A DNA stretch of 53,474 nucleotides from a virus (IMGVR_UViG_3300025131_010455:1-53474); one strand, 5' to 3'; positions 1 through 53,474 are shown, counted from the first letter of the stretch. Program-made: numbers and translations. The notes: a model not told the origin generated them from the sequence alone.

Positions 1-3000
1 ATACATAGCATAGGGTGTTGTGCTATTGTTATTAATCCAATCAAATTGTGGTGGTATAATATATTTTCCTATTTTTTGACACATGCCCCAAATTGATTGG
101 CCAAATATATTAGTCGCAACTTCAAAGGCTTCTGCAGATAGGTCGGCCCCAAGAAGCCCTGCAGGGTCTAAAGTTGTTATTTCGCGCAATAAATTAATAT
201 TAGCTTTTTCTTTTATAATGGAAATAAATTCTCTCTTGTTTCCAACTACGCGATAAGGCATTGCAATTACCGCTTCAGAAATTTCTTTAGAGTCGGCCAA
301 TCGTCCTAATTGTTTCTTCTTACCGCCCTTCCCCTCCGAGCCAAATATACGTTTAAACAATGAACCAGTTTTAGGATTATATGCGGCCGGCCGAAAACTG
401 TCTTTTAACTCAATAAATATTCCTTCATTGTTGTTGGGGATTAATCCATAATCTTTCCAAACGCCAAAAGAGGTTGCAGGAACTTTGGCAGTACTGTATC
501 CAGAAGCAAAATCTCCATCACAACAATGAGGCACACGATTATCGCCATAAAGGTTCGAATCTAAAGCTCCGGAATAATTCAAAATTGGCGTTTCAAATTT
601 ACTATTTACTGACCACACATTAAAAGAGTCTTCTGGGCTTTCTTCTACTTCCAGTGCTTGGCCTGTAATTGCTGCCCATTTAGCTTTTTTAATGCTTGTT
701 CTGGTGAACAAATTAACTGAAGCTGATAGCTGCATTGCATTTACAAAAGCAAGATTTTCATGACTAGCGCTTGGCATTCCGTGGGGGCGAGCATTCATCA
801 CTAACGAATCTCTCATAGTGTCGGCATTTAAGCCAGCATATGAATTGAAATAATGCGTGTTATTTTTACAATAATCAATTATTTCTTTAAAAGCAAATTC
901 GCTTGATTCTTTTTCGAACATTTCACGTGCCTGATCTGGCTTAAATACCATTCTAGCTGTAGCTCTCCCATAAAAATAAGGTGGTGTATATGGCGCATAT
1001 GCTGCACCTCCAACATTTCCACTTTTATAATGTTCTAGGAAGTTGGCTTCACTACCCAATGTATCTTGAATTTGAGTTGGGAATCCATAGGGCGCGCCAC
1101 GTGCATGTATAGTATAGGGTGCCTTATCAGTTGTAGCACCATGCCATGTTCCTTGCGGCGAGCCGTCACCACCATTAACAGCAAATTTAGATGGACCTTC
1201 ATACATAATAAAATCTTTAGTTTTATACATGTCTACATCCATATAATATGTCGTACCAGATTGAAATATTAAATCACACTTATGTTGAGGCGTGGACACA
1301 AAAGAAGTAAAAACTTCCTTTTCTAAGAAAAATTTAGGTATTTCTCCAAAAAAGTTATGAGCCGCTAAAGAATATCTAAAATCACTATCTCCATCCCAAG
1401 CAAACTCATGAGTGCGACCGAGCTGAGCTGCAGCTTGTAAAGTTTCAGCTGTCACATTTCCAATAATTCTTGATGAACCATCAGAGCTGCTAATTGGTAA
1501 AACTTCCGCCGGATTCAATAAGCTTTCAAAAGAAAGTCTATAATCAAAAGAAGTCTCTGAATTCGTATATTTATTATCACCTGCAGGTATTATAGTGCCA
1601 GTTAATGCGGGATAATCAACAGCGATACCAGATTTTATTGTATTATACATTATACCCGGTGCATAAAAAAGATCTAAGAAAGCTTGCAAACCTTCGGCGC
1701 GCCATTCTGCTGGTATATTTTGATTTATAGTGCCCAATTTTCGAGTGCCCAATGTATCAGGATCGATACCAGAGCCGGTCGTAGCTATAATATGCGGTCC
1801 AAACGATTGAGATAACATAGCTCCAAGTTGTACAGTTCTTAACATGGGATAAAAGCCATTGTATGGTAATAGTTTTTTAATACCCTTACAAGTTAATTTA
1901 AACATTTTTGGTTTTGCAATCCCATCGTGATCACTTTTGATTGCCTTATAATACTTCATAAACTCAGTATGAGAAAATGTTGTATAAAACTGATCATCAA
2001 CCACATCTGAACTTGCAGAAAATATATCAGCACCTTCAAGTGTAAGAAATTCATTATTTTTCACGTGAAATCCATGAGCGCTTGATAAGTATTTATCCAT
2101 ATGCTCAGAAATTCTAAACTCTGGAATTACTGAATAATTTTGACCCATTACTCTAATATCTTCGGCATAATCATCATATGAATCGTACCAGGGATCTCGG
2201 CCAGCTTGCTTGTTCGCCCTATATGTTGCCCACCACATGTGACTTTTATGATTGGCATTTGCTGCACTTTGACTGACCACGTCAAATCTTGGATACTCAT
2301 AACACAATGAAGCTGAATTTGCCAATGGTTGAAAACCAGATGTGTTGCCGGCAGTCCAATTGTCAAAAGCTTTCAGATGATAACTATAAGCATTATTATA
2401 CCAATGCCAAAACTGAGTAGTGCCTAAAGCCCCATTCTCCACAAAAACTTTGTCCGCTTCAGCAGTAAGGCTGAAGTTGGCGCTACTAGTTGTTGGAAGG
2501 TTCATACTATAGCGCCAATTAGAAGTATAGCTAGTATTTGCTATCTGATCTCTCGCGCTAACAGCCAAACTTGTGCCTGGATAGTTACAGTCCAATGGCC
2601 AAACACTCAAACCGGCTGAAGATGTACCTACATCATTATAACCAGCTGCTCCCGGACTAGAATTATAATTCCATGTTGATCCTGGCACTTGAAGGAAGTC
2701 TAAATCATTTCTTGCCTGATATCGACCTTCAAGTCGCATGCGATCGACTTCTTTGGCACGCCAGAATGTTCTAAGTGGTCTATAATTTCTAATTTTATTC
2801 GGATGAATTGCAAAAACGCGGCGATTAATACTATTTTCTGTGACCACAGACAGTGGCCAATCATTTTCTTCACCATTAACCTCTGACTCTTCAGTATATC
2901 GTGTTCTTCCGCGAACTTTCTTTAAATACGTATTTTGCTCTCTTGGGAATATTGTTTCTCTATATAATAAATTTTTAAATTTTAAACTAGAAAGCACTTC

Positions 3001-6000
3001 AACTTCATTATCAATATAAATCGACTTAAGATCTTCATAGAATTGTTTTCCAATTTCAGAATTTAAGTTAATTGAAGTATGTTCTATATTTAAAAGATCA
3101 CCGTTGACGCCATCGTGTGTTGAAAAATAAACCAAATTGTTACCATATGTATGTTCTAGAGTCAGTCCTTTCTTGTCTGTTGTATCTATTCTATGAATCA
3201 TTGGCCTATATCTAGAAGAAACTGGTGGCTCAGTAAAATGTATAAATCTATCAAATATTTTTATAGTCTGACCAACTTTCGGAAGTTTATAGTCTGGAAA
3301 ATTAATGTTATTATTTTTTCTCTGGTAACGCGCAACAGGATGTTCGCCTGTGCGTATTTGCTTCCACGATGGCCATCCATATATACCGCCTCGATTAAGC
3401 ATAATCGCATTAAAAGCCACACCGCTATCCCTACCAGAAGGCTGAGCACCTTCATTTATACTATATCCTCCAACAACAGACGAAATAAAATGTCTATTAA
3501 GATATTGGGCGTCAGTAAGTGCTGCATCTCCAATATAAGGAGTTCCAAGCGGCCATCCAACATTGTTATCCGAACTAGTAATCGGCTCAAGAATATGAAA
3601 ATTAAGGCCTGCAAAATCTGTGTGGTGTCTAGAAGCATCTATAATATTGCTGGCGCCGTGCCTTTTGTCTGCACCCCAACGGCGCACATTTAATCCTAGA
3701 TTATAAAAAGTGCCAAATTCACTAGCACTTAAAAATCGTAAACCACCAGAGACATCAGAAGAGGCAAAGCTAGCAAGACTATGATCAGGTTGTTGATAAC
3801 CAACAATAATGTTTTCTGCAGATGCAGTAATCCATGCATATTGCATATCGCTCTGTGGGATTTGATGTCTAACATACCAATTATCATATTGTGATGCTGT
3901 TATTACGGTACCACCTTCTGAAACGTGACCAAGGCCGCCGGCAGAACCATATGCCCCTTCAAACTTTAATACTTTTTTGGTATTCCTATTAACTTTGTGA
4001 TAAGATGCAGTTCCCTCATACGTATAGACAGAGGCGGCGCCAGAAATGCCATCATAAGCGCCAGGATAAATAAATCCAGCAGCAATAGCGCGAGCCCAGC
4101 TTGAAGAATTTTGCATATCACTTTGATATCCAAATTGTTTTGTGTGGTTTGTTAATAATTCTTTAAGTGCTGTTCTGACAGAAAGATTTCTCCAAGGTAA
4201 AGCATTATATACTGAATATTCTTCTGCTTCAACATCTAAAAATCCTCTGCTCATAACTTCTGCACCGCCAGGTGCAGAAAACTTGTTAACAAACACAAAC
4301 TTATTAGTGCCGGCTATATCTCGATCTGGTAAGTTAAAACCAACATGACCACTAAATACATTATCTTCTACTGCGATTATATTTATTGCCCCATCCTCAA
4401 CAAGAGCGCGATTGTTAGTTGAGCGACCATGGGTTTGAACTACCTCATAATCATGAGTGTAATTTCCTATATTTGTATAATATCCTTTGGCTGAAGAACC
4501 TGTTGTCTGTCTAATATTTCTAATGTTGACAGGTCTTTTTGCTGTTTCGTCGCGATAAAATACAGCACGAGGATTGTCATATCCGCCAAAATCTGAATCA
4601 AGCGGATTGCTTACTTTATACCATTCATTACTGGGAGTTGCAGATTGCGACAATCTCCAACCTTCTTCTCTGTTAGTAGCATCATTTCCGGTGCCAAGAT
4701 GTGTCCAAACGTGTCTGTGTTGTTTTCCTCCAACATGTTTTTCTGTAAACGGCCCTTGCATTGGTACTTCTTTATCGGATCCGTATGTATCGTGATGTAA
4801 ATTAACTATTCGCGCATTAGCTGGACCTTGATTGCTATCAAGTTTTTGATCAACATTATCTTGAGTAAGAATATTAAATGGAAATAAAAGTTCACCCTTG
4901 CCGGCTTCTGAGTTTGCTCCCTCGACTTTAAAAACAAATTTGCGTTTTGTATTTAAAGTAGGGTCATCTTGACAATCAACAGCTATGTGTCCGCTATAGG
5001 TATCAACGCTTCCTGTTTTAAAATAAGATGCAGATGCCTGTAAGTGATTATTCGCATCAGAATTGTCAAAAACTCTAAATATTGCATTCGAATAATCAAG
5101 TTTTTTATTATCAGAAAAGTTAGTACCGCCATGAATTATTTTATTTCTTTCGACTTTATATCGATACGGGCGAGAAAATCTTCTTATTGCATAAGTGGAT
5201 CCAGAAACATTTTTACTAGTATATGTTGTTTGAATAGTTTGTCTATTATTGTCGACATTAGAATCTCCACTAGAATATGGAGCTGCCTTAGTAGATCGAT
5301 CTTTCCACCACAAACAGTTATCAGATTGATCGGTAGCTACAGCAGGAACAGGTGCGTGTCCCTGCTTCCAATTATAAAGCATTTCATTGATGCCAAATAA
5401 GTGTGCTTCAGGGTCATCTAATTTTATTTCCAAAGTGGGGAATTTGGTCCAATATTTATTTCTTTCTAATATATGGCTTTCAACCATATTTCGAATACCT
5501 TGACCAAATTCTGCAGATGCAGGTACCAGCTGCTCTAAGAATATACCTAGTGCAGAATCAATCCATTTATAATAATCAATAAATTTTACTAAATTAGGAG
5601 TATTACCAACTCTTTCAAAGAAAAGTTGTCTCAATTTAGATAAATCTTTATAATCTTGTCGATATCTATTAACTGGTTCTCCAATTAAGTTATTAAAATC
5701 AACAATTGTCGCAAAGAAATTAATTATTTCCTCTGAAATAACTTGATACATGCTTTTTTCAAAAGCAAAAAAGTGACTAATCGGCCTAGTTTCTCGTGTG
5801 AATATTAAATCGTCGTCCGCTTCTGATTCTAATATTTTTATAGTATCGGAAGAATGTAGGTTTTCAGGTAAAGATTGCTTTGAGCTTTGTACAAACTCTT
5901 TAGTTATAACTGTAGTGTTCGCAGGAAAATTATATCCAACGCCAGTGTGTTGTTTTTTAAGTAAATGACCTTGTGTGCCATATCTATCATTTAAATATAC

Positions 6001-8913
6001 AGAGCCGGATGAAATATCTTGCACTGCGAAAAAGCCATCGCTGTTAGAGCTAGTTACTTGGTTAAAATCCCAGTGCAGTGCTAAGGTTTCTAATTGTGGT
6101 ATATAATTATCAGTTAACTTTGTCTGGCCAGGATATGCGTGCCAATAGGCATTTAAAGTACCAAAATTAGATGCATCTCTGGCATGTGCATTGATTGCGC
6201 CGTTTGGAATATAATCTGCCCAAGCGCGAGTTGAAGATATTCGTATATCAGTAGGAGCTTGAAGTGTTCCACTGAAATCTGTTCTATGAGCGCCGATGTA
6301 AAGACGCTTTGAGCTAGTTAAGAATGTCACCCCACGAGAGCTATCAACTGTTCCAGTGACGAAAAATGATTCTAATATTGTATCTTTGTCAATATTCACA
6401 CCATAAAATTCAACCTTATAGTCTTGATTGGCAAAGTGTGAACCACCCAATTTATAAGATTGAGGATGACTTTTCGGAAGTACTCTAACTGCAAAATTCC
6501 ATTTTCTATTATCATATACATTTTTAAATGTTGAGCTTGTTAATTCAAGAGCCAAAGATTTTCGCGAACTGGTAAGCATAAATCTCACATCAGATTTAGT
6601 ATAACCTTTTCCGCTTATAACATCTTCATGTAAGGTTTTTCTAACGGCATACACTTGAAAGTTAGCAGCATCTGGATTATTCCAAGCGGTATCCCCTTGA
6701 TCCCCGACTTCTGATGCCGGCATATGTATGCCAAAAATTGAACTTGATACAAAATCAGCTGGTATCCAATTAGCCTCATTGACTTTAAACTGCTTAGGGA
6801 ATAGCACTTCTGTTTCAAATGTCATCGCAGAGCCTGAATCGATTGTCCCTGACATAAATGATGTTGAATTCAAATTACTACTAGCTGTCATTTGGTAAAC
6901 AACAGAATCATTGGTATCTGAGGTGTAAAAATTAACATAATTTTTTCTTACAACAGAATCTCTAAAATTATCTTTAAGATCATATGTGATGCCATGACCA
7001 TAAATGTTGAATTTAATTAATTCATCATCCACGCCAAAACATCGAATCAAATTTCTAAATGACTTTTCCGTGCCTTTTGATTTGTATATATAAATTAAGT
7101 TGTTATATATGTTTTGATAAATTAGGTTTTTTAAATTATGAATTTTATCTTCAAATTTTTTGTTATGACTCTGTTGTAACATGTGCTCTAAAATTGTTGC
7201 ATCTGCAAATAATTCAGGCGTAAAGAGTCCTTTATCGGTTAATAATTTTCTTGTGAACGGAAGTGGTTTAAAACTACTGCTAAAATACGTTTCATTTTTT
7301 AACTTATTTAATGAATCTATTTGCAACCAAACAGTGTCAAAATAACTTGACATTATCTGAGTTAATTTTTTAGCGGTCAGATCGCCTTTATATTCGTCTT
7401 CCTCTATAATCCATGCAGGAAGCGAATGATACATCGATGCATTGTTGCGATAATCATATTCAACACCAATTTTTCTTTTTCCTTCAGCATATGCAGAAAC
7501 ACGTGGATGAAATGAATATAGAATTGGATCTTTAAATTCTGCTGCGGAGGCGCTAGATTCTACTATGGCAGAGCCAGTGCTTCGGGAAACTGTTTTATAA
7601 TTATTAAACGTTCCATTACTAATTCTTCCTGAATAGTCTAAAATCGTTTGATCTACAGAAGAAGTTTGTGTTACCCCTTCATTAAATTTATAATAAATTC
7701 CTAAATCAGTATTTGCTAAATCAGTATTTGTTCCACCTCCAATATCTCTAAAATAATTTAAATTAATATCTTTTGAACTTCTTTTCGTTTTCCAGAATCT
7801 AAAATCATCAATTGAAGCAGATAATTTACCCCAACCGAGGCCGGCTTCGGTTCTAGTAGAGTCAACAGTATGCGCACATAAGGCGCCAATTGTACCAGTT
7901 AGCGTGCCGCTAATATAGCCAACAGTCCCAGCTAGCGTTTCTGAAGCAACTGCAGATCCCTTATAAAGATTTTCCACGGCGCCGGTAATTGTGTGATTGC
8001 ATTTTCCATCAATATATAATTTTGATTCAAGATTAGAAGAAACATTTTTGAATGTAAACGCATAATGATGCCATGCGCCATCTGCTATGCTGCCAGTTGT
8101 AATATCTTTTCCAATACTAGCAGTCGCAAAGCCGGCAGCATTTTCTGTGCCTGACATATAAGTAACATAAAATGGTGAATCGTTATATCCCTGACCGCCA
8201 GACATTTCAATTGTCAAACGAGCAGAATCTTCAGCTGATGCACCTCCGTTTGTAGTTAAAGCAACATCAAATATGACCTCTTTGTTTGTAAGTGAAGGAA
8301 GAAATTCATCTTTTTTCATCCAAAATTCTACAGTATTACCCTTAGTACCTCCAATTTTTAGATTAGATTCTCTTCTTTTGCCGAGATCAAGTATGTTAGC
8401 ATAACCATCAGTCCAATCACCAGATGTATCTTGTATATCTTTACCTTTAACGCGCTTGCTGGTATGTGGCCCACCTTTTATTGAAATATATTCATATGAA
8501 CCGGTCTCGGGCGCGCCATAACCATCATATAAACCATTTTGTGTTCCCCAACCGCTGGCACCTACGCCGCCGGTGTGGGCAGAAAATATTACATAACCAT
8601 TTGTTCTAGGATATTCATTATCAAAAATGTGGATATCAAAATAAGAAGCACTATTGTACCAATCTAGTCTCTCAAACAAAGACCCATCATAAGGATAAGT
8701 CTTATAAATTCTTGAAATTGCATCTTCATAATATTGTTCTGCGGAACCAAATTTTGCAAAATTGCCTGCATTTGAAAAATCGACTGCTGGAATAAATCTA
8801 TCTTTATCTTTTTTCCACGCTTCGATGTATCTATAAGATTCTGCTTCTTCTCCTATGGTACCTAAGCTAGCAGAAGAATATGTTTTATTAAATAAATCTT
8901 TTATATTTGCCAT
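1..8913 (-). CDS. Giant virion protein with LamG-type lectin domain (partial, C terminus outside window)
   Basis: One uninterrupted minus-strand frame starts at ATG 8913 and is still open at base 1, giving at least 2971 residues. I followed this frame over most of its length and saw no stop. Residues of about 170-390 look like a LamG/concanavalin-type jelly roll, with the typical stretches DGAWHHYAFTF and KLYIDGK. Around residues 609-625 the stretch KGTEKSFRNLIRCFG matches the KGT-x(4)-R-x-L-x(4)-G pattern I associate with tail protein I of P2, the counterpart of part of T4 gp7. The rest is rich in Ser, Thr, Asn, Gly, Tyr and Trp, as in tail-fibre or adhesin proteins. It follows the gp25-like and gp6-like genes, where T4 has gp7 and gp8 and P2 has gpI and gpH. 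A wedge or fibre protein that binds host glycans is my inference. The upstream stop lies 6 bases away and the RBS is weak. Confidence 0.85.
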   Translation of the reverse strand, partial: MANIKDLFNKTYSSASLGTIGEEAESYRYIEAWKKDKDRFIPAVDFSNAGNFAKFGSAEQYYEDAISRIYKTYPYDGSLFERLDWYNSASYFDIHIFDNEYPRTNGYVIFSAHTGGVGASGWGTQNGLYDGYGAPETGSYEYISIKGGPHTSKRVKGKDIQDTSGDWTDGYANILDLGKRRESNLKIGGTKGNTVEFWMKKDEFLPSLTNKEVIFDVALTTNGGASAEDSARLTIEMSGGQGYNDSPFYVTYMSGTENAAGFATASIGKDITTGSIADGAWHHYAFTFKNVSSNLESKLYIDGKCNHTITGAVENLYKGSAVASETLAGTVGYISGTLTGTIGALCAHTVDSTRTEAGLGWGKLSASIDDFRFWKTKRSSKDINLNYFRDIGGGTNTDLANTDLGIYYKFNEGVTQTSSVDQTILDYSGRISNGTFNNYKTVSRSTGSAIVESSASAAEFKDPILYSFHPRVSAYAEGKRKIGVEYDYRNNASMYHSLPAWIIEEDEYKGDLTAKKLTQIMSSYFDTVWLQIDSLNKLKNETYFSSSFKPLPFTRKLLTDKGLFTPELFADATILEHMLQQSHNKKFEDKIHNLKNLIYQNIYNNLIYIYKSKGTEKSFRNLIRCFGVDDELIKFNIYGHGITYDLKDNFRDSVVRKNYVNFYTSDTNDSVVYQMTASSNLNSTSFMSGTIDSGSAMTFETEVLFPKQFKVNEANWIPADFVSSSIFGIHMPASEVGDQGDTAWNNPDAANFQVYAVRKTLHEDVISGKGYTKSDVRFMLTSSRKSLALELTSSTFKNVYDNRKWNFAVRVLPKSHPQSYKLGGSHFANQDYKVEFYGVNIDKDTILESFFVTGTVDSSRGVTFLTSSKRLYIGAHRTDFSGTLQAPTDIRISSTRAWADYIPNGAINAHARDASNFGTLNAYWHAYPGQTKLTDNYIPQLETLALHWDFNQVTSSNSDGFFAVQDISSGSVYLNDRYGTQGHLLKKQHTGVGYNFPANTTVITKEFVQSSKQSLPENLHSSDTIKILESEADDDLIFTRETRPISHFFAFEKSMYQVISEEIINFFATIVDFNNLIGEPVNRYRQDYKDLSKLRQLFFERVGNTPNLVKFIDYYKWIDSALGIFLEQLVPASAEFGQGIRNMVESHILERNKYWTKFPTLEIKLDDPEAHLFGINEMLYNWKQGHAPVPAVATDQSDNCLWWKDRSTKAAPYSSGDSNVDNNRQTIQTTYTSKNVSGSTYAIRRFSRPYRYKVERNKIIHGGTNFSDNKKLDYSNAIFRVFDNSDANNHLQASASYFKTGSVDTYSGHIAVDCQDDPTLNTKRKFVFKVEGANSEAGKGELLFPFNILTQDNVDQKLDSNQGPANARIVNLHHDTYGSDKEVPMQGPFTEKHVGGKQHRHVWTHLGTGNDATNREEGWRLSQSATPSNEWYKVSNPLDSDFGGYDNPRAVFYRDETAKRPVNIRNIRQTTGSSAKGYYTNIGNYTHDYEVVQTHGRSTNNRALVEDGAINIIAVEDNVFSGHVGFNLPDRDIAGTNKFVFVNKFSAPGGAEVMSRGFLDVEAEEYSVYNALPWRNLSVRTALKELLTNHTKQFGYQSDMQNSSSWARAIAAGFIYPGAYDGISGAASVYTYEGTASYHKVNRNTKKVLKFEGAYGSAGGLGHVSEGGTVITASQYDNWYVRHQIPQSDMQYAWITASAENIIVGYQQPDHSLASFASSDVSGGLRFLSASEFGTFYNLGLNVRRWGADKRHGASNIIDASRHHTDFAGLNFHILEPITSSDNNVGWPLGTPYIGDAALTDAQYLNRHFISSVVGGYSINEGAQPSGRDSGVAFNAIMLNRGGIYGWPSWKQIRTGEHPVARYQRKNNNINFPDYKLPKVGQTIKIFDRFIHFTEPPVSSRYRPMIHRIDTTDKKGLTLEHTYGNNLVYFSTHDGVNGDLLNIEHTSINLNSEIGKQFYEDLKSIYIDNEVEVLSSLKFKNLLYRETIFPREQNTYLKKVRGRTRYTEESEVNGEENDWPLSVVTENSINRRVFAIHPNKIRNYRPLRTFWRAKEVDRMRLEGRYQARNDLDFLQVPGSTWNYNSSPGAAGYNDVGTSSAGLSVWPLDCNYPGTSLAVSARDQIANTSYTSNWRYSMNLPTTSSANFSLTAEADKVFVENGALGTTQFWHWYNNAYSYHLKAFDNWTAGNTSGFQPLANSASLCYEYPRFDVVSQSAANANHKSHMWWATYRANKQAGRDPWYDSYDDYAEDIRVMGQNYSVIPEFRISEHMDKYLSSAHGFHVKNNEFLTLEGADIFSASSDVVDDQFYTTFSHTEFMKYYKAIKSDHDGIAKPKMFKLTCKGIKKLLPYNGFYPMLRTVQLGAMLSQSFGPHIIATTGSGIDPDTLGTRKLGTINQNIPAEWRAEGLQAFLDLFYAPGIMYNTIKSGIAVDYPALTGTIIPAGDNKYTNSETSFDYRLSFESLLNPAEVLPISSSDGSSRIIGNVTAETLQAAAQLGRTHEFAWDGDSDFRYSLAAHNFFGEIPKFFLEKEVFTSFVSTPQHKCDLIFQSGTTYYMDVDMYKTKDFIMYEGPSKFAVNGGDGSPQGTWHGATTDKAPYTIHARGAPYGFPTQIQDTLGSEANFLEHYKSGNVGGAAYAPYTPPYFYGRATARMVFKPDQAREMFEKESSEFAFKEIIDYCKNNTHYFNSYAGLNADTMRDSLVMNARPHGMPSASHENLAFVNAMQLSASVNLFTRTSIKKAKWAAITGQALEVEESPEDSFNVWSVNSKFETPILNYSGALDSNLYGDNRVPHCCDGDFASGYSTAKVPATSFGVWKDYGLIPNNNEGIFIELKDSFRPAAYNPKTGSLFKRIFGSEGKGGKKKQLGRLADSKEISEAVIAMPYRVVGNKREFISIIKEKANINLLREITTLDPAGLLGADLSAEAFEVATNIFGQSIWGMCQKIGKYIIPPQFDWINNNSTTPYAMY
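7701..7730. repeat. Exact 15-bp tandem duplication
   Basis: The 15-base unit CTAAATCAGTATTTG occurs twice head to tail. It lies inside the giant virion gene and equals five codons, so the frame is kept and the protein reads NTDLANTDLG. This is most simply a recent in-frame slippage or duplication event just after the LamG domain. Confidence 0.9.
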
Positions 8914-8919
8914 AACTAG

Positions 8920-10635
8920 CTATTCTACCCTAAATTTAAAAACTTCCGATTGTTCTACATACTTCTTATTAACTTTATAAAGAACCTTAATACCATAAGC
9001 AAAATCTTTTTGTAATAAAGACATGTCTAAATCAAAATAATTTCCACTAATATCATAAGAAAGTCTTGTGTGATTAACGCTACCAGTACCATACTTAATA
9101 ACGTCTAAATCATCGCTAATTCTAAAAACTTTATAATAAGCATCTTCAACATATTCGCTTTCAATATCAGTAGATGCTCTGCTGTAAATAGTTGGATTCC
9201 AATCTTTTTGTCTCACATACAATCTAAATCTAGCGGTTTCTTCATCTGTATATACAGGTTTTAAGTTTGTTATTGAGGATACGTAAGATGGGTTTAAATT
9301 ATGATGAGGCATGCTGCCGCTGTAAGACTTAACTGTTATCATCGAACCAGTGTATAATTCTGTATACGATGCCCCAACTCCGTTATAGCTCGGTGCGGAC
9401 TCAGTAAACCAAACATCATAAATTTTTGGGTCGCTTCCTGTATATGCAAATGTTGCTGAATAAATACCTTTTTCTATTCTCGATGCTGTAATTACAGTTT
9501 GAGCATTAACAGTGACGCCACCCACGCCATCAAGAGGCAAAGTCTTAGCTTGGTCGACGCCTTTTTTGAAACTTGAACTCGAATATATTCTAACATAAAG
9601 TTTTTCTTTTCCGTCTGCAGTCGCAGTGAGGCCGGGAATATCTTTTAATTGTCCTCGAATATTATTATAAAGATATAAAGTATTTAAATTATCTGCCCCA
9701 GGGGCTAGCGCGCTGCTCAAATAAAAATTTCCTCTATTATCTTTTTTCGAAGAATCCCATCTAACTTCTATTACCGGTCTCTTAAAAAAGAATTCCGTTC
9801 CTCTAGCAAAGAATTTTTTTGTATAATATGATTTTGTTGCGCCGGCAAGGTGCTGAAAATAATTTGTTCCAGATATCACGTGATACCCGGGATACTTGTC
9901 TGCGACATTAGAGCCGGAAAAATATCCTTCTTGGCTGGAAGTTAAAGAAATTATAACTCCATAGTCTGTTTTAGAACCTAAAACATCAGCATTTCCGCCA
10001 TCGCCGCGATCACCACTTCCCCCCGTATTAATCCACTGTTCTGCCAATGTAGTAATATCAATTTCTAAATCTTCTGTTCCGTCTGTAAAACTTAAAGTAA
10101 AAGAAGAAGATGATTCCGTTGGTCGACCATCGGGTCTAATATAGCCCTCATCGCTATTACCATTATCCGTAATATAATCGCCACCTTGAGTTTCCCAAGC
10201 AGTACCGGCACTAGCATTGATCCAATTTGCCCCTTCTTGATCGTATGTTTTATCTCGATAGCTTTCCATATCTAGACCAATGCCTTCTTCCCAAGACTTA
10301 GTCAGTGCAGATACCACAAGTGTAAAAGATTTTGGCACTGTAAATGGATGTATTGCATTGTACATTCTTAAATAAAATTGTGCACTTCCGCTTTGAGGAA
10401 TATCGCCATTTTCCCTAGATGATGAAATTTCTGACATTGGAAATTGAACTAAAATTCGTGATAATTCCGTAGTCTTAGCGCTAGTTGCCGTTTCCGCTGC
10501 TTGGCCATATATAGAGAACACCTCTAAAGAATCAGAAGCACCCATATTTGATGCAGTCGCACGTGTTGACAAATCTGATTTAAAAGCATTAGTAATTGTT
10601 GTATCTTTAGTTGCTACAAATCTTTTAATGGCCAT
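8920..10635 (-). CDS. Putative DNRLRE-like structural protein of the baseplate/fibre region
   Basis: 571 residues. The N-terminal 230 residues have the layout of DNRLRE-type domains found in surface and fibre proteins: an opening 'ATKDTTIT' strand, then LVQFPMS, then VSALTKSWEEG, and an Asn/Trp-rich segment before GGDY. The remainder is beta-rich with many Ser, Thr and Tyr. There is no signal peptide or membrane segment. Its ATG overlaps the stop of the gp6-like gene by one base (TAATG) and it is followed closely by the giant LamG gene, so it belongs to the baseplate operon. A fibre-attachment or peripheral wedge protein is likely. The domain match is by eye and the exact role is unknown. Confidence 0.6.
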   Translation of the reverse strand: MAIKRFVATKDTTITNAFKSDLSTRATASNMGASDSLEVFSIYGQAAETATSAKTTELSRILVQFPMSEISSSRENGDIPQSGSAQFYLRMYNAIHPFTVPKSFTLVVSALTKSWEEGIGLDMESYRDKTYDQEGANWINASAGTAWETQGGDYITDNGNSDEGYIRPDGRPTESSSSFTLSFTDGTEDLEIDITTLAEQWINTGGSGDRGDGGNADVLGSKTDYGVIISLTSSQEGYFSGSNVADKYPGYHVISGTNYFQHLAGATKSYYTKKFFARGTEFFFKRPVIEVRWDSSKKDNRGNFYLSSALAPGADNLNTLYLYNNIRGQLKDIPGLTATADGKEKLYVRIYSSSSFKKGVDQAKTLPLDGVGGVTVNAQTVITASRIEKGIYSATFAYTGSDPKIYDVWFTESAPSYNGVGASYTELYTGSMITVKSYSGSMPHHNLNPSYVSSITNLKPVYTDEETARFRLYVRQKDWNPTIYSRASTDIESEYVEDAYYKVFRISDDLDVIKYGTGSVNHTRLSYDISGNYFDLDMSLLQKDFAYGIKVLYKVNKKYVEQSEVFKFRVE

Positions 10636-12455
10636 TATTTAACTGTTCCTCTTATATCGTGTTTTGGAAATTTAATCTCAAAAATTACATTGGCCGGACA
10701 TTTTATAGCTCTGCCATCGGGTGTTAAATTTTCTTCTATGTCCATAAAAGTGCTGGAGTGATCTAAAGTATCTTTTCTTAAAATTTTAACTCTGGTAGTA
10801 TCAGTGATACCTTCAACTGAATTAAGAATTTGATATACTTCTGTTATATTAAAGCTCTCCCCTATGTCAAAATAATTTAATGAGTAAAACTGCTCTAAAG
10901 TAGATGTGGCACCTTCTAAGGCTGCATACTTATTTGCTGCAGATCTGCTAAATAATTCAAATTCAATACCCAAATTGACAATTTTAGCATCTAAGATATC
11001 AATAGTGTCATTAATCATTTTAAATTGATTTAGCCATGTCTTTAAATTGTTTTTAATAGTTATTGGAGTCTTAATTAACTTCCCATTAAAATCTTCAGAA
11101 ATAACATATATATTGAGATTTCTTCTAAAAGAATCTGCATCTTGTGTAATATGACATCTTTTTATAGAACCAAATTGACCAGACATTTTATAAATTAAAC
11201 TTTTATAATCATTTAAAGTGACAGCACGATTTTGCGTCGCAAAATGGTGCTGTGTGCGAAATCTTAATTCATCTGTTGTGGGGTTTCGAACTGAGCCAAC
11301 AATCGGATTTTCATTATCGCACTGCAACGAAGTGACCACATCTGAAATCGAACTTGCAACTAAAGTTTCCCCTTCTATTGCAGCAGGAAAATCAAATTCA
11401 GATTGTGTAACTTTTGTAACAGATCTTGCCGCTGTGTTAACATTTGTTATAGAATTTATTCTATAAACCACAGTTAGTGTTGTATTTGCTGGAGCTACAC
11501 CAAATTTGTTGCTTTTAATTAATTTATTCGGATCAAACGAGTCGTCCGCAATATAATTTTTTCCATGTAAATTTAAAACCACGTTTTCTGGATGTACAAG
11601 ACCAGCGTCTGATAGTTCATCATCTGAACCATGGCCAAAAATAAGCTGCACTCTCTCAATAACATCTCTCCGTGCAATAAACCTTCTTGGCACTTTAATG
11701 GGTTTTAAAATATATGGAGCTTCTTTTTTGTCAGCTGATGTATTTTGTAAAAAATTGTATACTACATCTTGTGATAAATATTCTACTTCATGCCATATGT
11801 GCCCCCCAGAATCAGTTACAGAAATTATATCTGTTACGTTAGCGCCATTTAATGTAATTGTTTTAAATCTTTGAGCCTCATTTATTATAAAATCTTCTGT
11901 TGCTATTTCTCCAGATACAACACGGCCATATCCTTTGATTGCGTAGTGAGTGGGCGCGCCCGTATCAGAATTTACTTTTGCAACAACAACTTCATTGTTT
12001 GGCAATGAAAAATCAACATTTTCCGTGAGCATGAACGACACACCAGCGTTTGAAGTAACTGCGGTATTTCCTCTTTTCAAAATCGGTATATATTTTTCAT
12101 CCACGCCAATTCCATTTGATTTTGCCGGCGCTAATACATAAAATGCGACCACGCCAGTTGCAACTGGATTAAAATTATGGTGATATCCAGCTTGCTGACT
12201 AAGTCTTAAGACATTTCCATATTCTATTGCTGTATCTAGAAAACACTCATTCGCCTGGTAGTCTAAATAAAAAGATAAAATATCGCCAACATAAGCTACG
12301 GTATCAACCATTAAAGAGCCAAATGAATTGCTAGAAAAGTCCCTAAATGATAGAGGATAGTATCTTCTAACATGCTCTAATAAGTCCTCGCGGATTGTGT
12401 GGAATTCTCTACTAGTGTAATTAATTGCTGGCTCAAATTTTAATTCATCAGACAT
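10635..12455 (-). CDS. Baseplate wedge protein, gp6/J-like
   Basis: 606 residues, close to T4 gp6 (about 660). The N terminus (INYTSREFHTIREDLLEH, then a Phe-Ser-Ser-Asn-Ser-Phe-Gly stretch and VDTVAYVGDILSFYLDYQAN) is characteristic of gp6-type wedge proteins of T4-like phages. The C-terminal third (residues of about 400-600, including FRTQHHFATQNRAVTLNDYKS) matches the conserved Baseplate_J part. In T4, gp6 dimers join wedges around the hub and trigger sheath contraction. The gene lies directly after a gp25-like gene, the order conserved in contractile tails (gp25-gp6, P2 W-J). The start is supported by a GAGG ribosome-binding site. Confidence 0.9.
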   Translation of the reverse strand: MSDELKFEPAINYTSREFHTIREDLLEHVRRYYPLSFRDFSSNSFGSLMVDTVAYVGDILSFYLDYQANECFLDTAIEYGNVLRLSQQAGYHHNFNPVATGVVAFYVLAPAKSNGIGVDEKYIPILKRGNTAVTSNAGVSFMLTENVDFSLPNNEVVVAKVNSDTGAPTHYAIKGYGRVVSGEIATEDFIINEAQRFKTITLNGANVTDIISVTDSGGHIWHEVEYLSQDVVYNFLQNTSADKKEAPYILKPIKVPRRFIARRDVIERVQLIFGHGSDDELSDAGLVHPENVVLNLHGKNYIADDSFDPNKLIKSNKFGVAPANTTLTVVYRINSITNVNTAARSVTKVTQSEFDFPAAIEGETLVASSISDVVTSLQCDNENPIVGSVRNPTTDELRFRTQHHFATQNRAVTLNDYKSLIYKMSGQFGSIKRCHITQDADSFRRNLNIYVISEDFNGKLIKTPITIKNNLKTWLNQFKMINDTIDILDAKIVNLGIEFELFSRSAANKYAALEGATSTLEQFYSLNYFDIGESFNITEVYQILNSVEGITDTTRVKILRKDTLDHSSTFMDIEENLTPDGRAIKCPANVIFEIKFPKHDIRGTVK

Positions 12456-12469
12456 CTTTTTTCCTCTTG

Positions 12470-12871
12470 TTAAACATCCATAGTTGCCACATCAATATCC
12501 AAAAACGCCAACTCCCTCATAAGAGGGACTGTATATACTATGCGCAGCTGCATTGCGTTATCTACCATGTCAGGAATTTGATCGCGAGTTAACATAAATA
12601 TTTTTTCTATTTTAATCTCTGGCATATAAATTTGCGCTTGCTCCATGATAGCGCTTTTCAACTCTTGCCTTATATCGACAGTGTCTGGCTCAAAAAGATA
12701 TCTTCGAAGACCAACTCCATAGCGCGGTGTCATCATTCGCTCACCAGGGGCTGTCAATATTAGCATCTTCAAATTTTGTCTAATTAATGTTTTTCTATTC
12801 TTAATTAATGTATATGCGCCATCTATACTATCAACTTCGAGCGGCAAACGAGGAGCATAACCTACAGCCAT
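12470..12871 (-). CDS. Baseplate wedge protein, gp25/GpW-like
   Basis: 133 residues, the usual size for T4 gp25 and P2 gpW. The conserved block around residues 25-60 is present: IRQNLKMLILTAPGERMMTPRYG, followed by GLRRYLFEP. This is the 'lysozyme-like' GPW_gp25 fold, which is structural rather than enzymatic and helps start sheath assembly. An AAAGGAG ribosome-binding site precedes the ATG. The 57-base gap upstream, after the 2081-aa gene, is one of the longer gaps in this module. I see no convincing hairpin or late promoter there. Confidence 0.93.
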   Translation of the reverse strand: MAVGYAPRLPLEVDSIDGAYTLIKNRKTLIRQNLKMLILTAPGERMMTPRYGVGLRRYLFEPDTVDIRQELKSAIMEQAQIYMPEIKIEKIFMLTRDQIPDMVDNAMQLRIVYTVPLMRELAFLDIDVATMDV

Positions 12872-12928
12872 TTATGTTTCTCCTTTAAAACTAAATAGAT
12901 TTTTGTTCGAAAAAGGGTCTAAAATATG

Positions 12929-15900
12929 TTATTCTTCACCTACGAGTTTATAATCCGGAGAATCAACTGTTTCAGGACATGGCGATTCCAAACCTGCTTC
13001 TTCGGCCTCTGCAGCTTCATCCTCTTCCCACCAGGCTGGCAATCTGAAATTTTCTAAAATCCATGCAGTCATTCCAAGCGGGGTCCATGGAAATTTTTTC
13101 CACGAAGGATCAATCAAACCGGCTATTCCTTTTATAATTTTAATAGGAGTCATAGTGATAATTTTGCTTGGATCAAATGGTACGACCCCAACGACATTCA
13201 TTATATCTCCAAAAAGACCTAAATCTGGAAAACTAAAGCCACCTTTGAGACCTTCTGATTCATTTTTGTAATCATGTGCGTTTAATAAAGTATAAAATAC
13301 TGATTTTATATTAGATTTTGTATTTTTAAAAATATCTTTAAATTTAGGCTGCAGAGACAAATAATAATGGTTCTGCATTGCAATAAAAGAAGCTAATTCA
13401 GGTAAATTAAAAATTTGTTTAAATAATAAATTATAATTTTCATCTTCAAGCATCATGGCCATTAATTGTTCACGAGGATATACTTCTTCTAACGACTCCA
13501 CTGTGCTAAAATAATCTATTGGATGATCTTCATCGATTGGTATTTGCACATCAATTAAAGGTACAGAAAAAATATGATCCGATTTTGTCTGAGGGACCTC
13601 GGAACCTTGACCTTTGACAAGAATTTTATGATAATACGCTTTTTTCTGTGACCCGGTGGGGAAATCACCAGAAAATGCAGGAGTTGCATATTTTTTAAAA
13701 GGCGATTCTGCCCAAATGTCAATTCCACCTTTAAACTCTGAGCCTACTTCTGTTGCGAAAACCATCCTTAAACCATATTTCCACTTAAAATATTTTCTGT
13801 GATCTTTCTCATGCCAATTCGTCGCGAATTCGCCCTTTTCACTAGTTATTTTTATCCACAACTCTTTCCATGTTTGTATATTAACATACCCTATGTATTT
13901 TTTTCTATTATCTTCATCTTCCCAAATATTACCATATAATGTCTCTTGGTCCCCGTCAGCCGTCCCCCACTGTATAGCATCTTTTAGTTCCTGTGTAAAG
14001 TCTACATGCAGATATGGCTGTAAATAAAATCCCAAGCGTCGACCACCATCTAAAGTCCCAAATAAATTAGAAGTCTTTGAGCCAAATAAGAATGGAGATT
14101 CATCGTTCCATATCAAATCGTTTTGGTGTATTCCCTGTCCCTCGTTTGGATCACCGATAAACCAAACGCCGGCATCTCCTTCTATACTCGGCATTCTATG
14201 GAAAATGTCTTTGTCAAGATTTTCATATAAACATTTATTTAAAAACCAATCATCGACTGTTGATCCTACCACCATATATTGTTTCATCTTTTCTGAAACT
14301 TCTATTAATTCTCCATACATAATATGCCTAAGCTCTCTTCTCGATTGGTTTTCTGATACAACTAACTGTATAGAAGCTTGATCCGGGAATTCATTTAAAT
14401 GAAGTTTGCCCGGGGCGTCAGAATCATCAAAATTGTAAGGCTCCTCAGTTATAGGATCTTTAAGTATTGTTTCTCCTCCTTGTTTTAATTCCCATTCGTT
14501 GTTAATTTTATCATAACGCTTGTTGACTAATATGTCGTGTATTGCTTTTTTTATATCTTCAGGATAAGTAGGATAATTTAAAGATACATGAGAGAATGTT
14601 GCTTGCTCATCTCTATATATATTCAAATCATCCAATACATGTTGTAATAAATAATCTAGAAAAGCATCATTTAGAATTGTTGAAAAATCAAATTTAGAAT
14701 GCATAAATACATTTGATAAAACCATTTCCACTGCATATACACGAAACAAGGTCATAACAAGTGATTCTAAATTAGATAATTCGAACGGACCAGGCCCATC
14801 CACAATCCCTGGTGAAGTTCCACATTCTAATTCGTTTTGTCTTTTTTTGGCATTAGCTTTTATTCCATCAATGTCTAATAAATTAGTCGTTGTGACGGGA
14901 ATAGGACAATCTTTACTCACAGCAGTTTTAAATGAGTCTTTAAAGATCTTTGATAATTTTTTAACGTTATCAGTCTCCCAAAAATAAGAATCTGTAGTTT
15001 GCCATGAAAATTCATTTAAAAAGTTTCTTGTTGTGAAGGGGAAAGCTCTTTCTGAAAAATATTTTTGAATCAAATGATGGTCTGTGTACGTGATGAGCAG
15101 ATTTGCATCTATAAGTTCGCTAAATTGCGCAGATTGCCAAGTTTTAAAATTTAACCATTCATCACTCCAGCCGGCCTCATTGCCTTCCATTTGATATACC
15201 GATGGCCAAAGGAAGTTTTTAAGGTCATAAGTTGGCACCCACTTACCTTCTTTCAGTCGGAGAATATAAAAACGTTTCAAAGGCTCTGCAATATCTTTTT
15301 GTTCACTTTGGCTTTTTATAACATATGGTTGAGTATGAGCGAAAACAAGATCTTTTCCTCCGATATCTTTCTTCTCATATGTGCCCCATATCATTCCGGT
15401 CTTTGACTTCCCAAAATTATTATTTTTTAATAGCCAGGCTTTCAATTCTGGTCTGACTTGCTGTTCGGCCGATGCATCCATGGATGGAATGATCGTAGGC
15501 GCGCCTTCCTCGGTCAAAGCAGTTTGCAATACTTTTGCCATGACCGAGGCCTGTAGTACTTCATTGTCGTCAGTCCACGCCGCAGGAATAAGATATTCAA
15601 AAAACCCTTGAACATCTGAAGCAAAAGATTTTAAAATTGGTTGGAATAATGTATCTTGTACCAATTCAGAAAGATAAGTCTCAGCTTCTGGTTTGATTGG
15701 TCTTTGCATGCCTTGAGAAATGCCATTTTCATCAGTGCAATCCTCCATGCCAGGTTCTGGGAGATTATCAAACATTGTCTCTGGATTACCCGTTGCAACA
15801 TCAAGAGCCTTCATAAAAACATCTTTTTGTGCCTGTTTAATGGCATCTAGCATGTCTTTATTTTGTTCCGGTGTCAGACGATCGTTTATCAGCGCGTCTC

Positions 15901-18900
15901 TATAGCTTGTTCTTGGGTCACCTGGAGGACATACTTCTTCATATTTTATTTGTACTCTGTTCAAGTCATTAACAATTTCTTCGCAAAAAGATGCATCAAT
16001 TAATTTACCAAATCTTCTGAAAAGAGATTTAATTTTTGTTTTAGTATTTAAGGCCATGGCTATTTCGGGATAGCCTTTCTCTATTATTCTTTCAATGTAA
16101 GTTAAGGTTCCCTCAGAAGGAATTCCATTAATTAATGTACACAATTCTCTTGGAGTAAGAACCGCAGATACATCTTCTAAGAATTTTTCAAAATTAGCTA
16201 GCGTTGGGCGCTTATAGTTCTTTTCATTTGTTTGCGCAATAAAAGGTAGAGGATCTAGATCACTATGTACATCAGGAGTCTCAATTCCAAAATCATTAAA
16301 TAATTTTCTTGCAGAATTTAATCTTTTTGCTTCTTGGTCGAGGAGATCGCTCAATTGTTGTGCACCGGGCAAATCATTTTCACTGCTTTCATCTTCAGGG
16401 TTTAAGCCGAGTGCTTCTGCCAATGCCTTCATGCCCTCTTCACAATATTTAATTAAATCCTGTAAAAGTCCAGAAACAATGCCTATAATCGCAGCTGTTA
16501 TTAATTCTAAAAGTGCTCTTTTAATTAACTGAGCAAAGGCCCACAAAATATCATCAGTTGGATATTTTGGTCTCGCCGGCCAGGTTGGTTTTTTGGGCAT
16601 AAGAACCTTTACAAACTTTTTATATGAAAACTCAAGCTCTCCCTTTGTCATTTTTTCTAAAAGATCTAAAAATTCTGGAATTAATCCAATTATGCCTTCA
16701 CAAATTATTCTTTTAATTTCTGGATCCTGCAGCGTTGCTATACTGGACATAAATTTTTGTTCGATATTTGCGGCGCCACCGAGCTGCTCCGGAGGTATCG
16801 TGGATCCAATACTTTGGTTCCAGGCCGAATCTGCTGCCATCTTATCAGCCTCTGCGCCACTAAGCTTTATTTCCAAGTAAGTAATACTGTTCTCGTTAGG
16901 TCCTACTGCGTCCGGACCATCACTTGAAGAGCCTTTCAGCTTATTCAACATTTTTTCTAGCTCTTTTTTTTCTGTCTCTTGTTCTGATGTTAAGTTGCCC
17001 CACGATTCAAACATACTTAATTCATTTAACTGAAGTAAAGTTATAGCATACTTTTCTTCTTGCAGGTTTAATTCTTTCTCGTACACCTCCATGTCAAGCT
17101 GAGCTGCCTTTACTGATGTATCTTGTTGAACTTTGGCATCCTCTATGGCGCCAATAGTTTCTTGGAATTCTTCATCAAAACTTCCTGCATAATCAAAAAA
17201 AGTTTTTCCAGAACCAGGCGGCATTTCAGTTGCAAACAAACTTTGTATTATTGAATCAATACCTAATTTATTTAATGCAGCTTCACATAATATTTGTAAA
17301 ATATTTTCTGGCCACAAACATGCCACTAGTTTAGCAGCATATTGACGTATATCTATGCGGTGTAAAATTCTTTGATAAACATCCCCTAGAGTATCTAAAT
17401 CTTTAGGATCCCTAGTTGCCTGACTAGAATATAAATCATCTACAGCACTATGCCAATCCCTTCGAAAATTTAAATAATTTCTTTTCCAAGTTAATTGAGT
17501 TACTGCAGCATTTTGCTCGCGAGCTTCGGATTGCTGGCGGATCACGGCCGTGTTGGCGCCGGCTTTTTCAAGTACTTTTTTAGGATCTTTTGTTGTTGGC
17601 GGTTCAGATACTATGCTTCTTTGAGGGTATATATTCTTGTCGATAAAGGTTCGCCATGGTGTTTTTGCAACTGTTTTTTTAGAAAAACCTTTTGTGCCAT
17701 AAATCATATGTCTAAGGTTGTATAACAAGGACATACATTCTGAAGATTTAATCACTTCCGAATTATATAAAGCAATTTTATGAGATGCTCTTTTGTACGA
17801 CAAGATCTTATCGGGGTCATCCCACAAGTTTTCAGCAAGAATCCAAGATTTGTCAATGTGATCGACAACCCCTTCTTTAAGCACTTCACTTTTAAAATCA
17901 AATGTTTTTCCCCGCTTGGACTTAAGCAATCTTATAGAGATAATTCTATATTCATCATCAAACGTAAATTCAAAAGCATATTTTGAACGGCGGTTAAATA
18001 TTTTTTTTGCATTCAATTCTTTTGGTAATTTGGCAACATCTATAAGCTTTTTAAATTTATTATAAAATGTATTTAATAACTTTGCAGTTTCTTCTAAGTC
18101 CAATGCCGGCTTTAAGTTTATATCTTCAGCAGCCTCTATTTGTTTATGATAAAAATGTAAAACACCTTTTTCTGAATTTGCGCACAAGAAGTCTAAATCT
18201 TTCTTAAAGTATTTTGCTGGTAGATATGTAACTCTTGATATCTCATGGGCATTGTTAACATCTTTAAGACCTTTAACTTCTATAGTTTTAGACTGTAGGT
18301 TATCAATATCTTTTTTGAGTATGCGCACGCGAACAAGTACACGATCTAGCGACTCTTGCGAATGTGGTGGTTGAGGTCTAATTCGTAAATGAATGCCATC
18401 AGCAAAGCTTTCTGGGACATGCGCATCTGTCCAATCTCCGTACTCCCCCGTATACTCTCCTGGTTCTTTTTTATTATAGTACTCTGCAATAAGTTTATAG
18501 CCTTCTTTGCTAGCTGTCTTTTTTATTTCATCAATCGCCCATGTGTCGCCAGAAAATTCCTTAAGAGATGTAATTATACCTCCCGACTCCGGATGCGTCG
18601 CCAATAATACGATATTATAAAATAATTGTTTGCTTTCAGCAGGTTGATAATATTCCTCGGCTGTCCATGGCGTTGCTGCTGGTCTATTCCACCAATCAGC
18701 GATAATTTCTGGAACTGGTGGTGGCGATAGCTCTTGCTGTACATAAAGTTTTTTTGCAGTTACATAATTTCTAAAATTTTCCTCATCTATTTCAATTTCT
18801 ACAGTATAATTTACAGTATTTTTCGCATAGTCTACTTCTAGTGTATTAGATATATATTCAATATACCAACTAGCAATTTCATTATTTAATGCGGATGTTT

Positions 18901-19174
18901 CGTTATTATTGAGAATATTATTTGCTATCTTCTTTAGAACATCGTCGGTTGATTGGTTTTGCCCACTTATCCACTTTTGTATTTCAGGTTGACTTGAATA
19001 AGTGGTACCAGAATTTGATAAATATTCTTTAGCTTTTTCAAAATATGTCTTAAAAGCAAATCTAACAGCTTTTTCATATAAAAGCTGTTTTTTTGAATCA
19101 GAGACATCATCCAGAGACTTCCCGGGTTGGTGGACAACATCGATATTTGCTGTAGCGCGTAATATTGCAGTCAT
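12929..19174 (-). CDS. Very large predicted baseplate/tail protein of unknown fold
   Basis: 2081 residues, in one frame. I do not recognise a family. Visible features are: a mixed, charged N-terminal 600 residues; a region of about 675-750 rich in Glu, Lys and Gln with heptad-like spacing, likely a coiled coil; a hydrophobic helix near 886-908 (LLELITAAIIGIVSGLLQ); many Trp-rich stretches at 1400-1800; and an acidic C terminus ending in VGEE. There is no signal peptide. The gene lies between the spike-like gene and the gp25-like gene, inside the baseplate operon, so a structural role at the hub-wedge interface, or a protein ejected through the tail, is the best inference. A P-loop-like PPGSGKT near residue 651 lacks a visible Walker B partner. 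Confidence 0.85.
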   Translation of the reverse strand: MTAILRATANIDVVHQPGKSLDDVSDSKKQLLYEKAVRFAFKTYFEKAKEYLSNSGTTYSSQPEIQKWISGQNQSTDDVLKKIANNILNNNETSALNNEIASWYIEYISNTLEVDYAKNTVNYTVEIEIDEENFRNYVTAKKLYVQQELSPPPVPEIIADWWNRPAATPWTAEEYYQPAESKQLFYNIVLLATHPESGGIITSLKEFSGDTWAIDEIKKTASKEGYKLIAEYYNKKEPGEYTGEYGDWTDAHVPESFADGIHLRIRPQPPHSQESLDRVLVRVRILKKDIDNLQSKTIEVKGLKDVNNAHEISRVTYLPAKYFKKDLDFLCANSEKGVLHFYHKQIEAAEDINLKPALDLEETAKLLNTFYNKFKKLIDVAKLPKELNAKKIFNRRSKYAFEFTFDDEYRIISIRLLKSKRGKTFDFKSEVLKEGVVDHIDKSWILAENLWDDPDKILSYKRASHKIALYNSEVIKSSECMSLLYNLRHMIYGTKGFSKKTVAKTPWRTFIDKNIYPQRSIVSEPPTTKDPKKVLEKAGANTAVIRQQSEAREQNAAVTQLTWKRNYLNFRRDWHSAVDDLYSSQATRDPKDLDTLGDVYQRILHRIDIRQYAAKLVACLWPENILQILCEAALNKLGIDSIIQSLFATEMPPGSGKTFFDYAGSFDEEFQETIGAIEDAKVQQDTSVKAAQLDMEVYEKELNLQEEKYAITLLQLNELSMFESWGNLTSEQETEKKELEKMLNKLKGSSSDGPDAVGPNENSITYLEIKLSGAEADKMAADSAWNQSIGSTIPPEQLGGAANIEQKFMSSIATLQDPEIKRIICEGIIGLIPEFLDLLEKMTKGELEFSYKKFVKVLMPKKPTWPARPKYPTDDILWAFAQLIKRALLELITAAIIGIVSGLLQDLIKYCEEGMKALAEALGLNPEDESSENDLPGAQQLSDLLDQEAKRLNSARKLFNDFGIETPDVHSDLDPLPFIAQTNEKNYKRPTLANFEKFLEDVSAVLTPRELCTLINGIPSEGTLTYIERIIEKGYPEIAMALNTKTKIKSLFRRFGKLIDASFCEEIVNDLNRVQIKYEEVCPPGDPRTSYRDALINDRLTPEQNKDMLDAIKQAQKDVFMKALDVATGNPETMFDNLPEPGMEDCTDENGISQGMQRPIKPEAETYLSELVQDTLFQPILKSFASDVQGFFEYLIPAAWTDDNEVLQASVMAKVLQTALTEEGAPTIIPSMDASAEQQVRPELKAWLLKNNNFGKSKTGMIWGTYEKKDIGGKDLVFAHTQPYVIKSQSEQKDIAEPLKRFYILRLKEGKWVPTYDLKNFLWPSVYQMEGNEAGWSDEWLNFKTWQSAQFSELIDANLLITYTDHHLIQKYFSERAFPFTTRNFLNEFSWQTTDSYFWETDNVKKLSKIFKDSFKTAVSKDCPIPVTTTNLLDIDGIKANAKKRQNELECGTSPGIVDGPGPFELSNLESLVMTLFRVYAVEMVLSNVFMHSKFDFSTILNDAFLDYLLQHVLDDLNIYRDEQATFSHVSLNYPTYPEDIKKAIHDILVNKRYDKINNEWELKQGGETILKDPITEEPYNFDDSDAPGKLHLNEFPDQASIQLVVSENQSRRELRHIMYGELIEVSEKMKQYMVVGSTVDDWFLNKCLYENLDKDIFHRMPSIEGDAGVWFIGDPNEGQGIHQNDLIWNDESPFLFGSKTSNLFGTLDGGRRLGFYLQPYLHVDFTQELKDAIQWGTADGDQETLYGNIWEDEDNRKKYIGYVNIQTWKELWIKITSEKGEFATNWHEKDHRKYFKWKYGLRMVFATEVGSEFKGGIDIWAESPFKKYATPAFSGDFPTGSQKKAYYHKILVKGQGSEVPQTKSDHIFSVPLIDVQIPIDEDHPIDYFSTVESLEEVYPREQLMAMMLEDENYNLLFKQIFNLPELASFIAMQNHYYLSLQPKFKDIFKNTKSNIKSVFYTLLNAHDYKNESEGLKGGFSFPDLGLFGDIMNVVGVVPFDPSKIITMTPIKIIKGIAGLIDPSWKKFPWTPLGMTAWILENFRLPAWWEEDEAAEAEEAGLESPCPETVDSPDYKLVGEE

Positions 19175-19183
19175 ATAAATTCC

Positions 19184-20203
19184 TTAATTTGTGTTATTAA
19201 AACTACTCAATATGTAGAAAGGTCCGGTATCATTACAATAAAGAGGTTCCAAATTAGCTAAATTCCTTTTTTGTGCTATTATCGATTTCAAAGTTTGCGA
19301 CAATTGTCTTGTTAGAGCATTGGCGCCTTCTGGTGCACAGTTTGGTGAAGGGCTAGTTGGTATACCAAAAAATGGAGAAATGTGAGTGTGAGCTGCAATT
19401 GCGGCATTATACTTCATCTGAGAGCTTAAAAAACCAGAAACAATACCGTTTAAAGCACCTAGTTGTTCAAATATCTCTTGTATGCACTGCACCATGTTGA
19501 ATCCTTTGACCATCGGTTGCAGATCTTCATCGTTATTACCGGCAATTAAATCAATGCCGCCAGCAGATTCCAACAAACCTCCCTGAGAATTATGTATTCC
19601 GCCGGCTGAGCCAGGTCCATGAGTAATTAATTTAATGTTCTCTCTTCCAATTAATCTAATTCCATCTGCTTGTAAGGCTATAGCAGATTTTGGATTTTCA
19701 TCTAATCCTGCACTTCCAATAGTTCCTGGTGCTAATTTAAAATTATAATCAATATCAGTTTTTTGACTAATATAAATTCTAGCAGCATCCATTGCAATTG
19801 TTGGTTCTTCTCTGGATACACTTTCTGGTATTTCTCTAGTTGCAAATATCGGATCAACATAAATTCTTTCGCCACCTACATTTTCTTGCTTTGGATGTGG
19901 CGCCATTCTACCGACACAAAGGTCAATCATTCCAGATTGAGTATCACCCCTTCCACCATATCCACTAGTTATTCCGGACGGCCGGTCTCGGCCAAGGACA
20001 ATAAATGTATTATTTTGTCCTTTATAGATTGTTTCACACTCAGCTTCAATGAAATGTGGAATTCCCTCAACAAGTGTACCACAAGATACGCCACATTCTA
20101 AAGCATCTTTCTGTTCAGAAGTTCTTCTATTTTGAGCAGCCGCAACATCTAATGGCAAACCTGAAAGATTAATTGCTCGTTTTGGCTTATTTATTCGTCC
20201 CAT
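19184..20203 (-). CDS. Predicted central spike/puncturing baseplate protein
   Basis: 339 residues. The middle (residues of about 165-210) holds short beta repeats of the kind seen in gp5/gpV spikes: AIALQADGIRLIGRENIKLIT and GGIDLIAGN. Near residues 270-285 it has AAHTHISPFFGIPTSPSP, an H-x-H motif followed by a Pro/Ser-rich segment. H-x-H pairs bind iron at the tips of P2 gpV-type spikes, so metal binding here is an inference from that family. The gene lies between the envelope-hydrolase genes and the wedge genes, as expected for a hub or spike protein. A GGAG ribosome-binding site lies upstream of the ATG. Confidence 0.7.
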   Translation of the reverse strand: MGRINKPKRAINLSGLPLDVAAAQNRRTSEQKDALECGVSCGTLVEGIPHFIEAECETIYKGQNNTFIVLGRDRPSGITSGYGGRGDTQSGMIDLCVGRMAPHPKQENVGGERIYVDPIFATREIPESVSREEPTIAMDAARIYISQKTDIDYNFKLAPGTIGSAGLDENPKSAIALQADGIRLIGRENIKLITHGPGSAGGIHNSQGGLLESAGGIDLIAGNNDEDLQPMVKGFNMVQCIQEIFEQLGALNGIVSGFLSSQMKYNAAIAAHTHISPFFGIPTSPSPNCAPEGANALTRQLSQTLKSIIAQKRNLANLEPLYCNDTGPFYILSSFNNTN

Positions 20204-20224
20204 TTCTTTTATCTATCTCCATGT

Positions 20225-22240
20225 TTAATAAGCTTCATGCACCGCAGTTACTCGTGGTTGCGCATCTTTTGGCAATTGGTCTTTGGGCACATTATTGAAC
20301 TGTTCCTGCACGTGTACATACACAGCCTTGGGATAACTCTTTCGGAACCAACCTCTTAAAAAATTATCAATTTTTTTAGCAGACTGAGAGGGGCCAAAAG
20401 AATCCATCCACTTACCGTTACCAACATATGTAATCCAATGATGAAAATTTTCTGTAGGCTTATAAGCCTTTGTTTTGGACCAATCCATTTTAACGTGCAC
20501 TATCATTCCGACTTTAAGACTCGATTGTTCAGTAAGTTCTCTTATGGTCATCCCCGCTCCAAAACGTTCTTTCTTGGCAGTCTTTACTATTGGCAAATAA
20601 CCATGAATCTGGGTATTCACACCGTCCCACGGGTGGCCTCTGCTGGGGCCTTTTTTCGTTCTTGACGAGCCGGCTATTTGAGCTAATTTTGCAGCAAATT
20701 GCAAACATCTTCTTTTCCAATATTTACGTAAGCCATCTGGCGCCGCCGCGTTTTTTAATGCTTGAAATGCTTGTTGCAGCTTCTCAGGCGCAACTTCACC
20801 ACCAATTGGCACAGCATCTCCCACCACAGCATTTGCTCCGAGTGGGCCGCCGCCGCCTAAACTACCAAGTTTTGAACACACTGAAGTTAAACTTTGTGGT
20901 TGACCAGTTGTTGGTACTTGCGCAGCCGTATTTGGTTGGGCCCCAGCTTCTGGAGCTGTTTCTTTTAATGGTTTGTTAGTGGCTTTTGGTTCTTTTTTTG
21001 CTTTGGCTTTCTTGTGCTCTTCCCGTTTCTTTTTCAATTCCTTTATTTGCTCAGGCGTCATGTTCTCTTGGCCGATAAAGTCCTCGGCCGGCCCTCCGTA
21101 TGGATCGATGTCGTCTTTGGGATCCTTTTGTTCTGCATTGACCAATACCCATTCTCCAGATATTTCCCATTTTCCTGGGGATATTTCCTTAACGGGTGCA
21201 TGTACTTTTTTGCCTTCGTCGGCGTCTGTCCCATCTTTGGGAAGAGTCATTTTTGTTCTTACATCAAATGGTTCTTTACCAGGCTCCGCAAAGCCTAAAA
21301 ATTCTGGTGGGATATTACTATATTGTGATTCGAGAGCGCGAAGTTGAGTCTGTTCATTTTGCCATTCATCATATGACATATATGTTGGTTTCGGACGATC
21401 ATCAATAATTTTTTTTGCCTCTTTCAATACCGACTCTAAAAGATTGACACTGACAATTGGTATAGTATTAATACCTTTGCCGTGCTCCACAATCTCATTT
21501 GTTTTTTGGGGCGCCTCATGACAAACATCCTTTGAGCTAACAAATTTACTAGTCTCTAGTTTGCCCAAGGCGGCACTGTGTCCACCAGAAAATGGTTTTG
21601 CAGTAAAATTAGGGAGAGGAGGGGCGAGTCCTAACATTTCTTCAGCGGCTTTCCAGTTGGCGCTATGAAACCCACTTGGAGCAGAAGCTTTTGACATATG
21701 CCAAAATTGAGATGTGGCGCTGAACTGATTTCCAACGTATTTAATTGCCTCAATTACCCATTTTTTAGAAGTAAACACACCATCATTGAACTGTAAATGC
21801 TTGATTTTTTCTATGTAGGTAGGTTTTTTCTCTTCAGTTAAAAATCTAGCTAGAGAGCCGCCGCCGGCGCTGAATCCATACATATGTAATTTCATATTTG
21901 CATATGCTGTGCTACTATCTGTGCCTAATTCTTTAGACAACGACTCTAATGTGTCTTTAATAAAGTTAGGGGCAGGATACCATTTTTTAACTAGGCCGGT
22001 CTTGGTCTCTCCTGATGGAGCCACTACAATGGCATTGGCAGCTGCATCAATTTGCTTTCTAATAGCCTTGTTTTTCGCAATTTGATTTCCGCCGGTATTA
22101 TCGCTATGGAAATAAAGTACAAAATCATAAGGAGCGTTAAAATTAAAATCTGGGGAGGCGTATAACCAAACTTTCTTTGACCCGCCTTTAAGAGAAGCTG
22201 CGCTAGCAATAGTAATTGTTTTTGGTAATTTAGTAGCCAT
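20225..22240 (-). CDS. Fusion of alpha/beta-hydrolase and CHAP/NlpC-like amidase, tail-associated
   Basis: 671 residues in three parts. Residues 1-260 read as an alpha/beta-hydrolase: nucleophile elbow GFSAGG (Ser near 122), a likely acid at FNDGVF (about 150) and a likely His at SGGHSAA (about 219). Residues of about 330-480 are a Pro, Lys, Gly and Ala-rich linker. Residues of about 495-650 resemble a papain-like peptidoglycan amidase or endopeptidase: Cys near 512 in RRCLQFAAKLA, and His in HHWITYVGNGKWMDSFG (about 600). The gene lies between the hub lysozyme and the spike gene, so the enzyme probably sits at the tail tip and opens the envelope during entry. The esterase substrate (acylated polysaccharide or lipid) cannot be told from sequence. 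Confidence 0.75.
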   Translation of the reverse strand: MATKLPKTITIASAASLKGGSKKVWLYASPDFNFNAPYDFVLYFHSDNTGGNQIAKNKAIRKQIDAAANAIVVAPSGETKTGLVKKWYPAPNFIKDTLESLSKELGTDSSTAYANMKLHMYGFSAGGGSLARFLTEEKKPTYIEKIKHLQFNDGVFTSKKWVIEAIKYVGNQFSATSQFWHMSKASAPSGFHSANWKAAEEMLGLAPPLPNFTAKPFSGGHSAALGKLETSKFVSSKDVCHEAPQKTNEIVEHGKGINTIPIVSVNLLESVLKEAKKIIDDRPKPTYMSYDEWQNEQTQLRALESQYSNIPPEFLGFAEPGKEPFDVRTKMTLPKDGTDADEGKKVHAPVKEISPGKWEISGEWVLVNAEQKDPKDDIDPYGGPAEDFIGQENMTPEQIKELKKKREEHKKAKAKKEPKATNKPLKETAPEAGAQPNTAAQVPTTGQPQSLTSVCSKLGSLGGGGPLGANAVVGDAVPIGGEVAPEKLQQAFQALKNAAAPDGLRKYWKRRCLQFAAKLAQIAGSSRTKKGPSRGHPWDGVNTQIHGYLPIVKTAKKERFGAGMTIRELTEQSSLKVGMIVHVKMDWSKTKAYKPTENFHHWITYVGNGKWMDSFGPSQSAKKIDNFLRGWFRKSYPKAVYVHVQEQFNNVPKDQLPKDAQPRVTAVHEAY

Positions 22241-22245
22241 CTTCT

Positions 22246-23535
22246 TTAAGTTTTACCTTTTTTCGTTTGTCCCGGGCAGACCCACCATTCACCCAAAGCT
22301 TTATTTGTAGGAGTTTCTGTTCCAAATTGATCAAATAATCTCTTGTAATAAATCGCTACGCTAAGCAGCGAAGCATATGGATCTAATAAATCTTCATGTT
22401 TATAGTCTTTAAGAAATGACTTTCCTTGCTTGCTTTTTGCGAGGCTATTATATTTTTCTTTACTAAATTGACCCATGCCATATCCAGTGTTGTAGCCGTC
22501 TTTAATAGCCACATTTGGATCATTTCCGTGGCATCCAACTGGTTTAAAACCGCTTTCTCCATATAATACTCCCCACGGTATCCATGAATTTTTAGCCTTA
22601 AGTCCACATTCGTTTGCTGCATATATCATAGCTTTTTTTAAATTATCTTGACTCCAATATTCCTGCAGTTTTCCAACATTATTTTCTGCTTTTATTTGTT
22701 TTTCATATAGATAATAAATATATCTACTTTTTTCATTATCCCATATCGATGGAGGTATGATAATTCTTCCAGATGGACTAAATTTAGTATCAGCTGGTAT
22801 GCTCATTGGATTACCAGTGGAGTTAATATCGCCTGCATTAGCTCCTAGACACGCTTCCATAAAAGCAGCAATCGCTTCCATTATCGCTTCCATGGAAAGA
22901 CCAGCCATATCATTAACACGGCCTAAATAAATTGGATCTTTCATTGGGCCGTTTTTAGGTTTAAATCTCCAATCAACATATATCAAATCGCCAACTTGTG
23001 GCGCGGCCATCTTTTTTTCTGCGGTAAAAACTGTATGCATTCGAATGATATCAAGTTGTGCTTTTGTTGGTTTGCCACTTAATGCACCAATTGGTTTTGG
23101 ATACGTATCAATTCCTGGTACTCTCGCGCGGATTCTGCAGCGAGGTTCGATCTTGATATCTGTTAATTGAGTAATTTGTGCCTCTGGGCTTCCCGGTTCA
23201 AAAGGTATTGCATCAGGTGTTTGCAAACCTGTTCCATCGTCAACCACTTCTATACAAATAGCTCTAAACGGTCCACTATTGTTTATAGAATCTGGTATGA
23301 ATTGTTTTTTAACCACACCTTGTAACACACCCCACCCTGTAGTATGCGAAGGGTCGTATTTTTCTCCGAAGTCAGCTGTATCGAAATAATTAAATATTTC
23401 CGGATGATCTAATGCTTCCTCAAAAGTTAACTTTTTAGATGTTGAGGGTGGTGATTTTTGTTTGGCAGTATTGCGTGATGTGGGCGCCCCGCCGGCACCA
23501 CCGCGCAATGTGTCATCATCGGGACGATCTGACAT
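22246..23535 (-). CDS. Baseplate hub protein with lysozyme-like transglycosylase domain (gp5-like)
   Basis: 429 residues. After a low-complexity N terminus (Gly, Ala, Ser, Thr, Lys to residue 35), residues of about 55-240 look like an OB-fold hub segment (WGVLQGVVKKQF, RCRIRARVPG, VGDLIYVDWRF, YLGRV), comparable to the N-terminal part of T4 gp5. Residues of about 265-420 form a lytic-transglycosylase or goose-lysozyme-like domain: WGVLYGESGFKPVG with the probable catalytic Glu near 325, then GYGMGQFSKEKY near 350. The predicted role is local digestion of peptidoglycan during tail penetration. The stop lies 5 bases before the 671-aa hydrolase gene, consistent with co-transcription. The domain order (OB then lysozyme) matches T4 gp5, although the C-terminal beta-helix is apparently encoded separately. 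Confidence 0.8.
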   Translation of the reverse strand: MSDRPDDDTLRGGAGGAPTSRNTAKQKSPPSTSKKLTFEEALDHPEIFNYFDTADFGEKYDPSHTTGWGVLQGVVKKQFIPDSINNSGPFRAICIEVVDDGTGLQTPDAIPFEPGSPEAQITQLTDIKIEPRCRIRARVPGIDTYPKPIGALSGKPTKAQLDIIRMHTVFTAEKKMAAPQVGDLIYVDWRFKPKNGPMKDPIYLGRVNDMAGLSMEAIMEAIAAFMEACLGANAGDINSTGNPMSIPADTKFSPSGRIIIPPSIWDNEKSRYIYYLYEKQIKAENNVGKLQEYWSQDNLKKAMIYAANECGLKAKNSWIPWGVLYGESGFKPVGCHGNDPNVAIKDGYNTGYGMGQFSKEKYNSLAKSKQGKSFLKDYKHEDLLDPYASLLSVAIYYKRLFDQFGTETPTNKALGEWWVCPGQTKKGKT

Positions 23536-23536
23536 T

Positions 23537-23845
23537 TTATGATGATTCCTGAATTAAATCAAATAATTGATTTTTGTCTGTTTCTGTCAGAACATCTGAA
23601 GTTTTTTCTTGCTTGCTTAACAGCGCGCTGATTTTAACCAATTGCTCATTGGACCTTTGTAGGGTTTCAACGTACTTCGAAGCAATTAAACCATATTGTT
23701 TATGACTTTCATCTTCGCTATTTTCTTTAATTTTTATTAATAAATCTGTTAATAATGTAGAGGTGATGGCACGATCTTGTCGTATGTTGCTGATTGCTTC
23801 ATCCAGGTAAGCGTTAAGATCATTTAGTTTTCGCTGTTGTCCCAT
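23537..23845 (-). CDS. Small helical protein of unknown function
   Basis: 102 residues, almost entirely predicted helix with many Lys, Glu, Gln and Leu, and no Cys or Trp. The composition suggests a coiled coil or helical bundle. It overlaps the end of the sigma-factor gene by 22 bases and stops one base before the hub lysozyme gene, so it is probably translated together with both. Possible roles are a tail chaperone or a small packaging or assembly factor. There is no motif to decide. I do not recognise a family. Confidence 0.8.
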   Translation of the reverse strand: MGQQRKLNDLNAYLDEAISNIRQDRAITSTLLTDLLIKIKENSEDESHKQYGLIASKYVETLQRSNEQLVKISALLSKQEKTSDVLTETDKNQLFDLIQESS

Positions 23846-24510
23846 TTGATTTTAAAATTCCTATACTTAATTCGAATCTTGTTAAGATTGTTAACTACCT
23901 GTTTTGTATTTAAACCGGTAATCTCCCTTATATATAAGTAAATAGCTTTTTTGTTGAAAATCTCAATATCTTCTGAACTCTCAAATAAAATTTTTATTGC
24001 TTGAATAATTTTTCTTTCATTGTCTTTAAGTTTTAATTTTTCCCAATTTTCAATTTCGCGCCAAAGATGCTGCCAAAACTCATGTCTTTCTCTATCTTCC
24101 AAATATAAATTGTGTTCTACTAGTGTATAATTATCATCTAAATTTACTACAATATTTTCGATTAAAACTTCTCGATGAAGCTTGAGAGAGTTTTTTTTAA
24201 TTTTATGTATAAACCAATTTTTTGTTGTAACACTAAAATACGAAAAAGCTTTTGAACCCTTATTGGGATCATATTTATCTAAAATGGTTATTAACCAGTT
24301 TTTGCAATCGTCCTTGAGGCTGTCGATATTTGGCAAATTATTAAATTTATATGTATATACAATTTTATCAACCAACTCGCTAAAACACGGCCCTATGAAT
24401 TCTTTATAAAGTTTTGTTTTTAGTTTAGGATCGTTAGTGAAAACATATTCAACTATTGCATTCTCATGAACTTTCGTAAAATACATATTTGTAGTTTTTT
24501 TTCTGGCCAT
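23824..24510 (-). CDS. Late-transcription sigma factor, T4 gp55-like
   Basis: 228 residues (T4 gp55 is 185). The segment of about 76-105 (YDPNKGSKAFSYFSVTTKNW followed by FIHKIKK) is the typical sigma region 2 signature of gp55 homologues in T4-like phages. The N terminus (FTKVHENAIVEYVFTND) is also of that type. The C-terminal 60 residues are Lys/Asn-rich and may hold the flap- or clamp-binding helix, although I see no clear motif. By analogy it would redirect host RNA polymerase to late promoters driving the virion genes that follow. ATG 24510 has a GGAAG ribosome-binding site inside the end of the preceding gene. Confidence 0.8.
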   Translation of the reverse strand: MARKKTTNMYFTKVHENAIVEYVFTNDPKLKTKLYKEFIGPCFSELVDKIVYTYKFNNLPNIDSLKDDCKNWLITILDKYDPNKGSKAFSYFSVTTKNWFIHKIKKNSLKLHREVLIENIVVNLDDNYTLVEHNLYLEDRERHEFWQHLWREIENWEKLKLKDNERKIIQAIKILFESSEDIEIFNKKAIYLYIREITGLNTKQVVNNLNKIRIKYRNFKIKWDNSEN

Positions 24511-24513
24511 ATA

Positions 24514-24810
24514 TTATTCTTCCGACTCCTCTTCATTTTCAGCCTCGTACTCAGCATCATAAATTTCCCTTAGCATTTCCACTTCTTTTAATATTGTTTT
24601 GGAATGCTGCAAAAGCCTTTCTAGCGTTTCATCTCCATAGAATCTTTCTAAATTATATACAACATCAATATGTTCATTATATTCTTTTAAAATTTCAAAA
24701 AAATCTTCCATATTATCGGATAAAGATAAAAGCCTTTTTAAAAGCTGCACAATATACCAAACGAACATAGCATTTAAAATAATTGATATAATTAAGAAAA
24801 TAATAGTCAT
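24514..24810 (-). CDS. Small single-pass membrane protein
   Basis: 98 residues. Residues 2-24 form one hydrophobic segment (IIFLIISIILNAMFVWYIV), followed by a charged helical tail that ends in a run of Glu. The likely topology is an N-terminal anchor with a cytoplasmic acidic tail. Similar short proteins occur beside small genes in marine T4-like phages, but the function is unknown. The start directly abuts the stop of the zinc-ribbon gene (TAAATG), which suggests coupled translation. Confidence 0.8.
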   Translation of the reverse strand: MTIIFLIISIILNAMFVWYIVQLLKRLLSLSDNMEDFFEILKEYNEHIDVVYNLERFYGDETLERLLQHSKTILKEVEMLREIYDAEYEAENEEESEE

Positions 24811-25056
24811 TTATCTTTTTTGCTCCAATTCTTTCTTTTGCTCTTTCAAATCTTCTCTAGCTTCGCCAAGATACTCTTTTACTAGATGTCCAGGTTTTTG
24901 TTTCTGTTGCTTAAAGTTAGTTATAAAAGTGCTTGGAATTCTTTTTAAAGAATCCTTTGCGTCACACAATTCGCAATCAACTAATTTTTCTTTTATAGAG
25001 TGTGTTCGTTGATATTCTTCTGTACAACTATCACAGCGATAAATATATCGCGGCAT
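24811..25056 (-). CDS. Zinc-ribbon protein, FmdB-like
   Basis: 81 residues from the chosen start. It opens with MPRYIYRCDSC, followed by THSIKEK and CELCDAKDSLKRIPS. This is the FmdB-type zinc ribbon (two Cys-x2-Cys pairs) often annotated as a putative regulatory protein. The C terminus is Lys, Glu and Gln-rich. A longer frame starts at 25086, but ATG 25056 lies one base after the upstream stop and puts the family's conserved P-x-Y-x-Y-x-C at the N terminus, so I chose it. The function in phages is unknown. Confidence 0.8.
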   Translation of the reverse strand: MPRYIYRCDSCTEEYQRTHSIKEKLVDCELCDAKDSLKRIPSTFITNFKQQKQKPGHLVKEYLGEAREDLKEQKKELEQKR

Positions 25057-25057
25057 A

Positions 25058-25294
25058 TTATTCTGGTTGGGAGCCGACAACATCAAAATCTAAATTTTGT
25101 TGTAGATTCTCTTCCGTCTCCTCATTAAACTTTACCAACGGCGGATTCATAACAATCAATCCTTGTTCTGAAAGTCTAAATCTAAAATCCTGCAATACCG
25201 GCACGATATCACTTTGTTCCATTAAGCTCTTTTGAAGCGCCATCATAACGGAGCCCAAAGCTTGATCTGAAAAATACATGTCTTCTTTAATCAT
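25058..25294 (-). CDS. Conserved small protein of T4-like marine phages
   Basis: 78 residues. The sequence MYFSDQALGSVMMALQKSLM followed by EQSDIVPVL resembles a short protein that I associate with marine T4-like phages, usually left as hypothetical. It is soluble and acidic at the C terminus. It overlaps the end of the epimerase gene by 8 bases, linking the glycan block with the small-gene block. No function is assigned. Confidence 0.75.
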   Translation of the reverse strand: MIKEDMYFSDQALGSVMMALQKSLMEQSDIVPVLQDFRFRLSEQGLIVMNPPLVKFNEETEENLQQNLDFDVVGSQPE

Positions 25295-26165
25295 TTAATT
25301 CCTCCTTAAGTTTTTTAAAACATTCACTTATACCATCAAATATATTTATTTCTGGTTCCCAACCACATTCTTTTAATTTGAGCATGTTTGCTTTTGTATA
25401 TAGCACATCGCCTTTCCGGTCTTCCACGTAATTAAATTGCACATTGGGAAAATAATCCAGAACTATATTTTTTATCTCATTCAATGAAACGTTCGAACCG
25501 GTGCCCACATCTAGATGTTGACCATCAAATTTTCCTTCATATTTCATGGCAAATATATTAGCGGATACAACATCTTTTACATTTGCCATATCTCTCCGCT
25601 GACCACCATCGCCAGTGATAAATGGATTTTTGTCCTCTCTTATAAACTGCATAAAATTAGAAACTGCTGTAGCATATGGCCCGCTAGCTTGTTGATCTGG
25701 CGAATACACATTGAAATATCTCAAACTTACAGTGTCTAAGCCATATAATTTTGAATACAATTCACATTCCATTTCTGAAATTAACTTTTGTAATCCATAT
25801 GGGCTGTTAGGGCCATTTCCATCTCCAACAACAGACGAAGAGCCAGAATAAATAACTCTTTTTGCTCCAACTTTTCTAGCAAAATTTAAAACATATGTTG
25901 TGCATAACACATTATTTCTCATTGTTTGTGTGGGAAACTCAACACTGTATGCGACTCTGGGAATGCATGCTAAATGAAAAACATATTCTGGTTTGAAATC
26001 AAAATATGATTTATTAAACGGCTCCTTAAGACAATATAAAATGTCTTGAGTTGCGGCAGCTTCTTTAAAATCGATACCCATTACCTCATGACCCAGCTCT
26101 TGTAATTTTGCATACAAATGAGTTCCAATATATCCTTTATGCCCAGTCACTAAACATCTAGCCAT
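25287..26165 (-). CDS. NAD-dependent sugar epimerase/dehydratase (extended SDR)
   Basis: 292 residues. The Rossmann motif is GHKGYIG at the N terminus. The catalytic pair is YGLQK (Tyr near 122), preceded by the SGSSS strand, with RYFNVYSPDQQASGPYA and RRDMANVKDV typical of UDP-glucose 4-epimerase-like or GDP-mannose dehydratase-like enzymes. It probably converts a nucleotide-activated hexose for the glycan pathway. ATG 26165 has AAGGAG eight bases upstream and overlaps the previous stop by one base (TAATG). This is better supported than the longer frame to 26210. The exact substrate is not readable. Confidence 0.88.
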   Translation of the reverse strand: MARCLVTGHKGYIGTHLYAKLQELGHEVMGIDFKEAAATQDILYCLKEPFNKSYFDFKPEYVFHLACIPRVAYSVEFPTQTMRNNVLCTTYVLNFARKVGAKRVIYSGSSSVVGDGNGPNSPYGLQKLISEMECELYSKLYGLDTVSLRYFNVYSPDQQASGPYATAVSNFMQFIREDKNPFITGDGGQRRDMANVKDVVSANIFAMKYEGKFDGQHLDVGTGSNVSLNEIKNIVLDYFPNVQFNYVEDRKGDVLYTKANMLKLKECGWEPEINIFDGISECFKKLKEELND

Positions 26166-27013
26166 TATAATTTCTCCTTCTCGATGACGGCGCCTTTTAT
26201 AGTTTTCCAATCATATTCATTGCGCACTTCTAAATTCTTTTCCCATGCCGCTTTCATGACAGTGGGTTTAATCTCAATACTATCAAACAAGTGAATAAAT
26301 GCATTTAAATCTTTAGGAAAACATTTTCCGCCAAAACCTCTTTTCCCATCGTGCCCGGGGACATTTAAGTGTGAATTCCCAATTCTCCCATCAGAAGTAA
26401 ATCCACTCATTGCATCCTTCCAGTTTACTTCTAATCTTTCTGCAGCTTGCTTAAGTTCATTCATATAAGAAACTTTTACGGCAAAAAACGAATTAGCCAT
26501 ATATTTAATAAATTCTGCTGTTACAGCGCTGGTTTCTATTATTTTTGTATGAGGGAAGCGAACTCTAAAGAGAGTCTTCACTTTTTCTGTATTTTTCTTT
26601 TTTCCACCGAGCACGATTCTAGCAGCATTAATAAAATCTAATCGAGCTACACGCTCTGTCAAAAATTCTGGGCTGTGTATGATGTTTAAATTCGGGTGCT
26701 CGTTAATATATTTTTGCGTAGTTCCAGGTATAATGGTCGACTTTATGATAACAACGTTGTCCTCTCTCTTATTGACTCTTGATATGTCGTTAAATACTGA
26801 ATTCATTATAGAAAGAACAATTTCTCCTCCTTCGGCCAACTTCATTGGAGTTGGTACGCAGACAAATACAAAATCCGAATTAACTACGTCCGCAAATTTA
26901 TGCGTTGCTTTTCTTCCGTCTGTGTCATAAATCTTTATATCTGTGCACAAAGAAAATCCCGCAGCCACAGAAGAGCCGACAAATCCATTTCCAATAATTC
27001 CTACACTAAACAC
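26165..27013 (-). CDS. Short UDP-sugar 6-dehydrogenase-like protein (first copy)
   Basis: About 282 residues. It has an N-terminal Rossmann motif GIIGNGFVG, the VCVPTP strand, KSTIIPGT, SPEFLTE, the central helix AEFIKYMANSFFA and the catalytic-Cys motif GFGGKCFPKD (Cys near 229). These are the UDP-glucose/GDP-mannose dehydrogenase signatures. The usual enzymes are about 390-450 residues, and the C-terminal UDP-binding domain is absent here. It may act on a different substrate or pair with another subunit. GTG 27013 has GGAGG five bases upstream and overlaps the previous stop (TAGTG). An alternative ATG lies at 27025. Confidence 0.85.
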   Translation of the reverse strand: MFSVGIIGNGFVGSSVAAGFSLCTDIKIYDTDGRKATHKFADVVNSDFVFVCVPTPMKLAEGGEIVLSIMNSVFNDISRVNKREDNVVIIKSTIIPGTTQKYINEHPNLNIIHSPEFLTERVARLDFINAARIVLGGKKKNTEKVKTLFRVRFPHTKIIETSAVTAEFIKYMANSFFAVKVSYMNELKQAAERLEVNWKDAMSGFTSDGRIGNSHLNVPGHDGKRGFGGKCFPKDLNAFIHLFDSIEIKPTVMKAAWEKNLEVRNEYDWKTIKGAVIEKEKL

Positions 27014-27639
27014 TATATCCTCCATTCTTTGTATTCTGGGTCTTTTGTTTTATTGTTTTTATGCATTCTGTAGCGATAAAAAGGAATCCTTAAGTGATGA
27101 ATTTTATAAAACTCATCCAAACGTTTTCTTAATTCCTCCTCTTCACGATGACGCATGTTTGAATTATAACCACCCATTTGCAAAAGCAAATCTCTCCTAT
27201 ACATTATACCACATGAAATGTTATCTTTTTCTGCATATTTTCTCTCTATAATATTTTCATGCCGATCAACCAAAACATAATCACAAGACAAACAAAAGGC
27301 ATCATGATTCGCTTCTAAATATCGTTTCATTATATGGCACATGTCGGAACTAACATAGTCATCCGCATCAACGCGAATTACAAACTGTCCTTTGGCTGCT
27401 TTAATTCCTTTATTTGATGATTCTGCGACACCAACATTAGTTTTATTTTTAATAATTTTTATATCTTCTTTGTACGCACCAATCACCTCTAAAGAATGAT
27501 CTGAGCTGCAATCATCTACAATGATGACTTCGACATTGACATTTTTTTGTGCCAAGCAACTTCTTATGCATCGCGGTAAATAATCTGCATAATTATAATT
27601 TGTAATTATAATGCTCACATCTGGATATTTACTTTTCAT
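27013..27639 (-). CDS. Glycosyltransferase family 2
   Basis: 208 residues. Typical GT-A layout: VSIIITNYNYADYLPRCI, VIIVDDCSSD, NVGVAESSNKGI, and the metal-binding VDADDY. It then has the GGYNSNMRHREEEELRKRL acceptor-side segment. It transfers a sugar from a nucleotide donor to a growing glycan, presumably at the cytoplasmic face. There are no membrane segments. ATG 27639 overlaps the previous stop by 11 bases. The open frame extends to 27672, but that start would need a 44-base overlap. Confidence 0.88.
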   Translation of the reverse strand: MKSKYPDVSIIITNYNYADYLPRCIRSCLAQKNVNVEVIIVDDCSSDHSLEVIGAYKEDIKIIKNKTNVGVAESSNKGIKAAKGQFVIRVDADDYVSSDMCHIMKRYLEANHDAFCLSCDYVLVDRHENIIERKYAEKDNISCGIMYRRDLLLQMGGYNSNMRHREEEELRKRLDEFYKIHHLRIPFYRYRMHKNNKTKDPEYKEWRI

Positions 27640-28408
27640 ATAAAATCTTTTCTTTGGAAATATTTTTTGCATAATTAAAATCTAAAAATGAACTATTTTT
27701 AACGAAATATTCATTGTTATTATATATTTTTGCGAATTCTTTTCGCTGATCAGCTCTGTGAACTACTTCCATTTCAGACAATCTTAAATCATCTCCGTGC
27801 AATATCGAGTATTGCTGAGCGTCAACAGAGTCACAAGGATTAATCTCTCTTAAACCAGACAGCTTTAAGCGATGATATATATCATCATCATCGCCACCAT
27901 AGTGTCCAACGTTTTCATTAAAACCATTAATGACAAAATAATCATTTGAATGCACTAAAAAATTACCATAATTAATTTCTGGACTTAATCGCGACGGCAT
28001 TGAAGCTTTTGTATCTTGTATCCTGGTTGCAACGAATGATTCTTTTTCTTTCACCTTTTTAAACCAGTGATCAATGTATGTCATTCCCAAAAAAACATCC
28101 GCATCGCTAAAAACAAAAACAACATCTTTGCCCTTATAATAAGCTGCTCCTAAATTGCGTGCTTTTCTGGGATTGAACTTGAGGTCTTCTAATAGCTCAA
28201 CACACTTAATGTTATCTAAAAATGGTGAAAACGTGTCTTTTCGAAATTCAATCTCCTTCAATAGGAATTCTTGAAAATTATCATTCGAGTGAAAATCAAC
28301 AAGAACCAAATCATATGGTCGACCATATTGAGAAACCATAAAAGGAAAAGTCTTTAAAAAATGATTTAATCTATTTTTAATAGTAACAATTATTACACTT
28401 TTTTTCAT
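27629..28408 (-). CDS. Glycosyltransferase, GT2/GT27-like (galactosyltransferase C-terminal type)
   Basis: 259 residues. The N terminus SVIIVTIKNRLNHFLKTF and the strand LVLVDFHSND mark a GT-A fold. The DxD-like motif is FSDADVF near residue 100. The GFNENVGHYGGDDDDIYHRL segment near 165-185 is typical of the GT27-type C-terminal region that holds the catalytic acid. It begins with an ATGA overlap with the NeuB-like gene, so the two are probably translated together. The acceptor is unknown. Confidence 0.82.
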   Translation of the reverse strand: MKKSVIIVTIKNRLNHFLKTFPFMVSQYGRPYDLVLVDFHSNDNFQEFLLKEIEFRKDTFSPFLDNIKCVELLEDLKFNPRKARNLGAAYYKGKDVVFVFSDADVFLGMTYIDHWFKKVKEKESFVATRIQDTKASMPSRLSPEINYGNFLVHSNDYFVINGFNENVGHYGGDDDDIYHRLKLSGLREINPCDSVDAQQYSILHGDDLRLSEMEVVHRADQRKEFAKIYNNNEYFVKNSSFLDFNYAKNISKEKILYEK

Positions 28409-29103
28409 CTTTTTTTCTCACAAAAATTACGCAACTCACACAATTCTTCATAATTCATTGAACATATATGCGCGCTTTCTGTATCGCACTGTAAAGAATG
28501 ATCTATAGTAAAATGTTTTTCTATAATCTGTGCGCCTCTTTTAACTGCCTCTTTGCTAGCTTCAATTCCAATTGTATGATCGCTGTATCCGACCAAACGC
28601 CCGCTGAAATTTTCAGGCATTAATTCAAGTGCCTCTTCGGCGGTATGAGGATATTTGGAAACGCAATGAAAATATTTTACATTGTTTTCACAAAAGGGAA
28701 GATATTCTTTTTCCCAATTTCCTAAAGAGCAATATGTTAACAAACCTTTACCTATCATCTTCTTGCAAAATCCAAACTGGTCCCGAACAAGAGAACTAGC
28801 TATTTTATTTATTTTAACGTCAGATTTTAAAATCCACTCAAATCTATCTTCATGAAAAGCAGAAGCAAAAAAATCTATATTTAAACTTTCTGAAAACTTT
28901 TTAAGACGAAGGAATTGTTCTTCTGTCATAGAAAGATATTCCCAACGTTCTCTATTCTCTCCAGGCATTTGATACGTGTCGTATAACTGCACTTTAACTG
29001 CATTAGCACCGGCCATCTTAGATTGCAAGATCATTTGTTCCGCTCTTTCTACAGAACCTCCCCACTGGCCACAAAGTTCGCTAATTATATAAATCTTACT
29101 CAT
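28405..29103 (-). CDS. neuB: Nonulosonic (sialic) acid synthase-like protein, NeuB family, without SAF domain
   Basis: 232 residues. The NeuB signatures are present: AGANAVKVQLYDTYQM (family form AGADAxKFQ), VGYSDHTIGIEAS and QIIEKHFTID. These define the TIM barrel that condenses phosphoenolpyruvate with an N-acyl hexosamine. Standard NeuB/PseI/LegI proteins are about 340 residues with a C-terminal antifreeze-like SAF domain, which is missing here because the frame ends at an intact stop coupled to the next gene. It overlaps the FkbM-type gene by 8 bases and lies two genes from a cytidylyltransferase, the expected partner. Which nonulosonic acid is made cannot be read. Confidence 0.82.
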   Translation of the reverse strand: MSKIYIISELCGQWGGSVERAEQMILQSKMAGANAVKVQLYDTYQMPGENRERWEYLSMTEEQFLRLKKFSESLNIDFFASAFHEDRFEWILKSDVKINKIASSLVRDQFGFCKKMIGKGLLTYCSLGNWEKEYLPFCENNVKYFHCVSKYPHTAEEALELMPENFSGRLVGYSDHTIGIEASKEAVKRGAQIIEKHFTIDHSLQCDTESAHICSMNYEELCELRNFCEKKR

Positions 29104-29806
29104 TACTATTTTTTTCCATTATAACTTCGCCCATCGGGCCCCAATCAGTATAATCCGAAACAGTCGATTTAAATCTATCAATAACTTCTTGACTAAAGTT
29201 TTCTGGCGCTTTGATCTTGGGAGTAAACTCAACAAGCCACTCATCAATATATTTGTACGCACCAGTTTTCAATAAATGATCAATAACTTTATATTCTGCG
29301 CCTTCAATATCAATTTTCAAAACATTATGATTTTCTTTATTTAGGTTTTTAAAAATCCAGTCGGACAAATTTAAACATTGAACCGGATCGCGGAAGCTGC
29401 CGGCAGTGAAATCTTGAAGTACAACCACTCCTTGGGCCGAGCGCTCAACAAGAGTGTGCTCGGCGCCGGAAAACGCTAAACCAACTGGCTTACCCTTGTA
29501 AAAATATGGCACAAATTGCCCCTTCTTAATTGTTTGTTCTTTGTTGGGACAGAGAGATGAGCCGGTTCTGGTGCCCCAAGCTTGAATCCAAAAATCTTTT
29601 ATTTCATTTTTTACCCAAACAGCTTGTGCATAAACCGTTAAATCAAGTGAATCGTTTTTAGAAAACTTTTTCAATATATGTGAATAATTTAAATATTCTG
29701 GTTCAAAGGCGTCTATTTTTATTAATCTTTCTTTATATTTTTCTATTGCCCAATCTATTGCGTTGCCAATATTTGCGCCACAATCTATGAAATGTACTTT
29801 TTTCAC
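29096..29806 (-). CDS. FkbM-family methyltransferase
   Basis: 236 residues. The N-terminal motif VHFIDCGANIGNAIDWA is SAM-binding motif I, and VLKIDIEGAEYKVIDHLLKTG is the FkbM-type motif. It would O-methylate a sugar or glycan. It lies between the NeuB-like and cytidylyltransferase genes with overlaps of 8 and 4 bases, so it may act on the nonulosonic acid product or the sugar next to it. The assignment to FkbM is by motif and is quite safe. The acceptor is inferred only from context. Confidence 0.85.
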   Translation of the reverse strand: MKKVHFIDCGANIGNAIDWAIEKYKERLIKIDAFEPEYLNYSHILKKFSKNDSLDLTVYAQAVWVKNEIKDFWIQAWGTRTGSSLCPNKEQTIKKGQFVPYFYKGKPVGLAFSGAEHTLVERSAQGVVVLQDFTAGSFRDPVQCLNLSDWIFKNLNKENHNVLKIDIEGAEYKVIDHLLKTGAYKYIDEWLVEFTPKIKAPENFSQEVIDRFKSTVSDYTDWGPMGEVIMEKNSNE

Positions 29807-30348
29807 TTTTCTAAATACCTCACATCTTCTATTGTGTGCACATCGTGTAAATCACAAACAACGACACCGCAGTTTGTACTCAAGTCCTCTTGAAAAACAT
29901 AGTCACCTTTAAAAATACGAAAAGCGGCATTTTGCATTAAGTTGTTATCAACACTAAAAACTTCATCTCTTTCATGCTTAAGAAACGTGTCAATGGCTTC
30001 ATCCAAATGATTTCCTTTAACTTCAGGAGAATTTGCTTGAAGCGAAATAAACACATCAACCTTCAATTCCTCGACTATGTGTTGTGCAGCAGATCTAATT
30101 ACAGCTTGTTTGTATGTTTTTGAATCCGACAACTCCGGATCTCTTCTGTGTATTTTCGCTCCAAAGCTTTTAGCAATCTCTTCGATTTCACCATCTTCCG
30201 TACTTACCCAAGGTTCAATGTTATATCTTGATTCCTTACAAGCTTTAATGGCCCAATATAACATAGGTTTTCCCCAAACGGGATAAATGTTTTTTCTTGG
30301 AAGTCTTCTAGAGTTTCCCCTTGCTGGTATTATCGCTATAACTTTCAC
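29803..30348 (-). CDS. CMP-nonulosonate cytidylyltransferase-like (NeuA family), short
   Basis: 181 residues. It starts IAIIPARGNSRRLPRKNI, the CTP-binding signature of CMP-sialate and CMP-KDO synthetases, followed by GKPMLYWAI, and then RDPELSD, which is also typical. FISLQANSPEV resembles the family LQPTSP motif. It would activate a keto sugar acid as its CMP derivative, the step after NeuB. Family members are usually 220-235 residues, so the C-terminal part is short. The start is GTG at 30348, joined to the previous gene by a GTGA overlap. An alternative substrate such as KDO is possible. Confidence 0.82.
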   Translation of the reverse strand: MKVIAIIPARGNSRRLPRKNIYPVWGKPMLYWAIKACKESRYNIEPWVSTEDGEIEEIAKSFGAKIHRRDPELSDSKTYKQAVIRSAAQHIVEELKVDVFISLQANSPEVKGNHLDEAIDTFLKHERDEVFSVDNNLMQNAAFRIFKGDYVFQEDLSTNCGVVVCDLHDVHTIEDVRYLEK

Positions 30349-31352
30349 TTTTGTTCTAAATAATCTAAAATTCTTTTTGAAGAGTTACCAGTAAATAAAT
30401 GATTTTCAATTGATTTATTAAAAGAATCGTCTAAATCTGTTTTTAACAAAAAATTTGCTGCATCTTCAATTTTATTACTAACAAAATTGTTGCTCATCTC
30501 TATGCAGTAGTCATAATTATAAAGGATATCCAATGGCCTTTTAAATGGTTTAATATGAAAATTTATAAGAGGCCTTTTTAGCAAAACACATTCTTTGATT
30601 GCAGTGGAACTAAAATTAATTATTAAATCAGATACATGCATCAACTCCATTGAATCATGAGGATACCAAGAAAAATCTACAAAATGGTGGTCTCCACAGA
30701 TATAAGCACGTCTATCATAGATATCCTTTCCTCGTGTTTTTGTGACAATATCTAAACCCATATTCCGTAGAGATTCATAGATTTTTACAATGGTCTTCGA
30801 GGGCCCGCCGGCAGATACAGCCATATTATGAATATCTCTGGCTCTCGGAAGAATAACAAATGCTTTTCTTTTATTTAAATTAAGATTATATTTTTTACAT
30901 ATTTCTTCATTATTAAACGATACATCGTATTTGGGAGAACCTAAATAAAGATTTTTTTGTGAAACTACCTGATGATATTCAGCCATAAATTGGCTTGGAA
31001 GAATTACATGATCTACCATATCCACATATCTACCATGGTGACTGGTAAAATCAGTCATATAGGTTAAAGAATATTTTTTGCCTTTGAACCCAGACAACAA
31101 ATTAGATCGCACTCCTTCTATTAAAAAGAATGGCATTCCATTGTCTTCCAACTTTGATATATCTCTAAGTTCGAAATCATATTTTTTAGAAAGATTATTT
31201 AAACTTTCTTGATGCTTATGTGGAGAATTATACTTACCAGTTCTACCAACAAAAAAAATAGATTTTATGCCTCTTTTGTTACCTTCAATAACCAAAGGAA
31301 TAAAATATCTTAGAAAAGTCATTTCACATACAATAAAGTTTATTTGTGTCAT
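30345..31352 (-). CDS. GT-B glycosyl/glycerophosphotransferase-like protein
   Basis: 335 residues from ATG 31352. The C-terminal half shows the GT-B pattern of the CDP-glycerol glycerophosphotransferase/TagB and capsular polysaccharide transferase type: AFVILPRARD, DIVTKTRGKD, FSWYPHDSMELMHVSDLIIN, then FSSTAIKECVLLKRPLINF. The N-terminal half has alternating strands and helices without membrane segments. Sitting directly before the CMP-sugar synthetase gene, it could transfer the CMP-activated sugar, but this is inference. The open frame extends to 31430. I preferred 31352 because it lies after the preceding gene's stop. Confidence 0.65.
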   Translation of the reverse strand: MTQINFIVCEMTFLRYFIPLVIEGNKRGIKSIFFVGRTGKYNSPHKHQESLNNLSKKYDFELRDISKLEDNGMPFFLIEGVRSNLLSGFKGKKYSLTYMTDFTSHHGRYVDMVDHVILPSQFMAEYHQVVSQKNLYLGSPKYDVSFNNEEICKKYNLNLNKRKAFVILPRARDIHNMAVSAGGPSKTIVKIYESLRNMGLDIVTKTRGKDIYDRRAYICGDHHFVDFSWYPHDSMELMHVSDLIINFSSTAIKECVLLKRPLINFHIKPFKRPLDILYNYDYCIEMSNNFVSNKIEDAANFLLKTDLDDSFNKSIENHLFTGNSSKRILDYLEQK

Positions 31353-31362
31353 ATTGTTTCGT

Positions 31363-31722
31363 TCAATTTCCTCTATACGCGCGCAGCACTTTAATTTGGT
31401 CTTCTGCATTAAACTCAAAAACATCCACAACTAAAAGTTCTTCTTCATCTAATGATAAAACCATTTCACAAACGAGAATGCCACCAATATCTTCATGAAT
31501 ATGAGATATATTAATTTCAATATTATCTATGGAATTAAAAATTTCTGAAAAAAGGTTAATAACGTTTTGTTTGCCAACTATTGTTCCAACATTCCAGTCT
31601 GTTAACGTACAATCCGCTGAAAATAAAATAGATATGCTATCAATATCTTTGTTTTCAAAAAAATCTAAATAATCTTCAATAACTTGTGATCTAATCACGT
31701 TATTGATTACTAAATCTGCCAT
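31363..31722 (-). CDS. SnoaL/NTF2-like small protein
   Basis: 119 residues with the layout of the NTF2/SnoaL cone fold: an N-terminal helix IEDYLDFFENKDIDSISILF, the Asp-containing TLTDWNVGTIVGKQNVINLF, and C-terminal strands FEFNAEDQIKVLRAYRG. Members act as isomerases, hydratases or cyclases, or as binding proteins. In this setting a role in modifying a sugar intermediate is possible but unsupported. An AAGGAG site precedes ATG 31722. A 44-base gap separates it from the radical SAM gene. Confidence 0.7.
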   Translation of the reverse strand: MADLVINNVIRSQVIEDYLDFFENKDIDSISILFSADCTLTDWNVGTIVGKQNVINLFSEIFNSIDNIEINISHIHEDIGGILVCEMVLSLDEEELLVVDVFEFNAEDQIKVLRAYRGN

Positions 31723-31766
31723 GCTGCTCCTTTGTGTATTTGTTTGCCAAGACTTGTATATAACAG

Positions 31767-33503
31767 CTATTCAACAATAATCGATTCGTTGCCAGGATAT
31801 AATTCTCTTTTAATGAAATCAGCTTCATCTTCTTTTGTGCTACGAGTGTGCAAAGGAAAATAACCAGCATCTCCTGGCAACGTTGCTGGAAGTTTAATTT
31901 TAGCGTTTATTTCTTCGCGACCATCTATTTCAGAAGTCCACCATTCTTCACTTTTGCGAAAATCCCATTTTGATTCCTCGTCTTGAATTTTTTTGAACTC
32001 AGGCAATAAAATCTTTTCACGTATTAATTTAGAACTAAATTGGGAAGTATCTTCTTGCATTTCTATAAGGTCAAAATATTCCTCTGGCAACTTCATATAT
32101 AACTGAAACGATTGCATCAAGTTTTTTAGTTCTTGTTTTGTAATTTGTGGCATTACCAATTGAGATTCGGATCTGTATACATCTTCATGTTTGCCTTGGC
32201 TTGCGGGCATATATCCTCTTTCAACACACAATGGACGAAGGGGGGCGCCGCGATAAGGGTGAAAAAATGTAACCGTCGCGCTGGTTGGATTAAGTTTTCG
32301 ATTAAGCATAATTGTTTCAAGAATATCTTCCCTTGTTTCATCGGGGAGCCCTATTATATTAAAAGAAGAGCATCTAATTTTATATTTATGCGCTAAAGCA
32401 AAAACTTTTTCAACATGTTCATCTCTATAATTTCTTTTTAAAATTTTTCTTCTTACTCTGTCACTTCCTGATTCGACTCCAACACATACATTTCTTAATC
32501 CGGCCTTAACTGCCATGGCAAAAGCATCTTCACGAACAAGTCTAGGCTGTAAGTTTACTGAAAATGGCAAACCAACATATTTTAGATATAATTCACAAAA
32601 CTCTTCCATTATTTCTGGTTCGTGTAAAGGAAAAATGTCATCAACGAACATAAAAAAATTAAGATTAAATCTTTCTTTAAACTCAGCTAATTCTTTAACC
32701 AACAAATGAGCATCTTTTTTTCTATAATATTCTTTTGCACTTACTTTGGCGGCCTTATAAAATGTTTCATTAGCACAATATGAACATCTGAAAACACATC
32801 CTCGTGTCCAAATAACAGTTGCCATATTATACATTCTACCACCCAATGGTCTTAGAAAGTGACGAGGATCAAAAATGCTTAAATCAGGCGGTAAGCCTTT
32901 AGATATATTGGGAAGTGTAACAGCATTTTTATGAACTATACCGTTATTTTTATAATCTTTGTCTTTTACCCAAAAATTAGGAATTTTATATAATTTTTCC
33001 CAACCATCTAAGCCGTGTTCTTCAAATAAATTTACTAGTTCAACTAATTTTTCCTCTGCTTCTCCTCTGCCCACAATATCAACACAATCATGCTCAATTA
33101 TATCTTCAGGTACTAATGTCGAAAGAGGTCCACCACAGATTGTAGGTACTTCCGGAAAAAGTTTTTTGCAGTGTGTTAATAATTCCATTCCAAACGCATG
33201 ATTAGGATCTACAGTAGAGATACAAATTATGTTTGGTTTAAATGATTTAATTTCTTTTTCTAATTCAACATATACATCAATGTCTTTTTCTACAAGGCCT
33301 AATTTTTCAAAATCTGGATTTACAACTTGTAAGTTTTTTTCTCTTAATGCATCGTCGGAGGGGACAATACCACATCTAATAAATGTTGTATCAAATAACT
33401 TGAAATTATGACCAGCAACTTTTAAATAAGAAGCAAGATATCCTATTCCCAAAGGCGCTCTGGTAACCATTACCTTGTTGGGATATATCATTAATATATT
33501 CAT
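31767..33503 (-). CDS. B12-binding radical SAM enzyme
   Basis: 578 residues. The N-terminal 170 residues look like a cobalamin-binding Rossmann domain (PNKVMVTRAPLGIGYLASYL, ICISTVDPNH, CGGPLSTLVPEDII). The radical SAM motif TRGCVFRCSYCAN (Cys near 235, 239 and 242) follows, with the barrel continuing through GVESGSDRVRRKILKRN. It would use an iron-sulphur cluster and SAM, possibly with cobalamin, to methylate an unactivated carbon or rearrange a substrate. Its start overlaps the HAD-nucleotidyltransferase stop (TAATG). The substrate is unknown, and a sugar or sugar-phosphate is suggested by the neighbours. Confidence 0.88.
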   Translation of the reverse strand: MNILMIYPNKVMVTRAPLGIGYLASYLKVAGHNFKLFDTTFIRCGIVPSDDALREKNLQVVNPDFEKLGLVEKDIDVYVELEKEIKSFKPNIICISTVDPNHAFGMELLTHCKKLFPEVPTICGGPLSTLVPEDIIEHDCVDIVGRGEAEEKLVELVNLFEEHGLDGWEKLYKIPNFWVKDKDYKNNGIVHKNAVTLPNISKGLPPDLSIFDPRHFLRPLGGRMYNMATVIWTRGCVFRCSYCANETFYKAAKVSAKEYYRKKDAHLLVKELAEFKERFNLNFFMFVDDIFPLHEPEIMEEFCELYLKYVGLPFSVNLQPRLVREDAFAMAVKAGLRNVCVGVESGSDRVRRKILKRNYRDEHVEKVFALAHKYKIRCSSFNIIGLPDETREDILETIMLNRKLNPTSATVTFFHPYRGAPLRPLCVERGYMPASQGKHEDVYRSESQLVMPQITKQELKNLMQSFQLYMKLPEEYFDLIEMQEDTSQFSSKLIREKILLPEFKKIQDEESKWDFRKSEEWWTSEIDGREEINAKIKLPATLPGDAGYFPLHTRSTKEDEADFIKRELYPGNESIIVE

Positions 33504-34873
33504 TATCTTTTTTCCTCTTTTCTTAAGAAGATTCTAAGATCTTCAGGAGTTCCAAGCCCCCACATTTTTTCTATATGAAATATCTTGATTTTTTTATCAT
33601 CCTGTATAGCTTCATTAAAGATTGGACAAACATAAAACTCATTATTCACACGAATATTTTTTTCTATCATTTGCTCGGCGTATTTTATAAAATCGCTTCC
33701 TTTTTTCCAATAATATATTCCACAAGTGGCGATATTGCTAATAGGTTTTTTCTCTGCCACTTCTGTGGCGAATCCATTTTCTCCTAACTTGACAAAACTC
33801 CATTTTGGGTGAGTCGCTGTAAATGTTGCAATACCTCCGTCCACTTCATCCGCGACCATCGAGTACATAAACTGATTACTGTCCCAGTCGAGAAATTGAT
33901 CCGAGTTGGCGAAAAGAAGAGGTTCGTCATTGTCTATAAACTCTTTTGCTAACAAAGCTGTGCAGGCTGCGCCTTCCGTTATTTTATCAACTTGAATAAT
34001 CTCGCAATCTGGAGAAATTAAATTTAATAAATACTTAAGATTATATTTGTCATAATGTTCTTTCTGGACAACAAAAATGTGTCTAGCTTCAATATTAAGA
34101 TTTTCAATTACTGCTTGAATCATCGGCTTTCCGTTAACCTCTATTAGAGGTTTTGGAAAAGTATATCCCATTTGTTGGAATCGGGATCCTGCGCCAGCCA
34201 TTGGGATAAGGACATTCATTTTTCCGCCCTTCCACTTTGGTTTAACTTCCTTTTGTTTAATTAAATTCAGACAATTATTTATTTTTTCGTATGTAACCTC
34301 AGATGGGTCTCTTACTGCGCAAAGATTAGCTCCAGAATTAATAGCAGCAGTGCGGCCAACATGTGAATCTTCTATTATTAAACATTCTTTTGGTTCAACG
34401 CCTGCCTTAATCATACATCGTAAATAAATTTCAGAACTTGGTTTTGGTTTTTGAACATCTTGATTAGAAAATATTTCGCTAATATATTCCAATAGCCCCT
34501 TTTTTAAAAGCATTGTCTTCACTGTTTTTTTAATAGAATTTGAAGCACAATAAATTTTATAGCCTTCCTCAAAAAGTTTTTTTAACATTTCTTTTTTCAA
34601 GTTGTCTTGTTCAAGATTGCTAATTAGTTCAACTGTGTAGTCTTGCTTTTTTTGCCAAATGTCATCATAAAATCCTTCGGGCAAGTCTTTTTTTTCTGTT
34701 AAAATCTGCAGCTTTTTAGAAGTTGGCAAGCCATCATAAGTAGAAAGATGTTCATTACGATCAATGACATACTTTTTATCGATACTGGCAAGAGCACGAT
34801 TTAAAGCTTCATAGTGCATTTCTCGCGCATCTACTAAAACTCCATCTAAATCAAAAATTATTAATTTAATCAT
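33503..34873 (-). CDS. Fusion of HAD phosphatase and sugar nucleotidyltransferase
   Basis: 456 residues. Residues 1-210 are a beta-phosphoglucomutase-like HAD hydrolase: IIFDLDGVLVDAREMH with the nucleophile Asp, YCASNSIKK, KPKPSSEIYL and IIEDSHVGRTAA. Residues from Met 219 form a nucleotidyltransferase: NVLIPMAGAGSRFQQMGYT, FPKPLIEVNGKPMI, and ANSDQF as the metal-site region. The fusion would dephosphorylate one sugar phosphate and activate another, or do consecutive steps of one branch. Met 219 (base 34219) has a Gly-rich purine stretch before it and could serve as an internal start for the second domain. ATGA overlap with the upstream gene. Confidence 0.87.
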   Translation of the reverse strand: MIKLIIFDLDGVLVDAREMHYEALNRALASIDKKYVIDRNEHLSTYDGLPTSKKLQILTEKKDLPEGFYDDIWQKKQDYTVELISNLEQDNLKKEMLKKLFEEGYKIYCASNSIKKTVKTMLLKKGLLEYISEIFSNQDVQKPKPSSEIYLRCMIKAGVEPKECLIIEDSHVGRTAAINSGANLCAVRDPSEVTYEKINNCLNLIKQKEVKPKWKGGKMNVLIPMAGAGSRFQQMGYTFPKPLIEVNGKPMIQAVIENLNIEARHIFVVQKEHYDKYNLKYLLNLISPDCEIIQVDKITEGAACTALLAKEFIDNDEPLLFANSDQFLDWDSNQFMYSMVADEVDGGIATFTATHPKWSFVKLGENGFATEVAEKKPISNIATCGIYYWKKGSDFIKYAEQMIEKNIRVNNEFYVCPIFNEAIQDDKKIKIFHIEKMWGLGTPEDLRIFLRKEEKR

Positions 34874-35319
34874 TGTTGCCTTTTGCTTTTGTAATTATAA
34901 GTAGTAATATAATCACTACATATGCCTGTGCAATAATTTAGATTTTCATCAAATCCATTTTCTGGTAAAACACATATTGAACTTTTGGTCAATTTTTTCT
35001 TTGGAAAAGTCCATATAAAACCACGAGATGTTAATGTTGCATCATCATTGTCATGAAAAAAACAATGAACTTCATTATCCAATAAAAACTCAAGCGCTTC
35101 TATATTTTTACAATGACACCAAAAATGTTCATTCTTTAAATAATCAAGTTCTATTTGATACTGGGGCTCGTCATGGCCAAGATATAATTTATTGTTGATA
35201 TACCAGACATCAACTTCTACATCATAACCTTTAGAAATAGCATTATTTAAATATTTTGGATTATTTTCCAAATCTAGCTGTGGTCCGGATATGTTTCCTC
35301 TGTGAGCTATTAAAAACAC
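34870..35319 (-). CDS. Short glycerophosphodiester phosphodiesterase-like protein
   Basis: 149 residues. The N terminus FLIAHRGN, then ENNPKYL, EVDVWYINNKLYLGHDEP reproduce the GDPD active-site order (His-Arg-Gly, Glu, Glu-x-Asp, Gly-His-Asp). Full GDPD enzymes are about 240 residues, so the barrel is incomplete or very compact. Small proteins of this kind appear in sugar-phosphate and capsule clusters. The start is GTG 35319, overlapping the preceding stop as TAGTG. Whether it is a hydrolase of a phosphodiester-linked sugar is inference. Confidence 0.7.
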   Translation of the reverse strand: MFLIAHRGNISGPQLDLENNPKYLNNAISKGYDVEVDVWYINNKLYLGHDEPQYQIELDYLKNEHFWCHCKNIEALEFLLDNEVHCFFHDNDDATLTSRGFIWTFPKKKLTKSSICVLPENGFDENLNYCTGICSDYITTYNYKSKRQQ

Positions 35320-36233
35320 TAATTTTCACCTTTATTAATTTTCACTACTTCAATTTCCCCATTTGGTAAATTTCTGATTAATTTTTCACTTATAGCTCTT
35401 ATGTTATTTCGTTCTTTAATCATATCTGTATCTGGAGTTGCCTCACACAGATGATACCATTCACGAACAGGTGGACTTTGACCCATAACTTTTGATTTTT
35501 CACCAATCTCCCAAGGTCTCGGGGGGCCAACAAATTTAATAAAATTAATTAATCCAGTTTTAACTAAAAAATATCTTAACCAAAAATGATTATGAGTAAA
35601 TTTACCAGGAAAATGATCAATCTTTCTTAAAAAATCAAATATGTTGTCGCACACGAGATCAATATAATTTGAATTAGATATCATCCACAAATCGTGTATA
35701 CCATGATGCATTCCTTTTTCTGGATTCCATCCATCTGGACCGGGTACGTAAATCATATCTTTGTTCATCGATGGAAAATAAAAATCTATCAAATAAGCAA
35801 GATCATATCTTGTAAACATTACAAAATCATATTTAAACCCGTTTTCTTCTTCGTGTTTTTTCTTTAATTCATTTACTATTTTTGCTGAATACCATTTACT
35901 AAACATTGAGTGGAAACGAAGATTATCCAAACCTTTAAACTTGCCATCCACCCATTTATTTATTTCTCCACCAGGACCATTTGGATCTCCAACAATATAT
36001 TCAAAGTCAAAAGTAATTTGAGGTTCGAATTTGTGCGCCACGGGTTTATATAAATCTATCAATTCGTTTTCTGATTCGGTTGACCAAGAATGCATAAAAA
36101 CATCTACGTTTTCATTAATGTTTAAAATGTATTTTTTAAAATGATTATATGATAAGTTAACCGGTAGAGGTGATCCAGTGTTGTATTTGTCTGCTGTGCC
36201 GGCCAAACCATGCAATAAAATAGCTATTCTCAA
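35319..36233 (-). CDS. Unclassified glycan-cluster protein, probably glycosyltransferase-like
   Basis: 304 residues. It begins MRIAILLHGLAGTADKYN, continues with VFMHSWSTES and has FVMFTRYDLAYLIDFYF near the middle, an Arg-x-Asp motif in the position of a GT-A DxD. The C-terminal half is rich in Trp, His and Pro. I do not recognise a named family with certainty. Similar order of motifs occurs in uncharacterised capsule-cluster proteins. The start is TTG 36233 with AAAGGAG six bases upstream, a clear ribosome-binding site that decides the start. It is the only TTG start I assign. Confidence 0.72.
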   Translation of the reverse strand: MRIAILLHGLAGTADKYNTGSPLPVNLSYNHFKKYILNINENVDVFMHSWSTESENELIDLYKPVAHKFEPQITFDFEYIVGDPNGPGGEINKWVDGKFKGLDNLRFHSMFSKWYSAKIVNELKKKHEEENGFKYDFVMFTRYDLAYLIDFYFPSMNKDMIYVPGPDGWNPEKGMHHGIHDLWMISNSNYIDLVCDNIFDFLRKIDHFPGKFTHNHFWLRYFLVKTGLINFIKFVGPPRPWEIGEKSKVMGQSPPVREWYHLCEATPDTDMIKERNNIRAISEKLIRNLPNGEIEVVKINKGEN

Positions 36234-36254
36234 TTATTTCTCCTTTTGATTCAC

Positions 36255-36860
36255 TCAGTTCTTGATGCCAGAAATTAAAATATATAATTGAGGTTTATCA
36301 GACCATAAAGCTCTTATATTATACGAGATATCAAAATATTTTTTAATGGTATTTATTTTTAAAACTTTTGGAGTTTCTTCGAAAATGGACTCTTTTATAT
36401 TTTTTATATAGCCATATTTGGCGACCCTTGCTCCAAAAAGTTCAAATTCAGAATTTTTAATAAACGAATCATCCCAAACAGTCGACCAAAGAAAATTATC
36501 TTTTCCATAAGCACACTCGTGTTCTCCATCTTTGACCCAGCCTAATTTATAATTTTCGAATCTCCAATGATCGCCCAAGCCCCAATCTGCATATAATTTT
36601 CCGCCTTCATTTAAATTTTGATAACACCTTTTTATAAAATCCTCGGGATTGTTCGCAAAATAAGGACATCTTAGGGAGATTATAGTGTCATACTTTTTCT
36701 CTAACTTCCAATCGCTGTTAATGTTCCAATTGTTTAGACTAAGATCATATAAATCTCCTTCGAATAAGCCATTTTCAGTAAAGCCCAACAAAGCAACTTC
36801 ACCTTCTGGTTTAATATGTTGTTTGTAAAAAGGAAATAAAAATATATTTGAGCGGCCCAC
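36255..36860 (-). CDS. Divergent methyltransferase-like protein
   Basis: 201 residues. The middle (YDTIISLRCPYFANNPEDFI, then NEGGKLYADWGLGD) looks like the motif II-to-post-II part of a class I SAM methyltransferase, but the N-terminal Gly-rich motif I is replaced by EVALLGFTENGLF. It resembles the protein encoded at 41962-42834 in the order LYD-L, W-x-I-N-x-DW, YD-x-I-I and a final GK-x(3)-D. It starts at GTG 36860, joined to the deacetylase stop by TAGTG, with AAGGA upstream. A SAM-independent or altered role is possible. Confidence 0.65.
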   Translation of the reverse strand: MGRSNIFLFPFYKQHIKPEGEVALLGFTENGLFEGDLYDLSLNNWNINSDWKLEKKYDTIISLRCPYFANNPEDFIKRCYQNLNEGGKLYADWGLGDHWRFENYKLGWVKDGEHECAYGKDNFLWSTVWDDSFIKNSEFELFGARVAKYGYIKNIKESIFEETPKVLKINTIKKYFDISYNIRALWSDKPQLYILISGIKN

Positions 36861-37546
36861 TAAAGCATTCCTTCCATAAAACAGAATTCTATATTTTCTC
36901 TTTCACTGGATAAAAAATCTTTTAAACTCTCAGACATGTCCTTGTTTAAATAATTTCTATCCCACTCGCATGCATGATATACAATTTCAGTTTTTTCAGA
37001 AAACTCCAAAGGATCAAATGGAGGATTACATGTTGCGTATACAATCTTATCAAACTCTTCTTCATGTGGAAATCTCGGAGAAAAGGTTAAGATTTTTATA
37101 TTATTTTTTTTAGAGGCATTGATTGCATCTTTAGACATCTTCCACGCAGGAGGTCTGAAAATAGGTTTAAATGTATTATGAAGATCTGCAGCTTCTGCTA
37201 TCTTGAACATCATCTTAAATAAACTATCAGCATTTTGAAAATTAATTTTTTTAAATTCATCATTATTGGAGACACCTGGAATTCCATGATGGTAACCATG
37301 ATATCCAAGTTCAAAATTTTCCGAAGGTAATTGTTTCAAGGTTTCACAAAAATCTGAAAAATGATTTATGAAAAGAGGTCCTTTTGTTGCTGTGTTGCCA
37401 ACTGTTCTCCAATAAGCCATGGGAACGAATAAAGTAAATTTAATCTGTTCATATTCTTCTATAAGCTCATAACATCGCTCCAAAACTTTAACTGAAGATA
37501 GAGGATGAGGAGACACATCATCGATGCTTATGTTAACCATGTACAT
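36860..37546 (-). CDS. Polysaccharide deacetylase (NodB-like)
   Basis: 228 residues. The family motifs are visible: NISIDDVSPHP (catalytic Asp-Asp pair), FELGYHGYHHG (two His of the metal site) and FRPPAWKMSKDAI. These place it in carbohydrate esterase family 4-like enzymes that remove N- or O-acetyl groups. There is no signal peptide, so it acts in the cytoplasm, probably on a sugar precursor or glycolipid. It overlaps the upstream glycosyltransferase by 14 bases. An AAGGG site favours ATG 37546 over the nearby ATG 37540. Confidence 0.85.
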   Translation of the reverse strand: MYMVNISIDDVSPHPLSSVKVLERCYELIEEYEQIKFTLFVPMAYWRTVGNTATKGPLFINHFSDFCETLKQLPSENFELGYHGYHHGIPGVSNNDEFKKINFQNADSLFKMMFKIAEAADLHNTFKPIFRPPAWKMSKDAINASKKNNIKILTFSPRFPHEEEFDKIVYATCNPPFDPLEFSEKTEIVYHACEWDRNYLNKDMSESLKDFLSSERENIEFCFMEGML

Positions 37547-38453
37547 GTTCTATTACCCTTATATATTCTTCTATTATATCGTTAATTGTACATGCATAGT
37601 TCATTGTTTTTTCTTTATATTTATTATAGCTGTTTTTAATCTCTTGAATGCACGCAATCATTTGCTCAAAGTTGTCGTACCCTAATCCATATTCACTGCA
37701 ATAATTTAATATGCTACCTCCGTTATTGTGATAAATAACAGGAATACCGGCTGCCAATGCTTCTAGGACATGATTTGCGCCTGCTTCTTCTTCTGACGCT
37801 GTTAAATATATATCATGTTTAGAAAGTAGGTTTGCTAAAAAATCATTATCTCCTGTAGCTTCTACACAATTAACATTTTTAAAGTTACAGTCTTTGGGCA
37901 TGCGACCTACAAAAGTAAAAGAAATATCTTTGTGTTCACCTATATAATCGTCAAATAGCTTATAATACTTAAACCCTTTTTTTGGATTTGTTGACCAATG
38001 ATGGGTCACAACGCTCAGTGTTTCATTTAAATTGTTGTTCTTTTTATATTTATGAAACACATTCAAAGGTGCGTTATGAATAACGCTAAAATTTTGCCCC
38101 TTGTAGTCTAAATATTCTTTAGCCCATTCGCTAGGAAAAATTAAATAGTCTGATAAATCGACAGCACGTGCAACAAGATTAGTTAGTTCTGGTTTACCAT
38201 GTGTGCCAAGATCCCCAACCCTTTGAATTATTTTTGTATGAGGATGGGCAATTTTATAATTTAAAATGTGTCGATACCACTCGCTAAATTCATTTGGTCG
38301 AGGATCAAAGCAAAAAATTAAATCGATGTTTTCCTCTAACGTAAACACAACTTGATGTTCTAGCTTTGTCAAAGATTCAAACAAATTGGTTACAACCTTA
38401 TTACCACCGCCCCATGGGCCATGTACAGGTCTTCTGTTTAAATAAATTTTCAT
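37533..38453 (-). CDS. Glycosyltransferase family 4-like (GT-B)
   Basis: 306 residues. The start MKIYLNRRPVHGPWGGGNKV with VVTNLFESL is a typical GT4 N terminus with a Gly-rich loop. The C-terminal donor domain has SVVTHHWSTNPKKGFKYY, FTFVGRMP and the characteristic YLTASEEEAGANHVLEALAAG, with the E-x7-E pattern. It transfers a sugar to a lipid- or protein-linked glycan. ATG 38453 overlaps the epimerase stop (ATGA), better than the open-frame start at 38474. Confidence 0.87.
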   Translation of the reverse strand: MKIYLNRRPVHGPWGGGNKVVTNLFESLTKLEHQVVFTLEENIDLIFCFDPRPNEFSEWYRHILNYKIAHPHTKIIQRVGDLGTHGKPELTNLVARAVDLSDYLIFPSEWAKEYLDYKGQNFSVIHNAPLNVFHKYKKNNNLNETLSVVTHHWSTNPKKGFKYYKLFDDYIGEHKDISFTFVGRMPKDCNFKNVNCVEATGDNDFLANLLSKHDIYLTASEEEAGANHVLEALAAGIPVIYHNNGGSILNYCSEYGLGYDNFEQMIACIQEIKNSYNKYKEKTMNYACTINDIIEEYIRVIEHVHG

Positions 38454-39406
38454 TTTTTTTCTTGTATATACCAAGCTATAGTTTCATAAAGTCCCTCATT
38501 TAGCCCTACAAATTTATGTTCACCAATATATTTTTTTAATTTGTTGATGTCCGGTTGTCTTTTCAGGGTATCATAATCTCTTTCTGGTAAATAAGCTGGA
38601 TTGTATTCCTTATTTAATATTTGATTAATTGTTTTGGCTAAATATTCTATGGTGACTTCTTCATCATTGCCAATGTTTATTATTTCATTGTCAGACATGT
38701 CGATAAGTCTTACAACAGCTTCAACATGATCTTCTACAAAACAAAAGCTTCTTGTGTGTTTACCAGTGCCTATTATAGTAAATCGCTCCTGAGAATGAGC
38801 TTTTCTTATAAATTCGGGTACGACTTGGCCATATTTTGTTACGTCCATTCTAGGTCCGTATGTATTGAATATTCTTAAAATAACATAACTTATATTTTTT
38901 TGTTTACAAAAATGTTTAACATAAAAATCACCCAAAGCTTTTGAAGATGCATAGCTATCTCTGTCAGAATAAACATTTAAAAGAATGTGGTGTTCTTCCG
39001 GTGTTGGAGTTGGCGGATTATTCCCATATACTTCAGAAGAAGATGCATAAAGTATTTTTTTAACCCTGCTGTTTGGGTGATCGCATGCAGCCAAAATTGT
39101 TTGCGTCATGGCTACATTATCATCGAACACTTTATATGGTATGTCATAAAAATACTGAGTGCCATTAATAGCAGCGTAATGAAATACTATTTCTGGTAGA
39201 TGAGTTGTCATTATATCTTTTAGAGTGTGTAAGTCCTTCGAAACATCGCATGCATAAAAATAAAAATTATCATGTTCCGGCAAATTTTCTATTTTGCCTC
39301 TAAAAAAATTATCCACTCCGATAACTTTATAGCCATGAGCCAATAATTTATCGCATAAATGACTACCTAAAAAGCCTGCCGCACCGGTAACTAAAACACA
39401 TTTCAC
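38450..39406 (-). CDS. Extended SDR sugar-nucleotide enzyme, UDP-glucuronate decarboxylase-like
   Basis: 318 residues. Motifs: VTGAAGFLGSHLCDKLL (NAD binding), VDNFFRGKIENL, ASSSEVYGNNP, YASSK (Tyr near 151) and RIFNTYGPRMDVTKYGQVVPEF. The last segment and the overall pattern are those of UDP-xylose synthase and dTDP-glucose 4,6-dehydratase relatives. Because a UDP-sugar dehydrogenase lies directly upstream with a 4-base overlap, conversion of UDP-glucuronate to UDP-xylose is the favoured inference. The start is GTG 39406 within a GTGA overlap. Confidence 0.85.
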   Translation of the reverse strand: MKCVLVTGAAGFLGSHLCDKLLAHGYKVIGVDNFFRGKIENLPEHDNFYFYACDVSKDLHTLKDIMTTHLPEIVFHYAAINGTQYFYDIPYKVFDDNVAMTQTILAACDHPNSRVKKILYASSSEVYGNNPPTPTPEEHHILLNVYSDRDSYASSKALGDFYVKHFCKQKNISYVILRIFNTYGPRMDVTKYGQVVPEFIRKAHSQERFTIIGTGKHTRSFCFVEDHVEAVVRLIDMSDNEIINIGNDEEVTIEYLAKTINQILNKEYNPAYLPERDYDTLKRQPDINKLKKYIGEHKFVGLNEGLYETIAWYIQEKK

Positions 39407-40203
39407 TCTTCTCGCATCCCTTTAAAAACTGTTGTCTTATATTTAGAGTTTTCTTCTAATAACATTTTAAAAAAATCTACATTTAAGCTTTTTCTTTTGA
39501 CCAATGCTGCAATAGTTCTAGTGTCTTTGGGTAGGCATGGGCCGCCGAAGCCTCTAAGATCTTCGTCACAACTCAGATAAACATCGTTGATGTGCTCTCT
39601 TTGTACAATTGTATTTTTTATTTTTGTATAATCTGCGCCGTTTGCCTTACAAACTTCATAAAAGCTATTTGCAAATGTCACTAGTGTTGCATTGTAAACG
39701 TTGTTAAAGTATTTTACGAACTCTGCTTCTAGAGGAGGCAGTTGTATAAACTTTTGTGGATAATTTCCATGAATTTTTTTAAGTTTTTCATATACTGCAG
39801 TGTTGTCAGTGCCTATAACACACAAGTCGTGATTGTCAACAAAATCTTCAAGTGCACATCTCTCCCTTAGAAATTCAGGTACAAAACAAAATTCTAAATT
39901 TGGATAAATATTTGATAGATTATTAATTGTACCCGGAGTAACCGTTGATTTTATAGCGATAACGCCTTGATAATTAAGCTCGTTTAAATCACCGACAACA
40001 GACTCAACTATATCAACATTGCATTCTCCGCTCTCTCTAGAAGGTGTAGGCACACAAATAAAGCAAACATCAGTCTCAAGTACGCTTTCAATTGTAGAAC
40101 CATCATACTTTACGTCGTGCGCAGACATATTGTGTTCTAGGCGCCTTAAGCTCTCATAAACCGCGCTGCCGACGATACCAATACCTACAACACCTATGTT
40201 CAT
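39403..40203 (-). CDS. Short UDP-sugar 6-dehydrogenase-like protein (second copy)
   Basis: 266 residues. Rossmann motif VGIGIVGSAV, VCFICVPTP, KSTVTPGT, VPEFLRER, the AEFVKYFNNVYNA helix and GFGGPCLPKD (catalytic Cys near 221) identify the UDP-glucose dehydrogenase family. As in the first copy (26165-27013), the C-terminal domain is absent. The two copies differ widely in sequence and are not a recent duplication. Coupled to the decarboxylase-like gene by a GTGA overlap and to the next glycosyltransferase gene by ATGA. The product would be a uronic acid nucleotide. Confidence 0.86.
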   Translation of the reverse strand: MNIGVVGIGIVGSAVYESLRRLEHNMSAHDVKYDGSTIESVLETDVCFICVPTPSRESGECNVDIVESVVGDLNELNYQGVIAIKSTVTPGTINNLSNIYPNLEFCFVPEFLRERCALEDFVDNHDLCVIGTDNTAVYEKLKKIHGNYPQKFIQLPPLEAEFVKYFNNVYNATLVTFANSFYEVCKANGADYTKIKNTIVQREHINDVYLSCDEDLRGFGGPCLPKDTRTIAALVKRKSLNVDFFKMLLEENSKYKTTVFKGMREE

Positions 40204-41129
40204 TTGTTACCCTCTCTAATGGTTTTTGTAAACAAATCTACATATTCATCAACTAATATGTTCATGTCATACGTTTTAACGTTATTATAACAAATCTCTA
40301 CGTCGTTGTTAACTGGAATATAAAACTCTTTTGGCATGTCGACTATACAATTCTTATTTAATATAGCAGTTGCCATCCCAACATCTCTAGATACAATTGG
40401 TATCTGCATAGCAGAAGCTTCCAAAATTGCTTGTGGGCCACCTTCAACTCTAGAGGCAACAATATAAAGATCACAGCATGCATACATGTCCCTTAATGTC
40501 TCTGTCGGCGCCATTTCTATAAAATGAAAATTAATTTTTTCTTCTTTAAGTCGCTTAATAACATACTGGCGGCGCCAACCTCCAAGTAAAACAAACAAGT
40601 TTTGTTTGTCAATCTTTTTAATCGTTTCAACAAAAAGATCGGGCCCTTTACACAACTTGGGGCTAGCCAAGTCGGAGCCTTCAGTATCTCTCTGAAAACT
40701 TCCCACAACATACGCATCAGAGGGGATATTAAATTTTTTTCTAGTTTTTAGTTTGTCAGCCGGCTGCCATATGCTTGAATTGTACCAATACCCAATCACA
40801 TCTATTGGCTTCGTTGTCAATTGAGAAATGAATTCTTTAGTCTTTTGACAAGGAGTGTGGTATTGATCAACGAACCGATCTCTCTCTTTAAAATCTCGCA
40901 ATGAAGCTTCTGTAAATTTTTCAGGGACTATATGATGAATTGTCATAACCACTTTTTTTTCAACAAGAAGCTTAACCGGCACGTGCCTCCATAACCATGG
41001 ACTAATTATCCACAATAAATCTGCCTCTGTCGGATTATCTGTATGGTATTCAGGTTTTAAACTCTTCCATTCTTTGATAATTCTGTCGAGAATCCAATTT
41101 TCTCTTGGTGCTAGTGAAAAAACCTTCAT
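40200..41129 (-). CDS. Glycosyltransferase family 4-like (GT-B)
   Basis: 309 residues. The donor domain has VGSFQRDTEGSD, NLFVLLGGWRRQYV and the ending YIVASRVEGGPQAILEASAM, a typical retaining GT4 E-x7-E pattern. The N-terminal half is variable, with TIHHIVPEKFTEASL. It lacks membrane segments. It starts at ATG 41129, one base before the stop of the next upstream methyltransferase gene, and ends with an ATGA overlap into the dehydrogenase gene. Confidence 0.87.
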   Translation of the reverse strand: MKVFSLAPRENWILDRIIKEWKSLKPEYHTDNPTEADLLWIISPWLWRHVPVKLLVEKKVVMTIHHIVPEKFTEASLRDFKERDRFVDQYHTPCQKTKEFISQLTTKPIDVIGYWYNSSIWQPADKLKTRKKFNIPSDAYVVGSFQRDTEGSDLASPKLCKGPDLFVETIKKIDKQNLFVLLGGWRRQYVIKRLKEEKINFHFIEMAPTETLRDMYACCDLYIVASRVEGGPQAILEASAMQIPIVSRDVGMATAILNKNCIVDMPKEFYIPVNNDVEICYNNVKTYDMNILVDEYVDLFTKTIREGNK

Positions 41130-41130
41130 A

Positions 41131-41940
41131 TCAATACTTTAATTGCCACAATCTAGTTCCAGCAGGGTCTTGTTCAGGAGGCATGCCACCAATTAAATCA
41201 AAATTAAATTTTATAATTTCATAATATTGTTCCCTTTCGAGCGCTGCGGAGAGTAAATCACATCCAAGTTCCTCATTTGGATCGTGTTCGTGCTTGATAA
41301 AGTTTTCAACTAGCACCCCTTTAGAATTCATTTGCTTCATTAAATTAGCTAATACTCTCATGGGACTTGGAATATGCTCAAGTACTTCAAAAATTATTGC
41401 AATATCAATTTTTTTATCATATATTGGAAGTGTATTTGGTTTAACTGGTTTTACATATATGTTAACATTCTCTAGTTCTCTACTTTCTTTTAACTTGTTC
41501 AAGCGCCAATTTCCAAAAATCAAATGTTCGCAGCCATCAACATCCGTTAGCGATATATCCACATTAACATCTTGCTTTACCATATTGCAAAGCGAAAAAG
41601 AAAAAGGCGCTACCCCGCACCCATACTCGCAAATATGTATATCATCCTTTATGAACGGTTTCAAAATAGAAAGATGTAAATTTACAAGATCTTGATGCCT
41701 CACACACTGTCTAAATACACTCCATGCACCTTGAGCGATATAAAAATCAAATATATCTTTTTCTGTTTTACGCTCTTTTAGCGCCCAAATATCTTCCATT
41801 GTCATATTGGATACCGGTTCACAAGTTTTTGATCCTGGTAATGAAGGTTTTCTTCCATCTGCGCGTGTACCTAATTTAATTGCTTCTTCCTCAGAAACAT
41901 TATAATATTCGCATAAGTAATTTAACCATTCAAATTGCAT
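41131..41940 (-). CDS. Class I SAM-dependent methyltransferase
   Basis: 269 residues. Motif I is ICEYGCGVAPFSFSL (near residue 100), an acidic residue follows at SLTDVDGCE, and the post-motif DIAIIFEVLEHIPSPMRVL (EVLEH) is typical of glycan and small-molecule O-methyltransferases. The N-terminal 80 residues are an additional helical region with NVSEEEAIKLGTRADGRKPS. The acceptor is probably a hydroxyl on the glycan, inferred from context. Well-separated start with no overlap. Confidence 0.85.
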   Translation of the reverse strand: MQFEWLNYLCEYYNVSEEEAIKLGTRADGRKPSLPGSKTCEPVSNMTMEDIWALKERKTEKDIFDFYIAQGAWSVFRQCVRHQDLVNLHLSILKPFIKDDIHICEYGCGVAPFSFSLCNMVKQDVNVDISLTDVDGCEHLIFGNWRLNKLKESRELENVNIYVKPVKPNTLPIYDKKIDIAIIFEVLEHIPSPMRVLANLMKQMNSKGVLVENFIKHEHDPNEELGCDLLSAALEREQYYEIIKFNFDLIGGMPPEQDPAGTRLWQLKY

Positions 41941-41961
41941 TTTTTATTCCTTCTATAGTTT

Positions 41962-42834
41962 TTATTTTTGAAATGTAAACAATGTTGTACATGTTTTTTC
42001 ACCTACCGTGCCGTCATAAAAAATCCCGGCATCCGGGCGCACGTGCCACACAGGTAAATAATTTAAAAAATAATCAAATCCAAAAGATTTCACCATGTGG
42101 TGAATGCCATGTTTATAAAAATCTTCTTCAAGTAACATATGTTTTTCTTCTTCTGTAACAAACGAACACTTTTCAGGAAAAGAGACACCAGTGCGCGCCT
42201 TATAATTCCCAGGATATATCGAAACATCGAAACAAGGCAAAAGAGTATAACCGGAAATATTTCTGTATGTGGTAATTCGAATCTGTGTTGTCGTATATAA
42301 ACCACTGCGATTATGCAAGGACGCATAGCATTTTTCTGTGCGCACGTGCGTGGATTCAACGTCAGTCGGCTCTGGTGTAAGCTGGCACCAACTAATAAAA
42401 CAATCTTGCTCATAAGAAATGTTTATATACCTGAGCGCATTACGTACAGCTACAGGAAATTGGCTAAGATATTGTATTGGTGGCAATAAAAAATCAACAA
42501 TTACTTTTCCATTGTTTTCAATTGTCTTTTTCAAATTTCTTAAAAAATGATTTTTATCCTTTACAAACACTGTCGTTCTGAAGCAAATAACCAAATCGTA
42601 ATCAGAAATATCCCAATCTTCGTTTATCTCCCAATATTGTGCACCTAAATCAGTTTGAATGTCATATAAATCACTTTTTTCTAAATTGGGACATTTCGTA
42701 ATAACATTTTCTATGAATATATTTGCACTTTGCCAACCCAACCATGCAATGCTTCTAACATTTTTTAAATCAACATTGTCTTGCACATAGGGCGTATATA
42801 AATTTTTCGAAAGTTCATAATCTGAATTGCCCAT
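41962..42834 (-). CDS. Divergent methyltransferase-like protein
   Basis: 290 residues. The N-terminal 150 residues show a class I-like layout: SIAWLGWQSANIFIENV in place of motif I, DLYDIQTDLGAQYWEINEDW, YDLVICFRTTVFV and GKVIVDFLLPP. The Gly-rich loop of a normal SAM site is absent. The C-terminal 140 residues, rich in Tyr, Trp and His, are unlike anything I can name. It shares its central pattern with the 201-residue protein at 36255-36860, so the two may be one small family. Confidence 0.65.
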   Translation of the reverse strand: MGNSDYELSKNLYTPYVQDNVDLKNVRSIAWLGWQSANIFIENVITKCPNLEKSDLYDIQTDLGAQYWEINEDWDISDYDLVICFRTTVFVKDKNHFLRNLKKTIENNGKVIVDFLLPPIQYLSQFPVAVRNALRYINISYEQDCFISWCQLTPEPTDVESTHVRTEKCYASLHNRSGLYTTTQIRITTYRNISGYTLLPCFDVSIYPGNYKARTGVSFPEKCSFVTEEEKHMLLEEDFYKHGIHHMVKSFGFDYFLNYLPVWHVRPDAGIFYDGTVGEKTCTTLFTFQK

Positions 42835-42837
42835 AAC

Positions 42838-43794
42838 CTATATTACTCCGCTAATTTCATTCATAAATCTTTTTGCATATTCTTCATGAGTATATTGAGA
42901 GGCGTATTTTAATCCTTCTTTAACTTTCTTAAGTCTTTCTTCGTCGTTTTTGAGATAAAAACTTAATTTATCTATAATGTGATCATCCGACATTGACATA
43001 TCTATTTCAATTAAAAATTTAGAAAAGTCTTCTTGCTGCTCTCCCGGCATGTCGGCAGCAATTGCTGTTCCGCACATAGGGATTTCTATATATTTTCCAA
43101 ATCTAGACTTGGGTGCACCGCTGCATGTTATACAAATTTTTGCTGAATTTATGGCTTTAGCAAACTCAATTGCATATTTGCCTGTATGAGCGTCGTAATG
43201 AACGCCTCCAGGGTGTGGATATATTCCACACTCATATTTACCATTTATTTTTCTTAATATGTCAACCATTCTTGCGCGCAGCGGATAATGACTTCCCAAT
43301 AGTGATTTATAATATATCGAACCCACAAGAAGCAAATCAATTTGCTTTTTCAATCCATAGTCTTTAAAAACTGTTTGTTCTGCGCTGTGAGGGACGTTTA
43401 TAAATTTAATATCGCTGTCTTTGTATATTTCCTCATATTGTCTCATATCGTTTAAATGATGACATAGTACGATGTCGGCGCCACTTTCATCTATTTCTTT
43501 CCTTGTCCACTTAATATCGTACATTTCATTGTAACGAATACACTTTGTTTGCTTTACCTTGGAAAACTCATTTAACTCTAACGGCTTATAAGCTATTACT
43601 ACATCTGGTTTTTCTTTGCCTGCATATAAAATATCAATATTATCTTGGACTGTTAAACTGTTGTCATAGTTTTCCCAATTTGTTCCAGACCATTTTAATT
43701 CACAAATCTTACCAATGGCTTCTATAGAATGGTACCGGACTCTCGACATCTTCGTAACATACGAATTTTTATCACAAAGAAATAAAACTTTCAC
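42838..43794 (-). CDS. Glycosyltransferase, CgeB/GT-B-like
   Basis: 318 residues. It has an N-terminal VLFLCDKNSYVTKMSRVRYH, then DVVIAYKPLEL, NVPHSAEQTVFKDYG, and DLLLVGSIYYKSLLGSHYPLR, followed by RFGKYIEIPMCGTAIAADMPG. This order is typical of CgeB-like glycosyltransferases (donor domain with a Gly-Thr loop and a conserved Glu). It starts at GTG 43794 with a GTGA overlap with the upstream methyltransferase gene. Its acceptor is unknown. Confidence 0.78.
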   Translation of the reverse strand: MKVLFLCDKNSYVTKMSRVRYHSIEAIGKICELKWSGTNWENYDNSLTVQDNIDILYAGKEKPDVVIAYKPLELNEFSKVKQTKCIRYNEMYDIKWTRKEIDESGADIVLCHHLNDMRQYEEIYKDSDIKFINVPHSAEQTVFKDYGLKKQIDLLLVGSIYYKSLLGSHYPLRARMVDILRKINGKYECGIYPHPGGVHYDAHTGKYAIEFAKAINSAKICITCSGAPKSRFGKYIEIPMCGTAIAADMPGEQQEDFSKFLIEIDMSMSDDHIIDKLSFYLKNDEERLKKVKEGLKYASQYTHEEYAKRFMNEISGVI

Positions 43795-44531
43795 AGAGAT
43801 CTTCTTTCAATTAAAACCTGCCCATAGTCAATATCCTCATCCGGAATTCTACGATCATCAAAAAATATTCTCCTATCCATGATAATAAGCTCTTTATCAA
43901 AATCATCTATTTCATCAATTGCTTTGGCACATTCAATATCTTTTTGTTTTTTCGTTGGAAGATGATAATCATCAAAAAGAAGAAACTTATTAAACTTGCC
44001 TTTAGTGTTTAGCCAATCACATTTTGTAGCTTTATACGTATGGTCGCCATCAATATAAATAAGATCAAATTTCTCATTTAATGATGGTAAAATAGATTGA
44101 GAATAACCTGATAGGTATTGAATTTCATTTGTAAAAAACCATTCTCTTGGAAAAGTATCTTTTAATCTATCTAGATGCTGCTTCGTGTTTTTATCACTAA
44201 ACAATGGATCAATTGTGATAATTTTTCCTCCACCATTTTCTTGTAGGGCCATGGCCGCACAAAAAGTACCGTATCCTCTTCCAAAGCCAATTTCTAAAAA
44301 TGACGTAAGATTATATTTTTTAATCAAACTATAAATAAGCAATCCTCTTTCATAGTTTGGGCGAAAAAAACATCCAACAGATTTATAAAGTGTGCTGTCT
44401 GGAGATCTAGTTTTTTTCGCAGTATATTCACCAATTTGATCAAAGTTGCCCAAATTAAGCTCTTCAAGCGGCATGCCAATTTCTTTGAGTTTTTCTCTAA
44501 TATTAATTTGTCTCATTTTTTTACTACACAT
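43791..44531 (-). CDS. Class I methyltransferase (Methyltransf_24 type)
   Basis: 246 residues. SAM motif I is FLEIGFGRGYGTFCAAMAL, with IITIDPLFSD and DLIYIDGDHTYKATKCDW as the following acidic motifs. This IDGDHTY form is common in enzymes of rhamnosyl and capsular glycan methylation. LLFDDYHLP near the C-terminal third holds a probable metal site. ATG 44531 overlaps the stop of the upstream glycosyltransferase (TAATG), and the gene ends in the GTGA overlap with the CgeB-like gene. Confidence 0.85.
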   Translation of the reverse strand: MCSKKMRQINIREKLKEIGMPLEELNLGNFDQIGEYTAKKTRSPDSTLYKSVGCFFRPNYERGLLIYSLIKKYNLTSFLEIGFGRGYGTFCAAMALQENGGGKIITIDPLFSDKNTKQHLDRLKDTFPREWFFTNEIQYLSGYSQSILPSLNEKFDLIYIDGDHTYKATKCDWLNTKGKFNKFLLFDDYHLPTKKQKDIECAKAIDEIDDFDKELIIMDRRIFFDDRRIPDEDIDYGQVLIERRSL

Positions 44532-45256
44532 TACAAATATTTCCTTTTAAGCTTTTCATATAAAGAATCGGGATGAAAGTTTAAACTTTTATCTACGTTT
44601 GATCTTCGCCACATTTCATTCCACAAGTGAATTCCATAAATTCCTTCATCTTCAAAATCAAACTTATATTCTGGATTGATTAACAAAAACCACTCACACC
44701 CAGCAATTGGACAAAAAGTCTTATATGATTTAACAAACTGCTGAAGATTAAATTTTTCTACCGTTGATTTAACCAACCTGGGACCAATCTCGCCCCAAAC
44801 CAGATTTTCTCTATCTTTAGACATGCACACATCAAAAGCATGCTGTATTGCCGGGCTTCTTTTTGGTGCCTTAATTATGCCGGCATTAATATGTGTATTA
44901 TTTTGTCGGAGAGGTAAAACCTCTTCAGAAGAAAACACGAAAGGAGTATCAAAATCAAACTTTTTTAAACAAACCATGTCGGCGTCAATCCAATATCCGC
45001 CTTTTTCTAAAACTAATTTATATCTAAAATAATTTGAAAACCCTGAAAAGCTTTTATGGTCTTTGTACAAGAAGATCATATCTTCAGGTAATATCTCATT
45101 CCCATCTTTTACAACCACACCATCAGGTATACCTTTAACGTCAGAATAAACATACAAGTGTACGTCATGACCGTGATATACAAAGGAAGACAAGCACAGT
45201 CTTTCCATTGGAGACAGATCATCACCTATCCACAAAGTTTGAATAATGTCACTCAC
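44531..45256 (-). CDS. GT32-type glycosyltransferase
   Basis: 241 residues from the chosen start. It opens MSDIIQTLWIGDDLSPMERL, the usual GT32 N terminus. The DxD region is FRYKLVLEKGGYWIDADMVC, and the C terminus has GIYGIHLWNEMW, also typical of the family (alpha-mannosyl and galactosyl transferases). GTG 45256 has TGGAG about eight bases upstream and overlaps the preceding stop by 8 bases. An upstream GTG at 45289 would give a longer, less typical N terminus. Confidence 0.85.
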   Translation of the reverse strand: MSDIIQTLWIGDDLSPMERLCLSSFVYHGHDVHLYVYSDVKGIPDGVVVKDGNEILPEDMIFLYKDHKSFSGFSNYFRYKLVLEKGGYWIDADMVCLKKFDFDTPFVFSSEEVLPLRQNNTHINAGIIKAPKRSPAIQHAFDVCMSKDRENLVWGEIGPRLVKSTVEKFNLQQFVKSYKTFCPIAGCEWFLLINPEYKFDFEDEGIYGIHLWNEMWRRSNVDKSLNFHPDSLYEKLKRKYL

Positions 45257-47348
45257 TAAAGTGGCTCCAGAATCTTTGTGGAACTTCACGCAAATAAGAA
45301 TCTATTTTATTTAAATCATCAGTATTAAACCATTCTTCTTCAGTGTGTTGCACATTTTCGTTTAAATGTAGCTCACAACCAAGAAGTTTAGCTTCAATAA
45401 CTAATCTAGGGCATGTATCTGCACCGGCCGGCGTAAAACACAAACCTTTAGCTCCAGCTAGCATTGATAAAGCCTCATCGTGAGTCTTATTTTCCAAAAC
45501 TGCAAAATCCAAATTATTTTCTTTACACCACTGCTGCGCAGTTTTAGATCCTTTAACCCAATTATCTGTACCTAGAGCAACCCAGACATTATTTTTATTG
45601 TCTTTATTTCCCTCTCTCAACTTTTTCATTTTGTCTAGTTTTTCTTCATTGAACACAGAAGAAAGAACAATACACTTATTAGCATCCAAATTCGGTAGTT
45701 CTTTTAAATGGATGTCTCTTTGTTTTTCAGACATAAAAAATATATTTTTGGCACCGCTTAAAAATTTATCAATACTTTTTCCATGAGTATGCTTGGCGCA
45801 CGTACATTCTTCGCTCTCTAAAAGCTTATGTAAATCTAAATTTCTATATCTGCAAAATTTATAATCAAATTCAACCACGGAATAATCAACACCGTTTTCA
45901 GCAAATAGATTTAACAAGTTAAAATCGGCAGTGCTATAATTGCCAAAAATCCATTTTTTGCCGGCATGAGTAGTTAATATCTCTTTAGACAAACTTCTTG
46001 AATTTATATTGACACTCTTGCTTGCACATTCATCAATAAGATTCTGCAAGCTTAGCTCGGCGCCACCGACACCTGTTCCAGTTCCTATTTCCTCAGAAAA
46101 CATATCGCTCACAAAAATATAATCAAAATTTTCTATTACCACCTCACCAAACGCAGAATTTAAAAATTTCTCATATTGTTGCTCTGGGGTGAAATTTTCT
46201 AGTATATGGTTTTGCAATTGTTTTGCAGCTTTTTTGTACCTTCCATGTTCTTTGTATATTTCGCAAAGCTTCATTTTGTAACTTCCTTGTTTCGGATAAC
46301 ACCACATCGAGTCTGCCAACAAAACGCCATCCCAAACAACTTCTTTCTGTATAGGGCCTAGGTCATAATCAACTTTAGCATATGCTGCACGATTTCTAAT
46401 TTTTCCTTTTTTATTTTTGACTGGCATGTATAGAAAATCTACATGTCCGCTCCAATCTGGTGCAATAACTGGCATACCACAATAAGCTGCCTCAAATAAT
46501 GGTAAACCAAAACCCTCGCCATGAGCTAGAGATACAAAAGCATTAATTTTTTGATGGTGATAGAGGCTATAAATTTCTTGATCTGTCATGTCTCCATGCA
46601 ATAAATAAACTTTACATTTTCTTTGTGGATATCTTGCAAGAAGCTCACTAATTTGTGTGTAGCCTGCACGGCGGTCTATTATAGAATTATTTCTACCAAA
46701 AATTTTAAGTACCAATCCAACATTTTGATCTATAAATTCTTCAACAAACCAATTAATAGTATTAACCAAGTTTTTTCTTGGGCCCCACTGAGCCATGACC
46801 AAGAAATTAAAATCAGGCTCAAAGTCAATATCCAAATCAACTACATCATGTTTTCTAACCGGGTAATGTACAACATGCACAGGCGTTTCACATTTAAGAA
46901 CCATTTCTTGATTTGTATCTTTGTGTGTGCCTTTATAAACAGTGTTTATGAAACCTTTTTTGGAATGCTCTGATATCGTAATTACTCTATCCATCATATT
47001 GGCGCGCTCTAGCCAAATGGGCGCAATTCTTGTTGTTTCTATTCCGGCTGTAACTCCAATATTAACCGGCGCTAAGCGTTCCCACTCATTTGGTATTGTA
47101 ACTTGAAATGATATATCATACGTACCATTTCTTTGTTCGTGTTCTATGGTTTTTACCAGTAAGGAGTCCATCCATTTTCTTTCTTCATCATCGTCCTTAA
47201 GCCAGCCGGTTTCTCCCCAGTTGGTGGTGTGAAGATATATATCAAATTGTTCTTGACGACTTCGAAGCGACCTAAGCACAAATCTAGTATGTTCTCCATA
47301 GCCACTTCTCGTTAAAGCTGGACCACGTATTAAAACTTTTTTAATCAT
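45249..47348 (-). CDS. Large two-module glycosyltransferase (GT4 plus second GT-B-like half)
   Basis: 699 residues. Residues 1-400 form a GT4-like enzyme: VLIRGPALTRSGYGEHTRFV, FNFLVMAQWGPRKNLVNTI, VYLLHGDMTD, and FVSLAHGEGFGLPLFEAAYC with its E-x7-E. Residues of about 410-690 look like a second GT-B module: IFVSDMFSEEIGTGTGVGGA, CIVLSSVFNEEKLDKM, then KGLCFTPAGADTCPRLVIEA. The second acceptor-side loop has Gly-rich VGGAELSL. A processive or bifunctional enzyme adding two sugars is suggested. ATG 47348 overlaps the preceding stop (ATGA). Confidence 0.85.
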   Translation of the reverse strand: MIKKVLIRGPALTRSGYGEHTRFVLRSLRSRQEQFDIYLHTTNWGETGWLKDDDEERKWMDSLLVKTIEHEQRNGTYDISFQVTIPNEWERLAPVNIGVTAGIETTRIAPIWLERANMMDRVITISEHSKKGFINTVYKGTHKDTNQEMVLKCETPVHVVHYPVRKHDVVDLDIDFEPDFNFLVMAQWGPRKNLVNTINWFVEEFIDQNVGLVLKIFGRNNSIIDRRAGYTQISELLARYPQRKCKVYLLHGDMTDQEIYSLYHHQKINAFVSLAHGEGFGLPLFEAAYCGMPVIAPDWSGHVDFLYMPVKNKKGKIRNRAAYAKVDYDLGPIQKEVVWDGVLLADSMWCYPKQGSYKMKLCEIYKEHGRYKKAAKQLQNHILENFTPEQQYEKFLNSAFGEVVIENFDYIFVSDMFSEEIGTGTGVGGAELSLQNLIDECASKSVNINSRSLSKEILTTHAGKKWIFGNYSTADFNLLNLFAENGVDYSVVEFDYKFCRYRNLDLHKLLESEECTCAKHTHGKSIDKFLSGAKNIFFMSEKQRDIHLKELPNLDANKCIVLSSVFNEEKLDKMKKLREGNKDNKNNVWVALGTDNWVKGSKTAQQWCKENNLDFAVLENKTHDEALSMLAGAKGLCFTPAGADTCPRLVIEAKLLGCELHLNENVQHTEEEWFNTDDLNKIDSYLREVPQRFWSHFSE

Positions 47349-48607
47349 ATCACTTCCTTGCATTCCCAGGATTTATAATTTTTTCTGTTTTTCCACGAAC
47401 CATGTTTTTCTATTATCATCGTAAACACTTCATCCCATTGTTTACCATATTTTTCAAAATTATAATTGGTCATGACATGATTTCTTCCCATTTTTCCTAA
47501 TTTTGTTAACTCTTCTTTGGACATATTATAAATTTTTAACAAGGCGTTAACAACAACTTCTTGAGACAGCCTATCCTCGCGAATATATGGAATAGTTTGA
47601 GAGCCGATTACCGCTTTGGAGGTTGGTTCGATTCCAACACCAAACCAACTCTCACCATCTGTTACTTGTTCCTGCAAACCTCCTGTCATATTAACTATAA
47701 TAGGTGTTTCACAAGCTAACGATTCTAACGTTGCTAATCCAAAACCCTCTGCATCTGAGATATTAATTGTGCAATCAGCCATATTATACATTAAAGCTAA
47801 CGTTTTTTGATCAACCTTTTGTGTGGAAAAATATACTTGGCCATTTGTCAGATTTAAATACTCTATTATTTTTTTCAAATCTTGTCCATGTTCGTCATTC
47901 ACGTCCGTATGCATAACAAGAGACGCATTTTCATGGCCAACAATATCTAAAAACTCTTTAAACCAAAAAATCAACGAACCGCTTTGTTTTCTTCTAGCGT
48001 TTCTGTTATTCCAAAAGAAAATTTTCTTATTTTTATCAAAATTCTTTCCGAAACCCTTCTTGGAGAATTCTTCTATAGGTTCACGTGAATACTTTTTAAA
48101 AACATTTGTATCTACGGAATGTGGCACATAAACAGATTCCACGCCGGGAGCAACAGTTTTTACAATATCATCTGTAACTTTGGATATCGTGGCGACCAAA
48201 TCATTAGATTCGTATGCCGATTTATTAAAATCCGGATATGGATAATTATCCCACACATGATAATAAACCATTGGCACCTGTGGCCTGATTTCATGCTCCA
48301 TTAGCCATAGCCACTCCCAGAATCTTGGATCTGTCATAAACCACAATATATCAGGTCGATGATTTCGAATTAAAGATCGTATTATTTCCTGGTTTCCGTA
48401 TCCGTCAACTGGAAACACTATCCAATCATCTCCCCATTCTTGAGTTCGAATAGGTTTGTATTCTTTGTGTTTGATTGCACCACCCAAACTAATAAATTTA
48501 TATTTACCAGTTCGGAGCATCGCTTCAATCATATATTTTGTTTGGCCGGCTACGCCAGAAGGTGAAAAAGGTACATCACTTATTGTTAAAATTGTTCTTT
48601 TTTTCAC
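47345..48607 (-). CDS. Glycosyltransferase family 4
   Basis: 420 residues. N terminus RTILTISDVPFSPSGVAGQT with KYMIEAML, a typical Gly-rich GT4 opening. The donor domain has KKIFFWNNRNARRKQSGSLI, ASLVMHTDVND, and NISDAEGFGLATLESLACET with the E-x7-E pattern. The segment LWFMTDPRFWEWLW near residue 90 is an unusual aromatic stretch. The start is GTG 48607 with a GGGG site five bases upstream. It is the first gene of the glycan block in the direction of transcription, 19 bases after the nuclease gene. Confidence 0.88.
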   Translation of the reverse strand: MKKRTILTISDVPFSPSGVAGQTKYMIEAMLRTGKYKFISLGGAIKHKEYKPIRTQEWGDDWIVFPVDGYGNQEIIRSLIRNHRPDILWFMTDPRFWEWLWLMEHEIRPQVPMVYYHVWDNYPYPDFNKSAYESNDLVATISKVTDDIVKTVAPGVESVYVPHSVDTNVFKKYSREPIEEFSKKGFGKNFDKNKKIFFWNNRNARRKQSGSLIFWFKEFLDIVGHENASLVMHTDVNDEHGQDLKKIIEYLNLTNGQVYFSTQKVDQKTLALMYNMADCTINISDAEGFGLATLESLACETPIIVNMTGGLQEQVTDGESWFGVGIEPTSKAVIGSQTIPYIREDRLSQEVVVNALLKIYNMSKEELTKLGKMGRNHVMTNYNFEKYGKQWDEVFTMIIEKHGSWKNRKNYKSWECKEVI

Positions 48608-48626
48608 TATTTCCCCTTAATCTTGT

Positions 48627-49415
48627 TTATGGGCAATGTTTGGTTTTATAAAAATCGCATGCGCCATATCTACCGACACATGACAGCTTATTTTTTATAT
48701 ACATTTTATTATTTATATTGTATAAAACTTTTTTTAACATTTTAAGGGCATTTTCAGTTTTTTTCTTCCCACTTGTGACTCTAAATATTTCCACATTGTT
48801 GTGCTTGGCCGTTCTTTTTAAAAGGGCAAAATGAGTCTCAACATCAGCTGGGTCAACATTATGCTTTAATGCCCAGTAATGTTTATAAAATGTTAACTGA
48901 TAGGTTGTCATTTTTTCATTCTTTCTGCGAGAATCCCATCCCCAAGAACACGTTTTCCAATCAATAACATGATATTTGCCATTTGGAGTTTGTATTACTA
49001 AATCAATAAAACCTTTAAAATCGAATTCATTTTTAACAAATTCTTTTATTGGTTCAAAAAGTTGCTCCTCTACAGAAATTAGTTTAAACTCTCCAAAATG
49101 ATTTTTAAGCTCAGGAATAATCAATGGAGCCAACATATCACCCTGTGACCTCATTTCATTAACTAATTTTTTATTTAAATTATTTTTGATATCCTCTGGT
49201 AAGGATTCTAATTCCTTTAAAAACATCTCTTGAAAGTGCTTTTTTTCATCTAGATGTTCATTTAAAAGTTTTTGTTCGCACACTGAATGAACTGCGCTTC
49301 CAAAAGCTGTGTGCACGTTGCCCTCGAATCCCTTAAGTTTGTTAATGTAAATTAATTTGTGTTTGAAAGGGCAGTCAGCCCAAATTTTTAATTCTGAAAA
49401 AGATATGTGAGACAT
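48627..49415 (-). CDS. PD-(D/E)XK nuclease with four-cysteine (probable iron-sulphur) site
   Basis: 262 residues. N terminus HISFSELKIWADCPFKHKL and the later GFIDLVI (Asp near 135) and VIDWKT (Asp and Lys near 150-152) reproduce the RecB-family nuclease core, with a likely Glu in HSVCEQ. Cys 15 and a C-terminal trio (Cys 246, 253 and 261) resemble the iron-sulphur clamp of AddB and Cas4 nucleases. It probably acts as a phage recombination or DNA-processing exonuclease. ATG 49415 has an AAGG site and follows the previous stop, whereas the longer frame to 49517 would overlap the neighbour. Confidence 0.85.
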   Translation of the reverse strand: MSHISFSELKIWADCPFKHKLIYINKLKGFEGNVHTAFGSAVHSVCEQKLLNEHLDEKKHFQEMFLKELESLPEDIKNNLNKKLVNEMRSQGDMLAPLIIPELKNHFGEFKLISVEEQLFEPIKEFVKNEFDFKGFIDLVIQTPNGKYHVIDWKTCSWGWDSRRKNEKMTTYQLTFYKHYWALKHNVDPADVETHFALLKRTAKHNNVEIFRVTSGKKKTENALKMLKKVLYNINNKMYIKNKLSCVGRYGACDFYKTKHCP

Positions 49416-49425
49416 TATTACCTTA

Positions 49426-49830
49426 TTATTTTTTGCCTTTCGAACGTGACGCTTTAATAGCGGCCATAGTTGAATTGGCTTTTTGAGTATTGGATGGTTG
49501 CTTTTCTTTTTTTGCAACCTCTTTGACCTTGGGCGCCTGATGGGCCTTAGTTTTAACTTTCGTATTTGTTTTCTGTGTTTCTGGAAGAAGAAAAATCCAT
49601 GTTCCCTTATTAGATCCTAGGCCATTATTATACGCCTGGCATGCCTTTTTCAATGGAAGATTCTTATATCCTTCTTTCTCCGCTAACAATTCTTGCGCAT
49701 CGCGATTGGTAAAAATTTTTGGCTTATTAAGCAAATCTCGTTTATACTTATAAACACGCAACTCAACTATCAGTACTAACTCGTTTCCTACAGTTTTAAT
49801 ATCATATTCGTAATCTAGATTATATTTCAT
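49426..49830 (-). CDS. Small protein with basic low-complexity C terminus, unknown function
   Basis: 134 residues. The first 80 residues look folded (YDIKTVGNELVLIVELRVYK, then AQELLAEKEGY), while residues of about 85-134 are Lys, Ala, Thr and Gln-rich and end in KKASRSKGKK-like charge, a pattern seen in nucleic-acid-binding tails. There are no Cys motifs. ATG 49830 has a strong GGAGG site and overlaps the metallopeptidase stop by 11 bases. It may cooperate with the nuclease downstream. I do not recognise a family. Confidence 0.78.
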   Translation of the reverse strand: MKYNLDYEYDIKTVGNELVLIVELRVYKYKRDLLNKPKIFTNRDAQELLAEKEGYKNLPLKKACQAYNNGLGSNKGTWIFLLPETQKTNTKVKTKAHQAPKVKEVAKKEKQPSNTQKANSTMAAIKASRSKGKK

Positions 49831-50524
49831 TATTTCCTCCCGGTTCAATATTCATGACCAGATCATCAATTCTTTTGTATAAGGAAGGACTGATTTTTTT
49901 TAAATAATTTGGTTCTTTTAAAAAATAGTTTTCAAATCCATTAGCAAAATACTCTCTTAACGAAGTAACAGCGTATGGGGAATAAAACAATCCTATCACT
50001 AAAGAATTTAAAGTCGGATATCCTACCTGTTTGTGTAAATAATTATCAAAATTTAAATCATATTCCGTTTCCAGAAATTGATTATAACTAGGTTCTAAAT
50101 CTTCTTGCTTGCAGATATGATATAGCCTTTTTCTTTTTCCTAAAAACTCCCTTTCGACACTATTATCAGAATAAATATATTTATAATATTGCTCTTCAAC
50201 GGCATGCGCAATTTCATGAACTATATCATCAATCATATCATTTTTATCATCTTGGTCGTTGGAAATGTATAATGCGCCATGTTCATACATTGCATTAAAA
50301 TCGCGATTGTCCTTGTGAAAATCTTTAAAATCTCCAACATAAATAATGTCAATATTTGATACAAATTTCCTAGGAATTAATCGCTGCACATCGGCCAATA
50401 CTGCATTTAGATCAACATCTGTTAATAGGTGATCTTTTAGATACACTGGAATTGTACCGTATATATGCCTTTCACGATTATTTTGTTGTGCGGATCTATT
50501 AGATTCTTTAATATATTCAATCAT
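49820..50524 (-). CDS. HExxH metallopeptidase, ATLF/PPEP-like
   Basis: 234 residues. HEIAHAVEEQ (His-Glu near 103-107) is a zinc-binding gluzincin motif. The downstream SLREYFANGFENYF near 190-203 supplies the third ligand Glu in the pattern Glu-x2-Ala-x2-Phe/Gly-x2-Tyr typical of the anthrax lethal factor and Pro-Pro endopeptidase group. No signal peptide is visible, so it acts in the infected cell or is packaged. ATG 50524 overlaps the preceding stop by 8 bases. The open frame extends to 50665. The substrate is unknown. Confidence 0.75.
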   Translation of the reverse strand: MIEYIKESNRSAQQNNRERHIYGTIPVYLKDHLLTDVDLNAVLADVQRLIPRKFVSNIDIIYVGDFKDFHKDNRDFNAMYEHGALYISNDQDDKNDMIDDIVHEIAHAVEEQYYKYIYSDNSVEREFLGKRKRLYHICKQEDLEPSYNQFLETEYDLNFDNYLHKQVGYPTLNSLVIGLFYSPYAVTSLREYFANGFENYFLKEPNYLKKISPSLYKRIDDLVMNIEPGGNNEI

Positions 50525-50813
50525 CTGTTTCAAGTTGTCTTTTGGCCGTCTCTTCTTCCACGAGCTGCTTCCCTTCTTCAACATCGTCCAATGCTTGCCG
50601 ATATCCACGAATAAAATTTTCTTCAGCAACTGGTAATAAAAACTCTGGAAATTCTTTTGCCACAACCTTAATAACCATTTCCACAGTCACTTGATTATCC
50701 TCTGGTGCTAATTTTTCTCCAACATATTCAACAAGCCAGTTTTTCACTTCAGTATCCGGCTCAATTGGCTCTAACAAATCCGGATTTTCACTATTCGTTT
50801 GCTCTACATTCAT
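50517..50813 (-). CDS. Small acidic protein of unknown function
   Basis: 98 residues, strongly acidic with a DE-rich N terminus and C terminus. The middle (NWLVEYVGEKLAPEDNQVTV, then FLLPVAEENFIRGYRQAL) resembles a short protein that I associate with marine T4-like phages, of unknown role. A near-perfect promoter lies directly upstream (50828-50855), and GGAGG lies seven bases before ATG 50813. It overlaps the metallopeptidase by 8 bases. Confidence 0.75.
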   Translation of the reverse strand: MNVEQTNSENPDLLEPIEPDTEVKNWLVEYVGEKLAPEDNQVTVEMVIKVVAKEFPEFLLPVAEENFIRGYRQALDDVEEGKQLVEEETAKRQLETDD

Positions 50814-50827
50814 ATCAAACCTCCATC

Positions 50828-50855
50828 ATTATATCATTTTAATAAACTTTGTCAA
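50828..50855 (-). promoter_or_regulatory. Predicted sigma-70-type promoter
   Basis: On the minus strand TTGACA (50850-50855) and TATAAT (50828-50833) are separated by 16 bases. Both hexamers are perfect consensus matches in a 46-base gap, which makes chance less likely. Transcription would start near 50821, only about 8 bases before the ATG of the 98-residue gene, placing GGAGG at the very 5' end of the message. It would suit early transcription by host polymerase of this gene and the peptidase, small-protein and nuclease genes beyond it. Confidence 0.7.
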
Positions 50856-50859
50856 GAAT

Positions 50860-52182
50860 TTAAAGCACTTTTGCTGCTAATGTCGCAACTTTACTACGTT
50901 CGCCTTTTATTAGCGTTACGTGTCCTGCTATTTCATACATTTTAAATTTTTCTACAGCATATGCTAGGCCATTTGATACCTCATCCACATACACATTATC
51001 AATTTGTTCTATATCTCCAGTTAAAACTATTTTAGTTCCTTCGCCAACTCTAGTGATTATAGTCTTTAATTCATGTGCTGTCAAGTTTTGAGCTTCATCC
51101 ACAATCATTAATGCATTTGCAATTGATCGACCTCGTATATATGTTAAAGCTTCAATTTCAATCATTCCCTGAGATATGTATATTCCTAAAGTTTCTTTAT
51201 CGTTACCCATCAAATATTGAAGATTATCTTGAATCGGAGCCAACCATGGAGTCATTTTTTCTTCCATTGAGCCTGGTAAATATCCAATATCTTTTCCCAG
51301 AGGTTGAATTGGTCTAGAAACAACTAATTTTCGATATATAGATTCTTTTGTTTCTTCAACCATTTGTGCTAAGCCAGCTGCAATTGCTAATAGAGTTTTT
51401 CCACTACCGGCTTTGCCTACTAATGTAACAATTTTAATCTTTGGATCCATTAAAAGATCTAAAGCAAATGCCTGTTCTTTGTTTCTTGGTTTTACTCCCC
51501 AGATTCCTTTTTTATATTCTCCATTAATTCTCTTCAAAGGCTCGGAGTACGAAAAAAATCTTGCTAAAGCTGTTTTTTTCTCGTTGGAGTTTGACACCAA
51601 CATTAAAAATTCATTTGGCTCTAACTTAACGTCCTCTTTGTATACAAATATTTGTTCTCCAGCATAAAATTGATCAATTATTTGCTCATCAACTAAATGT
51701 GTAGTAAAGCCTGTGTATAAGTGTGTTGTGTCTTTGACAACTTGATTGGTAACATAATCTTCGGTCAATAATCCAATAGCATCACATTTAACTCGCATAT
51801 TAATATCACGAGAAACCACAATTATTTTTCTTTTTGGATTTTTTCTTTTTTCAGTTAACGCCACACCAATGATTTCATTATCTGGTATTGTTGGATTAAA
51901 ATCATGTGGTAAATCTATAGATTCGAATCTTTTTACCGAGACCAACCCTTTACCTTTTTCTATTCGTATACCTTTAAAGAGACTTCCTTTCTCTCTTAAA
52001 GAATCTAATTTGCGAATAATTTTGCGCGCATTTGTTCCTACGCTATCTTGTCTTTTTTTATGCTTATCCACCTCTTCCAAGACTTTTAATGGAATTACAA
52101 TATCATTATTGCCATATGAAGACAAAGCACGTGCATCGGTTAAATATACACTAGTATCTAAGATATATATTTTTTTAGCCAT
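50860..52182 (-). CDS. phoH: PIN-domain PhoH-family ATPase
   Basis: 440 residues from ATG 52182. Residues 1-140 are a PIN-like nuclease domain with acidic residues at ILDTSVYLTD (Asp near 9), VLEEVDKH and VVSRDINMR. Residues of about 240-440 are the PhoH ATPase with LVGKAGSGKTLLAIAAG (P-loop near 254-262), LVVSRPIQPLGKDIGYLPG and MIVDEAQN (Walker B near 350-358). The domain order matches bacterial PhoH2/YlaK, considered RNA helicase-nucleases. PhoH genes are frequent in marine phages, and their exact phage role is unsettled. The longer frame to 52248 adds a hydrophobic leader without an RBS. Confidence 0.92.
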   Translation of the reverse strand: MAKKIYILDTSVYLTDARALSSYGNNDIVIPLKVLEEVDKHKKRQDSVGTNARKIIRKLDSLREKGSLFKGIRIEKGKGLVSVKRFESIDLPHDFNPTIPDNEIIGVALTEKRKNPKRKIIVVSRDINMRVKCDAIGLLTEDYVTNQVVKDTTHLYTGFTTHLVDEQIIDQFYAGEQIFVYKEDVKLEPNEFLMLVSNSNEKKTALARFFSYSEPLKRINGEYKKGIWGVKPRNKEQAFALDLLMDPKIKIVTLVGKAGSGKTLLAIAAGLAQMVEETKESIYRKLVVSRPIQPLGKDIGYLPGSMEEKMTPWLAPIQDNLQYLMGNDKETLGIYISQGMIEIEALTYIRGRSIANALMIVDEAQNLTAHELKTIITRVGEGTKIVLTGDIEQIDNVYVDEVSNGLAYAVEKFKMYEIAGHVTLIKGERSKVATLAAKVL

Positions 52183-52219
52183 AAAAATTTCTTTATCAAA
52201 ATAAATAGTTATCTCAACG

Positions 52220-52228
52220 ATTATAGCA
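52220..52228 (-). promoter_or_regulatory. Predicted extended -10 promoter for the PhoH gene
   Basis: The minus strand carries TGCTATAAT, a TGn extended -10 with a perfect TATAAT (52220-52225), about 38 bases before ATG 52182. There is no good -35 hexamer upstream (the 16-18 base positions give GTGAAT-like sequences), which extended -10 promoters often lack. It would be read by host sigma-70. The same 120-base divergent gap holds the start of the plus-strand protease. I found no strong promoter for that gene, only AT-rich sequence. Confidence 0.55.
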
Positions 52229-52302
52229 TAAAGAAAAAATATATTCACGTAAAAAGAACAATTGTTTTCTTAATTAATAATTATTAAAGGAGGTACTCAT
52301 GA

Positions 52303-53094
52303 ATGAAGAAAAAAATATCAGTATTTTTTCTAATATTATTAACAACATCGTTGTTTTGCAATGCATGCAGTTGCAGCAGCGCCAATCTTAAATACACAGC
52401 AACAGCTAGCGACATATTGCCCAGAACATCTTTTGTACACATAAAAAAAAGATTATCAATATCTAGATGTTTTGAAGATCGATGTGCAATTATGAATTTT
52501 GATTCAGCTGCTTCGGGTTTTATTATGAAAGTAGTTAGCGACGGCTCTTTTATTATTACAGCTGCGCATGTTTGCACAGATGCTGCACCAATAAAATTTC
52601 AAACAGACAAAATACATTCACGATATAGAGTCTATAGATTGGACGGAGAAAAATACACTGCTAAGGTTTTAACTTATGATGTTGATATCGATGTATGTTT
52701 AATGTTTGCAAAAGATTTAACTAACGATGTGCGCGCAGTGCGTATAGCACGCGAAAAACCGAAACCTGGAGATCGTATATATAATATAGCGGCGCCGCGA
52801 GGTTTATTTCAACCAAACGCTGCCCCAATTCTTGAGGGTCGCTATAATGGAAGATACGGCAATTCAGATTGGTATACACTACCTGCAGCTCCGGGAAGTT
52901 CTGGCTCCATGATTGTAAATCATAAAGGAGAATTGGTTGGAATGGTGCATTCAGTGTTTATCAATTTCATGGTCATGACACTTTCCACTGAATACGAAGA
53001 TTTAAAACTTTTTATTAATTCAAATCTCCACAAATATATGACCTATAAGAAAGTGATGGATTTACTAGAACTTAAAGATATTTTCCGTTCTTAA
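52303..53094 (+). CDS. Secreted trypsin-like serine protease
   Basis: 263 residues. The N terminus is a signal peptide (Met-Lys-Lys-Lys, then a hydrophobic core FFLILLTTSLF) followed by several Cys. The S1-type triad is complete: His 89 in TAAHVC, Asp 130 in VDIDVCLM, and Ser 200 in PGSSGSM, with a fold order like HtrA-type proteases but no PDZ domain visible. It should act outside the cytoplasm, or on the virion surface if retained. It is the only plus-strand gene, has AAAGGAGG nine bases before ATG 52303, and its stop codon overlaps the stop of the convergent gene by 3 bases. Confidence 0.88.
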   Translation: MKKKISVFFLILLTTSLFCNACSCSSANLKYTATASDILPRTSFVHIKKRLSISRCFEDRCAIMNFDSAASGFIMKVVSDGSFIITAAHVCTDAAPIKFQTDKIHSRYRVYRLDGEKYTAKVLTYDVDIDVCLMFAKDLTNDVRAVRIAREKPKPGDRIYNIAAPRGLFQPNAAPILEGRYNGRYGNSDWYTLPAAPGSSGSMIVNHKGELVGMVHSVFINFMVMTLSTEYEDLKLFINSNLHKYMTYKKVMDLLELKDIFRS

Positions 53095-53435
53095 GGTCTT
53101 TTCCAAATAAGACTTCCAGTGCGAGTCTTTACTTCTTGTAAGTATTGATGTGCATATAAGGCTAGCATAGTTTTATCTTCGTCGACATATTCATATATTT
53201 CATCTTTAGTAAATAACAATATTGCATTACAAAAGGTTTTAACTTTTTTATTAATATCTTCTTTGGTGATGCTGTTGGTAAAATGCAATTTATATTGCGC
53301 ATTAAGTGCTGATTTATCGTGAACTTTTAAATCTATTAACAAATACACACTTCCAGCTGGATAATTGGCTTCTATTGTTATGGTTGGGGGGTCGCAAACA
53401 TAATCTAGATATCTGATTGATGATTTAAATACCAT
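53091..53435 (-). CDS. Small protein of unknown function
   Basis: 114 residues. The sequence MVFKSSIRYLDYVCDPP, then TITIEANYPAGSVYLLIDLK and YAHQYLQEVKTRTGSLIWKR suggests an alpha/beta domain with a final helix. There are no recognisable motifs. ATG 53435 has GGAGG seven bases upstream and replaces the longer TTG start at 53450. It converges with the serine protease gene, sharing the last four bases (TTAA) as stop overlap. Another gene could lie upstream beyond the right edge. Confidence 0.72.
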   Translation of the reverse strand: MVFKSSIRYLDYVCDPPTITIEANYPAGSVYLLIDLKVHDKSALNAQYKLHFTNSITKEDINKKVKTFCNAILLFTKDEIYEYVDEDKTMLALYAHQYLQEVKTRTGSLIWKRP

Positions 53436-53474
53436 ATTTACACCCTCCAAGTTGCTGTTTCAAAAACACAAGGC

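Follow-up and report, generated by a model that had tools for sequence, protein, structure and literature searches.

A fixed-position, serotype-like sugar-gene island in a T4-like phage lineage may glycosylate a virion protein

What does a T4-like phage build with 26 consecutive sugar genes, and on which acceptor? The question is raised by a linear virus sequence of 53,474 bases (IMGVR_UViG_3300025131_010455), an entire IMG/VR record that is probably a genome fragment and is called here, at its full length, the window. Twenty-six minus-strand open reading frames occupy positions 25287−48607 at 99.6% coding density; neighbouring genes overlap at 20 of the 25 junctions and are separated by 1−44 nt at the rest. 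Pfam and NCBIfam searches assigned nearly all 26 products to sugar-nucleotide enzymes, glycosyltransferases or methyltransferases. These results bore out a preliminary description, which had proposed a glycan block joined mostly by stop-start overlaps and containing NeuB/NeuA-like, Ugd-like, SDR, deacetylase and radical SAM enzymes with at least eight transferases. Pfam detected two SDR epimerases/dehydratases, two UDP-glucose/GDP-mannose dehydrogenases, NeuB, a CMP-sugar cytidylyltransferase, a HAD/nucleotidyltransferase fusion, a B12 radical SAM enzyme and a polysaccharide-deacetylase-like DUF2334 protein, together with three clear methyltransferases (FkbM among them), another weak one, eight glycosyltransferase-type proteins over the cut-off and a ninth below it. 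For four block proteins, of 149, 304, 201 and 290 aa, no Pfam match rose above the cut-off.

All features lie on the minus strand and are given here in the direction of transcription. The two leading transferases, GT1 (47345−48607) and GT2 (45249−47363), are followed by a glycosyltransferase with a DXD sugar-binding region (44531−45289; PF04488 over cut-off), a methyltransferase (43791−44531; PF13578, E 2e-15), a glycosyltransferase (42838−43794; PF13524), a weak methyltransferase-like protein (41962−42834; PF05219 below cut-off), a methyltransferase (41131−41940; PF13847) and a GT4-type glycosyltransferase (40200−41129; PF13692, E 2e-13). A short-form UDP-sugar 6-dehydrogenase (39403−40203; PF00984/PF03721) with the catalytic Cys motif GFGGPCLPKD and 55% identity to relative G028 precedes an SDR nucleotide-sugar epimerase/dehydratase (38450−39406; PF01370, E 6e-56), a GT4-type glycosyltransferase (37533−38474; PF13692), the DUF2334 protein (36860−37546; PF10096, E 1e-13) and a protein that looks methyltransferase-like by eye and has no Pfam, NCBIfam or PHROG match (36255−36860). 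The next product, a putative GT-A-like glycosyltransferase of 304 aa (35319−36233; phrog_13607, no Pfam match), recurs in other islands, and its low-confidence model (pLDDT 60) resembles GT-A (GT6) enzymes at E 1e-4. A small phage-family protein (34870−35319; phrog_34507, E 5e-27; 65% identity in G032 and 49% in G029) is followed by the HAD phosphatase/mutase fused to a sugar-phosphate nucleotidyltransferase (33503−34873; PF13419, PF00483), which are two separate genes in G032, and by the B12-binding radical SAM enzyme (31767−33503; PF04055, PF02310; 73% in G032). When genomes were scanned for the source of the radical SAM gene, the only matches were a contig resembling another phage glycan locus (binned in a Pacearchaeota MAG) and a distant Planctomycetota gene. 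The adjoining SnoaL/NTF2-like gene (31363−31722; PF12680) accompanies the radical SAM gene in three loci, G032 and L135 included. The distal part of the block encodes a weak glycerophosphotransferase/GT-B-like protein (30345−31430; PF04464/PF04007 below cut-off), a short CMP-nonulosonate (PseF/NeuA-like) cytidylyltransferase (29803−30348; PF02348, E 2e-20; best NCBIfam model PseF, below cut-off), the FkbM-type methyltransferase (29096−29806; PF05050) and a NeuB/PseI-type nonulosonate synthase barrel (28405−29103; PF03102, E 7e-29) with intact GYSDH and EKHFT motifs and without the C-terminal SAF domain. The last four interior genes encode a glycosyltransferase of the GT2/GT7 C-terminal type (27629−28408; PF02709, PF00535), a GT2-family glycosyltransferase (27013−27672; PF00535, E 9e-32), a second short-form UDP-sugar 6-dehydrogenase (26165−27025; PF00984/PF03721; motif GFGGKCFPKD) and an SDR nucleotide-sugar epimerase/dehydratase (25287−26210; PF01370, E 2e-43) whose family occurs in six genomes.

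The flanks of the block are T4-like and include a gp6-type wedge protein, gp25, a gp55-like sigma factor and PhoH. Upstream lies the anchor gene for PhoH with an N-terminal PIN domain (50860−52248; PF02562, E 7e-50; 55−77% identity in relatives), followed by genes for a 98-aa protein (50517−50813; ORF call), a zincin-type metallopeptidase-like protein with a HEIAHAVEE motif (49820−50665; weak Pfam match below cut-off; 32−60% in relatives) and the second upstream anchor, a PD-(D/E)XK nuclease of the RecB/Cas4 type (48627−49517; PF12705, E 4e-19; 44−65%). The downstream anchors are a conserved 78-aa protein (25058−25294; 40−81%), an FmdB-like zinc-ribbon protein (24811−25086; phrog_1076 and PF09723, both weak; 32−47%), a 98-aa protein with an N-terminal hydrophobic segment (24514−24810; conserved in relatives) and the gp55-like late sigma factor (23824−24510; phrog_234; 54−65% in all relatives). 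A gp23-type capsid gene (PF07068) was found in the 190-kb G010 and 165-kb G023 contigs; the window, a fragment, has none. The block belongs to the genome of a T4-like myovirus.

A consensus sigma-70 promoter, TTGACA-N16-TATAAT with a 12/12 match, lies at 50828−50855, 4 nt past the phoH stop and directly before the first 98-aa gene. The window contained two perfect sites, against an expectation of about 0.12. At the position after phoH, G005, G006 and G011 also have a perfect match and G010, G012, G020 and G025 one with a single mismatch; G023, G028 and G029, which are more distant, gave no match there. Generic promoter and terminator scans stayed at chance level overall, with a conserved site only after phoH, and the late-promoter motif TATAAATA showed no enrichment (4 found versus 9 expected) and no conservation upstream of GT1. 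We propose that the post-phoH site is a putative promoter of a nuclease-glycan transcription unit.

The preliminary description had recommended looking for the block in related phages. A PhoH search yielded 31 contigs and a radical SAM search added one; 15 of these contigs also matched the sigma factor, the anchor at the other end, and, with three near-duplicate pairs among them, they represented 12 distinct relatives. A nucleotide search with the structural flank and a protein search with a 671-aa structural protein returned no relatives. All 12 distinct relatives carried a 15−25-kb glycan island between the PhoH/PD-(D/E)XK nuclease and the gp55-like sigma factor, and the island was present on every lineage contig that reached the locus. 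Where both anchors were available, the phoH-sigma spacing was 15.7−24.4 kb, compared with 26.3 kb in the window. The order was the same in 12 of 12: nuclease (its position in G032 falls beyond the contig start), GT1, the N-domain of GT2, a variable interior of 12−24 intact sugar genes, mostly the 78-aa protein and zinc ribbon, and sigma. Pooled Pfam matches of 206 interior proteins of relatives comprised epimerases, aminotransferases, NeuB, glycosyltransferases, methyltransferases and similar enzymes. The earlier statement that such genes are usually few in T4-like phages is therefore untrue of this lineage, whose nearest capsid proteins belong to phages of Flavobacterium, Microcystis and Rhodothermus and to uncultured huge phages. 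Locus, anchors and transferase pair were thus kept in the related phages, and the interior was mostly replaced.

Clustering at 35% identity sorted 243 interior proteins from 13 islands into 169 families, 120 of them confined to a single genome; the widest occurred in seven genomes and none in all. Pairs with anchors 75−84% identical mostly had 0−2 interior genes in common (at least 30% identity), and two such pairs, G023-G032 (82% over three anchors) and G010-G012 (78%), shared none at that threshold; G005-G010 (anchors 76%) was the exception with seven. Conversely, G023-G028, with anchors only 55% identical, shared nine interior genes, four of them at 68−78%, and G011-G020 (59%) shared ten. 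Interior sharing thus does not track the backbone, since distant pairs may share more than close ones. In G012 compared with G010, 1 of 16 interior genes had an orthologue versus 44 of 72 other genes (p=5e-5), and in G032 compared with G023 the figures were 3 of 19 versus 17 of 22 (p=1e-4), so that interior turnover was not merely a reflection of overall divergence; the contrast was weaker for G020 versus G010 (p=0.07). Further variable regions exist elsewhere in the relatives' genomes. Shared interior genes often occurred as cassettes, and the greater similarity of the G023-G028 cassettes than of their flanks shows exchange between phages. The islands thereby show the conserved flanks and replaceable interior of capsule loci; the interior is a mosaic, replaced like a serotype locus. 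The genes had been described as one assembled pathway, and this is correct only in part: few-gene cassettes are shared in a pattern unlike that of the backbone, and most genes occur in a single genome.

We then considered where such a glycan could be assembled. The flippase Wzx (PF01943) was not found in any of 19 contigs, with a control matched in 13 of 14 genomes, or in P-SSM2, S-SSM7, immuto or Mel-JY01. A hydropathy scan of 245 interior proteins detected no hydrophobic segment in 229 and two segments in only one, an APS kinase with DUF2061; there was accordingly no polymerase or membrane-bound initiating transferase of the Wzx/Wzy type among them, and no multi-pass membrane protein such as the serotype-converting gtr proteins (GtrA flippase, GtrB, Gtr). 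Lipid-linked assembly and export would therefore depend wholly on the host, and the lack of PF01943 and of practically any multi-pass membrane protein supports a soluble, cytoplasmic, protein-linked route. Flagellin O-glycosylation is a known case of cytoplasmic assembly (PMC7591256), and assembly of that kind is the simpler reading compared with lipid-linked export. The preliminary description had taken the lack of Wzx and Wzy to favour a short, protein-linked or virion-linked glycan or reliance on host export, and the present searches confirm and extend that lack.

The constant part of the island is the GT1/GT2 pair. GT1 is a GT4/GT-B glycosyltransferase (PF00534) with 56−71% identity in all relatives, which retain the GT4 catalytic motif EGFG...E; GT2, a GT4 glycosyltransferase by Pfam, is conserved over its N-terminal ~410 aa (46−62%), and its variable C-terminal part is a separate or unrelated gene in most relatives. 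The GT1 model adopted a GT-B fold (pLDDT 87), and its first PDB match was a glycosyltransferase (3oy2) of the chloroviruses, a group that glycosylates its own capsid; the match is weak, being one of 471 significant ones in a large fold class, GT4, at 17% identity. A nuclease, GT1 and GT2 homologues and then sugar genes likewise follow one another in Flavobacterium phage immuto and in Microcystis phage Mel-JY01. Rhodothermus phage RM378 carries GT1 and a weakly matching GT2 without an island, between a DNA polymerase-like gene and a ribonucleotide reductase gene that follows the pair. This arrangement suggests that the pair can work alone on a fixed acceptor, and we infer that it is probably older than the island. 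We propose that GT1 is the first, acceptor-proximal transferase and GT2 the second.

These observations lead to a reading to which we give somewhat better than even chances: a fixed-position, serotype-like island, carried by a marine T4-like lineage, that glycosylates a virion protein, with constant proximal and exchangeable outer sugars. Host RNA polymerase would transcribe the whole 26-kb nuclease-glycan unit early from the post-phoH promoter, and the interior enzymes would produce unusual nucleotide sugars in the cytoplasm. Soluble GT1 and GT2 would place the first sugars on an acceptor common to all these phages, and the variable transferases and methyltransferases would lengthen and cap the glycan. 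With a virion protein (capsid, tail or fibre) as the most likely acceptor, virions would bear an exchangeable sugar coat, which cassette swapping would alter with the acceptor enzymes unchanged. A virion protein is preferred because of the soluble route, the constant head and variable body of the island, and the analogy with mycobacteriophages and giant viruses; the islands encode the soluble cytoplasmic glycosyltransferase set characteristic of virus-encoded virion glycosylation. The promoter is of early type, late-promoter motifs are not enriched, and the RM378 neighbours of the transferase pair would also suit DNA modification, all of which speak against a virion acceptor. Overall, the phages probably coat themselves with changeable sugars, host or DNA being less likely targets. 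The broader proposition, that the virions of every lineage member are glycan-coated, with inner sugars from the two conserved transferases and cassette-swapped outer sugars producing many glycotypes, is evenly balanced in our estimate.

The foremost competing explanation is that the island feeds or rebuilds a host polysaccharide, for example blocking competing phages or progeny adsorption, with the host supplying carrier, flippase and ligase. This is the customary reading for cyanophages and pelagimyophages (PMC3037559, PMC7029224), and the early-type promoter and the surface-sugar type of the enzymes throughout agree with it. However, no island encodes a flippase, polymerase, lipid-carrier transferase or membrane Gtr-type protein, a route through the host would need to accommodate each phage's own glycan, and the two conserved enzymes are soluble phage transferases, making a host-surface role rather unlikely.

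Alternatively, the glycan could be built on hypermodified phage DNA bases, protecting them against host nucleases; DNA is a third candidate acceptor beside the virion and host surface named in the preliminary description. Diverse phage DNA glycans are known (Pyle 2024, as cited in PMC12619734), diversification fits an arms race, and both the early promoter and the nucleic-acid neighbours (PhoH and the nuclease; in RM378, polymerase and ribonucleotide reductase) would be expected of such a function. Against it, the enzymes that prepare pyrimidines were not found in lineage contigs: neither thymidylate synthase/dCMP-hydroxymethylase (PF00303) nor cytosine C5-methyltransferase (PF00145) matched in any of 14, the 190-kb and 165-kb contigs included, although contigs may be incomplete. 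We consider a DNA acceptor improbable. A search for PF12851 (Tet/JBP) gave no match, and no control matched either.

Islands of such variable content could also be neutral filler or hitch-hiking host DNA occupying the head, a possibility raised for cyanophage LPS clusters (PMC3037559). We addressed this with the pair G028 and G030, 97.9% identical over 28 kb. Their interior (5877 codons) contained 175.5 synonymous and 45.5 non-synonymous differences, a dN/dS of 0.065 with unbroken frames, compared with 0.160 in the flanks. The interior genes, as measured in this one pair, are under strong purifying selection and are therefore not stuffer DNA. The block's catalytic motifs are intact, its codon usage follows that of the rest of the phage (r 0.96), and every relative has an island, leaving the filler explanation very improbable. 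Synonymous divergence differed between genes of G028 and G030, as expected from recombination. Widespread pseudogenes, named at the outset as a finding that would undermine the block, were likewise not seen, no frame being broken in this pair.

That phage ends were joined in assembly to a bacterial polysaccharide locus, the other early concern, was rejected as practically negligible: the contig is metagenomic and no second near-identical assembly spans the left junction, but, from phoH across the right junction as far as ~42360, L001 and L002 are 99.9% identical to the window, block and rest agree in GC content (33.8% and 35.9%), GC3 (0.26 in both) and codon usage, both flanks are T4-like phage and, most decisively, 12 relatives share the identical architecture.

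Large sugar clusters in T4-like phages are already known (PMC3037559, PMC7029224). The cyanophages P-SSM2, S-SSM7 and S-SM2 carry large 'LPS' gene clusters (PMC3037559), which, like the island, string together many epimerase, glycosyltransferase and methyltransferase genes in one direction within a T4-like genome; they differ in that their main runs lie near hli03 and mark a few exceptional genomes rather than a whole lineage. A smaller sugar cluster is reported near phoH in P-SSM2 (PMC3037559), whose main run of 15 genes (193428−205500) lies 42 kb from phoH, and tblastn with GT1 found no homologue in any Synechococcus or Prochlorococcus phage. The hypervariable host-recognition cluster of marine T4-like pelagimyophages is glycosyltransferase-rich and contains radical SAM cassettes, but tail fibres are its focus, its sugar genes are scattered, and its divergence is described as gradual in place of complete replacement (PMC7029224). 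Megavirinae glycosylation clusters hold 6−33 sugar genes between conserved genes, differ by clade and involve rare bacterial-type sugars (PMC10117803); these are eukaryotic giant viruses whose fibril glycan has been shown chemically, whereas the present glycan is predicted. Immuto and Mel-JY01 resemble the lineage in the nuclease-GT1-GT2-sugar gene order and in the nearest capsid proteins as well; their loci are shorter (~11 kb and ~6 kb, respectively), lack an adjacent phoH and show ~30−37% identity. We know of no swapped glycan island in mycobacteriophages. Their phage-encoded glycosyltransferases put glycans on capsid and tail-tube proteins (Freeman 2023, as cited in PMC12619734), and they differ from the island lineage in having, according to citing papers, few glycosyltransferase genes and in having an established acceptor.

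Among the papers that the literature search covered, a limited set, none described an island that occurs throughout a lineage at a fixed site, varies like a serotype locus, and combines a conserved transferase pair with measured purifying selection. Earlier work treated the large sugar clusters of marine T4-like phages as LPS genes whose function was unknown and which might be stuffer DNA (PMC3037559). What such clusters do becomes testable in this lineage, because the locus is universal and selected, combines a constant head with a variable body, and shares that head with a cultured relative, immuto. If the glycan is on the virion, the coats of these phages would be interchangeable, which would affect adsorption, host range, animal immune recognition and phage typing; the islands would in addition be a rich source of new sugar enzymes.

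The phage NeuB (28405-29103), cytidylyltransferase (29803-30348) and UDP-sugar dehydrogenases (26165-27025 and 39403-40203) were all shorter than their bacterial relatives and kept their catalytic motifs, the missing SAF domain of NeuB being one example of this shortening. Counterparts of the radical SAM (81%) and SnoaL (62%) genes of the island lay side by side at positions 601-2696 of an 8.7-kb contig (NZDU01000001.1) assigned to a Candidatus Pacearchaeota MAG, where overlapping glycan-type genes surrounded the pair; this contig is probably of phage origin and mis-binned.

Comparison of the closely related contigs G028 and G030 revealed one interior gene (L069:2043-2942) with 15.5 non-synonymous versus 1.5 synonymous differences, while the adjoining genes were almost without change. 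Its product had no match in Pfam, and the pattern may reflect either diversifying selection or a recombined patch. An additional region, lacking orthologues in three other members, was found at ~90-110 kb of the 190-kb relative G010 (phoH-forward orientation).

A conserved HExxH protein resembling zincin-type metallopeptidases (49820-50665, minus strand; weak Pfam matches only) is encoded, as in relatives, between phoH and the nuclease gene. The second perfect sigma-70 consensus site of the window lies within phoH (51056-51084, minus strand). The sole sizeable plus-strand gene (52303-53094) adjoins phoH; judged by eye from the motifs AAHVC, DIDVC and PGSSGS, its product, 27-42% conserved among relatives, is a putative trypsin-like serine protease, secreted or a lipoprotein.

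Two very large proteins encoded on the minus strand of the structural region are candidate adhesins and possible glycan acceptors: one (1-8913) spans 2971 aa or more and carries a weakly matching lectin/LamG-like domain, and the other (12929-19174) has 2081 aa.
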